Assembly (NCBI GenBank): GCA_021018995.1
Contig: CM037587.1
Coordinates: 68,219,604 to 68,283,603, forward strand
Origin: Chloranthus sessilifolius
Taxonomy: Eukaryota; Streptophyta; Magnoliopsida; Chloranthales; Chloranthaceae
DNA length: 64,000 bases
Direction: 5' to 3'
The notes under the pieces are model-generated. The model did no database searches. It saw nothing but the letters and a program-made list of their open reading frames with translations, and was not told where the DNA came from. The first letter of the stretch is position 1. Each line of letters opens with the position of its first letter. Shown here in pieces: positions 1 through 64,000 of the stretch. The position numbers and the translations under genes are program-made.

Positions 1-1111
1 CTTGACTGATTGGCCACTTCTTGACTTGGGTAGGTCATATATGACCCATACATTGGCTCTCCTTTTTGGGACTGGGCTGCTGTAGGTCCATCTCGCCTTT
101 TCAACAACTGTCGCGTCGTCTTTTTCTATGACGCATGGGCTAGGACCTAATACCTAGGGGAGTGGGTAGTTCATCAGTACCAGGGCTATCCTGCCATGCC
201 CTTGGATCCTCCCGCAGATGTCATGGATCTCGTAGGTAGTATTGAGGAGCTCACTGCAGCCTTCCTTTAAAATGGGATCCCCATCAATGCCCTTCTTATG
301 CCTGGAGACTATCGGACGTGGTACAAGTCCTTGCCATATTGGTTTATTCTTCTGCGCTTCATCCCTGGCGTTACTTTCCTATCTTTCGGTGATTCGCGCT
401 TTCAGGTATTTCTCCCCTCTCTTCTAGATTGGTTCCCTAGTCTTGATTGATCTATGACTTCCACTGACGGAATAAATCATTATCTTTTTACAGTTTGGAT
501 TGGGCGGTGATTCAGATGATGAAAGAGGAGCGGCGGCGGGTACTACTGATGCTTCAGGGACAGGTCCCTCAGATGTTGGTCCCTCAGGTGCTAGTCCCTC
601 AGGTGCCAGTCCTTCAAGCTCAGGTCCTTCAGGCTCCTCTCGTATGGGTGCCTTAGGTGGTTTACCTGTCATGGTTCATGGGACCTTTAGGCGCCTTGAC
701 GATGGCTTTCTTTCAGATCTATGCTCTGATGTAGATAGGCAGGCTCACCTTTCAGCCGAAGCGGTTCGGGTTTCTCCTCCTGAGGTGGTTCCGGGGGTAA
801 GACTTTTCATGATCAATCCTCTGCTCTTTTGAAAAATGTCCGTGTTTGTTTATAGGCCAGGTAACTAACATCCTTTCCCCTTTTGAATGTAGAACTTGGA
901 ATCGGCCATGGACCATGCCGTGTACTATCGCAACATCGATGATCTCCGGGATGTGGAGGTGGTGAGTATTCTGCTGACCTGTTTTCCTCATTGCTTTACC
1001 ATCTTTGTCTTTCAATTGATCTTGATTTGTGACCTTCGCTATGATTTGCAGCGTGCACGTGACAAGAAATCGCACTCTCTACTTAGTTGGCTTTCACAGG
1101 CATGGTCTTGA
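1..1111 (+). CDS. Partial multi-exon extra reading frame, antisense to the Tat element
   Basis: Four coding-like blocks on + are separated by three introns with GT..AG ends: block 1 to 405, block 2 494-796, block 3 893-961, block 4 1052-1111 ending in TGA. Blocks 2, 3 and 4 are 303, 69 and 60 bases, all multiples of three, and all junctions are phase 0. Block 2 encodes an acidic start (GDSDDERG), then a Gly/Ser/Pro repeat with PSG units, then a more ordinary segment. Block 4 encodes a short basic and hydrophobic tail. Block 1 includes a Trp- and Tyr-rich stretch (GEWVVHQYQGYP). I do not recognise the product. Extra reading frames antisense to gag-pol in the 3' region are known in Tat elements, some with DNA-transposon-related domains, and this position fits. 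A captured host gene piece is the alternative. The upstream part is decayed or runs off the window. Confidence 0.4.
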
Positions 1112-3224
1112 GTAGGAGATATGCGGACCTTTCAAAGTTCCTCACGCCGACGAAAGAAATAGAAGGGTGCCAGCAAGGACTGGGCTTAGTTTCTGCATTC
1201 TGAAATTTTAAACACTTTGAGATGATATTTTGGGATTTAAACAATTTGTAACAGATAATTATGGCACTTTTCAGATGATCTTTGGCTTGGGAAATGTTTA
1301 GTGCCCTTTCCCTTTTCAATGCATGCTTTGTTTCCCTGGTGTTGTATTTGACTGCTTGCAGGATGGTTTGATGATTGCTTGTAAATTGGCCCTTAAGGTT
1401 GCATTCCTTGGTGTGGATTTTTTTTTGTAAAAAGAACCATTTGTAAGTTAGGTGCATTTTCAATTTTTATGTCTCTCAAAGTAATCAGGGCAAGAAATAG
1501 TAGGTAAGCTGGCTAGGGGGTCCAGAAAGACAAAAACTCCCCCTTAAAAACTTCATTTTTGCATGAAAAAGGGCCAGATTGGTCTGGTGTATGTATTACA
1601 TGTGTCAGGCCAATCATGGGGGAAATTTGCACTGGCGCATGAAAAAGGGCCAGATTGGCCGTTGATTCCCTCCTGTACATTTATCTTTTTGTACAAAGGA
1701 AAGAAAAGAAAGCTAGACATCACACCGATATATATTTTTTGGGATGTGGTGTAAGCGGTACAGTTGTAAATGGAAAAGGAAAATCCATTATATTTACAAA
1801 AACTCCTCTTTTTTATTCTTTTTGGTTGATAGGTCTCTTTTGAGATGAAATGTGAACAGCCTGGGCATGGAAGTAAAAAAGGAAAATCATTATCTTTTAG
1901 CAAAAAGTGGTCTTCCCGCCCAGGTGCATAAAGTGTGGGCATGAAAGTGGAAAAGGAAAATTATTATCTTTGAAAAAAGGTTATCTCGCCTTCTCCTTTA
2001 TTCTCTCTTTTATTGTTTATTTTGATGCCTCAATTACAGGGTGAGATCTTGGGTCCCCTTTTGAGCATGGTCGAACCCCTTTTAAGTGGTCGGATATGAG
2101 TGAGTTTCAACAGTTTTACCAAGGTTGGACGTCAATCCCTTTAGATTAAGTCAAACCTTTCTCCTTACCTCGAGTCATACATTTGACAAAGTAGTTTCAC
2201 AAAGACAACTGGTCGGGGCCCGATTTGAACTAGCATGAGTGGCCCAAACGAAAAAAAAGGGGATAACAGGGAGACTAACCAAAAGGTTCCTCAAACATCA
2301 ATCTCATCAATCTTTTTCAAACCTTTCCCTCCTTTTTTTATCTTTTTTTATTATTTATTTTTTAATCCTTTTTTACTCACAACGCCCAAGGTGGGTTCGT
2401 CATGCCCGTGATCGCCCTCTTTTTACCCGTGGCGCCCTTTCGGGTTTTCATCACGTCCATAGGTTTAGCTCTCTTACCCCAAGTGCTCTTTCCTCTTTTT
2501 ATTTGGTCCGCACAAACTCGCTCTTTTTACCTGTAGTGCCCTTTCGGGTTTTCACCACATCCATCTTGCTTTGAGCTTGTATTTTATTTTATTTATCTTT
2601 TTTTTTTTTTTTCATCTTATTAAAAGCCACGACATAGATGCCGATTTTGTCATAGAGGGGTTCTGGTGTTGTCTCACAACTCGGCTTGTGTTGACTTAAC
2701 AAATACTATGACTGCTTGTAAACTTAAAAAGAGGGCTTTCTTTAGGGTGTAGCTTGGCCATGGGTCAATTTAGGATTTGAAGGTATGCTGGGCTAAAAAA
2801 GGTTTCCTTGATACGGTTTTAGTTTTCCACAACACACTTCTTCCTTGGGGGATTTTTACTGTGCAAGCCCCATGATTTCTCTATTCTCTTTCTTTTCTAT
2901 ATATACACATTTTTTTTGTTCCTTTGTTTTATTTTAGGAAATCTTTTTGATGTTTTGCTTTTATGATCTTTTTTGATTTTTGATAGTAATTCTACTTCCG
3001 CTCTTTTTTTTTTTTGTATATGTACATACTTTTTCTCTTTTTTTTTTCGGGGAAGGGTTTATTGAAAGAAATGCCAAGGCTCAAATAGTGTAACAAAAGA
3101 TATGATCATTTCAGGGATGCTTTTTGGTTATTGGGTTTGGAATGATGGTCTCTTTTGTGTGGTTTTTAAGCAGTCACGTATCTGTTTCACCAATACTTAC
3201 CTTGCCGCGATAGACTAAGAGTAG
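1112..3224. other. Non-coding 3' region of the Tat element
   Basis: No convincing coding sequence. The + strand is T-rich with several poly-T runs. A short unit, GCATGAAAAAGGGCCAGATT, occurs twice, near 1561 and 1638. A second unit, CCCTTTCGGGTTTTCA, occurs near 2437 and 2540, about 100 bases apart. This fits the long low-complexity stretch between integrase and 3' LTR in Tat elements. Confidence 0.55.
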
Positions 3225-4260
3225 AACCGTCGGAAATATCCAGCGTTGATGGGCTCTGGAAAATTATCTCCGTTCATGGTGGCGAGGCGGATGGCGTATC
3301 CCGACAGTACTTCCTTGATGATGTAAGGTCCCTCCTAGTCAGGCTTAAACTCCCCTCTTGGATCAGCATAGAGAGAAGGGAAGATTTTCTTCAGCATAGT
3401 GTCTCCCACCTTTAGATCTCGATCGCGAACAAGTTTATTGTAAGCGTGTGTGATTCACCTTTTGTAAACTTGGGTATGACACCAGGTCAGTAGCCTTTTC
3501 TCATCCAGTAGTTCAATTGATCAAAGCAGGATCTCTCTCTCAGCTTCGGATAAGCTTGATTCCATGAGTATGCAGAGCGAGGGTACGTCAACTTCTACCG
3601 GTAGGGCGACCTCAGTTCCATACACAAAGGAGAATGGTGTTGCCCCTGTAGCTATATGGATCAACGTTCTGTAGGCCCATAATGGAAATTGTAACATTTC
3701 GCTCCAATCTCGATAAGTGACGACCATTTTCTCTAGGATGCGGACGACATTCTTGTTAGCAGCTTCGACAGCTCCTTTGGTTTGTGGCCGATAATGCGAT
3801 GAGCGGTGGTGCTTGATTTTATACTGTTCGTAGAAGGCTCTGATGTGTTTGTTCATGAAGTTTATGCCATTGTCGGTGATGATATCCTTGGGTACTCTAA
3901 ATCGGCACACAATATTGCTCTTGAGGAATTTCTCGACGTGCACGACCATGATATTGGCGTAGGATGTTGCCTCCACCAATTTGGTGAAGTATTCGATGGC
4001 GACCAAGATAAACTGATGTCCGTTTGAGGCCTTCAGATTAATCATTCTGACGGTGTCGAGGCCCTAGGTGGCGAAGGGCTAAAGAGTGGTCATGCAATGT
4101 AGATTGATGGCAGGAGCGTGTATCAGACTAGAGTGTTCTTGACACTTGTAGCACTTCTGAAAATGCTTGCAGCAGTCTGATTCCATAGTGATTTAAAAGT
4201 ATCCTTGCCGTAAGATTTTCTTAGCGAGCATGTGACCGCTGACGTGGGCACCGCATACTC
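3225..4260 (-). pseudogene. Tat element integrase region
   Basis: The - strand translation shows an integrase core. Visible are NGHQFILVAIEYFTKLVEA and TDNGINFMNKHIRAFYEQYK, which hold the first two catalytic acidic positions, and RPQTKGAVEAANK with the third, followed by the LWAYRT and GATPFSFVYGTEVALPVE blocks typical of Tat integrases. The zinc-binding part lies to the right (about 4050-4260). A C-terminal tail with NGDNFPEPINA ends near 3225. In the live family it inserts the cDNA copy into the genome. This copy is a fossil with several breaks. Confidence 0.85.
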
Positions 4261-4790
4261 TCTCGTGGATCTCCTTCATGATATTGACTGCTTTGCTCTT
4301 GGTAAGGCACATGAGCAAAATGTTGTTGAACGATTGCTAGTAAAGGCATTCCCCGCAAATGACATAGCCTGCCACTAAACGTTGAATAGTTTGTCTATCC
4401 TCTTTGGATGTCCCCTCGGGGAAAGCTTGAGTCTCGCGGAAGTTCTTGATATCTGAGAACCAAGGTGGCTTATCATTCGGCTTTGTAGGTTCCTCAATCT
4501 GGAGCAGAAGGCCGGCTCATTCCTCTGCTCAATCATGATCGACTTCATCACAACACCATAGGGATTTCTACCATTAACGCCAAAGTTGCTAATGCATCAA
4601 CAAAACGATTCCTTATTCGCGGGACATAGGAGAACGTGACATCCTTAAAACATGCAATCAGGCCCTCAAGATGCTCATGGTAAGGGATCAATTTTTCATC
4701 TTTCGTCTTCCAATCTTCATTCGTTTGGCAAATGATCAGCTGTGAATCGCCGAATACTTAGAGGCGTGTCACGTTTAGATCGAGAGTTGC

Positions 4791-5120
4791 CTATAGGCCT
4801 ACTGCACAAGCTTCATACTTGTCTATGTTATTAGTGCAAGGGAAGTTGAGTTTGATGGAGACCAGTACGTGGGATCCTCTCGGCGAAATAAGAATGGTGC
4901 CAACTCCCTGACCTTCAGCATTTGCTGCCCCGTCAAAGTGCATTACCCATGATTCCTCTGCTTCTTCAGTATCATCTTCTGTCATGAACAAGATGTCTTC
5001 ATCAGGGAACTCGGTTCTCAAGGGCTCATAATCGGGCAATGGATTGTTGGCAAAATGATCAGTGAGTGCCTGCCCCTTGATCGACTTCTGAGTGATGTAA
5101 GTGATATCAAACTCAGACAA
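4791..5120 (-). pseudogene. Tat element second (additional) RNase H domain
   Basis: The open stretch includes ESWVMHFDGAANAEGQGVG, ISPRGSHVLVSIKLNF and NNIDKYEACAVGL. These match the additional RNase H found between the first RNase H and integrase in the Tat lineage: the DGA motif gives the first catalytic Asp and the EAC motif the Glu. It cuts RNA in RNA-DNA hybrids and is thought to have been acquired from a host-type RNase H. Its presence fixes the lineage as Tat rather than Athila or chromovirus. Confidence 0.85.
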
Positions 5121-5210
5121 TAAAAGCTGCCATCATGTAGTTCGTCTAGTAAGAGCCAGCTTCTCAAATAAGTACTTCAATGGGTCCATTCGGGATAGGA
5201 GTAGAATGGC

Positions 5211-6422
5211 TTAGGATAGAAAGTAATGGCAAAGCCTCTGAGTGGCCCATACAAGAGCTAGGCATGTTTTCTCCAGATGAGAATAACGCGTCTCATAGTC
5301 AATAAACTTCTTGCTGAGATAGTAGATAGCCTGCTCCCTTCTTCCCATCTCATCATGCTGCCCTAAGACACATCCCATCAAAACTTTCGTCGTGGAGAGA
5401 TATATCAAGAGTGGTCTCCCCTGCTCGGCTGGTACCAACACAGGTGGATTGAGGAGGTAGCATTTGATTTTATCGAATGCCACCTGACAATTGTCGTTCC
5501 ATTCAACGGGTGAGCTCTTTCGAAGTAGCTTGAAGGTCGACGTGCAGATTGGAGACAGCTGTGCAATGAATCGACTGATATACTTTATCCTGCCCAAGAA
5601 TCCTCTGACCTCTTTCTCAGTAGACGGCGGTGGCATTTCTGTGAGGGCCTTTACTTTGACTGGGTCGATGAATCCTAGAAGTTTTTTAGACATAGCGCCA
5701 AATGCGCACTCATGTGGATTCAGACGTAACTTGTACTTTCTCAGCCTCTTAAACAGCTTCTGGAGGTTTACTAATTGATCGCTTTGCTCCAGTCACTTGG
5801 CTATCATATCATCGACATACACTTCAATTTCTCGATGCATCATGTCGTGAAATAGTTCAGTCATAGCTCTCTGGTACATTGCCCCAACATTCTTTAGCCT
5901 AAATGACGTGATTCGATAATAAAAGGTTCCCCAGGGGGTGATGAATGCCATCTTTTCTCGGTCGGCCTCTTCCATCTTTATCTGGTTGTATCCGGAGAAT
6001 CCATCCATGAAAGAAAGCATCTCGTGCCTAGCAGTGTTATCGACCAAGATGTTGATGTGTGGCAAGGGGAAATCATCCTTCGGGCTCCCCTTGTTCAGGT
6101 TTCAGAAATTGATGCACATATGGACTTTTCCATCCTTCTTCGGTACTGGGATGATATTGGTTAGCCACAGGGGGTATTTAGATACCATGAGAAAATATGC
6201 ATCATATTGTTTAATGACCTCGTCCTTGACGTTCAACATTCACTCGGGTTGGAGACATCTTAGCTTCTGCTTGACTGGCTTCATAGCAGGGTAGAGTGGC
6301 AACTCATGCTCGACCAAATCAGTGTCCAAACCAGACATATCCTCATACGACCAGGCAAAAATGTCTTGGTATGATCGAAGGAAATCAATCATGCTTTTTC
6401 TTTCTTCGGGAGACAGCGACAT
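5211..6422 (-). pseudogene. Tat element reverse transcriptase and first RNase H
   Basis: Reverse transcriptase parts are clear on the - strand. At 6240-6422 is the N-terminal block (LRSYQDIFAWSYEDMSGLD). At 5793-6065 are the palm blocks with SFMDGFSGYNQIKM, the AFITPWGTFYY block and the YVDDMIAK active site. At 5211-5693 is the connection with GFLGRIKYISRFIAQL and the start of RNase H (YYLSKKFIDYETRYSHLEKT). The enzyme copies element RNA to DNA. The region is spread over several frames, so it is a fossil. Confidence 0.9.
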
Positions 6423-7434
6423 TTTGATCTTGGTAATTCAGGGAATTTTCTCAGTCTCTAGATTGACATCCTTTGTTTCTTCAACAATGCGGGTAGGGCC
6501 ATGCTCAAAGTCAGCAAACCGGTCAAGGAGCTCATTGGGGAGCTCCTCAAAAGGGACATCCTCATCCAGACTCTTAATTCTTATATCTTATTGTATTTCT
6601 ACAGGAAAGGGGTCTATTTCACGTGGGACGGGTATTTCGATTAAGGCATCTATTTGTGGGATTTCATTCAGAATTTTGAAAGACAATATTTTTGGATTTG
6701 ATATTTTCTCTATGTTTTTAGAATTTTTGTCTTCTTTGAAAATGGGCCCTTGGCAAAGCGAGTCCCTATATATACACGGTATTGCTTGCCAAGGGCTTAT
6801 CTCACTTTTTATAAGTTATTTTTTTTTAGAAAATGGGTGTCAAATTTCAGGCTACCTGCCACTTCCAGAGTTTAGGGCAAGGATGTCCAATTGTGTACCT
6901 GAGATGTCGCTCCTTTACCTGTTCGGATGGGGGTGCTGACTGATACGGCTCTTCGGAGTCAGCCTCCATCATGTAGATCCTGGGCTCGTCTGCGATTATG
7001 TCCTCAAACGTCAATATAGTTTTATGGTGATTTACCATAGGGGGAGATTATTAAGGTAGGGAATGTCATTCCTCAAAGAGGGATAACGCGGCCATGTCTA
7101 TTTCCAAGCTGGGAAGGATAATGTGGGGATTGGTGAGGTGAACGGGTGCTGTGGGTTTTTGTGGGGTTAATCGGGTTGCCCCATTCTGGTCAATCTTCAC
7201 AACCCCGGCACTCACGAATGAATCTTTGATGTGAGGTCTGGGATGAGGTTTGTGTATCCCCCTAACTCTTGCAGCTGCCGTGGCACAAGCTTTCTCCTTA
7301 GCCTCTCGCACCTCTTCTTCTGTGGGCTTGTAACCTAACCCAAATCTGACTTTCTGACTACCCTTGGCTGTGACTGGCTCTCTTCTGCTTTACAGTCTGG
7401 GCCCAAGTCCTCTTCCTTTTTGATAACCCCACTT
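6423..7434 (-). pseudogene. Tat element spacer between protease and reverse transcriptase
   Basis: This stretch holds only short open pieces on the - strand, for example one at 6847-7038 and one at 7066-7311 rich in Pro, His and Lys. It is consistent with the linker between protease and reverse transcriptase in Tat polyproteins. No separate domain is recognised. Confidence 0.5.
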
Positions 7435-8541
7435 CTAGAGCATGGCCACCGCTGCTTCCATTCCGCCTCCGAGTTTTAAAGTGATACTTCCCGAGGGCTC
7501 TGGGACAACTGTTGACACCTCATATTCAAAACTATGGAGGTCGGTGTCTTCATCTGTATGTGGTACATCCAGTATTTTTGGATTCTCAATGCTATGGATC
7601 GCCTTCTCCTTCTCGTCATGCCCTTCACCAATGATGGTGATCACCTTCTACCCAGATATAAATTTGATCTTTTGATGCAGCGTCGATGGTACTGTCCCAA
7701 CTTCGTGTAACCACGAGCGCCCTATCAATAAGTTGAACGAGGATTTGATATCCATCACCTGAAATAATATGGGAAAGGTCATTAGCCCAATTACTAGCTC
7801 AAGCTCAACTTCTCTTATTATTTCCCTTCTTGTATTGTCAAAATCTCGTGCACTGATTCTCATAGGTCTTAACATGCACGGATCTACCCCGATCTTGCAC
7901 ACATTTAGAGCTGACCCATTATTGATTAAAACCAAAGGGATTATCATGTTTTCAGATTCAACAGTAATATTGAGGAATTTTGTGTGACTGTTTCCCTATT
8001 CTGGTAAATCCACATCCGAAAATGAAATGGCATTTGGAGCCATCACTTGACTAATTATTTGCCCGACTTCATCTGGGCTCACCTGTAGAGATACGTGCGC
8101 ATTTTTTAACGCCCCCATTAAAGCTTAAAATTGGAGCAGGGACATCATCAATAAATCCCAAACTGTGATATGAGCCGACATTCTTCTCAACTGAGTCTCT
8201 AGTATATGTTCACGGCTCATTTTTTCAAAAGGGTTTACAACACTATCCTTCTTTCCCTCTGGTTGGGTTTTTACTGCTGCTGGTGCTTTCGGCTACTTAG
8301 ATATCTTTCCTGATATGGTAACAAAGTCTACTGCCTCTTCTCTGCTGCTACTGGCATTGACATCCGTCTACTCATAACTCAGTGGGACCTGATGAGGATT
8401 GTAAATTGATTCTGAGATCTGAAATGGCGTAGCTGCCTGTATCTGGTGCACTTGTACTATTGGCCCAGGATGGGTGGGTAAGACTTGTTTAACTTCGGTG
8501 ATAGATGCGTGGGTGGAAAAGTTAGGCCAGGTGGGGGTGGT
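7435..8541 (-). pseudogene. Tat element aspartic protease region
   Basis: At 7648-7947 the - strand carries a degenerate retroviral-type protease: PLVLINNGSALNV in the place of the catalytic motif and LIGRSWLHEVGTVPSTLHQK, the conserved block just downstream in Tat proteases. The active site is not canonical here. The rest, to 8541, is the segment between gag and protease. The insertion of the tandem array lies directly at its right edge. Confidence 0.75.
8537..8541. repeat. Left target-site duplication of the array (GTGGT)
   Basis: GTGGT directly precedes the first LTR base of the array and recurs directly after its last base at 33453-33457. A 5 bp duplication is what Gypsy integrases make. 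Confidence 0.85.
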
Positions 8542-10371
8542 TGTTGTCGCTCCAAGTGTGCCATAATTGTGTGCATTATGAATAAAGAATTAAAGAATTA
8601 AAGAATGCTAAGTTATATGGATGTTAACTTATGAAAGGAATATCGGCAGCACACTGGGGCTAACATTAGCCTGCAAGATCAGGGCCAATTGTAGCAAGTT
8701 TTAAAAGTAAGTATTTCAAGATCGTCCACAGAGAATTTGTCTAAAATGAGAGATAAACCTCCAGATCTGTGCTACCAGATCTGGCTCTATAATTATCTAG
8801 AAAGCAGATAAAGAGAGAGTGTTGGGTTTTGTCACGTTTAACTAAAAGCAAATAAAGAAAAGAACTAACTACGTGATCCAGATCCGAGTTGTGGAGGTGT
8901 TTAAAATAAATCAAATGCAGAAATAATAGCTTCATGTATTTTAGCCTTTGAATTTTAATGGAGAATCTGTATTCCAATAGAGCAGATTCAATCTTCATCT
9001 GGCTACCAGCACAGATGTAAGAGAAATAAATCCGAATTAAGGAATAGGTTTAGACTTATGGCTATGATCTGTCCAATGGTCACAGATCATCCAATAGTTG
9101 TGGCCTGTTCTTTAGTTCAGAACATGAACATCACTGTAAGTCTTTGCTAGAATTAGGTTACCAACGCTAATTCGCAGGGACAATGAATTAAGGGAAGTTG
9201 GATGCGGTGAGTGAATCTAAAGAAGTCTAATGCACTAAGGTGAACATTAGAACCCTCGACATGACTCCAATGGAGAAGACACAAATGACAGGAACTTTTT
9301 AACATCCAAAATTACAATTACAAAGCCTGGCTTTAGAAAGCCCTCGGACTTGCGTCTTGAATCCGATCTCCTTGGAGTTACAAATCACTCAACAACTCTC
9401 AAAAGTAAAACAAAAGAAGCTATTACAGGAGGTACGATAGGCTATCGTAGGAAGGTAGGGAAATAGAGATGAAAACTCAAAATCTGGATGCCACAATTGG
9501 GCAAATGTCTTCTCTATTTATAACTTGCCCTTGATCCTCCACAGGGCTGAGTTGACCAATCGAAGTGTTCAGATCTGGATTGCCCAATGGCGATTGAGCA
9601 CGGGGATCCAGATGCTTACGCCAATGAAAATGCTCGATCCGGTTCACCAATCAGCGCTAGAAGCATCAATTACATTATGGAATTCAAAAATCTGTTTGAG
9701 CTTCTAGAAGTTCCCGCCAAGTGATTTCATCTTTGAGCGCTCACATGGGTTGGAATATGCTTTTGGATCTTGATTGGAATCTTCCAAATGTCCTGGGTCA
9801 TTAAATGCATTGGGCGCATCACGAGAGATTCTTGAAATGCCCTTTAAACAAGCCGTAATTCCCGAATGTCCTTTAGAGTTTAAGTGCCTTTTCGCAAAGT
9901 GTTTTGGCTCCAAGTTCTTTTCAAAGCAATTTGGCTTCGAAAGTCTTTTCGCAGCGACTTCTCCCAGATCTTCTATTCGAAAAGGAAATTTCAACTATTC
10001 AGCAGACATGGTTCTTTTCGAGTAGTTCATTACTGACTCGTAATCAATTGAGCAGAACTTTGACCTTTTCGAAAAGTACTTTTTACTTTGATTTGAACTT
10101 TTAACTTGATTTCTTCTTTGCGAATGGATCCTTCTTCTTCTTGGTCTTTTCTTGCTCTTTTAGGACCTTTTTAGCCATTCTTTGAGGCTATTTCTTCACT
10201 CCTCTTTGAGCTTGACATGAGTTGTCGACTTTTGATCATTTTAGGATGCTTTTCGGACTTGGACTGTCTAATTGGTTAGGTAAAATGCACACTAAAGCAC
10301 TTATTTAGTCTTCTCAAGGGTCTTTCAAAGCTCATGTTTAGGGGTGAAAATGGTATTTTCACTACTTAACA
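8542..10371 (-). repeat. Array LTR 1
   Basis: 1830 bases, starting TGTTGTCGCTCC and ending ACTTAACA on +. A TATA box (TATAAATAG on -) lies at 9514-9522. Upstream of it on -, at about 9880-10080, is a cluster of TTTTCGCAAAG-like motifs. Open frames inside it are not genes. Confidence 0.93.
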
Positions 10372-12346
10372 CACCCAAACCTAAGCTTTGCTAGTCCACG
10401 AGCAAAGAAACATAAAAACAAAGTAAAGAGCCACTTTTGTAGGAACAGTGCATTTAGCATATGCAACAAGCCTTTTCAACCCCTAGGTGATCCCTAGAGG
10501 AGGAGTGAAGTCTCGAGGGTTTTCGAAGGTACCCACAAACTTCTCCATGGGACAGTTGGCATTAGTGCCTTTGTTATCTCATGAGCAATCAAAGATCGAA
10601 ATTAGTTACTCTTGAATCCATGTTTACACGAAATTTAGTTGTATTGTTTGCAAGGAGATTTCAACATTTATAAACCTCATGAATGTTTCAATATTTCCAA
10701 TCTGTGAGCAGTCATAGAAAATCATACAAATGTGCGAAGAAGCTCATCCTATGGATAAAAATTAGGTTATAAGTCATACTTAATGTGCTCAAGTTCCAAC
10801 CCAAACACTCACGGGGTACTCATCGCTGTTTTTGTTGAGGGGTTCATTTTCACTCAAGCTCAAGAGCGCTTACATCTCCCAAAATGGATCTCAGAAGCAT
10901 GAGCATAGGCATGATTCTAGGCAATGGCATCATTGACATCTCCTCACCATAGATTGGGGAACTTATCTCCACATGACAGCTCACTCAACTTTGGATCACA
11001 AGGACTTTTAATCTAGGTTTGTTTGTATGGCTTATGGAGTGAAGTTTCAAGGAAAGGCGCTTGAACAGGGTTTGAATTTGAGAACTCAGTGAAGTGCGTG
11101 AGATGGTTCATGACTCCACCTTTTGAGTTTAGCTTCTTTCTTCTTCTTCGAGATTCTCACATTCACAAATGATCAGCTTCTTTCTTTGATCTTGCATTTT
11201 TCATCATAAGGTCCCTTTTTTGCCTTTTTGCTTGCAACTTTTTCACATTGTTTGTCTCTTCCTTTCTCACCACCATATTGCCTGCTTTTGAGGTATTTTC
11301 TTCATTTTCTTGATGTTGCCTGTAAATGGTCCATCTTCGCTTCTTTTCTCCTTTACCTCCCAATTCTCAGAGTGAGGGAAGGCTGAATTGGTTCCATAGG
11401 TTCCAAGTACTTTTGGATATTTTTGATGAAGAATTGTAGGATTTACAGCTCAAATGGGGTACAAACAGGGCAGATTTTTCTTGGTTGGTTCTCATAGGTT
11501 CAAGTCCCAAAGAAGGCCTTGATCTTTTCCTCGCCATGAGTGTCACATTGTTTTAATTTGGAGTTTCCTAACTTCTAGTGGATCTAATGCCTCACCAATC
11601 TTTTGAATCGTAAAAAAATTGCCTCACCACTCTTCAACAGAGATGGAAAATATATGAGCTCAATTCTCACCGGTTATGGTTTTTCCTTGAGCTTTTAAGT
11701 ATATCTTTACCTTTTTCTCTTCCTTTTGACTTACTACGTCGATACCAAGATGTTTTTATGGTGTAATCATCATGGAAATGTAGACTATCGCAAGGTTTAG
11801 AATGTCTAAATTTTTGCAAAGAATATTTAAAAATTTCCTAGTTAACTTGATTCTTAAGTACATTAAATTCTTCCCGCTTACTTAGGTGATTTTTCCGCTT
11901 TATGCCGATCGTCCAGGGCAGATCTGTCATGCCACACCCCAAACTTATGAGGAGCAAAGTGTCCTCACCGGTTCAAAGGTGGCATGGTCCCATTATTCGA
12001 AAAACATGAAGGAAATCATAAACAAAGCAGAAGTAAAACATGACAAAGGAGCATTGGAGAAAGCAAAATTTATTGACTAGAAACATTAAGAAGAAAAGAA
12101 AATTAAAGATGAGGGGGACTGGATTAAGGAGAGGAAACTGTGAGGAACCGTGTCCTCACCGGGTTTGATGTAAGGGGAAAAATAAAATAGGCTTGCTCGC
12201 CATGATCTAATGAAAAGATTGGAAAAATAATTACGTAACAATGAATGTAAAATGAAAAAAGAAAAAAGAAAAGAAAAAGAAGTGCATGTAATTGGACAAA
12301 AGAACAGATTTATATATTATATTTAGAAACAAAGTACATGCAAACA

Positions 12347-12780
12347 TTAATAACTTGGATCAAAGTCGCTACCATAAGTTGGGTCATTGGGGTCTGAGCT
12401 AGAGTCACTGGTTGAACTTGAATCAGAGTTGGAATCAGAACTTGATGGTGATTTCTCAGGACTGGAATTCTTGAGCTCAGTGTACTCTTTGGACTTGATC
12501 TTCTTGGTGAGGCCCAGATGTTTGGTCAGTCGTCATTCGTTCTTGAGCTAGTTTGGTATGTTCTTGAACTAGTTGAGCTTGGAGCATAGCTACCTTGTGT
12601 TGCTCAAATTTCACCAATTGGTATGTTTGTCCAACCAGATCCCTCATCTTCTCTCTCTCTCAAATTGCATGAAATGCTCTAATTTTTATTTTGGCCTCAT
12701 AAGGGGTTCGGATGTAGGCCTCTGAATCAGCCATTTCTTCTCGCACATCCCTACGGATGTAGGGATTTTCACATGGCCCG
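12347..12780 (-). pseudogene. Reading-frame remnant with Ser/Asp-rich tail in the array element
   Basis: On the - strand this stretch reads as protein-like in all four internal regions (also about 18175-18560, 23933-24300 and 29664-30080). A helical, Gln-rich part (KVAMLQAQLVQEHTKLAQ) is followed by a charged part (KKIKSKEY) and a Ser/Asp-rich end finishing DPNDPTYGSDFDPSY. The shared stop position and the biased composition suggest the tail of a once real product, perhaps an extra ORF of an Athila-like ancestor. I do not recognise a family. It is broken in the copies seen here. Confidence 0.5.
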
Positions 12781-13078
12781 GGAGAGGTGGCATATCTAGG
12801 GAGGGATGGAGTGGTAGGGGACTAAAGGGGTCCAAATTGGGAGGGGGTGGGAAAACTGAGAAACTAGGGGCAGGATAAAAGAAGAAAGAAAACTAAGAAT
12901 AGAAAAATCTAAACTATATGCAGCAGAAAAATAAAACTGTAGGGACTGCATACAAAGCTTAAAAAAAATACAAAAGTGTTCCCACAAAAACAGAATTTGT
13001 GAATGCAAAATAGGAAAACAAAGTTAGAAACTAACTATACTCACAGAAAAATGACGAAAATTAGTAAAACTAGGACAA

Positions 13079-13304
13079 TGTTCCTAAAAACAGAATTTGA
13101 AACTAAAATTCCTAAAAACAGAATTTGAAACTAAAATTCCTAAAAACAGAATTTGAAACTAAAATTCCTAAAAACAGAATTTGAAAATCTAAAAACAGAA
13201 TGCTAAAATTCCTAAAAACAGAATTTGAAAATCTAAAAACAGAATTTGAAACTAAAATTCTTAAAAACAGAATTTGAAACTAACATTCCTAAAAACAGAA
13301 TTTT
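13079..13304. repeat. 28 bp minisatellite in array internal region 1
   Basis: About nine head-to-tail units with consensus CCTAAAAACAGAATTTGAAA plus CTAAAATT, some shortened. There are no unique spacers, so this is not CRISPR-like. Matching blocks occur in the other three internal regions. Confidence 0.9.
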
Positions 13305-14362
13305 TAATGCCAAAGGATACATCCTAAGCCCAAACAGAAAATCTAATGCCAAAAGCCTGAGATACTTATGAATCTAAGTGAAAAAAAAAATGATTAGCAG
13401 GAATACAGTGAAAAGCAAGATTCATAAGACTGACCCCTTTGTTGATGATGGGTATGAATAAAAAATAATGAAGCATGGGAGCACATATTAAAAACAGAGT
13501 TCATACACAGCTGAGACCCATTTATGATGAAGAAATCTCGAAGGAAAATAAAATAAGTGGGTCCATTGAATATTCAAAACAGCCTATGATTCACTACTCA
13601 TTGTCCTACATGATTCCTAAAAATAAAAAAAATGATCTCGAGTCCAGGATGGGAAAAGTGGATGCAAATGGAGAAAAACATTATCTGAAGATATATATAT
13701 ATTTTTTATTTTTATAATTTTCTATTTTTTATTTTTTACTTGTTTTGATCATTGTGCTCAACAAGAGCCCTTATTTACTCTTCCTGAAAATAATGAGAAA
13801 CAACTAAGAGATTTTCTATTTGTGTTTTCATTTTCTTTTATTTTGTATTTGGTTTTGTAAAAAATCAAAGATGCCTAAAAGATGCGTAAATTATAATCGA
13901 ACAAACAATAAACACAACAGAATCTGGTTCTCAAGAATTTAAAATAGAAAATGAATGCAAAGGAGAAGAGGATGCAAACTCAAGCAGATCTGCCCACTTT
14001 GGTCCAGATGTCCTCTTGTTGGACTGCCCAGATCCGCAAACAATCCAAAACCGCAGCAGACCTTATTCAAGATATTGACAAAAATAAAAGAAAAACTCAA
14101 AGCTACGCCCAAATTTGACAAAAGACAAAAGAGTGGCAAGCAGATTTATTCAAACAACTAGAAGGCAAAGAATGAAAACTGAAAAAAAAAATCTGTCATA
14201 AGAAATAGGTTTTCTATACAAAACTGCAGAGACATTTAATCAAGCACTTGGAATACAAAGTGTTTAAAGCAAAAACTAAAATGAAAATCAAATCTATAAA
14301 ATAAAAAAAAACTTAGGTCTACCAATTTTAGAACAAATTCCCAAGAACAGCGCCAAAAAACT

Positions 14363-16183
14363 TGTTGTCGCTCCAAGTGTGCCATAATTGTGCATTATGA
14401 ATAAAGAATTAAAGAATTAAAGAATGCTAAGTTATATGGATGTTAACTTATGAAAGGAATATCGGCAGCACACTGGGGCTAACATTAGCCTGCAAGATCA
14501 GGGCCAATTGTAGCAAGTTTTAAAAGTAAGTATTTCAAGATCGTCCACAGAGAATTTGTCTAAAATGAGAGATAAACCTCCAGATCTGTGCTACCAGATC
14601 TGGCTCTATAATTATCTAGAAAGCAGATAAAGAGAGAGTGTTGGGTTTTGTCACGGTTAACTAAAAGCAAATAAAGAAAAGAACTAACTACATGATCCAG
14701 ATCCGAGTTGGGGAGGTGTTTAAAATAAGACAAATGCGTAAATAATAGCTTCATGTATTTTAGCCTTTGAATTTTAATGGAGAATCAGATTCCAATAGAG
14801 CAGATTCAATCTTCATCCGCTACCAAAGACAGATGTAAGAGAAATAAACCAATTAAGGAATAGGTTTAGACTTATGGCTATGATCCGTCCAATGGTCACA
14901 GATCATCCAATAGTTGTGGCCTTTTCTTTAGTTAGAACATGAACATCATCAGTAATGCTGCTAGAATTAGGTTACCAACGCTAATTCGCAGTGACAATGA
15001 ATTAAGGGAAGTTGGATGCGGTGAGTGAATCTAAAGAAGTCTAATGCACTAAGGTGAACATTCGTAACCCTCGACATGACTCCAATGGAGAAGACACAAA
15101 TTACAAAGACAACCTTTTAAAATCCAAAATTACAATTACAAAGCACGGCTTTAGAAAGCCCTCGGACTTGCGTCTTGAATCCGATCTCCTTGGAGTTACA
15201 AATCACTCTCAACAACTCTCAAAAGTAAAACAAAAGAAGCTATTACAGGAGGTACAGATAGGCTATCAATGGAAGGTAGGGAAATAGAGATGAAAACTCA
15301 AAACTGGATGCCACAATTGGGCAAATGTCTTCTCTATTTATAGCTTTCCCTTGATCCGCATTGTATGAATTGACCAATCGAAGTGTTCAGACCGGATTGC
15401 CCAATGGCGCTTGAGCACGGGATCCAGATCTGTCCGCCAATGAAAATGCTCGATCCGTTCACCAATCAGCGCTAGAAGCATCAATTGCTATGGAATTCAA
15501 AAATCTGTTTGAGTTCTAGAAGTTCCCGCCAAGTGATTTCATCTTTGAGCTCACATGGGTTGGAATATGCTTGGATCTTGATTGGAATCTTCAAATGTCC
15601 TGGCCGTTAAATGCATTGGGCGCATGCGAGATTACTCGAAATGCCCTTTAAACAAGTCAGAATTCCCCGTAATGTCCTTTCAGAGAGTTTAAGTGCCTTT
15701 TCGCAAAGTGTTTTGGCTCCAAGTTCTTTTCGCAAAGCAATTTGGCTTCGTAAAGTCTTTTCGCAAAGGACTTCTCCCGGATCTTCTATTCGAAAAGGAA
15801 ATTTCAACTATTCAACAGTAACATGGTTCTTTCGAGTAGTTCATTAACTCCGTAATCAATTCAATGTAACTTTGACCTTTCGAAAAGTACTTTTACTTTG
15901 CGATTTGAACTTTTAACTTGATTTCTTCTTTGCGAATGGATCCTTCTTCTTCTTCGTGTCTTTTCTTGCTCTTTAGGACCTTTTAGCCATTCGAGGCTAT
16001 TTCTTCACTCCTCTTTGAGCTTGACATGAGTTGTCGCCTTTTTGATCATTTTAGGATGCTTTTCGGACTTGGACCTGTCTAATTGGTTAGTGTAAATGCA
16101 CACTAAAGCACTTATTTAGTCTTCTCAAGGGTCTTTCAAAGCTCATGTTTAGGGGTGAAAATGGTATTTTTCACTACTTAACA
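14363..16183 (-). repeat. Array LTR 2
   Basis: 1821 bases with the same ends, TATA box and motif cluster as LTR 1. It is shared by the internal regions on both sides, with no target duplication at its borders. Confidence 0.93.
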
Positions 16184-19100
16184 CACCCCAAACCTAAGCT
16201 TTGCTAGTCCCCGAGCAAAGAAACAAAAAACAAAGTAAAGAGCCACTTTTGTAGGAAGCACAGGTGCATTTAGCATATGCAATAAGCCTTTTCAACCCCT
16301 AGGTGATCCCTAGAGGAGGAGTGAAGTCTCCGAGGGTTTTCATGAAGGTACCCACAAACTTCTCCATGGGACAATTGGCATTAGTGCAATCGTTATCTCA
16401 TGAGCAATCAAAGATCGAAATTAGTTACTCTTGAATGTAAATTTAGTTGTATTGTTTGCAAGGAGATTTCAACATTTATAAACCTCATGAATGTTTCAAT
16501 ATTTCCAACTGTGAACAAATACAGAAAATCATACAAATGTGCCAAGCAGAAGCTCATCCTATGGATAAAAATTAGGTTATAAGTCATACTTAATGTGCTC
16601 AAGTTCCAACCCAAACACTCACCGTGGTATACTCTCATCGTGTTTTTTGAGGGGGTTCTTTTCACTCAAGCTCAAGAGCGCTTACATCTCCCAAATGGAT
16701 CTGTAAGCATGAGCATAGGCCCTGCTTTCGTGCAATGGCATCATTGACATCTCCTCACCATAGATTGGGGAACTTCTTATCTCTACATGACATGTACTCA
16801 CTCAACTTTGGATCACAAGGACTTTTAATCTAGGTTGGGTTGTATGGGTTATGGAGTGAAGTTGCAAGGAAAGGCAGCTTGAACAGGGGTGTGAATTTGG
16901 GAACTCGTGAAGTGCGTGAGATGGTTCATGACTCCACCTTTTGAGTTTAGCTTCTTTCTTCTTCTTTTCGAGATTCTCACATTCACAATGATCAGTTCTT
17001 TTCTTTGATCTTGCATTTTTCATCATAAGGTCCCTTTTTGCCTTTTTTGCTTGCAACTTTTTCACATTGTTTGTCTCTTCCTTTCTCCCACCATATTGCC
17101 TGCTTTTTGAGGTATTTTCTCTTCATTTTCTTGATGTTGCCTTGAAATGGTCCATCTTCAATTCTTTCTCCTTTACCTCCTAATTCTCGTGAGTGAGGGA
17201 AGGCTGAATTGGTTCCATAGGTTCGTACTTTTGGATATTTTTGATGAAGAATTGTAGGATTTATGTACTCAAATGGGGTACAAACAGGGCAGATTTTTCT
17301 TGGTTGGTTCTCATAGGTTCAAGTCTGTCCAAAGAAGGCCTTGATCTTTTCCTCGCTTTCATGAGTGTCTTACTTGTTTTAATTTGGAGTTTCCTAACTT
17401 CTAGTGGATCTAATGCCTCACCAATCTTTTGAATCGGAAAAAAAATTGCCTCACCACTCTTCAACAGAGATGGAAAATATATGAGCTCAATTCTCACCGG
17501 TTATGGTTTTTCCTTGAGCTTTTAAGTATATCTTTACCTTTTTCTTCCTTTTGACTTACTACGTCTTGATACCAAGATGTTTTTATGGTGTAATCATCAT
17601 GGAAATGTAGACTATCGCAAGGTTTAGAATGTCTAAATTTTTTGCAAAGAATATTTAAAATTTCCTAGTTAACTTGATTCTTAAGTACATTAAATTCTTC
17701 CCTCGCTTACTTAGGTGATTTTTCCGCTTTATGCCGACCGTCTTAGGGCAGGATCTGTCACACACCCCCAAACTTATGAGGAGCAAAGGTCCTCACCGGT
17801 TCAAAGGTGGCATGGTCCCATTATTCAGAAAACATGAAGGAAATCATAAGCAGAAGTAAAACATGACAAAGGAGCATTGGAGAAAGCAAAATTTATTGAC
17901 TAGAAACATTACTGTAGAAGAAAAAGAAAATTAAAGATGAGGGGGACTGGGATTAAGGGAGAGGAAACCAGAGGAACCGTGTCCTCACCGGTTTGATGTA
18001 AGGGGAAAAATAAAATAGGCTTGCTCGCCATGAGATCTAAAGAAAAGATTGGAAAAAATAATTACGTAACAATGAAGAAAAAGTAAAAAAAAGAAAAAAG
18101 AAAAGAAAAAGAAGTGCATGAATTGGACAAAAGAACAGATTTATATATTATATTTAGAAACAAAGTACATGCAAACATTAATAACTTGGATCAAAGTCGC
18201 TACCATAAGTTGGGTCATTGGGGTCCGAGCTAGAGTCACCGGGTTGAACTTGAATCGAGTTGAATCGAACTTGATGGTGATTTCTCAGACCGGAATTCTT
18301 GAGCTCGTACTCTTTGGACTTGATCTTCTTGGTGAGGCCCAGATGTTTGGTCAGTGTTTCTGTCACGTTTTGAGCTAGTTTGGTATGTTCTTGAACTAGT
18401 TGAGCTTGGAGCATAGCTACCTTTGTGTTGCTCAAATTTCACCAATTGGTATGTTTGTCCAACCGATCCCTCATCTTCTCTCTCTCAAATTGCATGAAAT
18501 GCTCTAATTTTTATTTTGGCCTCATAAGGGGTTCGATGTAGGCCTCTGAATCAGCCAAATTTTTCGCACATCCCTACGGATGTAGGGATTTTCCATCATG
18601 GCTCGGGAGAGGGTGGCATATCTAGGAGGGGATGGAGTGGTAGGGACTAAAGGGGGTCCATGGGAGGGGGGGGGAAAACGAGAAACTAGGGCGCAGGATA
18701 AAAGAAGAAAGAAAAACTAAGAATAGAAAAATCTAAACTATATGCAGAAAAAAAATAAAATGTAGGATGCATACAAAGTTTAAAAAATAGAAAAGTGTTG
18801 ACACAAAAACAGAATTTGTGAATGCAAAATAGGAAAACAAACTTAGAAACTAACTATACTCACAGAAAAATGACGAAAATTAGTAACACTAGGACAATGT
18901 TCCTAAAAACAGAATTTGACACTAAAATTCTAAAAACAGAATTTGAAACTAAAATTCCTAAAACAGAATTTGAAACTAAAATTCCTAAAACAGAATTTGA
19001 AAATCTAAAATGTAATGCTAAAATTCCTATAAACAGAATTTGAAAATCTAAAAACAGAATTTGAAACTAAAATTCTTAAAAACAGAATTTGAAACTAACA

Positions 19101-20159
19101 TTCCTAAAAACAGAATTTTTAATGCCAAAGGATACATCCTAAGCCCAAACAGAAAATCTAATGCCAAAAGCCTGAGATACTTATGAATCTAAGTGAAAAA
19201 AAAAATGATTAGCAGGAATACAAAGGAAAAGCAAGATTCATAAGACCCTGACCCTTTGTTGATGATGGGTATGAATAAAAATAATGAAGCATGGGAGCAC
19301 ATATTAAAAACAGAAGTTCATACACAATGAGACCCATTTATGATGAAGAAATCTCAAGGAAAATAAAATAAGTGGGTCCATTGAATATTCAAACAGCCTA
19401 TGATTCACTACTCATTGTCCTACATGATTCCTAAAAATAAAAAAAATGATCTCAAAGAGTCCAGATGGGAAAAGTGGATGCAAATGGAGAAAAACAAATT
19501 TACATAAAGATATATATATATTTTTATTTTTATAATTTTCTATTTTTTTATTTTTACTTGTTTTGATCAGCCAGCTCAACAAGAGCCCTTATTTACTATC
19601 TGAAAATAATGAGAAACAACTAAGAGATTTTCTATTTGTGTTTTCATTTTCTTTTATTTTGTATTTGGTTTTGTAAAAAATCAAGATGCCTAAAAGAGAA
19701 ATTATAATCGAACAAACAATAAACACAACATGAATCTGGTTCTCAAGAATTTAAAAATAGAAAATGAATGCAAAGGAGAAGAGGATGCAAACTCAAGCAG
19801 ATCTGCCCACTTTTAGTCCAGATGTTCTTGTTGGACTTGCTCCCAGATCTGCAACAATCCAAAACCGCAGATTTTATTCCAAAGATATTGACAAAATAAA
19901 AGAAAACTCAAAGCACGCCCAAATTTGACAAAAAGACAAAAGAGTGGCAGCAGCATTTATTCAAACAACTAGAAGGCAAAGAATGAAAACTTAGAAAAAA
20001 AAAATCTAAAGAAAAATAGGTTTTCTATACAAAACTGCAGAGACATTTAATCAAGCACTTGGAATACAAAGTGTGTTTAAAGCAAAACTAAAATGAAAAT
20101 CAAATCTATAAAATAAAAAAAACTTAGGTCTACCAATTTTAGAACAAACTTAAAAAACT
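16184..20159 (-). mobile_element. Array internal region 2
   Basis: 3976 bases, same order of parts as internal region 1: minisatellite at 18899-19118 and reading-frame remnant at about 18175-18560. AT-rich segments are almost identical to the other copies. Confidence 0.85.
18899..19118. repeat. 28 bp minisatellite in array internal region 2
   Basis: Same unit and general order as in region 1, about nine units. Confidence 0.88.
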
Positions 20160-21957
20160 TGTTGTCGCTCCAAGTGTGCCATAATTGTGTGCATTATGAA
20201 TAAAGAATTAAAGAATTAAAGAATGCTAAGTTATATGGATGTTAACTTATGAAAGGAATATAAAAGACATGGGCTAACATTGACCTGCAAGATCAGGGCC
20301 AATTGTAGCAAGTTTTAAAAGTAAGTATTTCAAGATCGTCCACAGAGAATTTGTCTAAAATGAGAGATAAACCTCCAGATCTGTGCTACCAGATCTGGCT
20401 CTATAATTATCTAGAAAGCAGATAAAGAGAGAGTGTTGGGTTTTGTCACGTTTAACTAAAAGCAAATAAAGAAAAGAACTAACTACGTGATCCAGATCCG
20501 AGTTGTGGAGGTGTTTAAAATAAATCAAATGCAGAAATAATAGCTTCATGTATTTTAGCCTTTGAATTTTAATGGAGAATCAGATTCCAATAGAGATTCA
20601 ATCTTCATCCGCTACCAAGATGATGTAAGAGAAATAAACCAATTAAGGAATAGGTTTAGACTTATGGCTATGATCCGTCCAATGGTCACAGATCATCCAA
20701 TAGTTGTGGCCTATTCTTTAGTTCGTAACATGAACATCATCAGAAGTGCCGCTAGAATTAGGTTACCAACGCTAATTCGCAGGTGGACAATGAATTAAGG
20801 GAAGTTGGATGCGGTGAGTGAATCTAAAGAAGTCTAATGCACTAAGGTGAACATTCGTAACCCTCGACATGACTCCAATGGAGAAGACACAAATTACAAA
20901 GAACCTTTAAAATCCAAAATTACAATTACAAAGCACGGCTTTAGAAAGCCCTCGGACTTGCGCTCTTGAATCCGATCTCCTTGGAGTTACAAATCACTCT
21001 CAACAACTCTCAAAAGTAAAACAAAAGAAGTTATTATAGGAGGTAGATAGGCTATCCGGACCGGAAGGTAGGGAAATAGAGATGAAAACTCAAAACTGGA
21101 TGCCACAATTGGGCAAATGTCTTCTATTTATAGCTTTCCTTGATCATGAATTGACCAATCGAAGTGTTCGATCCGGATTGCCCAATGGCGCTTGAGCACG
21201 GGATCCAGATCTTTCGCCAATGAAAATGCTCGATCCGTTCACCAATCAAAGCGCTTAGAAGCATCAATTCGTATGGAATTCAAAATCTGTTTGAGCTTTA
21301 GAAGTTCCCGCCAAGTGATTTCATCTTTGAGCGCTCACATGGGTTGGAATATGCTTTTGGATCTTGATTGAATCTTCCAAATGTCCCTGGGGTCATTAAA
21401 TGCATTGGGCGCATGCGAGATTCTGAAATGCCCTTTAAACAATGTAATTCCCCGTAATGTCCTTTCAGAGAGTTTAAGTGCCTTTTCAAAAGTGTTTTGG
21501 CTCCGGTTCTTTTCGCAAAGCAATTTGGCTTCGTAAAGTCTTTTCGCAGGACTTCTCCCAGATCTTCTATTCGAAAAGGAAATTTCAACTATTGAGCGAA
21601 CATGGTTCTTTTCGAGTAGTTCATTTCCGTAATCAATTCAACAGAACTTTGACCTTTCGAAAAGTACTTTTTACTATGATTTGAACTTTTAACTTGATTT
21701 CTTCTTTAATGGATCCTTCTTCTTCTTCGTGTCTTTTCTTGCTCTTTTAGGACCTTTTTAGCCATTGTCCGAGGCTATTTCTTCACTCCTCTTTGAGCTT
21801 GACATGAGTTGTCACTTTTGATCATTTTAGGATGCTTTTCGGACTTGGACCCGTCTAATTGGTTAGTAAAATGCACACTAAAGCACTTATTTAGTCTTCT
21901 CAAGGGTCTTTCAAAGCTCATGTTTAGGGGTGAAAATGGTATTTTCACTACTTAACA
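20160..21957 (-). repeat. Array LTR 3
   Basis: 1798 bases, same ends and layout as the other copies, no flanking duplication. Confidence 0.93.
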
Positions 21958-24900
21958 CACCCAAACCTAAGCTTTGCTAGTCCCCGAGCAAAGAAACATA
22001 AAAAACAAAGTAAAGAGCCACTTTTGTAGGAAGCAGTGCATTTAGCATATGCAACAAGCCTTTTCAACCCCTAGGTGATCCCTAGAGGAGGAGTGAAGTC
22101 TCGAGGGTTTTCAAGAAGGTACCCACAAACTTCTCCATGGGACAGCTTGGCATTAGTGCAATCGTTATCTCATGAGCAATCAAAGATCAAATTAGTTACT
22201 CTTGAATCCATGTTTACACAGTAAATTTAGTTGTATTGTTTGCAAGGAGATTTCAACATTTATAAACCTCATGAATGTTTCAATATTTCCAATCTGTGAA
22301 CATCATAGAAAATCATACAAATGTGCCAGAAGAAGCTCATCCTATGGATAAAAATTAGGTTATAAGTCATACTTAAGGTGCTCAAGTTCCAACCCAAACA
22401 CTCACGGGGTATACTCTCAGTGTTTTTGTTGAGGGGTTCGTTTTCACTCAAGCTCAAGAGCGTTACATCTCCCAAATGGATCTGTAAGCATGAGCATAGG
22501 CATTTCAGGTACTGGCATCATTGACATCTCCTCACCATAGATTGGGGAACTTCTTATCTCTACATGGCAGCTCACTCAACTTTGTATCACAAGGACTTTT
22601 AATCTAGAATTGTTTGTATGGCTTATGGAGTGAAGTTTCAAGGAAAGGCGCTTTGACAGGGTTTGAATTTGAGAACTCGTGAAGTGCAGGAGATAGTTCA
22701 TGACTCCACCTTTTTGAGTTTAGGTTCTATCTTCTTCTTTTCGAGTTTCTCACATTCACAGCGATCAGTCCTTTCTATGATCTTGCATTTTTCATCATAG
22801 GGTCCCTTTTTTGCCTTTTTGCTTGCAACTTTTTCACATTGTTTGTCTCTTCCTTTCTCACCACCATATTGCCTGCTTTTGAGGTATTTTCTTCATTTTC
22901 TTGATGCTCTTGAAATGGTCCATCTTCAATTCTTTCTCCTTTACCTCCTAATTCTCAGAGTGAGGGAAGGCTGAATTGGTTCCATAGGTTCAGAAGTACT
23001 TTTGGATATTTTTGATGAAGAATTGTAGGATTTACTCAAATGGGGTACAAACAGGGGCAGATTTTTCTTGGTTGGTTCTGTTAGGTTCAAGTTCAAAGAA
23101 GGCCTTGATCTTTCCTCGCCATGAGTGTCATATTACTTGTTTTAATTTGGAGTTTCCTAACTTCTAGTGGATCTAATGCCTCACCAATCTTTTGAATCGA
23201 AAAAAAAATTGCCTCGCCACTCTTCAAGAGATGGAAAATATATGAGCTCAATTCTCACCGGTTATGGTTTTTCCTTGAGCTTTTAAGTATATCTTTACCT
23301 TTTCTCTTCCTTTGACTTACTACGCTGATACCGATGTTTTTATGGTGTAATCATCATGGAAATGTAGACTATCGCAAGGTTTAGAATGTCTAAATTTTTG
23401 CAAAGAATATTTAAAATTTCCTAGTTAACTTGATTCTTAAGTACATTAAATTCTTCCTTACTTAGGTGATTTTTCCGCCTTTATGTCGATCGTCCAGGGC
23501 AGATCTGTCCGCCACACCCCAAACTTATGAGGAGCGTGTCCTCACCGGTTCAAAGGTGGCATGGTCCCATTATTCTGAAAAACATGAAGGAAATCATAAA
23601 AGCAGAAGTAAAACATGACAAAGGAGCATTGGAGAAAGCAAAATTTATTGACTAGAAACATTACAGAAGAAAAGAAAATTAAAGATGAGGGGGACTGGGA
23701 TTAAGGGAGAGGGGCGAAACCTGTGAGGAACCGTGTCCCCACTGGTTTGATGTAAGGGGAAAAAATAAAATAGGCTTGCTCGCTACAGATCTAACAGAAA
23801 AGATTGGAAAAAATAATTACAGAACAATGAATGTAAAACAAAAAAAGAAAAAAGAAAAGAAAAAGAAGTGCATGAATTGGACAAAAGAATGATTTATATA
23901 TTATATTTAGAAACAAAGTACATGCAAACATTAATAACTTGGATCAAAGTCGCTACCATAAGTGACGAGCTAGAGTCACCTTGGTTGAACTTGAATCGAG
24001 TTGGAATCTAACTTGATGGTGATTTCTCAGACCGGAATTCTTGAGCTCGTGTACTCTTTGGACTTGATCTTCTTGGTGAGGCCTGTATGTTTGGTCAGTC
24101 AATTGCTTTTCTTGTTCTTGAGCTAGTTTGGTATGTTCTTGAACTAGTTGAGCTTGGAGCATAGCTACCTTGTGTTGCTCACGACCAATTGGTATGTTTG
24201 TCCAACGATCCCTCATCTTCTCTCTCTCAAATTGCATGAAATGCTCTAATTTTTTATTTTGGCACATCTCACGGATGTAGGGATTTTCTGTCATGGCTCG
24301 GGAGAGGGTGGCATATCTAGGAGGGATGGAGTGGTAGGGGACTAAAGGGGGTCCATGGGAGGGGGGTGGGAAAAACCTGAGAAACTAGGGGCAGGATAAA
24401 AGAAGAAAGAAAACTAAGAATAGAAAAATCTAAACTATATGCGAAAAAAATAAAAATGTAGGGACTGCATACAAAGTTTAAAAAAAATAGAAAAGTGTTG
24501 ACACAAAAACAGAATTTGTGAATGCAAAATAGGAAAACAAAGTTAGAAACTAACTATACTCACAGAAAAATGACGAAAATTAGTAAAACTAGGACAATGT
24601 TCCTAAAAACAGAATTTGAAACTAAAATTCCTAAAAATGAAATTTGAAACTAAAATTCCTAAAAACAGAATTTGAAACTAAAATTCCTAAAAACAGAATT
24701 TGAAACTAAAATTCCTAAAAACAGAATTTGAAAATCTAAAAACAGAATTTGAAACTAAAATTCTTAAAAACAGAATTTGAAACTAACATTCCTAAAAACA
24801 GAATTTTTAATGCCAAAGGATACATCCTAAGCCCAAACAGAAAATCTAATGCCAAAAGCCTGAGATACTTATGAATCTAAGTGAAAAAAAAAATGATTAA

Positions 24901-25853
24901 AGGTGAATACAAAGGAAAAGCAAGATTCATAAGACCAATTTGTTGATGATGGGTATGAATAAAAATAATGAAGCATGGGAGCACATATTAAAACAGAGTT
25001 CATACACAAATGAGACCCATTTATGATGAAGAGATCTCGAAGGAAAATAAAATAAGTGGGTCCATTGAATATTCAAACCAGCCTATGATTCACTACACAT
25101 TGTCCTACATGATTCCTAAAAATAAAAATGATCTCAAAGAGGTCCAGATGGGAAAAGTGGATGCAAATGGAGAAAAAACATATGAAAGATATATATATAT
25201 TTTTATTTTTATAATTTTCTATTTTTTATTTTTTACTTGTTTTGATCACCGGGCTCAACAAGAGCCCTTATTTACTCTGCTGAAAATAATGAGAAACAAC
25301 TAAGAGATTTTCTATTTGTGTTTTCATTTTCTTTTATTTTGTATTTGGTTTTGTAAAAAAATCAAGATGCCTAAAAGATGCAGCAGAAATTATAATCGAA
25401 CAAACAATAAACACAATGAATCTTGGTTCTCAAGAATTTAAAAATAGAAAATGAATGCAAAGGAGAAGAGGATGCAAACTCAAGCAGATCTGCCCATTTT
25501 AGTCCAGATGTTTGTTGGACTACCGCCCAGATCTCGAATAATCCAAAAACTGCAGCAGACTTATTCCAAAGATATTGACAAAAATAAAAGAAAAACTCAA
25601 AGCACGCCCAAATTTGACAAAAGACAAAAGAGTGGCAGCAGATTTATTCAAACAACTAGAAGGCAAAGAATGAAAACTTAGAAAAAAAAAATCTGCAAGA
25701 AATAGGTTTTCTATACAAAATCATGAGACATTTAATCAAGCACTTGGAATACAAAGTGTGTTTAAAGCAAAACTAAAATGAAAATCAAATCTATAAATAA
25801 AAAAAAACTTAGGTCTACCAATTTTAGAACAAATTCTCAAGAAATGAAAAACT
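21958..25853 (-). mobile_element. Array internal region 3
   Basis: 3896 bases, the shortest copy, partly because the minisatellite (24599-24812) has fewer units and the reading-frame remnant (about 23933-24300) is shorter. Otherwise the order is the same. Confidence 0.85.
24599..24812. repeat. 28 bp minisatellite in array internal region 3
   Basis: Same unit, about eight copies. The irregular short units seen in the middle of the other copies are fewer here. Confidence 0.88.
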
Positions 25854-27650
25854 TGTTGTCGCTCCAAGTGTGCCATAATTGTGTGCATTATGAATAAAGA
25901 ATTAAAGAATTAAAGAATGCTAAGTTATATGGATGTTAACTTATGAAAGGAATATCAAAGACATTGGGGCTAACATTAGCCCCGCAAGATCGGGCCAATT
26001 GTAGCAAGTTTTAAAAGTAAGTATTTCAAGATCGCCCACAGAGAATTTGTCTAAAATGAGAGATAAACCTCCGATCTGTGCTACCAGATTCGCTCTATAA
26101 TTATCTAGAAAGCGAGATAAAGAGAGAGTGTTGGGTTTTGTCACGCTTAACTAAAAGCAAATAAAGAAAAGAACTAACTACGTGATCCAGATCCGAGTTG
26201 TGGAGGTGTTTAAAATAAATCAAATGCGTAAATAATAGCTTCATGTATTTTAGCCTTTGAATTTTAATGGAGAATCAGATTCAATAGAGCAGATTCAATC
26301 TTCATCCGCTACCAAAGATGATGTAAGAGAAATAAATCCGAATTAAGGAATAGGTTTAGACTTATGGCTATGATCATCCAATGGTCACAGATCATCCAAT
26401 AGTTGTGGATTCTTTAGTTCGTAACATGAACATCAGGTGTCGCTAGAATTAGGTTACCAACGCTAATTCGCAGGGTGGACAATGAATTAAGGAAGTTGGA
26501 TGCGGGTGAGTGAATCTAAAGAAGTCTAATGCACTAAGGTGAACATTCGTAACCCTCGACATGACTCCAATGGAGAAGAACAAAGAACCTTTTAAAATCC
26601 AAAGTTACAATTACAAAGCACGGCTTTAGAAAGCCCTCGGACTTGCGATCCTTGAATCCGATCTCCTTGGAGTTACAAATCACTCTCAACAACTCTCAAA
26701 AGTAAAACAAAAGAAGCTATTATAGGAGGTACAGGATAGGCTATCGGCGGAAGGTAGAAATAGAGATGAAAACTCAAAATCTGGATGCCACAATTGGGCA
26801 AATGTCTTCTATTTATAGCTTTCCCTTGATCCTCGCATGTGAATTGACCAATCAAGTGTTCAGATCCGGATTGCCCAATGGCGATTGAGCACGGGATCCA
26901 GATCTGTTTCGCCAATGAAAATGCTCGATCCGTTCACCAATCAGCGCTAGAAGCATCAATTTTATGGAATTCAAAAATCTGTTTGAGCTTCTAGAAGTTC
27001 CCGCCAAGTGATTTCATCTTTGGCGTTCACATGGGTTGGAATATGCTTTTGGATCTTGATTGGAATCTTCCAAATGTCCTCGGGTCATTAAATGCATTGG
27101 GGCGCATGAGATTCTTGAAATGCCCTTTAAACAAGCGTAATTCCCGTAATGTCCTTTCAGAGAGTTTAAGTGCCTTTTCGCAGTGTTTTGGCTCCGTAAG
27201 TTCTTTTCGCAAAGCAATTTGGCTTGAAAGTCTTTTCGCAGGACTTCTCCCGGATCTTCTATTCGAAAGGAAATTTCAACTATTCAGAACATGGTTCTTT
27301 TCGAGTAGTTCATTCTGACTCCGTAATCAATTCGCAGAACTTTGACCTTTTGAAAAGTACTTTTTACTTTGCGATTTGAACTTTTAACTTGATTTCTTCT
27401 TTGCGAATGGATCCTTCTTCTTCTTCGTGTCTTTCTTGCTCTTTTAGGACCTTTTAGCCATTCGAGGCTATTTCTTCACTCCTCTTTGAGCTTGACATGA
27501 GTTGTCGACTTTTGATCATTTTAGGATGCTTTTCGGACTTGGACTGTCTAATTGGTTAGTAAAATGCACACTAAAGCACTTATTTAGTCTTCTCAAGGGT
27601 CTTTCAAAGCTCATGTTTAGGGGTGAAAATGGTATTTTCACTACTTAACA
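25854..27650 (-). repeat. Array LTR 4
   Basis: 1797 bases, same ends and layout as the other copies, no flanking duplication. Confidence 0.93.
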
Positions 27651-30387
27651 CACCCAAACCTAAGCTTTGCTAGTCCCCGAGCAAAGAAACATAAAAACAA
27701 AGTAAAGAGCCACTTTTGTAGGAAGCACAGTGCATTTAGCATATGCAATAAGCCTTTTCAACCCCTAGGTGATCCCTAGAGGAGGAGTGAAGTCTCCCGA
27801 GGGTTTTCAGTGAAGGTACCCACAAACTTCTCCATGGGACAGTTGGCATTAGTGCAATGTTATCTCATGAGCAATCAAAGATCGAAATTAGTTACTCTTG
27901 AATCCATGTTTACACGTAAATTTAGTTGTATTGTTTGCAAGGAGATTTCAACATTTATAAACCTCATGAATGTTTCAATATTTCCAATCTGGAACAAATC
28001 ATAGAAAATCATACAAATGTGCCAAAGTGAAGCTCATCCTATGGATAAAAATTAGGTTATAAGTCATACTTAATGTGCTCAAGTTCCAACCCAAACACTC
28101 ACCGTGGTATACTCATCAATGTTTTTTGTTGAGGGGTTCGTTTTCACTCAAGCTCAAGAGCGATTACATCTCCCAAATGGATCTGTAAGCATGAGCATAG
28201 GCATGATTCTTAGGCAATGGCATCATTGACATCTCCTCACCATAGATTGGGTCACATCTTATCTCAACATGACAGCACACTCAACTTTGGATCACAAGGA
28301 CTTTTAATCTAGGTTTGTTTGTATGGCTTATGGAGTGAAGTTTCAAGGAAAGGCGCTTGAACAGAGGGTTTGAATTTGAGAACTCAGGAAGTGCAGGAGA
28401 TGGTTCATGACTCCACCTTTTTGAGTTTAGCTTCTTTCTTCTTCTTTTCGAGATTCTCACATTCACATGATCAGCTTCTTTCTTTGATCTTGCATTTTTC
28501 ATCATAAGGTCCCTTTTTTGCCTTTTTGCTTGCAACTTTTTCACATTGTTTGTCTCTTCCTTTCTCACCACCATATTGCCTGCTTTTGAGGTATTTTCTT
28601 CATTTTCTTGATGTTGCCTTAAAATGGTCCATCTTCAATTCTTTCTCCTTTACCTCAATTCTCGAGTGAGGGAAGGCTGAATTGGTTCCATAGGTTCAGT
28701 GCAAGTACTTTTGGATATTTTTGATGAAGAATTGTAGGATTTATACTCAAATGGGGTACAAGCAGGGCAGATTTTTCTTGGTTGGTTCGTTAGGTTCAAG
28801 TCATTCCAAAGAAGGCCTTGATCTTTTCCTCGGTTCATGAGTGTCTGTTACTTGTTTTAATTTGGAGTTTCCTAACTTCTAGTGGATCTAATGCCTCGCC
28901 CAATCTTTTGAATCGAAAAAAATTGCCTTAGTCACTCTTCAACAGAGATGGAAAATATATGAGCTCAATTCTCACCGGTTATGGTTTTTCCTTGAGCTTT
29001 TAAGTATATCTTTACCTTTTTCTTCCTTTTGACTTACTACGTCGATACCGATATGTTTTTATGGTGTAATCATCATGGAAATGTAGACTATCGCAAGGTT
29101 TAGAATGTCTAAATTTTTGCAAAGAATATTTAAAAATTTCCTAGTTAACTTGATTCTTAAGTACATTAAATTCTTCCTCGCCATTACTTAGGTGATTTTT
29201 CCGCTTTATGCCGCCCCAGGGCAGATCTCTCGCCACACCCCAAACTTATGAGGAGCAAAGGTCTCACCGGTTCAAAGGTGGCATGGTCCCATTATTCAGT
29301 GAAAAACATGAAGGAAATCATAAAATGCAGAAAAGTAAAACATGACAAAGGAGCATTGGAGAAAGCAAAATTTATTGACTAGAAACATTACAGAGAAGAA
29401 AAGAAAATTAAAGAGAGGGGGGATGGGATTAAGGAGAGAGGGAAAACTGTGAGGAACCGTGTCCTCACCGGTTTGATGTAAGGAAAAAATAAAATAGGCT
29501 TGCTCTCTGAGATCTAACAGAAAAGATTGGAAAAAATAATTACAGAACAATGAACAGAAAACTGAAAAAAAGAAAAAAAGAAAAGAAAAAAGAAGTGCAC
29601 AGAATTGGACAAAAAGAACAGATTTATATATTATATTTAGAAACAAAGTACATGCAAACATTAATAACTTGGATCAAAGTCGCGACCATAAGTTGGGTCA
29701 TTGGGGTCCGAGCTAGAGTCACCGGTTGAACTTGAATCGAGTAGTTGGAATCGAACTTGATGGTGATTTCTCAGATTTGGAATTCTTGAGCTCGGTACTC
29801 TTTGGACTTGATCTTCTTGGTGAGGCCCAGGATGTTTGGTCAGTGGTGTTTCTCACTGTTCTTGAGCTAGTTTGGTATGTTCTTGAACTAGTTGAGCTTG
29901 GAGCATAGCTACCTTGTGTTGCTCAAATACGACCAATTGGTATGTTTGTCCAACGGATCCTCATCTTCTCTCTCTCAAATTGCATGAAATGCTCTAATTT
30001 TTATTTTGGCCTCATAAGGGGTTGGATGTAGGCCTCCAAATCAGCTTTATACGCACATCCCTCACGGATGTAGGGATTTTCTGTCATGGCTGGGAGAGGG
30101 TGGCATATCTAGGGAGGGGATGGAGTGGTAGGGGACTAAAGGGGTCCACTGGGAGGGGGGTGGGAAAACCCGAGAAACTAGCGCAGGATAAAAGAAGAAA
30201 GAAAAACTAAGAATAGAAAATCTAAACTATATGCAGAAAAATAAAAATGTAGGGATGCATACAAAGTTTAAAAAAATAGAAAAGTGTTGACACAAAACAG
30301 AATTTGTGAATGCAAAATAGGAAAAACAAAGTTAGAAACTAACTATACTCACGTAAAATGACGAAAATTAGTAAAACTAGGACAATG

Positions 30388-30600
30388 TTCCTAAAAAGAA
30401 TTTGAAACTAAAATTCCTAAAACAGAATTTGAAACTAAAATTCCTAAAAAAGAATTTGAAACTAAAATTCTAAAAACAGAATTTGAAAATCTAAAAGAAT
30501 GCTAAAATTCCTAAAAAGAATTTGAAAATCTAAAACAGAATTTGAAACTAAAATTCTTAAAACAGAATTTGAAACTAACATTCCTAAAAACAGAATTTTA
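30388..30600. repeat. 28 bp minisatellite in array internal region 4
   Basis: Same unit, about nine copies, close in order to regions 1 and 2. Confidence 0.88.
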
Positions 30601-31620
30601 ATGCCAAAGGATACATCCTAAGCCCAAAGAAAATCTAATGCCAAAAGCCGAGATACTTATGAATCTATGAAAAAAATGATTAAAGGAATACAAAGGTGAA
30701 AAGCAAGATTCATAAGACTAATTTGTTGATGATGGGTATGAATAAAAATAATGAAGCATGGGAGCACATATTAAAAGCAGAGTTCATACACAAATGAGTG
30801 AGACCCATTTATGATGAAGAAATCAAGGAAAATAAAATAAGTGGGTCCATTGAATATTCAAAACAGCCTATGATTCACTACTCATTGTCCTACATGATTC
30901 CTAAAATAAAAAAAATGATCTCAAAGAGTCCAGATGGGAAAAGTGGATGCAAATGGAGAAAACATTTATACGAAAGATATATATATTTTTTATTTTATAA
31001 TTTTCTATTTTTTTTATTTTTTACTTGTTTTGGATCAAGCTCAACAAGAGCCCTTATTTACTACCGCTGAAAATAATGAGAAACAACTAAGAGATTTTCT
31101 ATTTGTGTTTTCATTTTCTTTTATTTTGTATTTGGTTTTGTAAAAAATCGGCATGCCTAAAAGATGAGAAATTATAATCAACAAACAATAAACACAATGA
31201 ATCTGGTTCTCAAGAATTTAAAATAGAAAATGAATGCAAAGGAGAAGAGGATGCAAACTCAAGCAGATCTGCTCCACTTTAGTCCAGATGCTCCTTGTTG
31301 GACGGCCGCTCAGATCTCGCAATAATCCAAAACTGCAAAGATACCTTATTCCGATATTGACAAAATAAAAAAGAAACTCAAAGCACGCCCAAATTTGACA
31401 AAAGACAAAAGAGTGGCAGATTTATTCAAACAACTAGAAGGCAAAGAATGAAAACTTAGAAAAAAAATCACTGCAAAGAAAATAGGTTTTCTATACAAAA
31501 TCAAAGAGACATTTAATCAAGCACTTGGAATACAAAGTGCGTTTAAAGCAAAAACTAAAATGAAAATCAAATCTATAAAATAAAAAAAAAAACTTAGGTC
31601 TACCAATTTTAGAACAAATT

Positions 31621-31637
31621 CCCCGGCAACGGCGCCA
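31621..31637 (-). other. Asp-tRNA primer-binding site of the array element
   Basis: On + the sequence CCCCGGCAACGGCGCCA equals the 3' end of plant Asp-tRNA, so the - strand carries its 17-base complement, TGGCGCCGTTGCCGGGG. It lies six bases from the LTR 5 edge, as expected for a primer site. Asp-tRNA priming is typical of Athila elements. This is the clearest of the four sites. Confidence 0.93.
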
Positions 31638-31643
31638 AAAACT

Positions 31644-33452
31644 TGTTGTCGCTCCAAGTGTGCCATAATTGTGTGCATTATGAATAAAGAATTAAAGAAT
31701 TAAAGAATGCTAAGTTATATGGATGTTAACTTATGAAAGGAATATCGGCAGCACACTGGGGCTAACATTAGCCTGCAAGACCAGGGCCAATTGTAGCAAG
31801 TTTTAAAAGTAAGTATTTCAAGATCGTCCCACAGAGAATTTGTCTAAAATGAGAGATAAACCTCAGATCTGTATACCAGATCTCGCTCTATAATTATCTA
31901 GAAAGATAAAGAGAGAGTGTTGGGTTTTGTCACGTTTAACTAAAAGCAAATAAAGAAAAGAACTAACTACGTGATCCGGATCCGAGTTGTGGAGGTGTTT
32001 AAAATAAATCAAATAAATAATAGCTTCATGTATTTTAGCCTTTGAATTTTAATGGAGAATCAGATTCAATAGAGCAGATTCAATCTTCATCTGGCTACCA
32101 AAGACAGATGTAAGAGAAATAAATCGAATTAAGGAATAGGTTTAGACTATGGCTATGATCCGTCAATGGTCACAGATCATCCAATAGTTGTGGCTCATGT
32201 TCTTTAGTTCGTAACATGAACATCATCAAGTGCTAGAATTAGGTTACCAACGCTTAATTCGCACAGGGACAATGAATTAAGGGAAGTTGGATGCGTGAGT
32301 GAATCTAAAGAAGTCTAATGCACTAAGGTGAACATTCGAACCCTCGACATGACTCCAATGGAGAAGACACAAATTACAACCTTTTAAAATCCAAAATTAC
32401 AATTACAAAGCACGGCTTTAGAAAGCCCTGACTTGCGTCTTGAATCCGATCTCCTTGGAGTTACAAATCACTCTCAATAACTCTCAAAAGTAAAACAAAA
32501 GAAGCTATTACAGGAGGTACAGATAGGCTATCGACCGGAAGGTAGGGAAATAGAGATGAAAACTCAAAACTGGATGCCACAATTGGGCAAATGTCTTCTA
32601 TTTATGGCTTTCCTTGATCCCGCATGTATTGAATTGACCAATCAAGTGTTGGATCCGGATTGCCCAATGGCGCTTGAGCACGGGATCCAGATCTGCTCGC
32701 CAATGAAAATGCTCGATCCGTGTTCAATCAGCGCTAGAAGCATCAATTTATGGAATTCAAAATCTGTTGAGTTCTAGAAGTTCCCGCCAAGTGATTTCAT
32801 CTTTGAGCGCTCACATGGGTTGGAATATGCTTTTGGATCTTGATTGGAATCTTCCAAATGTCCTCGGGCCGTTAAATGCATTAGCTGAGATTATAAATGC
32901 CCTTTAAACAAGTCGTAATTCCCCGTAATGTCCTTTCAGAGAGTTTAAGTGCCTTTTCGCAAAGTGTTTTGGCTCCGTAAGTTCTTTTCGCAAAGCAATT
33001 TGGCTTCGTAAAGTCTTTTCGCAGGACTTCTCCCGATCTTCTATTCGAAAAGGAAATTTCAACTATTCAATGTAACATGGTTCTTTTCGAGTAGTTCATT
33101 ATGTACTCCGTAATCAATTCGAACAGAACTTTGACCTTTTCGAAAAGTACTTTTTACTTTGCGATTTGAACTTTTAACTTGATTTCTTCTTTGCGAATGG
33201 ATCCTTCTTCTTCTTCAGGTCTTTTCTTGCTCTTTTAGGACCTTTTTAGCCATTGCTGAGGCTATTTCTTCACTCCCTCTTTGAGCTTGACATGAGTTGT
33301 CAGCTTTTTGATCATTTTAGGATGCTTTTCGGACTTGGACCTGTCTAATTGGTTAGCTGTAAAATGCACACTAAAGCACTTATTTAGTCTTCTCAAGGGT
33401 CTTTCAAAGCTCATGTTTAGGGGTGAAAAATGGTATTTTTCACTACTTAACA
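31644..33452 (-). repeat. Array LTR 5 (outer, 5' in element sense)
   Basis: 1809 bases. This is the outer 5' LTR in the sense of the element. It ends on + with ACTTAACA and is followed by the right GTGGT duplication. The clearest primer site of the array adjoins it. Confidence 0.93.
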
Positions 33453-33457
33453 GTGGT
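33453..33457. repeat. Right target-site duplication of the array (GTGGT)
   Basis: GTGGT follows the final CA of LTR 5 and matches 8537-8541. Beyond it Tat gag resumes. Confidence 0.85.
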
Positions 33458-36400
33458 CAAGTTTGCGGGTGGTTGTGCTAGAGGTAATGGGGTAGGAGTG
33501 GGCCACTGATAGCTGATAGGTGATGGTGGGGGATGGGGGACCTGATGGGCTATTGGATAATTGATAGGGTTGGTAGTGTATGGCTGGTATGCATTTATTT
33601 GTACATAATTGATGGGTGTGGGTGATGGAAAATAGGCCCTAAGATCTAAGGGTTCAATTTGTGGTGCTGGGTTGGAAAAATAATCTGACAAATTCAGGGG
33701 TTCAACCAATACTCCTTTCTTCACCATTTCTTTGCAAAGGTGCCACATAATTCTCCCGGTCACTGATGTAATTTGACGGGTCAAATTCAAACTCTTCCTC
33801 ACATTCCTCTATTATCTCGATAGTGGGTCTTGGACCTGCTCCTCCGGTAGGGTGCGGGGGTAATGGCACCTGATGTATATTTACATGCTGGTTCACTTGA
33901 GAAGGTGCAGGTGGAATGATTTTCTCGACATCAATTAAATCTTGAATCGCGTGCTTCAATGGGAAACAACGATTAGTCGTGGACTCGAAATCTGATGAAA
34001 ATTACAGTGACTGATGGGGTCATAGTTCTTCGAGATAGGATTTGGAGGACGTCGCGATTGGAGGGCGATAACTAGTCCCTTTTCTATTAGCAAAGGTAAA
34101 AGTACATTTAATGATTGCCCTAGGAGTGTAAAAACTCAATCATAGCAGGCTCTCTTCTGCTCTAGAGTCATCTGCATCCCCTGTCCATTCCTCGCTCTTC
34201 GTGATCTGATTTGAAATTTGGGTAAGGTTGCCTTAAATTAGAATGAGGTTATATTATTATTGGGCCTGGTGTTGGCAATGTTCTAGACATCGGCCCCAAC
34301 TCTCTTCTCATTTCTCTGCTCCGAGAACCTCCTAACTCCACTGGCTCCCCTAGGCATGCTCTTGCTCAAGTGACCTTCCCTAATAGCATCTTCACAGCGA
34401 TTTGTGTTCCTTACTAGATCAGCAAAGCTGGACTGCTGCTGGTACACTAGAAAGTTCGAGATCACTAGCAAAGTATTTTTGAAAATTATTTCGATTTACT
34501 CGTCATCAGGTATCCTATTTCTAACCTGAGCTGCCAATGCTCTCCACCGCCCTAAATAATTGCTAAAGGTTTCATTTGGGTTCTGCTTCTAACGGGCCAA
34601 GTCTGACTTACGAGGTTCAATGTCTATATTGTAGACATACTGTTCTTGAAATAAGTGCGTCAAGTCTTTCCAAGTCTTTATCATAAATGGTTCGAAGGAC
34701 GTGAACCACCTCAAAGCTGGACCGGTCAAACTTTTTTGAAAGACCTTTATTAATAGTCTTTTGTCCCCTCCATACTAGCATATGTCCCCACAATAAGACT
34801 TGAGGTGTGCGATGAGATTGTCGGTGCCATTTTACTTGTCAAAAATTGACATTTTAATTTTGGAGGCAAGGGTCTCAGCGAACAAACACAAATTCGAGAA
34901 GTCCGTAGCGTAGATTTCAGCACCACCCATTTCCAACAATTGCTTCTGAATTTTATCGAGCTGTTCTTTCAACTGCTTTGACTCTTTGGACATGGGGGGC
35001 CGTTCTCTCAGCAGTCGGTTGGGCTTTACTCTGGGCTATCAGGGGGTGGGCAACGATAGGTGGAGGATTAGTACTGGCCAATGCCTCGACATAAGCACCA
35101 CTATTCCTAATCTCATCCTCTTCATACTTCTGGTCTACATAAGGTGCAGTGAGGGCATGATTCTCTTGTTGGTGCTACATGGACTGGATGGGAATGGTCT
35201 GTATGGGGGTTGGGTGAGTCCATTAAATGTGAGGGAAGGTTTGTTGAGTGATGGGATGAGTGGAAGTCAGATTTTGGGGTGGGGTCTGATGAGGCCATTG
35301 GGTATGGGGGAAAGTTTGGAATTGACTTTGGGATGTAGGGATATGGGTGAATTGAGGTTGATGTAGGGTATGGGTTTGAGCTGGGTATGTGGGTTGAGGG
35401 TGAATGAAATATTGAAGGAATTGTGGAGGGTATGAGTGTGAGACTCCAAGGCTAGGGTCTTGCTGGGCTTGGGTTTGAACCACAAGGCCTTGGGTTTGGC
35501 CTATGGGGCCTTAGGGAGATTGGGCCATAAAGCCTTGGTCAGGATAGGTCTGACCCAATGGGCCTTGATGGGTCTGGACCATGGGGCCCTTGATTGGTAT
35601 GGGTCATGGGCCATTGATGGGTCTGGGCCTGAATCTGATGGGTCAGGGCCATGGGCCCTTGATGGGTATGAATGATGGAGTTTTGGGCCATTGGGCCTTG
35701 GGGTATTGGGTACTGGGGGTTTGGATGGTGTGGATGATGGGTGATTGATGGGGGTCATGGGGGAATGAGGCATGGAGGCTTGAAAGGGTATGGGATGGAT
35801 CCATGGATGTGTGGTGTGGATGAGAGGGGGTGTTTTGGGAGGCCTTCTACCTAGTGTAGGCTTGGACCATCTCCTCCATCATGGCCATGAAAGGGGGATC
35901 GAATGGAGATGGTGTATTTAAAGGTTGGAGGGGTATGGATGGGGTGGATGAGGAGAGAAAATTGGGCATGGCCCCAATAAAATTGGGCATGACCCGGGTA
36001 AGTGGTGGGATATGGTGTGGGTTGGAGAAATGAGGTGGGGTATTGGTGAATGGGGATGGATTAGGCATGTGTGGGGAGGATGTATGGGGCATAGCTGTGT
36101 AGGATGAGAGATAAAAGCTGGTCATGGCCCCGATAAAAATGGGCATGACCTGGGTAGATGGAGGGATGTATGGGGGATCAGATGAGGCATGGGTAGATGC
36201 TGGTGGAATGAGTATGCGTTGGGCAGATGAAAAAAAGGGTATATTGGTGACGGTGGAGGATTGGGCTGGGTTTTGAACGGGTGGGGATGGAAGGTGAGAT
36301 GGGTTGGGAATGGCCATGGATGAGGGCATGGCTTGGAAAAATAATAGGGAATGGGGGTTTGGATTTTGGATATTTTGGGAGGTGGTAGATGGAAAAATGG

Positions 36401-36634
36401 GAGCGCCGAATGGGCCAGTAACGATAAAGGGTGCTTGGGTGAGAGGGATAGATGTGAACATTTCCTCCGCATGGGAGTGAGTTGGGGAATCTGGCAGGGA
36501 TGAGTCAGAATCGACATAGGCCGGGTCCACAGCCCATGACATGGCTTGGTGTCGGGTAGGGTACGGGTACCTCGGGTGGGGCCCGTAACGGGATGACAGA
36601 GGGTATGATGATGCCGTTGTGCCGACACCAACAA
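33458..36634 (-). pseudogene. Tat element gag region
   Basis: The - strand reads gag-like from about 36634 leftwards. The first part (35220-36634) is rich in Pro, Ser, His and Met, with PPST and MPNP-type runs. The middle (34280-34930) has core gag features such as SDLARQKQNPNETF and the open piece at 34283-34471 (SSFADLVRNTNRCEDAI). The last part (33443-33959) includes VEPLNLSDYFSNPAPQIEPL and a Pro-rich stretch. Gag forms the element's virus-like particle. The region is in several frames and clearly a fossil. It continues into pol on the far side of the array. Confidence 0.75.
35500..35700. repeat. GGGCC/ATGGG-rich short repeats in Tat gag
   Basis: On + a loose unit of roughly 25-35 bases built from GATGGGTCTGG, CATGGGCC and CTTGATGGG recurs about six times. 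On the coding strand it yields Pro/His-rich low-complexity protein. This looks like local slippage inside gag. Confidence 0.6.
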
Positions 36635-37921
36635 AACTCTATTTTTGGGATTTTTGATTATTATTATTATTATGAATTTTTATAAGTGAAAAGATTAAGA
36701 ATTCTGGGGCCTTTTGAATTCCCTTTTCGGGTGGCTCTGGTATCATAAATAGGTCCCGCGGCAAAGGCTCCGAAGCGCTTTGGAAGAATCAAAGGGAAAC
36801 CCCTTGATCTATTGAAGGCATGGAAACCAATGCAAATAACTTGATCCCCCGAAACGAGTAAAAAAGAAGTCACCTTTTCTTGATCGGCGAGGGCATATTG
36901 GGTGTCGAAAATTGCAGGGCCTAGACAGAGGCACTAAATTCACTAATCAGGGACTTCGGGAGGTGAAACAGGCCACAGATTCGAGCTGCGACTGTCTAAC
37001 ATAATGCTGACGCAACTATTAGATGCGCCAATTCAAAAATACCCAGATTTAAGGCTGGCGCAACTAATGCATGCACCAGTGCACTTCTGGGGATTTTTGC
37101 CTTGGCACAAGTATTAGTGGCCCCAGGCAAATGTGGGGCTAGACATTTTATGACAGCAGGGTTTTAAGCTCGAAATGAGTCTTCTAACCTGGTTTTTCTG
37201 GAAGTTGTGCTTTCAGGGACTGACTGCTTTAATGAACCGGGTCTCTCCTCATTGATCCTAAGGGTTACAAGGCCGGTGCGAGTCCGCAAACACTCACTTT
37301 TCCTCGGGTTTTAAGCTTGATAACGAGAAGGTTACCCACCCGATATAAGTCAAGTGCAAGCACTTTCTCAGGTACTAGGTGGGCTGGGACCTTTTCAGAT
37401 CATCACCACTAGGAGCTATCGCCGTACTAAGACCGGGAGATTGTATGTGTGTCTAGAACAACCCAACCCCTAAAAATTGATTAAGTCCCCTTTGTTGGTT
37501 CAATTTTGGTTTTCACTTTTAAAGAGAGTTTGCTTAGAGTTCAAAGACAGGGGGTGATGATCCCGTGCTGCCTCTACGGGCCAGCGTCCACTATTTGTAA
37601 TATGATTGTGGAAATTAAAGTGCGCACGTAGGCTTGCCAAATGGCTAAGGCACCTTAAATGACGCAAAAGTAAAGGAATTTAAAGGATGATGCACAAGAA
37701 GGCCCGCCAATCGGCTAAGGCGCTTAAAATGACGAAAATATAAAGAAAATTAAAGACTATACGCAAGTAGGCCCACCAATTGGCTAAGGCTCATAAATGA
37801 TGTAAAAGTAGGGGTGAGAAAGTGACATAATCGGAGGGGTGATTAAAAAAATAGCAAAAATAGATTAGAAAAATAAAAATAAAAATAAAGGGCCAAAATT
37901 CAAGGGGAAGCTCTACTAGCA
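36635..37921 (-). other. Leader of the Tat element
   Basis: Non-coding sequence between primer site and gag. It holds three palindromic TGGCGCA..TGCGCCA-type units (37006-37034, 37053-37082, 37100-37128) also found in the LTR, and a 70-base tandem repeat (37623-37810). No reading frame is supported. Confidence 0.6.
37623..37810. repeat. 70 bp tandem repeat in the Tat leader
   Basis: Three units recognised by AGGCCCGCCAATCGGCTAAG-like cores beginning at about 37630, 37700 and 37769, so the period is 69-70 bases. The units differ at several positions. Confidence 0.8.
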
Positions 37922-37939
37922 ACTCCCCAGTAGTCGCCA
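37922..37939 (-). other. Primer-binding site of the Tat element
   Basis: On the - strand TGGCGACTACTGGGGAGT begins a few bases after the LTR. The position, and the TGGCGACT..CTGGGGA pattern that commonly follows the 5' LTR of Tat/Ogre elements, mark it as the primer site. I cannot assign the tRNA with certainty. Confidence 0.7.
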
Positions 37940-37941
37940 TC

Positions 37942-39575
37942 TGTGTAACTGTAGAATTTTATAAAACCCCTCGTGAAGATGCGCACTCGTAAAAATATAG
38001 AGTTGTCATCTGGAGCTTTTGGTGTCCCGGGAAACCCAAATCAAATTTAAAGAGCACCGAGGTGCCAAAAATTGACTTTGAATCCGGACTTTACCAAAGG
38101 CTCTTGGGTAGGAGCTTCGGCTATCGATCAGGAAGGTGTTAGGCACCCGATCAACACGCTTAATGCGGTCTCTACTTATGGCCAAAGCAAAAATAAAATA
38201 AAAGAAGGATAAAAGTCCTCCTCTTGCCTAAGGGGTATTAAAATCTTATTTGTGTCCCTCCTTTCCTATCAAAAATTCGACGGTGTAACAACACAAATGA
38301 GAGGATGGAGGAAGAACCGAGAAGGTAGAGGAATAGAGGGGAGAGCTGGAGTTCTCGGGCCCTTGTTGTACCGCTATGGAGCCTTGCGTAGGCTTGCTTC
38401 ATTGAACTTTTGATGGCTTGAATGGTTTGAAATAAGGTTCTAACTCCTAGGATGGATAGCTAAGAGGTAGAGAGGGAAGTCTAGGGGGTTGCACACACCT
38501 AACCTAGAGGTTTTGGATGAAAGGTAAAGCTTGGAAGAAGGTTTATGAATTCTAAAATTTTTATGGAAAAGTGCACTAGAGGAGAGAGGGAGGTTTCTTA
38601 ATCGCTATTTTGAGAAAATTTTCAAGCCTCTCTAAAGGGGGGGGGGTACCTCTCTATTTATACGGAAAGGAGAGGTTAGGAGGGTGTTTAGAGGCCTAAC
38701 TAGATTAGGAATTAGGTAATCTATCCATCTAAGGTTTCTTAGGATTTTTAGAGCCTTGAAATATGTGAAAGTTAGCTCCAATGGTGAATGATAGGTTAGA
38801 TCTTTAAACCACTTAAAGGGTTACAAATAGATAGGGAATGGGTGCAATAGAATAAGCAAAACACACCCCAAAAATCAAGATGGTCAATAAGTCAAACCCC
38901 AATCTCAAATTTTGAGGCAAAAATCCACAATCACCGTTCATAAGCCTGGCGCAACTAATAGAAGCATCAGGCTTAGGAACAGTAAAACACTGCTCCACAG
39001 GGTTTTGGGAAGTTGACTGCCCGAGGTGGACCCACCTATAGGCTGGCACAACTAATACATGCGCCAAGCAATTTTTTGGGGGAAAATGGCTTGGCACAAG
39101 TATTACTTATGCCACATATACCCATCCTCTCGCGAAGTTCTCACGAGGTTCATTGAACCTATCGCGAGGCTCATTTGATGCTCATTTTGTGCTCAAATTT
39201 TCTGATCGTCGTAACTTTTGATGTATAGCTTCGATTGGGGTGATTCTTGGCTTGTTGGAAAGTTGAAGACTTCTACTTTTCAATGGTATATGATTCAATC
39301 GTAGTAGAAGAACTCAGATAGTCCTGATGCACCACTCTTTATCTATTACTTGGGAAAGCTAGGTTTAGGTTCGAAATGGTTTCTAAGGGTCGGGATGGGT
39401 TTCTAAGATTTCAGGAAGGTTCCTAAGGGATCTGGGGTGATTTCTAAGGGTTTGAGATAACTCCTAAGGTTTCAAAAGGTTTCTAAGGGTTCCATACATG
39501 CCATCAAAAGTTTGGAAGTGCGCCTCTCTTGAAATGTGTTTCGGTCGGAGCTTGGGCCAAATTTGGGTGTCTACA
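37942..39575 (-). repeat. 5' LTR of the Tat element
   Basis: In element sense it starts TGTAGACACCCAAATTTG at 39575 and ends in a TACACA run at 37942 (the exact last base could be two bases off). A TATA box (TATAAATAG on -) is at 38654-38662. Three palindromic units of the GGCGCAACTAATA type lie upstream of it, at 38944-38972, 39042-39069 and 39088-39115. About 1.63 kb long. Confidence 0.85.
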
Positions 39576-39859
39576 ACTCTCTTTTTCTCTTCTCTTCTTT
39601 GCAAACAAATTCTCAAACAACGAAGCAAGGAACTCAATTTCTTATCCAAGTGTGACTTTTATACTTAAAGTTTTAGTTTGGTTGTTAAGCCAGTACACTA
39701 TACGTTCGTGTACATCATCCCACCTAATGGTTAACTTATCTTTAGTTTTCATCATTGTTCACCTAACGAGTCACATTTATCATCTTAAACTATGTGACCC
39801 GTTGGGCATGCATCCCGAGTCGGATGGCTTGAAAAAATTGAAAATTTTGAGACATTACA
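39576..39859 (-). repeat. Chromovirus 3' LTR, part left of the Tat insertion
   Basis: This aligns along its length with 52250-52529, the matching end of the right LTR (shared blocks such as GAAGCAAGGAAC, CTTATCCAAGTGTGACTTTT and GGTTAACTTATCTTTAGTTT). Its outer edge in element sense is at 39859 (GACATTACA). Confidence 0.88.
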
Positions 39860-39880
39860 TTCTCCCTTCCTTATAAATTT
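39860..39880 (-). other. Chromovirus polypurine tract
   Basis: On the - strand AAGGAAGGGAGAA directly precedes the 3' LTR, with the GGACGAAAATTTATAAGG lead-in common in Tekay/Del elements. Confidence 0.8.
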
Positions 39881-40375
39881 TCGTCCGCAAAAATTGGCAA
39901 GGGTCCTTTCGTTTGGGAGTATGTTGTCACTCCCCATGAAGTCGTACACACACGTATTAAAGTCACCTTATAAATTTGTTCCCCCTTTTTGAGAATGCAA
40001 TCCTTTAACGAGGTTTTAACAAGTCATATCTTTTATAAAGATTTCTAGCCAAGTGTAAAAATCCTCGCACCACATACACACATACACCATCACATATCAT
40101 TGAATCATACATTTAAATTATAGTAGTCAATTTGGCTCGTCTATCGCCTGCCCGAAATCGAACATCAAATAGCAATATCCATACATTCCTAACATTCGCA
40201 GCCACATGCAAATAATACATGATTTCTAACAAAAGCTGAAATTAAATATATACCCCATAAAGGCCAAAAAGAAATTTCAAAGGACTACCAAGACTTAATA
40301 GTTCACCAATTACACAAAACATTCCAAATCAAAATAATGTAAATGTTTATCATTCACTCTCTCTCATCTCACAGA
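39881..40375. other. Non-coding stretch between extra ORF and polypurine tract
   Basis: AT-rich 3' untranslated part of the chromovirus. No open frame or motif of note. Confidence 0.5.
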
Positions 40376-41598
40376 TCCTATGGCGCATAAGAAGGTCCAG
40401 CCTGCTTATCCTCTACCTCCCTATTGCCCGAAGTAGACGTTCCAGTGGTGTGGTACCATGGGTCAGGTACGTAAGCACGAGCATCCGCATGTTGCGCCAT
40501 GTAATCTGTAGGGTAGGCGTGCTGCATGAGGCGTGTAAAGATGCCCTCATGGTAGTCCATACGGCGATGCAATAGATGATTATTCTCCTCCAAATGAGTC
40601 ATGTGATCAAGAACATCATAGATCGTCGCGATTGCTAGACGCTAAGGTGTTGGCACATGTCGTGGTACTGGCTGCTGTGGATGAGCAGGCGGTGCTGGTT
40701 GCTCAGGTGCTGGCTCCAACCCTCTTGCTCGCGCACTCTTGTCTAGTTGATTATAGGTCTTTTTACAATCCTTAAATGAGTAGAGTTTTTCATTATCTGT
40801 TGAACGAGGTTTTGTCTCAGGAATATCATATTCCTCTCCTCCTTCGGTATAATCCTCAATCATGCTCGATATCAAACGAGCATAGGGTATCTTATCCTTA
40901 GGGCTCGCTCCGCCCTCCAACATTTTACCTCTAGCATATACAATACCATCACGAACCACTTTTGGGGCATGAAACCAATGCCCCGTAAACACTAAATATA
41001 ATGCATGCTGCACAATCCCAACCTGCTCTGTCTTGTGCCTCAACGGGTAAAGATTGCACTTGAAGATGGTGTCTAGCATCCACAAATCACGAGGCAAATC
41101 AGCCCTTTTTATAGCTTGGCCCGACCCATGTTTGCCTTGGGTCATCCTTGTGCACACCTTGTGAAAATCTACGTCTTCAGGGTAGGGTTCCTCTAATTCT
41201 TTATTAGCTCCATACTCCGTAAAACACTCTAGGGCATTTGATATACTGTCATAGTCAAACTTATATTCTCTATTATCGATCTTTGTATAGATCACCTTTT
41301 CTTCCTCCCTGTCATACATGTTATGATAAAACAAATGAACCAACCTGGGGTAATAATGGTCTCCTAAGGGTTTGAGCAGATTGTTGAGTCCCACCTTTTC
41401 TATGTACTCAAAAGCCCATCGTGTTAATTCTATTTCACGGAACCATGCTAGGTCAAAGGTCCTTTCAGGCATGAAATCCTTTGCCGCCCATCATGCATTA
41501 GGTCTGTCTAATGGTGGTGGTCGACACGAAGAACTTGAATGTGTCGCGGGTTGCCTCGAAGTCAAAGGTTTTGCGGTATGTTTGCCCTTTGGTGCCAT
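40376..41598 (-). pseudogene. Extra reading frame in chromovirus 3' region, plant-transposon-protein-like
   Basis: A protein-coding region on the - strand starts at the ATG ending at 41598 (MAPKGKHTAKPLTSRQPA). It has a long open stretch at 40642-41472 (276 residues) and a C-terminal open stretch at 40378-40602. The long stretch contains RLVHLFYHNMYDREEEKVIY, then DYDSISNALEC, then RDLWMLDTIFKCNLYP, then HALYLVFTGHWFHAPKVV. This order is like the putative plant transposon protein domain (Transposase_32 type), often seen as an extra ORF in plant retroelements. The end has Pro-rich and coiled parts. It lies 3' of integrase, in the same sense as pol. A TATA box and motif cluster lie just upstream. 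It looks lightly broken, with about two breaks. Function unknown. Confidence 0.7.
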
Positions 41599-41840
41599 TA
41601 TAATTCAAGAAAACTCCAAAAAACTAGGGTTTGAGTTTGAGAACTCTAAGAAATTTCCAAAGAAAAGGTGTGATTTTACCTCTAGAAGTGATTCGGAGTT
41701 GAACTCACGAAGACTCAAACTCTAAAGGTTGAAGATCGACAATTGAAGATCGGCGCTGGAAAACCCTCAAGAAATAGCAACGAAGCCCCCCAAAGAAAAC
41801 CCCAAAAGTTTTTGAGCAAATGAAAAAATTAAACTCGATT

Positions 41841-42150
41841 TCCTTTTATACTGTTTGAATCGATCGATTGATTCTCAAATCGATCAATCGGTTTGTGCAA
41901 TTAATGAAGCCTGTCGGCTTTTAAACTCAACCTGTTGACTTTTAAAACTCAGCCTCTCAAAAATTTTTGATCGATCAATTTATAATTCGACCGATCGGTT
42001 TTCAAATCGATCAATTGGTTTGGACTTCGATCGATCGATTTTAACTAATAAACTCATGTTTCTCTGTTTGGTCATTTAATCGATCGGTATTCACACTCAT
42101 TCGATTGGTTTTAAAATTGATCAATCGAATTTCATTTCGATCGATCGGTT
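41841..42150 (-). promoter_or_regulatory. CGATCGATCGG motif cluster and TATA box upstream of the extra ORF
   Basis: About ten CGATCGATCGG-like motifs lie in some 300 bases, in both orientations and often next to TTTT/AAAA. On the - strand TATAAAAGGA follows at 41841-41850, about 240 bases before the ATG of the extra ORF. The layout looks like a promoter. Confidence 0.55.
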
Positions 42151-42329
42151 TTAACAGAAAACCCTTCGTTTTGTTGAACAAGTCTTTCTCTACCTGTTTT
42201 TGTGAGTTTAAGTTATAAATTCTAATTGCTCATTATCGTTTAACTCACAATGGTGCCTTTACATAAATGAAATAAGTTACCTAATTTTAAACATCAGGTG
42301 TACAACTTTTTGAATTAATAATTACATGT

Positions 42330-42567
42330 CATCAAAATTCTCTCGAGTCTCATTGAAACAAATGCGGGTACTGGTCGAGAATTTCTACTTCACACTCCCA
42401 AGTAACCTCTTCTCTGGAATGATTCTTCCACTTTACCATTACTAAGGGAATGCGCTTATTACGTAATACCTACTCCTTTCGGTCAAGTATCTGAACTGGT
42501 TCCTCTCTAACAGTTAAATCCTCATAAATTTCGAACGATGGTTCATCGAGGATATGAGTTGGGTCTT
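42330..42567 (-). pseudogene. Chromovirus chromodomain
   Basis: The - strand encodes WKNHSREEVTWECEVEILDQ followed by YPHLF. This is the core of the integrase C-terminal chromodomain (W..H....ATWE.E......YP.LF), which in the family guides insertion to heterochromatin. Confidence 0.8.
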
Positions 42568-43675
42568 TCACATACTTAACATCGATACGTGAAACACATT
42601 GTGTACTCTATCAAGTTGCAGGGGTAATGCGAGCCTATATGCAACTTCTCCATCTCTTCCCAAAATGTCATAAGGTCCGATATAGCGTGGACTTAGCTTC
42701 CCACGCTTCCCGAAATGCATTACTCCTTTCAGAGGTGAAATCTTTAGGAACACATGGTCCCCAACCTGAAAGTCCACACTCATCCATTTTAAATCGGCAT
42801 AACTCTTCTGTTGACTTTGAGCAATCTTTAGTCTCTCTCTAATCCAATGTACTGCTTCAATAGCCTTTTCAAGTATTTCTGGTCCTAAAACAAATTTCTC
42901 TCCGATTTCTTCCCAATTGAGCAAAGATCTACATCGACGCCCATATAAATTTTCATAAGGAGCCATGGCAATGCTTGCTTGGTAATTGTTATTATATGTA
43001 AACTCGATCAATGGTAAATGATGATCCCATGATCCTCTAAAATCAAACATACATGCTCTGAGCATATCTTCAATTACCTGATTTACCCTTTCAGTTTGTC
43101 CATCCGTCTGAGGGTGGAATGCTGAGCTAAAATTTAACCTCGTATAAATTCCTTCTTATAACTTTTGCCAAAACTGAGAGGTATATAATTGGTCACGATC
43201 TGAAAAAATGCTCATTGGAATTCTGTGTAATCAGACAATTTCTCTCATATACAGATCTACCAATTTACTCGTTGTATACATCGTGTTACAGGGCAAGAAA
43301 TGTGCTGATTTGGTTAGTCTATGAACGATCACCCAAATAGCATTATATCACCTTGTCGTCCATGCTAATCCCAAAATGAAACCCATGGATATTGACTCCC
43401 CTTTCCACTCTGGTATCGGCAGAGGTTTTAGCAAACCGGATGGATGTCTGTGATCCACTTTCACTTGCTGACACACTAGACATCTTGAAATGTACTCATC
43501 TACATCTTTCTTCAGACCTCGTCACTAGAAATTCTTCTTTAAATCTTGGTACATCTTCATACCACCAGGATGAATAACATATCTTGATTTGTGTGCTTCA
43601 TCTAAAATAGTTTTTCAGAGGTCGACATTGATTGGTATACATTGACGTCCCCTAAACATTAGCATCCATCCTCTC
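42568..43675 (-). pseudogene. Chromovirus integrase region
   Basis: At 42568-43065 the - strand shows the end of the integrase core (SWDHHLPLIEFTYNNNYQ, APYENLYGRRCRS) and the GPY/F module (YIGPYDILGRDGEVAYRL). Further right, near 43440-43520, is the zinc-binding segment with CLVCQQVK. The catalytic core lies between, in decayed form. Confidence 0.85.
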
Positions 43676-44167
43676 TTATGGAGAAATCAGAATTGTGCCT
43701 TCTATCACCCCTTGTTTGATCTTCACTAACTCTGTATCTTTCATTTGAAGTTCATACATTTGATCAAAGGTTGTCGGTCGAATCATGATATTTTCCAACA
43801 AGGCACCTGAATCTTGAACCTCGATCTTTTTGTCATACAAAGAAAGATCTTCTAATAGTTTCCATCTACGAATCCCCATAATCAGGCTAGATAGCTGAGC
43901 TGAACTTTTTCGACTCAAGGCATCCGCCACAACGTTAGCCTTGCTTGGGTGATATTGAATGGAGCAATCGTAATCCTTTAGAAACTCAATCCATCTTTGT
44001 TGCCTCATATTCAATTCCTTTTGTGTAAATAGATACTTGAGGCTCTTATGATCAGTGATGATTTCAAATGTTTCTCCATATAAATAGTGTCTCCATATCT
44101 TTAATGCAAAGATCACTGCTGCTAATTCCAAATCGTGTGTTGGGTAATTCTTCTCGTGGTCCTTCAA
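43676..44167 (-). pseudogene. Chromovirus RNase H domain
   Basis: The open stretch begins near [20 protein letters not shown] and includes [27 protein letters not shown] and [10 protein letters not shown], the standard Gypsy RNase H blocks. Confidence 0.9.
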
Positions 44168-44199
44168 TTGTCTAGACCCATATGCAGTGACTTTTCAAT

Positions 44200-45080
44200 A
44201 CTGGTTCAACACACAACCAAACCTATTGTAAAAAGCATTGCTATAAACAAATCCTCCACTGCCTAATGGAATAGCCAAAACTGGTGTGGAGGTAAGTCTT
44301 CTTTGAAGCTCTTGGAAACTCTTCTCACACTCTTCAGTTCAATCGAACTTAACATCTTTCCTTGTTAGTTTGGTAAGTGGTCCTGAGATCTTGGAGAATC
44401 CCTCTACAAACCTTCTGTAGTACCCAGCTAAACCGAGAAAAATGCGAATTTCTGTTACCGTCGTTGGTTGCTTCTAATTTACCACTACCTCAATCTTCAC
44501 TGGATCTACTGTGACACCTTCTTTAGACACAACGTGTCCTAGAAAACTCACTTGCTTCAGCTAGAACTCACACTTGCTGAGCTTTGCATAGAGTTGGTGT
44601 TCGCATAGTGTCTGTAGAGCTATTCTTAAATGTTGTTCGTGTTCTTCCTTAGACTTTGAATAGACTAAAATATCGTCCACAAACACAACCACACACATAT
44701 CGAGATGTGGTTTAAATACCCTATTCATGAGGTCCATGAATGAAGCTGGAGCGTTGGTCAACCCGAATGACATTACTAAGAACTCGTAGTGCCCATATCT
44801 GGTTCTAAACGCCGTTTTATGAATATCCTCTATTTGTCCTTTAGTTGGTGATAACCCAATCTCAAATCGACCTTAGTAAAGAATCTTGCACCTTACAACT
44901 GATCGAAGAGGTCATCTATTCTTGGCAAAGGGTATCAATTCTTTATGGTCAACTTATTCGATTGACGATAGTCGATGCACAATCTCATCGACCCATCCTT
45001 CTTCACAAACAAGACCGATGCTCCCCAAGGAGACACACTAGGTCTTATGAATCCTTTATCTAGGGGTTCTTGTAATTATT
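44200..45080 (-). pseudogene. Chromovirus reverse transcriptase
   Basis: At 44561-44773 the - strand shows [20 protein letters not shown] and the [11 protein letters not shown] active site. The N-terminal RT blocks continue to about 45080. The region is in several frames. Confidence 0.9.
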
Positions 45081-45780
45081 TCTTTAATTCTTTCAACTCA
45101 GCTGGAGCCATCCGATTGGGTGCTTTAGAAATTGGCTCTGTACCTGGTACTAAGTCAATTGTGAACTCCACTTCTCTATCCGATGGCATTCCTGGTAACT
45201 CATCTGAAAATACATCTTCAAACTCGCAAGCAACCGAAATATCAGTTATGACATGCTTATCTTTCTTTTGCTCTTGTAGAAAATCAAGGTATCCACTACG
45301 TCCATTCTTTATCAAGCGCTCTAGTCGAATTACAGATATAAAAGTCATGATGGTCGATCGTGTACCAAAGAACCTGAATGATCTATCTCCTGTGGGACGA
45401 AATGTGACTATCTTCCTTCGACAATCTACGCTCGCATTATGAGCGGATAACCAATCCATGCCAAGGATCATGTCGAATCCTTGCATATCGAATAGAATCA
45501 GATCAATTGCTACCTCATGAACTGTGTAATCCCTAATCATGACAACCATTAGCCTACACACCATATCGGTGCTCACGGAGTTTCCTGTCTGAAGTGATAT
45601 TGCCAAGATAAACTCTAATGGTTCGGGAATGACTTTCATCTTCCATGCAAATTGAGATGCTACAAATGAGTGGGTAGACCCTGGGTCTATCAACACTCGA
45701 GCCTCATAATAATAATAGTCACTCTCCTTGTATATTTGTAAGGTACCTAAGTTGCATACATAAAATCTACTTAGATGCAT
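45076..45780 (-). pseudogene. Chromovirus protease and start of reverse transcriptase
   Basis: A 234-residue open stretch. The protease half has ARVLIDPGSTHSFVASQFA (in place of the usual D-S/T-G site) and FDMILGMDWLSAHNASVDC. The later part has VFSDELPGMPSDREVEFTID, the start of reverse transcriptase in chromoviruses. Confidence 0.9.
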
Positions 45781-45866
45781 GTAAAAGTATTAAGTCTAAA
45801 CTAGAAATGAAAAAGGAATTATAATGATTGTTTACCATCCTATCATGTATCATGCACCTTGTTCAT

Positions 45867-46745
45867 CTAAAATCTAATAGAATAGCTTGACAACATATAT
45901 GAAGTAATACCTTGGATCACTTCGTTGGTATACTGAGCATCCTGAGCGGTGACTGCATACGCATGACCCTGAATCGTAGGCCTCGTAGTCCTCATCGGTC
46001 GTGGTGTAGCAGTTGTAGCAGTCTTCTCCTTTCTCAATGCTGGGCAATCTTTGATCATGTGCCTCATCTTTCCACATTTAAAACATTCACCTGTCCCCTG
46101 TCTGCACTCAGCCGTCTTATGTGCCTTGCCACACAGGGCACATGTTTCTACTGGCATAGATGATGCAACCTTAGAAAACCCCTGTGTAACTGATACTCCC
46201 GTAGAAGAAATAGGGCTTTCATGATGGAAAGGTCTTGCTTGTATAGGCATAGGTGGTCTCGTATAGTTTACTTGGGTAGGTGGTTTCAGAAGTGGTGCTG
46301 TAAATCTCGACTTCTTATTTACTCTACTGATCATGCCTCTGATATAAGTCTTGGATGTCTCTCTTCCACTATTTCCTTTCCCATAACTACCCCATACGTC
46401 TCTAGCTCTAATACGGAAATCCTATCCCGTATATTCGGCCTTAAGCAGCATTCAAATTTGTTGGCCTTCATCAATTCCATGGTCACATATTGAGGAGTAA
46501 ATCTGGAAAGTCTCGTAAACTCCGTACCATATTCCCGTACGGTCATCCCTCCTTGTTCCAAAGTCATGAACCTTGCTGTCATCTGGTTCCTAACTTGTCT
46601 CAAAAAATACTCTTTATTAAATATTTCTACAAATTCATTCCATGTTCATGGTTCATTTGGACTCTAGTGCTCTCTCCTCACCAACACCGCCTTCCACCAA
46701 GGATCAACGTCTCCCTCTAACTGGAATGAAGCCCAACTCACCTTT
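45867..46745 (-). pseudogene. Chromovirus gag, C-terminal part with zinc knuckle
   Basis: At 45867-46334 is a nucleocapsid-type segment with CFKCGKMRHMIKDCP (C-x2-C-x4-H-x4-C). At 46331-46603 is the gag core, including MTVREYGTEFTRLSRFTPQY. To the right the core continues with EGDVDPWWKAVLVRREH up to the solo LTR. Confidence 0.87.
46741..46745. repeat. Left target-site duplication of the solo LTR (CCTTT)
   Basis: CCTTT precedes the solo LTR and recurs at 49454-49458. The bases on either side then read on as gag. Confidence 0.75.
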
Positions 46746-47089
46746 TATTAGTCACTATTTTATACCACATTTTACCCTTTAAACCTAGATTTTGCTAAGC
46801 CTCAGAGTATTTAAATGATTGCATTTTAGCTTGTTTTGCAGTTTAGGAATAAATCAGCAGCTATCTATGTTTATGTGCTAAGAGGAGGAGATTAGAGCTG
46901 TTATGGGGTTCACTTTCAGCAGCTGCACATAAAATGATTGTGTACACACTAACTATAGCAGCATTTGAAGAATGGATTGTGCACACTTCAGCAGCACTTC
47001 AAGCTTAGAGCCTGCTAACAACAATACACTTCAAGCTCCCATGCAATCTATGCATTGTCATAACATCGGGTTAAGTGGAGCCTCAGCAG

Positions 47090-47870
47090 ATTCAAGCTAG
47101 TAAACTACAGCTACATACTCCAGCCTATCGACCATTTCCTCCAAACTTTATTCCTGTCGACATATAGCTCCTGCACACTTCAGCAACATGCAAATCCCTT
47201 AAGCAGTTAGCTCCCAAACCAACCTCACGAAAGGTGTTCTGCATAAACCAAAGCTTCAGCAAACCTGTCGATGGATTTAAAGAGAAGAGCACCTGTCGAG
47301 CTCTTCAACCCAGCAGCTGCAAACCTATCGACCAGTTGATGTCCCAATCCCAGTGAACACTTGCACCATCAACCTGTCGACAGCAGTCTACAGAACCCCC
47401 CAGCTATCCTCCCATCCAACTTGTCGAGGAGTCCCTTGCATGTAGAGCTTCAGGAACCTATCGATCAGCAGTCTTTACTTGCACCATCAATCCTCACGAC
47501 AAGTTGCACCAACTATTCTCCAACCTGTCAAGACCATATGTTGCAGCTAAACCTTCCTGCCACCGAACCTCTCGACTTCCCAGCTTCAGCAGCCATAGAA
47601 CCTGTCGACACCTAGTCTTGCACCCCTCATCTTCAACCTCTCGAGCAAAAGAAGCCTTCAAACCTGTCGACCAGTTAGCTTGCATGCAACCCCCATTCAA
47701 ACCTCTCGACAACAAGTTCATCTTCCCATTGGTACCTGTCGACACCTTTGCTGCTGTACTCTCAAACTTCTCGAGCACTCCATGCAGCCAATCCTCTCGA
47801 GATGCACTCATCCCCTGCAGCAACCTCACGACCAGAAAGCCTTCAATCCTCTTGAGCTTCATCTTCTCCA
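47090..47870. repeat. Diverged repeats with CCTGTCGACC core in the solo LTR
   Basis: About 18 occurrences of AACCTGTCGACC or close variants (CTATCGACC, CTCTCGAGC, CTTGTCGAGG), spaced some 25-60 bases apart among CAGC-rich sequence. The open frames across it come from the repeat and are not genes. Confidence 0.8.
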
Positions 47871-48843
47871 CTGCTGGGGCTGCAGGCCATTAAATCACAA
47901 CAACAACAAAGCTATGTTGAGGTACAGGTCAGCCAATAGGACTAAGGGTTTGAATGGTGAATATCCTCAACAGTTTTGGGCAATTATTTTATGGGTACAA
48001 CTGGGGTATTTTTGGTTAAACAAGGGCAGTTTTAGGAACTCCAATACACAAGGAGGACTACACATGGGTGTGAACAGATTTTTGGCGGGAATGCAAATTA
48101 GTTTCAGGTGAGTACAAAACAAGATCCATATCTGCTCTCTGATTGGTTGAAATGCTAAAACAGGGATTAAGCTTCAAATCCTCTCCTCTAATTGGCTGCA
48201 ATCCAAAGCACTTGGATCACTGCAAATATATGAATAGAACTCCTTGCTGTTGTAATTTCTCAGCAAGGAATCCATGGAATGGCCTTGGTTTTCCTTAGCT
48301 CATTTAGGTTTAGATTTTAGTTTTATTTTTCCTTTTTCTCTTTCCTATTTTCTCCCTAATCCAGCATGTTGGATTAGATCTAAATAAGCAGTTCAGATCT
48401 GTTTTGTAATTGTATTTTAAAAGCTTCAAAGAATTTGTGAATAGATTGATATTGCACAAGATTGCAGATCCGAGCTCAAGAGCTGTAAGATTACAGTGTT
48501 TGTTGATTTTAAAGGTGATTCTAATCTATATTTCACTATTTCATATTTGATTTCCTTGGATTGGATACTCCTGCGGATGCCAGCCAGAAATGGGGAGCTG
48601 GTAGCCTAGCATCTGCAACGTCTGTAATGGTTTTCCTATTCTAATCAAGATCAATAGATTGGAACAATCTCTAGGATGGTCTGTGACCATTAAAATGGAT
48701 AGATCATAGCCTTAGGATTGCTTCAATTCTCTGGTTGAGATTGGATTCTTATACCTTGCATCTACCAGAAATGGGGAGCTTGTAGCTAGATGGAGGATTA
48801 TAGCAAATCAGATCTATACAATGCCTTTAGATAAATCTAATTG

Positions 48844-49060
48844 AAACCTTTGATTTGGAGGAAATCCCTAAGATGGTCTGTGACCATTAAAGTGGACAGA
48901 TTATAGCCTTAAGATCAATTCAAATATCTAGTCTAAATTGGATCCTTCTGCCTTAAACCTTTGATTTGGAGGAAATCCCTAGGATGGTCTATGACCATTA
49001 AAGTGGATAGATCATAGCCTTAAGATCAGTTCAAGCCTTTGGTTTAGAGTGAATTCTTCT
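48844..49060. repeat. 111 bp tandem duplication in the solo LTR
   Basis: AAACCTTTGATTTGGAGG begins at 48844 and again at 48955, each followed by the conserved block GGTCTGTGACCATTAAAGTG or a close variant. A third, more diverged copy of that block lies at about 48660. Confidence 0.85.
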
Positions 49061-49453
49061 GCCTTGCACTTAATCTGATTTACAATGAGAGCCAGGTCCT
49101 GGCTGCCTATTTATCACCATTTGATTTTTATTTTACCATCCATCTTTCTCCATCTTTTAGATTTAGTTTTATATTTCTGTTTTGTAGATTAGATCTAGTG
49201 ACACCCTAAAAGCTCTCTTTCTTCTTAGAATTACCAGATCTATAGCCAGATATGGAGGTCTACTATACACCTTCTAGATTTAGATCACTACTCCCTGTGG
49301 GACAAACTCTTACTTATCAAAACTTGCTACAATGGACCCTGTATCTTGCAGGTCTAGGATATTTTAGATGTGTTGAATTCATCTCTATTTTATTTTGCTT
49401 TTATTTTGTTCTTATCATTATATAATAAATCAGCACACTCGATCTATCCAACA

Positions 49454-49893
49454 CCTTTTCCTCCTCGGTACATGATAATCTCAATATGACCTTCTCTATT
49501 TAATTCAGCCACTTTTTTGCCTCTAGCGGATCCGTCTGACCATAGAAGCTAGGAGGTTTCAATCTCCTAAACTCTACAAATGATGATGGCTATGGTGGCA
49601 CAGGAAGTGGTGTCGGAGGTTGTTGTTTATGGCTATTTGCATTGTTAGCTGCCAACAATGCCGTCTGTTGAGCCATAGCGGTTGCCACGACTTCCATGGC
49701 TTGAGCCATCCTTTGTCTCTCATCTCTATCTTGTTCACTTTCCTGATCACCTCCTTGACTTCCTCTTTTCAAAATAGTGTCTTCGAAATCGCTCTATTTC
49801 CTATCGAACCTGTATTTGAACTAGTGGGAATCTCATCCCCACTTCTTAGATTCCATCTACGACCACCCCTTGGCCGTCCTCTACTTCTATTAG
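49454..49893 (-). pseudogene. Chromovirus gag, N-terminal part
   Basis: On the - strand a start near 49893 gives a basic N-terminus (MSNRSRGRPRGGRRWN). Then come an acidic stretch, the Gln/Ala-rich piece at 49590-49772 (MEVVATAMAQQTALLAANNA), a Pro-rich linker, and KPPSFYGQTDPLEAKKW, the conserved entry of the chromovirus gag core. The solo LTR follows directly. Confidence 0.8.
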
Positions 49894-50009
49894 ACATACG
49901 TTATGCAAACATGAAACCAAGGTTTCATTAGCAGATAGTCCCTATACTCTGACAAATATCTCAAACATGTAACACATGTCTAAGATAAATAAAAAATTTC
50001 TAAAGCTTA

Positions 50010-50021
50010 GCCTTGATACCA
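50010..50021 (-). other. Chromovirus primer-binding site, Met-tRNA type
   Basis: The - strand has TGGTATCAAGGC two bases after the LTR, a close match to the initiator Met-tRNA complement TGGTATCAGAGC used by chromoviruses. Confidence 0.82.
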
Positions 50022-50023
50022 AT

Positions 50024-52529
50024 TGTGACAACCTAGATTTTCGACCCCAGAAACCTGTGCCGTCGGACCGCGATATATAGGGCGATCCTCGAACGAACTG
50101 AACACTCGAACATTGGGCACATCCACACATAAACCAGAAAACAAAGAACCAACTCTAACTATGCAGATAGAGTCATCATATAAGCAAAAGAAATCACCAG
50201 TTCTACTATCAAAGTGCACTAAAAAATAACGGTTCTAATCTCATGTAGAGATACATGGATAAAAGAACTAAAAAGAACCACCAGTGATGACCATCCATCA
50301 CCGAAAGATGGTTCACAAAACAATAATTTAAATAATTACATGTATCTGAATTCTAAACACAATGGCTGGACGTACCAAGCTTGAACTACACACCAAAATC
50401 TCAAAGGAATATGATCACAATTACTCCTAAGGGAAATAATCCTCAGGGGAAGGTTTTAACTCTTCCTCTAGTACGAACTCAGGATCCTTAGGTTCACGAT
50501 CCTCAGTACCAGAATCTACACCTGTACCTGTGACGTATAGTCAAAGGGTGAGATAATTGTCTATGCTCAATAGGGAAAATATCCATAGCATGCTTATTAT
50601 CACATCATACATATATCTCATGATAGATATCAAAATAATTGAGGAACTGAAATCAAAAGCATTTGAACCAAAATGAAGCTGATTTAGATACAGGTTTCCA
50701 AGTTAATCACATGATTTACAAAGTCTTTCACACGACACAAGAAGAAACTTAAAAATTGATCACTCCCGAGCATATATAGCATCGAGAGCCATAATATAAC
50801 GATGGGAATACCCACCATTGTTATTCAATGAACTATTTCACATTGATGCCAAGCCCCTGAGCTACGTTAATAGGGTCACTTGTGCTTCACATTGACCATT
50901 CGTGGTCCACAATGTACGAATATCCCACTCTATTGGATACACAAGTTGTACGGATATCCTGCCGTACCGGTCACGAATATCCCGCCTCATTGGTCACAGA
51001 TATACCGACGCGTCGGTTCGATATTCACACACAAACCTTAAATTAAAGTACAAAATTTAACTTATAGTTTATCACCGTGAATTGTGATAATTTATAAGTA
51101 GGTTTAGTGTTTGGAAACAGAAGTTCACACACACATGTCCGTATTGTACTGAGTTCACACACACACACACACATATTTACACTTGAATCAGTGTACAAAT
51201 CTCATGCATGTTAAATAATGAAGTTTTATGATTTTCACACACATATTGATCATATCAAAATTTACATTCTTAATGTAATAAAGGCATATGTTATAGGATT
51301 TTCCCTACCTTAACTCGAAATCCACACGAAGGTCTTTTCTTCACACAAGCACCTTCACCTCACAAGTTCTTGGTCTTAAACTAGAATACATCAATTCATG
51401 TCCTATACATCAGAAGTGATGAAGAAAAGAGGTCTCAAAAGTCCTTTTTCTCAAAACAGACAAATGTCAGAATCTGGTAAAATCGATCGATCGAATCCCA
51501 ATCTGATCCATAGGTTCCCAAAATCGATCGATCGAAACATATTTTGATCGATCGGTTTCCTTCGAAAAACACATACTTTTCTTTTTGTATAATTAGTCCC
51601 ACACTCGATCGATCAGTTTCAAAATCGATGGATTACTCAGAAACCAATCTCTTCGTCACATCTCATCTAGTCGACTCTACAGTAACCTGTCGATCTCTCA
51701 GGCAATCCTGTCGACCCTTCAGGCAACTTGTCGACCCTTCCATAGAGCCTGTTGACACACAGATCGATCGATCAAATTTCCATTCGATCGATTGGTTTCC
51801 CTCAAAAAACCAAATCTTTCTCTGTTTTGTCAAATCTATTCACATCCTGTCAAAGTCGATCGGTCAGTTCTCATTTTGATAGATCGGTTTTGACAGACTC
51901 TTAGCAACACGGGCTTTCCTTTTCAGGTTTGCTTTTCCCCAAATTCCAACACATTTATTTCTAACATTTTTAGGGCATTTATTGCCCAACCACATATCAT
52001 GGTTGCACATTAAATTCTAATTATTTAGGGAATTTATTCTTCAACTACAAATCATAAATACACATAATTTTCAAACCTAGGTTCTTACCTTAATTTAGAA
52101 ATCTTTATTCATCAATGGTCCAAGCCTTTATATCTCTGGCTCCTCTTTTACCACACATCAAAGAGTTTGAAAACCCATCTCCTTGCGATCAAATTGAACA
52201 CACACGTGATTTAATCCCTCTTTAATTAGTTGAAAGGAAGTAAGAGCTATCTTTCTCTCTTCTCTTCTTAACAAAAAAATTCTCAAACAATGAAGCAAGG
52301 AACCCAATTTCTTATCCAAGTGTGACTTTTATACTTGAAGTTTTAGTTTGGGTGTTAAGTCGGTACACCGTACATTGGTGTACATAATCCCACCTAACGG
52401 TTAACTTATCTTTAGTTTTCATCATTGTTCACCTAACAAATCACATTTATCATCTTAAACTACATGACCTATCGGACACGCATCTCGAGTCGGATGGTTC
52501 GAAAAAATCAAAATTTTTAGGACATTGTA
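50024..52529 (-). repeat. Chromovirus 5' LTR
   Basis: About 2.5 kb. It starts on + with TGTGACAACC beside the primer site and ends near 52529. Its end matches the partial LTR at 39576-39859. It holds a cluster of CGATCGATCGG and CCTGTCGACCC motifs at 51480-51900. It includes short CACACA runs near 51120-51180. No gene. Confidence 0.85.
51480..51900 (-). promoter_or_regulatory. CGATCGATCGG / CCTGTCGACC motif cluster in the chromovirus LTR
   Basis: About 14 motifs in some 420 bases. Both forms occur side by side, which links the cluster at 41841-42150 to that in the solo LTR. In element sense it is 630-1050 bases into the LTR, in the U3 part. Confidence 0.55.
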
Positions 52530-52534
52530 ATAGA

Positions 52535-52745
52535 ATGCAGCAAATTTTGGCTGATCGAGTTCAAGTCGACCGGTCGAAATACCTAAAACTTAACAGAAAC
52601 CAGAGTTTTGTTGTTTTATGCTGTGTTTTGACCGCTCGAAAGGGATTTCGATCGGTCGAAACAAATTTGACCTGTCGAGATCAGAGGTTCCAGGGCTATA
52701 TAAAGCCTTGTGATTGGTCAAAATTCCGGTTTCGACCGGTCCAAA
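52535..52745 (+). promoter_or_regulatory. CGACCGGTCGA motif cluster with TATA box
   Basis: Motifs GTCGACCGGTCGAA, GACCGCTCGAAA, CGATCGGTCGAAA, GACCTGTCGAGA and CGACCGGTCC within about 200 bases, with TATATAAAG at 52697-52705 among them. It resembles a promoter, but no reading frame after it is supported. Confidence 0.5.
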
Positions 52746-54680
52746 CCCTAAAATCCCCCAATCCTTTCTTCTTTCCTAGTTGTCTTCTTACTGTTTTTAA
52801 TGTTTATTATTTTGTGCAATGAGGGCATTGCACCATTCAGGTTAGGGGGTGTTGTGCTTAATGTGTGATTTATATTTTTAAAATTTTTGCATTTTCTATT
52901 GAACCACTGTTTAAATGCGACAATTGAATAAAGTTTTTAAACCATCATTGTTTTTTCACTTAGTTTTCAAACTGTAGCTGTTTATGCATGTGAGTTCTAA
53001 TTTAAAAATATTAATGCCATGATAAAATTGTTGTTGTTTAGGATAATTAATTCCATTGTGAACATTTAAGGATCAATCTTAATTTCTTGCCTAGAAAATG
53101 TTTTTTGCACTCTTGCCATGGTTAGGTCCGAAAATCAACGGATTGGTTTAAATATAGAATTCTAGGATCCTAAGAAAGACTAAACTCGAAAAGCTTTAGA
53201 ACTTCTTCCTCGTTCTTAATGATTGTTAAAATAAATTCGGCGTATTTTTGGAATTCGTGCTTAAATGTTTAAATCTCATATGTTTTATCTCGGTTTATTT
53301 ATTTTGCATGATTTGTATCATTGTGCTAGAACTCATTATGTTTAAACTCAAAACAAATAGGCATCGTTACTACCTTGAAAGGATATGATCAAAGGTCATC
53401 CCTAGCTCATTTGAACGTAAAATGCCCTACCTCATATTAAATTACCTTTTTGCACCCCCTTTGAGCCTTATTGAAAATTTGTTATAAATGTTTCTTGATA
53501 AATTACATTATCCATACCCCACACCAGTTTAAAAAAATTGTAAGACCTTACCCTTCAATCTCTGAGAAATTAGGAAAGATGGATGAAAATAAAAGAAGTG
53601 AGTGGAGAGTTATGACAATAATACTTGCAGGGAGCATATGACATAAATATATTTGAAAAAAAAAGGGTGAAAAAAAAATACATATGAGCAAGAGGTAGAA
53701 AAATAAAAAAGAAATAAAAAATATGAGGTGGTATAAAAAAGAAAAAGAAGGAATGAAAATAAGAAGAGAATTGTGAAAAAGAAAAAGGAAAAGTTCTGAA
53801 AAATTCGAGAAAGAAAGAGTGAAAAATGAGAAAATCAAATGTAATATTTTCTGGTTTCTTAAAGACATTTGAATCCAATTTTCCCTTTTCTTCCATAACC
53901 TTCACCTGAGCCCCATTACAACCTTAAAAAAAGACCTTCTTGATCCAATCTCGATTGGTAAATGCCTTGTGGAGAGTGATGATGTAATGACTATGGTATT
54001 TGGTATAACATGCTTATGAGACAAATATTATTCTTTATGAGATTATGTTTAAAATTCTTTGATACATTGCCTTTTTTATATCATGTGGGATCTTTTTAAT
54101 TTGTGTTGTTATTGCATCTCACATGTGAGTGACAAAGTAGACCATTCATCAGAGCAAATTTGCTGTGAGTGTATACCAAAGGTGGGGTTTGAGTCGTGAC
54201 TTGGGATCCGACGATTCCCGGTTTAGATTAATCTGGTAATAGAATGATTTAAGCATCGGCATATGCATATACGACACTCTAGGCATGGATGAAAGATTGG
54301 TTTAAGGATTAGAGCATTGGGTTAATTGAAATATGCAACAGTAGAATTATTATCTCATCGGCATTTGAGAATAAAAAATTCCATGCTGAAGTGATTACTG
54401 ATTTTTGATTTTAAAAGTATATATTATATGAAAACTGATTTTAAAAACTCAATTTATTGATATTTTCAAAAATTGTTTTGGAAGTTTGTGGGTACCTTCA
54501 CTAAAAACCCTCAGGAGACACAACTCCTCCACTAGGGATCACTTAGGGATTTAAAGGCTTGTTGCATACACTAAATGCAATCGTACTCCCTATGAAAGGT
54601 GTATTTATTTTAGTAGAGTAGGTGTTTTAGTTTTTAGCTTTAGTCTTTAATTTTATCTTTGCTCGAGGACTAGCATAGTT
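52746..54680. other. Non-coding 3' internal region of the Athila-like element
   Basis: AT-rich, with GAGGGCATTGCACC followed by GGTTAGGGGGTG near 52821 (a common pattern after the last ORF in Athila-like elements) and a purine-rich low-complexity tract at 53560-53880. The Phe-rich frames on - across that tract are composition artefacts. Confidence 0.6.
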
Positions 54681-54694
54681 GAGGTTTGGGGGTG
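54681..54694 (+). other. Polypurine tract of the Athila-like element
   Basis: GAGGTTTGGGGGTG directly precedes the 3' LTR (TGATCGACC). It matches the array element's GGTTTGGGTG tract. Confidence 0.82.
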
Positions 54695-56207
54695 TGATCG
54701 ACCTTTAAAAGTGGATAATTTAGACCTAAATCTCGGTATTACTAGGCCTCATTTAATTATTAATATTTTATTTTAGTGCATGATTGAGTATAACATGTTT
54801 TAAAGGCCTAAAAGTGTAAAAATGGTTAAAAGAGCAAAGTTAAGGGAGTCTAGAAGCTATGATAAGAACCTACCAGAACAACGGATAGAAAGGAGAATGC
54901 CAAAGTTTACATATAGGTTGACTGAAGCTAAGGCCTATACCATTGGAAAGTAGACGCTCCCAACTTTCTAACAAGCCGAATCGCTGAATTCCAAAGGGTA
55001 TATCAAAAGTTATGGCCGAATGAAGAACGCGAAAAAACGCATGAATGTGCAGTCGTGACCGATCAAGATTAACATTTTGACCGATCAAGACTGTTTCCAG
55101 ACGTGAATTTGGACCATTATAGCTCAAAATAGATTCAGAAATATAATTTTGGACTGATCAAAATATCTATTTTCACCAGTCCAAACTCAACAGGAAAAAG
55201 GGCTCTTCTTATGCAAATAATCTCGACCGGTCAAGCTCCATTCTCGATCGGTCGCAGTCGAGATCTTTTGCTGATTTTCAGGCGTGAGGATGGGCTTTCT
55301 TGCTGATATTTAGGTGCAAACAATTGGGATTCATCTAAAAATCAATACTCCAAGATATCTTTCTTTCCTAGTTTAGATTATATTCTTTTTAGAGTTTGTT
55401 TCTTATTAGAAATCAATGTTCTAGGGCCTTATACATCTATAAATAAGGATCCTATGTTAGGATAAAATAGTTTTCAACCGTAGGGCTTTTTGCTCATAGT
55501 TTTAGGTTTAGATTCTAGATCTGCAAGAGTTTGTGAGATTGCAGGCTTTGTAATCATCGTTCTATGATTGATTCAGTGATGATGAAGATCATAACAACAA
55601 TGCGCGACTAAAACGTCCCGAAGCTTGGAATCTCTTGTACGATCGAGGATAAGTATTTAATGAATTTATGTTTCTTTTTTCTATTTTTAAATTTTATTTA
55701 TGGTACGATTGTATGTTCGAGGTTTTGACTAGATCGAGAATAAGATGGTAATACTATAATCTTATTTAGAATAATCTCAGTGGCCTTGTAGAGATTGGGG
55801 TTAGCCTAGATAGGATATTCACCGACGGACTAGACTTTGTAAGATGGTTTTTGTTGCTTCGTGTAATGGTTCTTTGACTAATAGATTTATCTAATTCATA
55901 TACAAAGTGAATGAGTTTGTAGCCAGGAGCAGGGTGTACCTGGAATTCAAAATAGGTTAGGAATAAGATGCGGTTATTTATGAATCTGAGATCTAAGAGA
56001 GATCCCATGCTATTTTCTCCCTATTTTCCAAATCTGTTTTATTTGCTTTTCTAGATAAAATAATTAGAATTTTACTTTTATAAAAATCCATTTCTAGTTA
56101 AGGCTTTAGTTTAAAATAAATGACTAGTTCCTTTGGTACAACACCCTTGTACTCGCCCAAGTACATCTAAACTTGTGCACTTGCAAAGTCATATTTTAAG
56201 ACGATCA
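54695..56207 (+). repeat. 3' LTR of the Athila-like element
   Basis: It starts TGATCGACC after the polypurine tract and probably ends ACGATCA at 56207; the end is judged by the CA terminus and loss of LTR-like sequence. A TATA box (TATAAATAA) is at 55438-55446. A cluster of GACCGATCAAGA, GACCGGTCAAG and CGATCGGTCG motifs lies at 55060-55262, upstream of it. About 1.5 kb. Confidence 0.65.
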
Positions 56208-56260
56208 GAGGTCTAGATTCATATATCTTTATTTATGAGGTCTAGATTCATATATTCTCA
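56207..56260. repeat. Short direct duplication
   Basis: GAGGTCTAGATTCATATAT occurs twice, about 30 bases apart, right at the presumed LTR end. Confidence 0.7.
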
Positions 56261-56269
56261 TTTTTGTAT

Positions 56270-56740
56270 TGTATTCATATACATTTTTATCTTTTCATGT
56301 ACTGTATTCTAAATAGTTTCAAGATTTCATCTTTATGTTCAGACATGTTGTTATCAGACATTTCTTTTCAAACATTTCAGCTTTTATCATGTTCATATTC
56401 ATATTCATATCATATCATATACTATCATATCAGATCAAATTATATCATATACTATCATATTAGATCAAATCATATCATATGTTGTCATATCATATCACAT
56501 ACTTTCATATATCATATCATATACTTTCATATAAGATCATATTCCAACTATTTCATTTCCAAACATATCAGTATTCTTATCATGTTAGATCATATTACTA
56601 TCATATTACTATCAAATTACTTTCATATCATATTACTCTCATATCATACATTTATCATGTACAACATGTCACTATGAATCTTATCACTATTATGTACTTA
56701 TCATGCCATGTAATATCTATCTTGTACTATTAGGTACCTA
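56270..56740. repeat. CATAT-rich low-complexity tract
   Basis: Loosely repeated CATATCATAT, ACTATCATATCA and ACTTTCATAT units. The Ile/Tyr/His-rich frames over it are products of the repeat. Confidence 0.85.
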
Positions 56741-56819
56741 TATTAAACCCAACTGACCAATTGTTTAATGAAGGGTAAATTTCTTTAGTTATATTATAAT
56801 TTCATATATGGGCCACGGT

Positions 56820-57110
56820 CCAACGAGTTATGGATCCAATGGTTTATAGGTCCAAAGGGTCCATTAGGTCCAACACAATATGGGTCCAATGGAGTATAAG
56901 TTCAAAGGTCCAATAGGTCTAATGCAATATGGGTCTAATGGATTATACGTCCAAAGGGTTCATTACAATATGGGCTCCATGGAGTATAAGTCCAAAGGGT
57001 CCTATAGGTCTAACACAATATGGGTCCAATGGATTATAGGTCCAACGGGTTTAATACAATACGAGTCCAATGGAGTATAAGTCAAAAGGGTCCAATAGGT
57101 CATTTTATAG
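56820..57110. repeat. ~91 bp dimeric tandem repeat
   Basis: ATGGGTCCAATGGAGTATAA-type units alternate between about 50 bases and about 41 bases, giving a higher-order period near 91. At least five sub-units are seen. The frame on + (56880-57080) is the repeat read as protein. Confidence 0.85.
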
Positions 57111-59330
57111 GTGATTCAGGCCTCTACTAGATCTAAAACTAGATCTACGGGTCTCTCCAAGGTCCGGGCCATGTGATTTTAATCACCATGGGACTTAATC
57201 AACATGTCTTGGGCCGGACTCGTATCTTGATAATTTATTTAGATTTGTTGAGCCATAGGTCGGGCCTTAAAGCAAAGTTTTTATCTTCTTTACTAATCCT
57301 ATTCATTAAGGGTCAGGATTTGGGCCTTATTGGGACATCAAAGTCGGACTTTTGACTTGGTTAACCAATTTCCACATGGGTCCTATCATAAGTTAAATTC
57401 ATATTGACCATCTGATTGGGATTCCAAATTATTTAGGAGTCTCGGGTCAAGATCCGAGTACTAAGCCCCTATCATATATATACAGATTTTCCAAAGAAAT
57501 GATAGACAACCTATAGTAAATCGGCCGCCATTTTTGGCTCCGATTGAATTTTTGAATGCTTCCAAAACTGAGGGTAAGTGCATTGATGGGAGCATCGTTT
57601 TCAAGTGGTGGAATTCAAAAATATGATTAGGGCTGATCATGGTGGAAAGATCACCAAGATCTATTCTGTTTTTCCAGAATTTCGAGCCAGATTTTTTGGC
57701 CTCGGTGTCGGGTCTATAACTTTTAGCTCCGAAAAAGAAATCGAGTACTCAGTAGCTCTTTGGAAAGATCCACGAGTAGCCCAAACTTTTCATTTATATT
57801 TTTTGGGTCAAAAGTCAACATATCAAGATGTAATTAGGTTCATCCAATCGAAGGTTGGGTCTGTTTTCTGGCTGTGTGCTATTTTCCAAGCTTCTGGGCT
57901 GCAATTTTTGCCAATTTTCCCACCATCAATTCTGATCGAATCAAGGCATGAAAATTTTCTTAGGCAATAGGGACACATTAAAGTCTGTGTTCAATTAATT
58001 CTAGATTTTTCCTACCATTTTTTGGACTCGAAATCCAAAGCTTGTTACAGCTTTGCTTTCAAGTGCAACAGGGCAGCTTCGCTACATCAGGTTCCGAGTG
58101 CCATAACTTTCAAATCGTATGGGGTCTGAAATTTTAATCGGGCATCAAGAACTCATTAAATCACTTTTCAAAATTTTTTTGAGAATTTTCTGAAATTTAT
58201 TTCTATTTATTCTGTTCGCTGTTCCGGGACTGATTTTCTGTGGGCTGTAAGGTCCACAAATTTGGGCCTTTGATGGAGTCCACCTAATGGTCCATCCAAT
58301 GCCACACATTAATGAGTCTCGGTCTGCGACGTTTCCAAACTAATCTCAGGTCCATCGGGATCATATTTCGGGTCATCTTATCTATGTAAATAACGCTAAT
58401 CGGTTGCCGATACTTTCCTAGTCACCAGTATCGATTTTTCTTAAAATTATCGGGTCGGGCTCTAAAAGCCATCCGATCAAGCCTAACACATCGAGCATAA
58501 TTGTTTTTCAAAAATCCATTTTCTTTTTTAAAACTCTTTATATAAAAGCCCCTTTATAGAGGAGAAAAATCCTTATTTAAGCGATTTCTAAATCCTCTTT
58601 CTTATATTATAATTTGACCTATCCATTCATCTAATTCTATCCATGCATCTAATACCATTGAAGTGCCCATGATCAAATTCAAGGGTCAAACGTATACTTT
58701 TCCAAAATTTTTAATCTTATCTAATCATTCAAGAGATCAAATTTTATGGGTGTAAACAAGCAAGTTTTAGGGATTTTTATCGAGAGAATCCTAGCAAAAA
58801 CGAGCAAAGTTTTAAGACGATCAATCGGGGCCATCCGATTAGATACTCATCATAATCAATAAATGAATTATATTTATGAGATATGCCTATGTAAATGTGT
58901 CTATGTTCCAGCTACTTATTTATGCCAATCATCTATACTAATATCATAGAAATAAGGCACATTCTAATATAGATCACATATAACTTATTCAAAAGTCTAA
59001 GCGATCTAAGACCACATATTTTGAGCATGATTAAATCAACATATGATGAATCAAACTGAGACCAAATATAAATATCTCATCAAAATAAAGCAAGTTTCAC
59101 ATTCATAATCTCTATGATTAATACAAGAAAGCAACATATATCAATACTATTCTATTCATAGAGTAGAGATGCATTTTTTACTAACATTTGACCTAGAGAT
59201 TCATGAGAAATGATGAGCCATAGAGATTAAAAACTCATAAGCCTAATCTACTAGGCCTATATCATTCATCTATATGGATCATTAGTCTCAAAATGCATAG
59301 GATAATCAAGAAAATCTAAAAATATACTAA
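57111..59330. other. Intergenic DNA with one unassigned open frame
   Basis: No recognised gene. Phrases such as GGGCC and GGTCCATCCAATG recur. An open frame on + at 57605-57970 (121 residues) has ordinary amino-acid balance, with Phe-rich segments (FPEFRARFFGLGVG, FHLYFLGQKSTYQDVIRF). It shows no motif I know and has no supported promoter or partner, so it is left as a doubtful frame. Confidence 0.4.
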
Positions 59331-59334
59331 TTTT

Positions 59335-60060
59335 CTAAAAGTTGACCTTCTTGGTCAATCTAAGCCATTAGATGGCCTTGCATGTGTACGAAGATCACAT
59401 GCATGACTCCATTTGGCTCATATCCATGTCTCATTATAGAATTTATAAAAACTCCATATCAAAATTCTGTTTTATACTATCAAAAATATAAAATACTCAA
59501 GCTATGTTACAAGAATGACCTAGTTTGACCTCCTTTGTCATTTGGGACCATTGGATGACTTTGCATGAGTGTGAAGATCACATGCATGGTAATCCCATGC
59601 TCAGGTCCAACTTCATTCCTGATTTTATAAAACATATATATACAAAATCCTATAGTTTTTTTACAAAATTACAAGAAATACCCAACTAAAGAGTATAATA
59701 GCTTGATTTGACCCAATTTGGATCAATCTAAGCCATTGGATGGCCTTGCATGTGCTCAAATAACACATGCATGGTCACCCCATCTCAGTTCTACATATTA
59801 ATCCAGAATTTCTTGTTACTATTGAGATAGAAATCAAATCCACTCATTGAATCTATAAAAAAAACTTCAAACACAAAGATGTAGTGGTCTAGGCCTATTT
59901 GACCATCATGGACCATTGGATGGCTTTAAAGTGATCCTAAAGATCACAACCAAAGCTCTTATGTACTGGACCCGTGTAAGAACATATCATTCCAGAATTT
60001 TAACCATCCAAAATCAAGAAAATACTATAAAACTATGGAAAATTCAAATTCTACAAGGTT
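59335..60060. repeat. Four diverged ~183 bp tandem units
   Basis: Units begin near 59341, 59521, 59706 and 59887. Each starts TTGACC and carries a core like CCATTGGATGGCCTTGCATG, mostly followed by AGATCACATGCATG. The spacing is 178-190 bases. The rest of each unit is AT-rich and more diverged. Confidence 0.75.
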
Positions 60061-60112
60061 AGGAGTCTAGATAAAACTAAATAAGACTTTACCTTGGCTA
60101 AGCTAGCTCTTC

Positions 60113-60259
60113 CACTACAAAAAAAACGACTATTAGCGGCAGTTTTTGGCTGTAAAAAACTGCCGCTATTAACAAAAAAGCTATTAAGACTATTAGTGGC
60201 AGTTTTTTGTTAATAGCAGAAATTTTTAGCTGCCGCTAATAGTCTTATTTTTTGTCGTG
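60113..60259. mobile_element. CACTA-type MITE 1
   Basis: 147 bases. It begins CACTACAAAA and ends with the inverted CACGACAAAA form. The inverted ends share GACTATTAGCGGCAG, and the same block is repeated inside. It is flanked by TTC on both sides (60110-60112 and 60260-60262), the 3 bp duplication of CACTA elements. No coding capacity. Confidence 0.88.
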
Positions 60260-60449
60260 TTCCTTGCTGGTTTTTCCCCAAATTGTGTGGTTGAGAGGGT
60301 TGGAATGGGGCTCAAAATTATACATGTGGTAGTGGAGGGTGTGGGGAGTGGAGTTGTGGTGTTAGATCTTTGGTTTAAGGGTTGGATTGAAGGGGGAGAT
60401 TTTTCTATAAACTAGGGTTCTAAGGAGCTTTAACGGAGATTGGGAGAGA
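60260..60449. other. Unique DNA between the two MITEs
   Basis: 190 bases with no recognised feature. G-rich on +. Confidence 0.4.
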
Positions 60450-60600
60450 CACTACAAAAATAAGGTGTTTCAGCAGCACTTGCTGTTAAGGCAGTGTTTG
60501 TAGCGGGAAGACTAATAGCGACAGTTTTTGGTAGCGATGGAACTAAGAACAATAGTTTTTTGTCAAAAAATTGCCGCTAATAGTCTTATTTTTTTTATTG
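60450..60600. mobile_element. CACTA-type MITE 2
   Basis: 151 bases, a more diverged relative of MITE 1. It begins CACTACAAAAATAAG, and its right end carries TTGCCGCTAATAGTCTTATT. Flanked by AGA on both sides (60447-60449 and 60601-60603). No coding capacity. Confidence 0.82.
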
Positions 60601-60603
60601 AGA

Positions 60604-61366
60604 GGAAGAAGATGAAAGAGGGCTGGAATGAAAAGTTCTCCATAGAAATTTGAATTTGCAAGGAGAGAGTGGGAGACAAGGGCTGAATTCTTGTGCCACA
60701 TGGTACACCCTCACTTTCCAAGCCATATTCTCCTCTTTCCCATGTATTCCCATTATGATAATACTCTCTCCTTTGACCCCATTTTTCCACCACACATCCT
60801 CTCTTGACTTTATTTTATGGTCTTCTATGTCCCTAATTCTTGTGAATGCCTTTTTTCTACAAGATCTTATGGTGCATGCAACTTGTTGCATCTTACCCCC
60901 TAGATTTTTCCAATGCAAATTGGGTGGTGTAAGATGGGTCAACTTCAAGTCAACAAGATGAAAGGTGGAGATTCACTAGATATTTGTAAAATTATAATTT
61001 CTAATTATAAAAATTAGGAATTTTTGTTTCTATTGCCCTTGGGTTTTAGTTTTATTTACAAGAAATGTCACGCTTGTGTGGAAAGCACGAACACATAATT
61101 CTATGTGTTAGCACATCTTCAAACCTCTATCTTATGAGTCAATTTTTGACTCAAGGTGTCTCTAAATCCTAATATAAGTTTTAAAATCTGATCCATTAGT
61201 GATGATCCTCTCATTACCCCCAAGGTCCAGGCCCATTTTGGGTCAAACCTCGGGTCAATTTTTGGTCAGTGCAATAATCCGAGTTAATTTTTGGGTATGA
61301 GATATGGTGTGTGTTTCATCAATTTTTCCTAACACACCCATCCCATTAAATGGGGTGCCCTATGGG
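60604..61366. other. Intergenic DNA, no gene seen
   Basis: Two overlapping frames on opposite strands (60595-60948 and 60650-60961) are open by chance as far as I can tell: neither shows a motif, and they occupy the same bases. Nothing else recognised. Confidence 0.4.
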
Positions 61367-61526
61367 TGCTACTAAAATTTTTATTGCGTTAGGGTGGGTG
61401 TCACTACCAATAGTCAAATTTTTATTGATTTAAGATGGGTGCCACTACTAATAGTCAAATTCTTATTAATCTAAGATGGGTGACACTACTAATAGCATCT
61501 TTTCTACCATTTTAAGGTGCGTGCCT
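61367..61526. repeat. 41 bp tandem repeat beside the Athila-like LTR
   Basis: Units of GGGTGCCACTACTAATAGTC plus an AT-rich remainder ending AAGAT, each 41 bases, about four copies with decay at both ends. The element at 61527 inserted at its right edge. Confidence 0.8.
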
Positions 61527-63361
61527 TGTTGAGAACTGGAAAATACCATTTTTCACCCCTTAATCTGGGCCTTGATAGACCCTTGAGAGAACTAAATAAG
61601 TGTTTTAAGTGTTTGTTTTACAGCTAACAATAAAGGCAGGCTTAACCTTGAAAGTAGCTCAAAAGTACGAAAAAGATGACATTCCATGTCAATCCAAAGG
61701 AAGAAGAAGAAGAAACAACCTCACTAGCTGTTGAAAGGTCCGAATTGAAGAGGCAAAGACGTGGTCTCAACCCAGAAAAGAAGTATGGAGCAATTCGAAC
61801 AGAAAAATGCACTCTGATACTTTTCATAAGAACATTGTTACAAAAGAACACGAAACTCTGCGAAAAGAACAAAACTCGAGCTTAGCTTTGAAGAGCATCG
61901 AACTCTTGAAGAGATGATTTACCTTTTGAAAGAAGAAAACTCAATTCGAGCAGAATCGAACCTTTGCGAAAAGAGCTTGGGAGTTACAACACCTTGCGAA
62001 AAGCCCCTAAACTTTGCGAAAAGTTATTACGGAGGTTCTCGGCTTTTGCAAGGGCAATTGATAATCTTTTCCGCGTCCCAATGCATTTAAAACCTAGGGA
62101 CATTCGGAGGATTCTAAGCATAAAGCGAAGGCATATTCCACCCCGTGAGCACCGGAGATGAAATAACTTGGCGGGAACTTCTAGAAACTCTAACAAATTT
62201 TCAAAATGCAGAATTGATGCCTTTTCACGATTGGCTGAACCAGATCGAGGAATTCTGATTGGCCAGAACAGATCTGGATCCTCGTGCTCGACCACCATTG
62301 GTCAATACAGATCTGAGCACCTCTGATTGGTTGATACACATCTGAGCTGGACTTAGGGAAAACTATAAATAGACGAACCATTTGCCCAATTTGGGTATCC
62401 AGATTTTGAGTTTCATTTCTATTCCCCATTTCCAAACGGATAGTTTGTCGAAATCACCTGTAATAGCTTCACTTTACTTACAATTGAGAGTCATGAGATA
62501 TTTACGTAATTCAAAGAGAGTTGTATTCAAGACTACAAATCTGAGAGCTGTTTAAGCTGTGCTCTGTAATTGTAATGGTGGATTTGAAAAGGTTGCTGTA
62601 AACCGTATATTCTCAATTGGACTCATGTTAAGGGTTCCCTCTGATCTCCTTATTGCATTAGACTCCTTTAGATTTACTGTTTTTCATGCAATTTCCCTTG
62701 ATTCATTAATCCTGTGAGAATTAGTGTTGGTAACCTAATCTCTCGCGGCATTTGTAGTGATGCTTCTTGTTCTAAACTAAGGCTTCGGATTAAAGACTAT
62801 TGGATGGTTTGTGGCCATTAAAGTGGACAGACCATAACCATAAGCTTAAACCTAATCCTTAAATTAGATTTATTTCTCTTACATCTGCGCTTGTAGCCAG
62901 ATGAAGATTGGATCATCTCTCAGTTGAGCTGCAGTCATTCTCATTAGATTTTAAGGACCAAATAAAAGTTAGATATTACTTCTCCAATTTTTATAAGTTT
63001 ACCTCAAACATTCCCCCAACTCGGATCTGGATCATTTAGTTTAACTTTTACTTTTATCATTTAGTTAATGTGGCAAATTCAACCTCCCATCTTATGTGCT
63101 TTCTAGATAGGATAAGAGGCCAGATTTGGTATCTCAGATCTGGAGGTTTATCTTGCATTTTAGACAAATTCTCTGTGGACGATCTTTCACTCACTTACAT
63201 TTAAAACTTGCTACAATTGGCCCTGATCTTGCAGACTAATTCACTTCTACCTGTGCTGATATTTCTTTATTCTTATTAATATTCTAGATTCAGTATAATT
63301 TAGCAGTTGCAAACCTGTTTTCAAAACACACATAAATCAAGCACACTAAGAAGCAACAACA
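61527..63361 (+). repeat. 5' LTR of the right-hand Athila-like element
   Basis: 1835 bases, TG..CA ends (TGTTGAGAACTGG to CAACAACA). TATA box TATAAATAG at 62364-62372. About four TTTGCGAAAAG motifs upstream at 61855-62030. The block GGTTTGTGGCCATTAAAGTG near 62809 is shared with the solo LTR. Its length is nearly that of the array LTRs. Confidence 0.88.
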
Positions 63362-63367
63362 AGTTTT

Positions 63368-63384
63368 TGGTGCCGTTGCCGGGG
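63368..63384 (+). other. Asp-tRNA-type primer-binding site
   Basis: TGGTGCCGTTGCCGGGG lies six bases after the LTR. It matches the Asp-tRNA complement at all but one base. Confidence 0.88.
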
Positions 63385-63561
63385 AATTTGTTCTAAAATA
63401 GGTAGACCTATGTTTTTACTTTTATTTTTTATATCATTACTAAAATATTCTATTGTTTATACCTGTGCAGTTATTCATGTCCAATTTTTGAAGAAGGGAA
63501 ACTACTTAAAAAGAAATTCTGAAGGTTTGCTGTGAATAATTAGATTTTTGTTCTGAGTTGT

Positions 63562-63987
63562 ATGTTTGGTAGGAGGACTCTCAGCCCTGAGATTGTCCCA
63601 CTGAATTTAGAAGTTGAAAGGCTACTACGAACCAAACGAACAACACAGAATTCTGCTACTATGGGTGAAGAACCTCGACTTTTGAGGGACTACTTTGCAC
63701 CTGGTGCTTATAATTCTCCCTTTTGCATTCAATTTCCTACTGTTGAAGGAAATTATGAGATCAAATCATCAACTATCCAAATGCTTCCTTCCTTCCATGG
63801 GTTGAGTAAGGAAGATCCATACAAACATATGGATGAATTCTTGGCTCTTTGCACCACATTCAACATAGCTAGACTTGGTCCAGAAGCAACCAAGCTTAGG
63901 CTCTTTCCTTTTTCATTAAAGGATAAAGCTAGAGCATGGTTATCTATGTTAGCACCAAATAGTATCACTTCTTGGAATGATTTGTAG
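63562..63987 (+). pseudogene. Athila-type gag, N-terminal part
   Basis: The translation includes RLLRDYFAPGAYNSPFCIQF, then IKSSTIQMLPSFHGLSKEDP, YKHMDEFLALCTTFN and LRLFPFSLKDKARAWLSML. These are the ordered blocks of the Athila gag N-terminus and the retrotransposon-gag core. It starts about 180 bases after the primer site, the usual place. In the family gag forms the particle that packages element RNA, and would also package a related non-coding RNA. The product is incomplete in the window. Confidence 0.88.
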
Positions 63988-64000
63988 TGTCAATTTTTAG

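Follow-up and report, generated by a model that had tools for sequence, protein, structure and literature searches.

A four-unit LTR-sharing tandem array in Chloranthus sessilifolius, very probably from a single insertion, with error-like differences between its units

The stretch of DNA analysed here (64,000 bp; the window) contains, at 8542-33452, an array in which border analysis found four internal regions alternating head to tail with five LTRs. Its orientation is that of the minus strand, a correction to the initial annotation. LTR 1 (8542-10371) is therefore the 3' LTR of the array and LTR 5 (31644-33452) its 5' LTR, and both have cleaner outer ends, where they adjoin unique sequence. 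Between them on the same strand are internal region 1 (10372-14362), LTR 2 (14363-16183), internal region 2 (16184-20159), LTR 3 (20160-21957), internal region 3 (21958-25853), LTR 4 (25854-27650) and internal region 4 (27651-31643), with LTRs 2, 3 and 4 each shared by neighbouring units. The LTRs are 1797-1830 bp, all five with the plus-strand form TGTTGT...TTAACA, and the four internal regions are 3896-3993 bp. Self-BLAST off-diagonals were those of a head-to-tail array with a step of approximately 5.7-5.8 kb and, with the border analysis, confirm the alternation and the shared inner LTRs described initially. As the inner left borders (AAACT in 4/4) and inner right borders (CACCC in 4/4) consist of element bases only, there is no target duplication inside the array. 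The number of units and the differences between them rest on an assembly whose individual bases are of doubtful accuracy within the array.

Copies of GTGGT lie immediately outside the array, at 8537-8541 and 33453-33457. The left and right flanks contain this pentamer at frequencies of 0.0015 and 0.0009 per position, respectively, so its chance presence exactly at both borders is unlikely. When stretches of at most 400 bases from the two flanks were joined after removal of 5 bp, a stop-free piece of 174 aa crossed the joint on the minus strand, against stop-free pieces of 146, 123 and 144 aa when 0, 4 and 6 bp were removed. The borders and the joined frame thus support the earlier claim of one insertion site with a single GTGGT pair and none at inner borders, and the array is very probably a tandem that derives from a single insertion. 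The surrounding sequence is another element on the minus strand. Its pol side (3524-8536) includes integrase and RNase H by Pfam, and pieces that we take, from reading them, to be reverse transcriptase and protease. Its gag side (33458-36679) was assigned by position and the joined frame, and the three frames scanned there had no Pfam match at E 0.01. A Ty3/gypsy-type LTR retroelement would have inserted once, on the minus strand and with a 5 bp duplication, into this older host element at a point that separates its gag and protease sides.

The primer-binding site, presumably of tRNA-Asp type, is at 31621-31637 on the minus strand; it is intact in unit 4 and scrambled in units 1-3. We do not regard an intact site only in the outermost 5' unit as biology, as the site is CG-rich and is scrambled like other motif sites. 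A related LTR, with a near-identical primer site and leader and a gag-like frame, is present at 61527-63984 on the plus strand. It shares 72-74% identity with the array LTRs, and the leaders are 85-91% identical over 44-54 bp. The frame has a weak Retrotrans_gag match (E 4.4e-4, below Pfam's cut-off), and a tblastn comparison of it with the array internal regions returned just two matches (E 7-8). The LTR, primer site and leader of the array are thus homologous to those of an element bearing a weak gag match; this homology and the presumed primer type suggest membership of the Ty3/gypsy superfamily. Ten stop-free pieces from the four internal regions, in which frames are broken by error-like changes, matched no Pfam family at cut-off. 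The longest stop-free pieces in each internal region on the element strand are 76-143 aa, and the initial description of the element as non-coding is unproven. No Rfam family was found at gathering score and no tRNA by a tRNA scan, both in the whole window.

The units differ by a raw p of 0.041-0.078, which falls once CG/CHG sites are excluded. In the internal regions, 823 columns are variable: 655 (80%) in small, scrambled patches that touch CG or CHG motifs, 128 beside homopolymers of at least 4 bases and 40 in neither. The corresponding figures for the 349 variable LTR columns are 303 (87%), 19 and 27. Most of the changes in these patches are not C-to-T. A CG/CHG motif is touched by 98/174 patches in the internal regions (random placement, mean 52 and maximum 74) and by 60/84 in the LTRs (mean 31, maximum 47). 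The proportion of k-mers changed in one or more of the other units is 0.65 for CG, 300/420 for CAG/CTG and 134/192 for CCG/CGG, against a trinucleotide baseline of 0.29. Relative to randomly mutated copies of the internal regions, CAG (0.71 versus 0.40) and CG (0.68 versus 0.43) are changed in excess, while the control GAC, which has the composition of CAG and no CHG site, is not (0.35 versus 0.36). At CG/CHG motifs, deamination-like outcomes make up 2-14% of pairwise comparisons and indels 24-39%; the latter figure is 6-16% at 14 other trinucleotides. Changes also recur at the same places, with 314 five-base windows changed in at least three internal regions against 75 ± 16 in circular shifts. 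Evenly spread random error was rejected, as the internal regions include 25 invariant runs of at least 30 columns where 1.1 are expected.

With every unit taken in turn as reference and flanks identical, homopolymer length varied in 0/43 internal-region runs of three bases, 7/23 of four and 11/16 of five (18/39 for four and five combined); this series leaves out two runs of modal length 1 and 2, both of which are variable. With the related LTR serving as arbiter, agreement was 52/55 variable columns for LTR 1 at its outer end and 130/220 for the other four LTRs, and the outer 150 columns of LTR 5 agreed at 9/10 (comparison, 11/40), though these ranges were picked after earlier looks at the data and the columns are not independent. 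Isolated single-column substitutions number just 22 in the four internal regions and 9 in the five LTRs. Twelve of the 22 cluster within a single stretch of 250 columns (16782-17033 and 22559-22805); they are mostly confined to internal regions 2 and 3 and resemble ordinary mutations or a conversion patch.

We therefore hold with high confidence that the divergence between units is mainly sequencing error. Changes at CG/CHG patches and homopolymers fit consensus error of nanopore type that polishing failed to remove from a repeat, and from this we infer a nanopore origin and uneven polishing. In bacteria, nanopore consensus errors are reported to fall first at methylation motifs and then at homopolymers (PMC6591954), and loss of accuracy on native plant DNA has been described (PMC9749173, PMC7501810). 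The true units would be near-identical, and most of the 4-8% divergence in the assembly would be residual long-read error at methylated CG/CHG sites and homopolymers. Short-read polishing would fail wherever a short read matches more than one unit.

A deep consensus should repeat one error in every unit; here the units differ, and error would require thin or mixed read support. Gaps were not placed in homopolymers in excess, either in the internal regions (44/166 deletions; 0.286 expected) or in the LTRs (19/90; 0.222 expected), and co-localisation of single-column changes was not significant (324/603 versus 296 ± 24 and 115/222 versus 106 ± 12). The residual divergence away from motifs is aligner-dependent. 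A permissive aligner gives a p of 0.003-0.009 but leaves, also away from motifs, 7-22 indel events per pair in the LTRs and 38-66 in the internal regions; in the MAFFT alignment p is 0.008-0.022 (LTRs) and 0.021-0.035 (internal regions), inflated by shifted columns. In blastn, a repeat outside the array (39577-39856 and 52247-52526) has 34 mismatches and 0 gaps, but the permissive aligner opens 7 gaps in it and 10 in a 70 bp repeat, and these controls were not relied on. Intact frames elsewhere retain 20-42 motif sites each, a count subject to selection bias as the frames were chosen for intactness.

On the error reading, the star-shaped distances and the 'decayed' primer sites are artefacts, and the differences are unusable for dating the array or tracing its formation. 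The scarcity of isolated substitutions (22 + 9) indicates that the array is probably young. On balance, we consider it probable that a single insertion was followed by recent LTR-sharing amplification, with divergence inflated by error. Unequal exchange between its LTRs, either on sister chromatids or on homologues, is the most likely route to four units. We lean slightly towards such exchange over insertion of a multimer; these origins, both named initially, are the two left open in the account of plant tandems in PMC11899658. The tree test proposed initially was carried out on distances and on counts of splits rather than by building trees, and gave a star. In the internal regions, singletons number 330 and the three splits 20, 18 and 18; the LTRs have 106 singletons and 28 other sites, which cover every one of the ten two-against-three splits (1-7 sites each). 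A star naively favours a preformed concatemer, but the test loses most of its force, since the majority of the differences bear the signature of sequencing error; star distances made of error-like changes were rejected as evidence for a concatemer.

Insertion by integrase of a preformed multimer, whole and with one 5 bp duplication, is a less probable but serious alternative. The multimer could be recombination-joined cDNAs or the reverse transcript of a multi-unit RNA, such as one copied from a one-LTR circle. The single target duplication around the whole array and the lack of a divergence gradient between inner and outer LTRs are in its favour, as are reported multi-unit Cassandra transcripts (PMC7215508) and the circle-to-tandem-transcript route proposed in PMC11899658. 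On the other hand, a 25 kb product would be long for one particle, and the equal distances, coming mostly from error-like changes, lend no support. It is unlikely that the unit number is an assembly product, with fewer or more units really at the site. Near-identical 5.8 kb units cannot be counted unless reads exceed the length of the array, and the error-like changes show weak base support, but inflation from one unit to four is hard if reads span 7.6 kb, and every unit has its own set of changes. That the divergence is real, in an array at least two million years old with decayed methylated sites, is very improbable. The differences do lie at CG and CHG, the methylated contexts of plants, but decay leads to C-to-T changes and here deamination-like changes are the minority, on which ground ordinary methylation decay was rejected; isolated substitutions are scarce, the array's own LTRs are cleaner at their outer ends, and homopolymer variability rises steeply with run length. 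Scrambles that are real DNA, with small indels at a large share of the methylated CG/CHG sites in each copy of a young array, are scarcely credible; they would represent methylation-directed scarring in this plant that is unlike deamination and absent beside single-copy sequence.

Accurate sequence of arrays with at least four units could settle the origin question as PMC11899658 leaves it. A young LTR tandem in an assembly with uneven polishing can appear several per cent diverged and star-shaped, its primer sites seemingly decayed and its frames absent, and risks being dated as old and classed as non-coding. Before unit trees are used to separate exchange from a concatemer, the differences should be checked for enrichment at CG/CHG sites and homopolymers.

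The suggestion of an early step towards a satellite goes beyond four units at one site: satellites form long arrays of many units, and there are four at the site examined. Large non-autonomous LTR elements of the LARD type combine long LTRs with an equally domain-poor, long internal region in which no coding domain is recognised, features also seen here, though coding in the array cannot be judged given the error-like breaks. In yeast, multimeric Ty1 arrays consist of LTR-sharing head-to-tail units at one site and are ascribed to cDNA recombination. Their layout is like that of the present array, but they belong to another element group and host, and ours is known from sequence alone. Arrays of Cassandra and other TRIMs (PMC7215508; Wukong, PMC4528315) are reported to have the same LTR-internal-LTR-internal order and, as here, no recognised coding domains; for these, both exchange and concatenated cDNA have been proposed as origin (PMC7215508). 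However, 12-unit Cassandra arrays of approximately 6 kb were found by PCR, with a 5S region in the LTRs (PMC7215508), whereas here the LTRs are 1.8 kb, the units approximately 5.8 kb and no Rfam family was matched in the window at gathering score. The closest likeness is to the plant tandem LTR insertions described in PMC11899658 (TLI1, TLI2 and the IDENTAM set), which are mostly gypsy. These likewise begin and end with an LTR, alternate, share inner LTRs and have a single short target duplication, and the present array has this alternation, one outer 5 bp duplication with none inside, and high identity between units. TLI2 also sits inside another transposon. TLI1 and TLI2 have two internal regions and three LTRs rather than four and five, and all 28 selected rice tandems retain coding domains in that report, while the ten pieces tried here matched no Pfam family at cut-off. 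Such arrays had been called uncommon, but PMC11899658 counts 66 LTR-related tandems in a single rice genome, with a clear structure in 28, and 11 in Arabidopsis, 11 in almond and 130 in cotton. The array is a four-unit example of an arrangement that published work describes as common in plants.

Self-comparison of the window revealed an array of head-to-tail units that repeat approximately every 5.7–5.8 kb across 8542-33452. With exact borders, it consists of five LTRs (LTR 1–5) of 1797–1830 bp and four internal regions of 3896–3993 bp. GTGGT is found on both outer sides of the array, while AAACT stands at the four inner left borders and CACCC at the four inner right borders, which bears out the initial annotation's proposal of one insertion with a target duplication around the whole. 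The surrounding older gypsy element includes integrase and RNase H frames identified by Pfam matches (3524-4063 and 5214-5792, minus strand); we take it to be of the Tat type, with RT, protease and a gag side, from our own reading of the pieces. A 174 aa stop-free piece (minus strand) spans the joint between the host flanks once 5 bp are removed, and removal of 0, 4 or 6 bp leaves pieces of 146, 123 or 144 aa. As the GTGGT pair lies only outside the array and the joined host frame is longest with 5 bp removed, we conclude that the array is a single precise insertion into the older element. Each internal contains one minisatellite of approximately 7.6 units of 27–28 bp (13081-13303, 18900-19118, 24600-24806 and 30388-30598). 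A strong GC skew (0.48 and 0.43) at 35001-37000, on the presumed gag side of the host element, coincides with a proline-rich frame that is C-rich on the minus strand.

A 17-base primer site, presumably of the tRNA-Asp type, lies just inside the LTR in unit 4 (31621-31637, minus strand), and the array element therefore reads on the minus strand. A related LTR, 72–74% identical to the array LTRs, is present on the plus strand at 61527-63434. It is followed by a nearly identical primer site, a leader that shares 85–91% identity with the start of the array internals over 44–54 bases, and a frame with a weak, below cut-off match to Retrotrans_gag (E 4.4e-4). This LTR, primer site and gag-like frame (61527-63984), which the window end cuts, may represent a relative of the array element with coding capacity. 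When ten stop-free pieces drawn from all four internals were compared with Pfam, none matched a family at cut-off; as the frames are often broken, this does not prove non-coding status. Elsewhere in the window, a second Ty3/gypsy element (42571-46421, minus strand) has Tf2-1-like SH3, RNase H and RVP_2 protease matches in separate frames and a weak, below cut-off zinc-knuckle match. A 282 aa frame at 40645-41490 (minus strand) matches Transposase_32 below cut-off, a 280 bp direct repeat (39577-39856 and 52247-52526; 87.9% identity, gapless in blastn) has a separation of 12.7 kb, and a degenerate TCATA microsatellite of approximately 49 units occupies 56393-56648.

Pairwise p is 0.041–0.056 among the LTRs and 0.055–0.078 among the internals. 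The internals have 330 singletons versus splits of 20, 18 and 18, and the LTRs have 106 singletons and 28 sites scattered over all ten splits. The initial annotation had proposed pairwise trees of the units to distinguish amplification by exchange from a preformed concatemer. The distances and splits give a star, which read naively is the expectation for a preformed concatemer, but the differences are error-like and the unit trees carry little history.

The alignments contain long identical stretches, then patches of a few bases where several or all units differ. Invariant runs of at least 30 columns number 25 in the internals (1.1 expected), and 314 five-base windows are altered in at least three internals (75 ± 16 in circular shifts). 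CG and CHG are the symmetrical methylation contexts in plants, and 98 of 174 patches in the internals and 60 of 84 in the LTRs touch one of them, where random placement gives 52 and 31. These patches hold 655 of 823 (80%) and 303 of 349 (87%) variable columns, respectively. The k-mer comparison gave 0.71 for CAG versus 0.40 in randomly mutated copies, and 0.35 versus 0.36 for its composition twin GAC. At CG and CHG motifs just 2–14% of pairwise comparisons were deamination-like and 24–39% were indels; at 14 other trinucleotides, indels accounted for 6–16%. In the internals, homopolymer length was constant in all 43 runs of three bases but varied in 7 of 23 runs of four and 11 of 16 of five; in the LTRs it varied in 3 of 24 runs of three and 6 of 17 of four. 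Not in line with this pattern, a gap-placement test of homopolymers found no excess, and a test of single-column co-localisation was not significant. LTR ends adjoining unique host sequence are cleaner. The outer end of LTR 1 matches the related LTR at 52 of 55 variable columns (130 of 220 for the other four LTRs) and that of LTR 5 at 9 of 10 (11 of 40 for the others), in column ranges picked after inspection and with columns that are not independent.

We consider it very likely that the unit divergence is mainly sequencing error. Nanopore-type error with uneven polishing would jointly explain the motif bias, indel-rich outcomes, homopolymers and clean edges. Nanopore consensus errors in bacteria are reported to fall mainly in methylation motifs, with homopolymers next (PMC6591954), and native plant DNA is described as basecalled less accurately, methylation being poorly represented in training (PMC9749173, PMC7501810). 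Short reads anchored in unique flanks would fix a few hundred bases at the array edges, not the interior. As errors differ from unit to unit, read support was presumably thin or mixed. The scrambled primer sites of units 1–3 are poor evidence of decay.

Divergence off the motifs is aligner-dependent, at 0.003–0.009 with a permissive aligner and 0.008–0.035 with MAFFT, a figure raised by shifted columns. Isolated single-column substitutions, the measure least dependent on alignment, number 22 in the four internals and nine in the five LTRs, or approximately 0.1% per copy. At the commonly used plant rate of 1.3e-8 substitutions per site and year, this corresponds to approximately 0.1 million years; a divergence of 0.9% between copies would correspond to approximately 0.35 million. 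The array is probably young. Twelve of the 22 fall in one 250-column stretch, exceeding the maximum of 10 in 5000 random placements, a post hoc statistic. Internals 2 and 3 alone carry most of these ordinary-looking substitutions (16782-17033 and 22559-22805), unlike the rest of the array, and the stretch may reflect a true sequence difference, e.g. conversion from another family member.

Unequal exchange between LTRs would generate the order LTR-internal-LTR-internal-LTR within a single outer duplication, and two-unit, one-unit and solo-LTR alleles are reported at one site, the rice locus TLI2 (PMC11899658). A multimeric cDNA inserted as a whole would give the same structure. As a cDNA of 25 kb is long, we lean slightly towards exchange; the rice report leaves both routes open (PMC11899658).

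Nothing here supports the suggestion that the array is an early step towards a satellite; satellites derived from retroelement tandem repeats are reported (PMC7004042). One rice genome is described as having 66 LTR-related tandems, 28 with clear structure, 10 of which have perfect 5-base duplications, and the counts given for Arabidopsis, almond and cotton are 11, 11 and 130 (PMC11899658). Cassandra arrays with 13 LTRs and 12 internals have been detected by PCR (PMC7215508). The array, with four units as assembled, is a longer-unit example of an already known kind.
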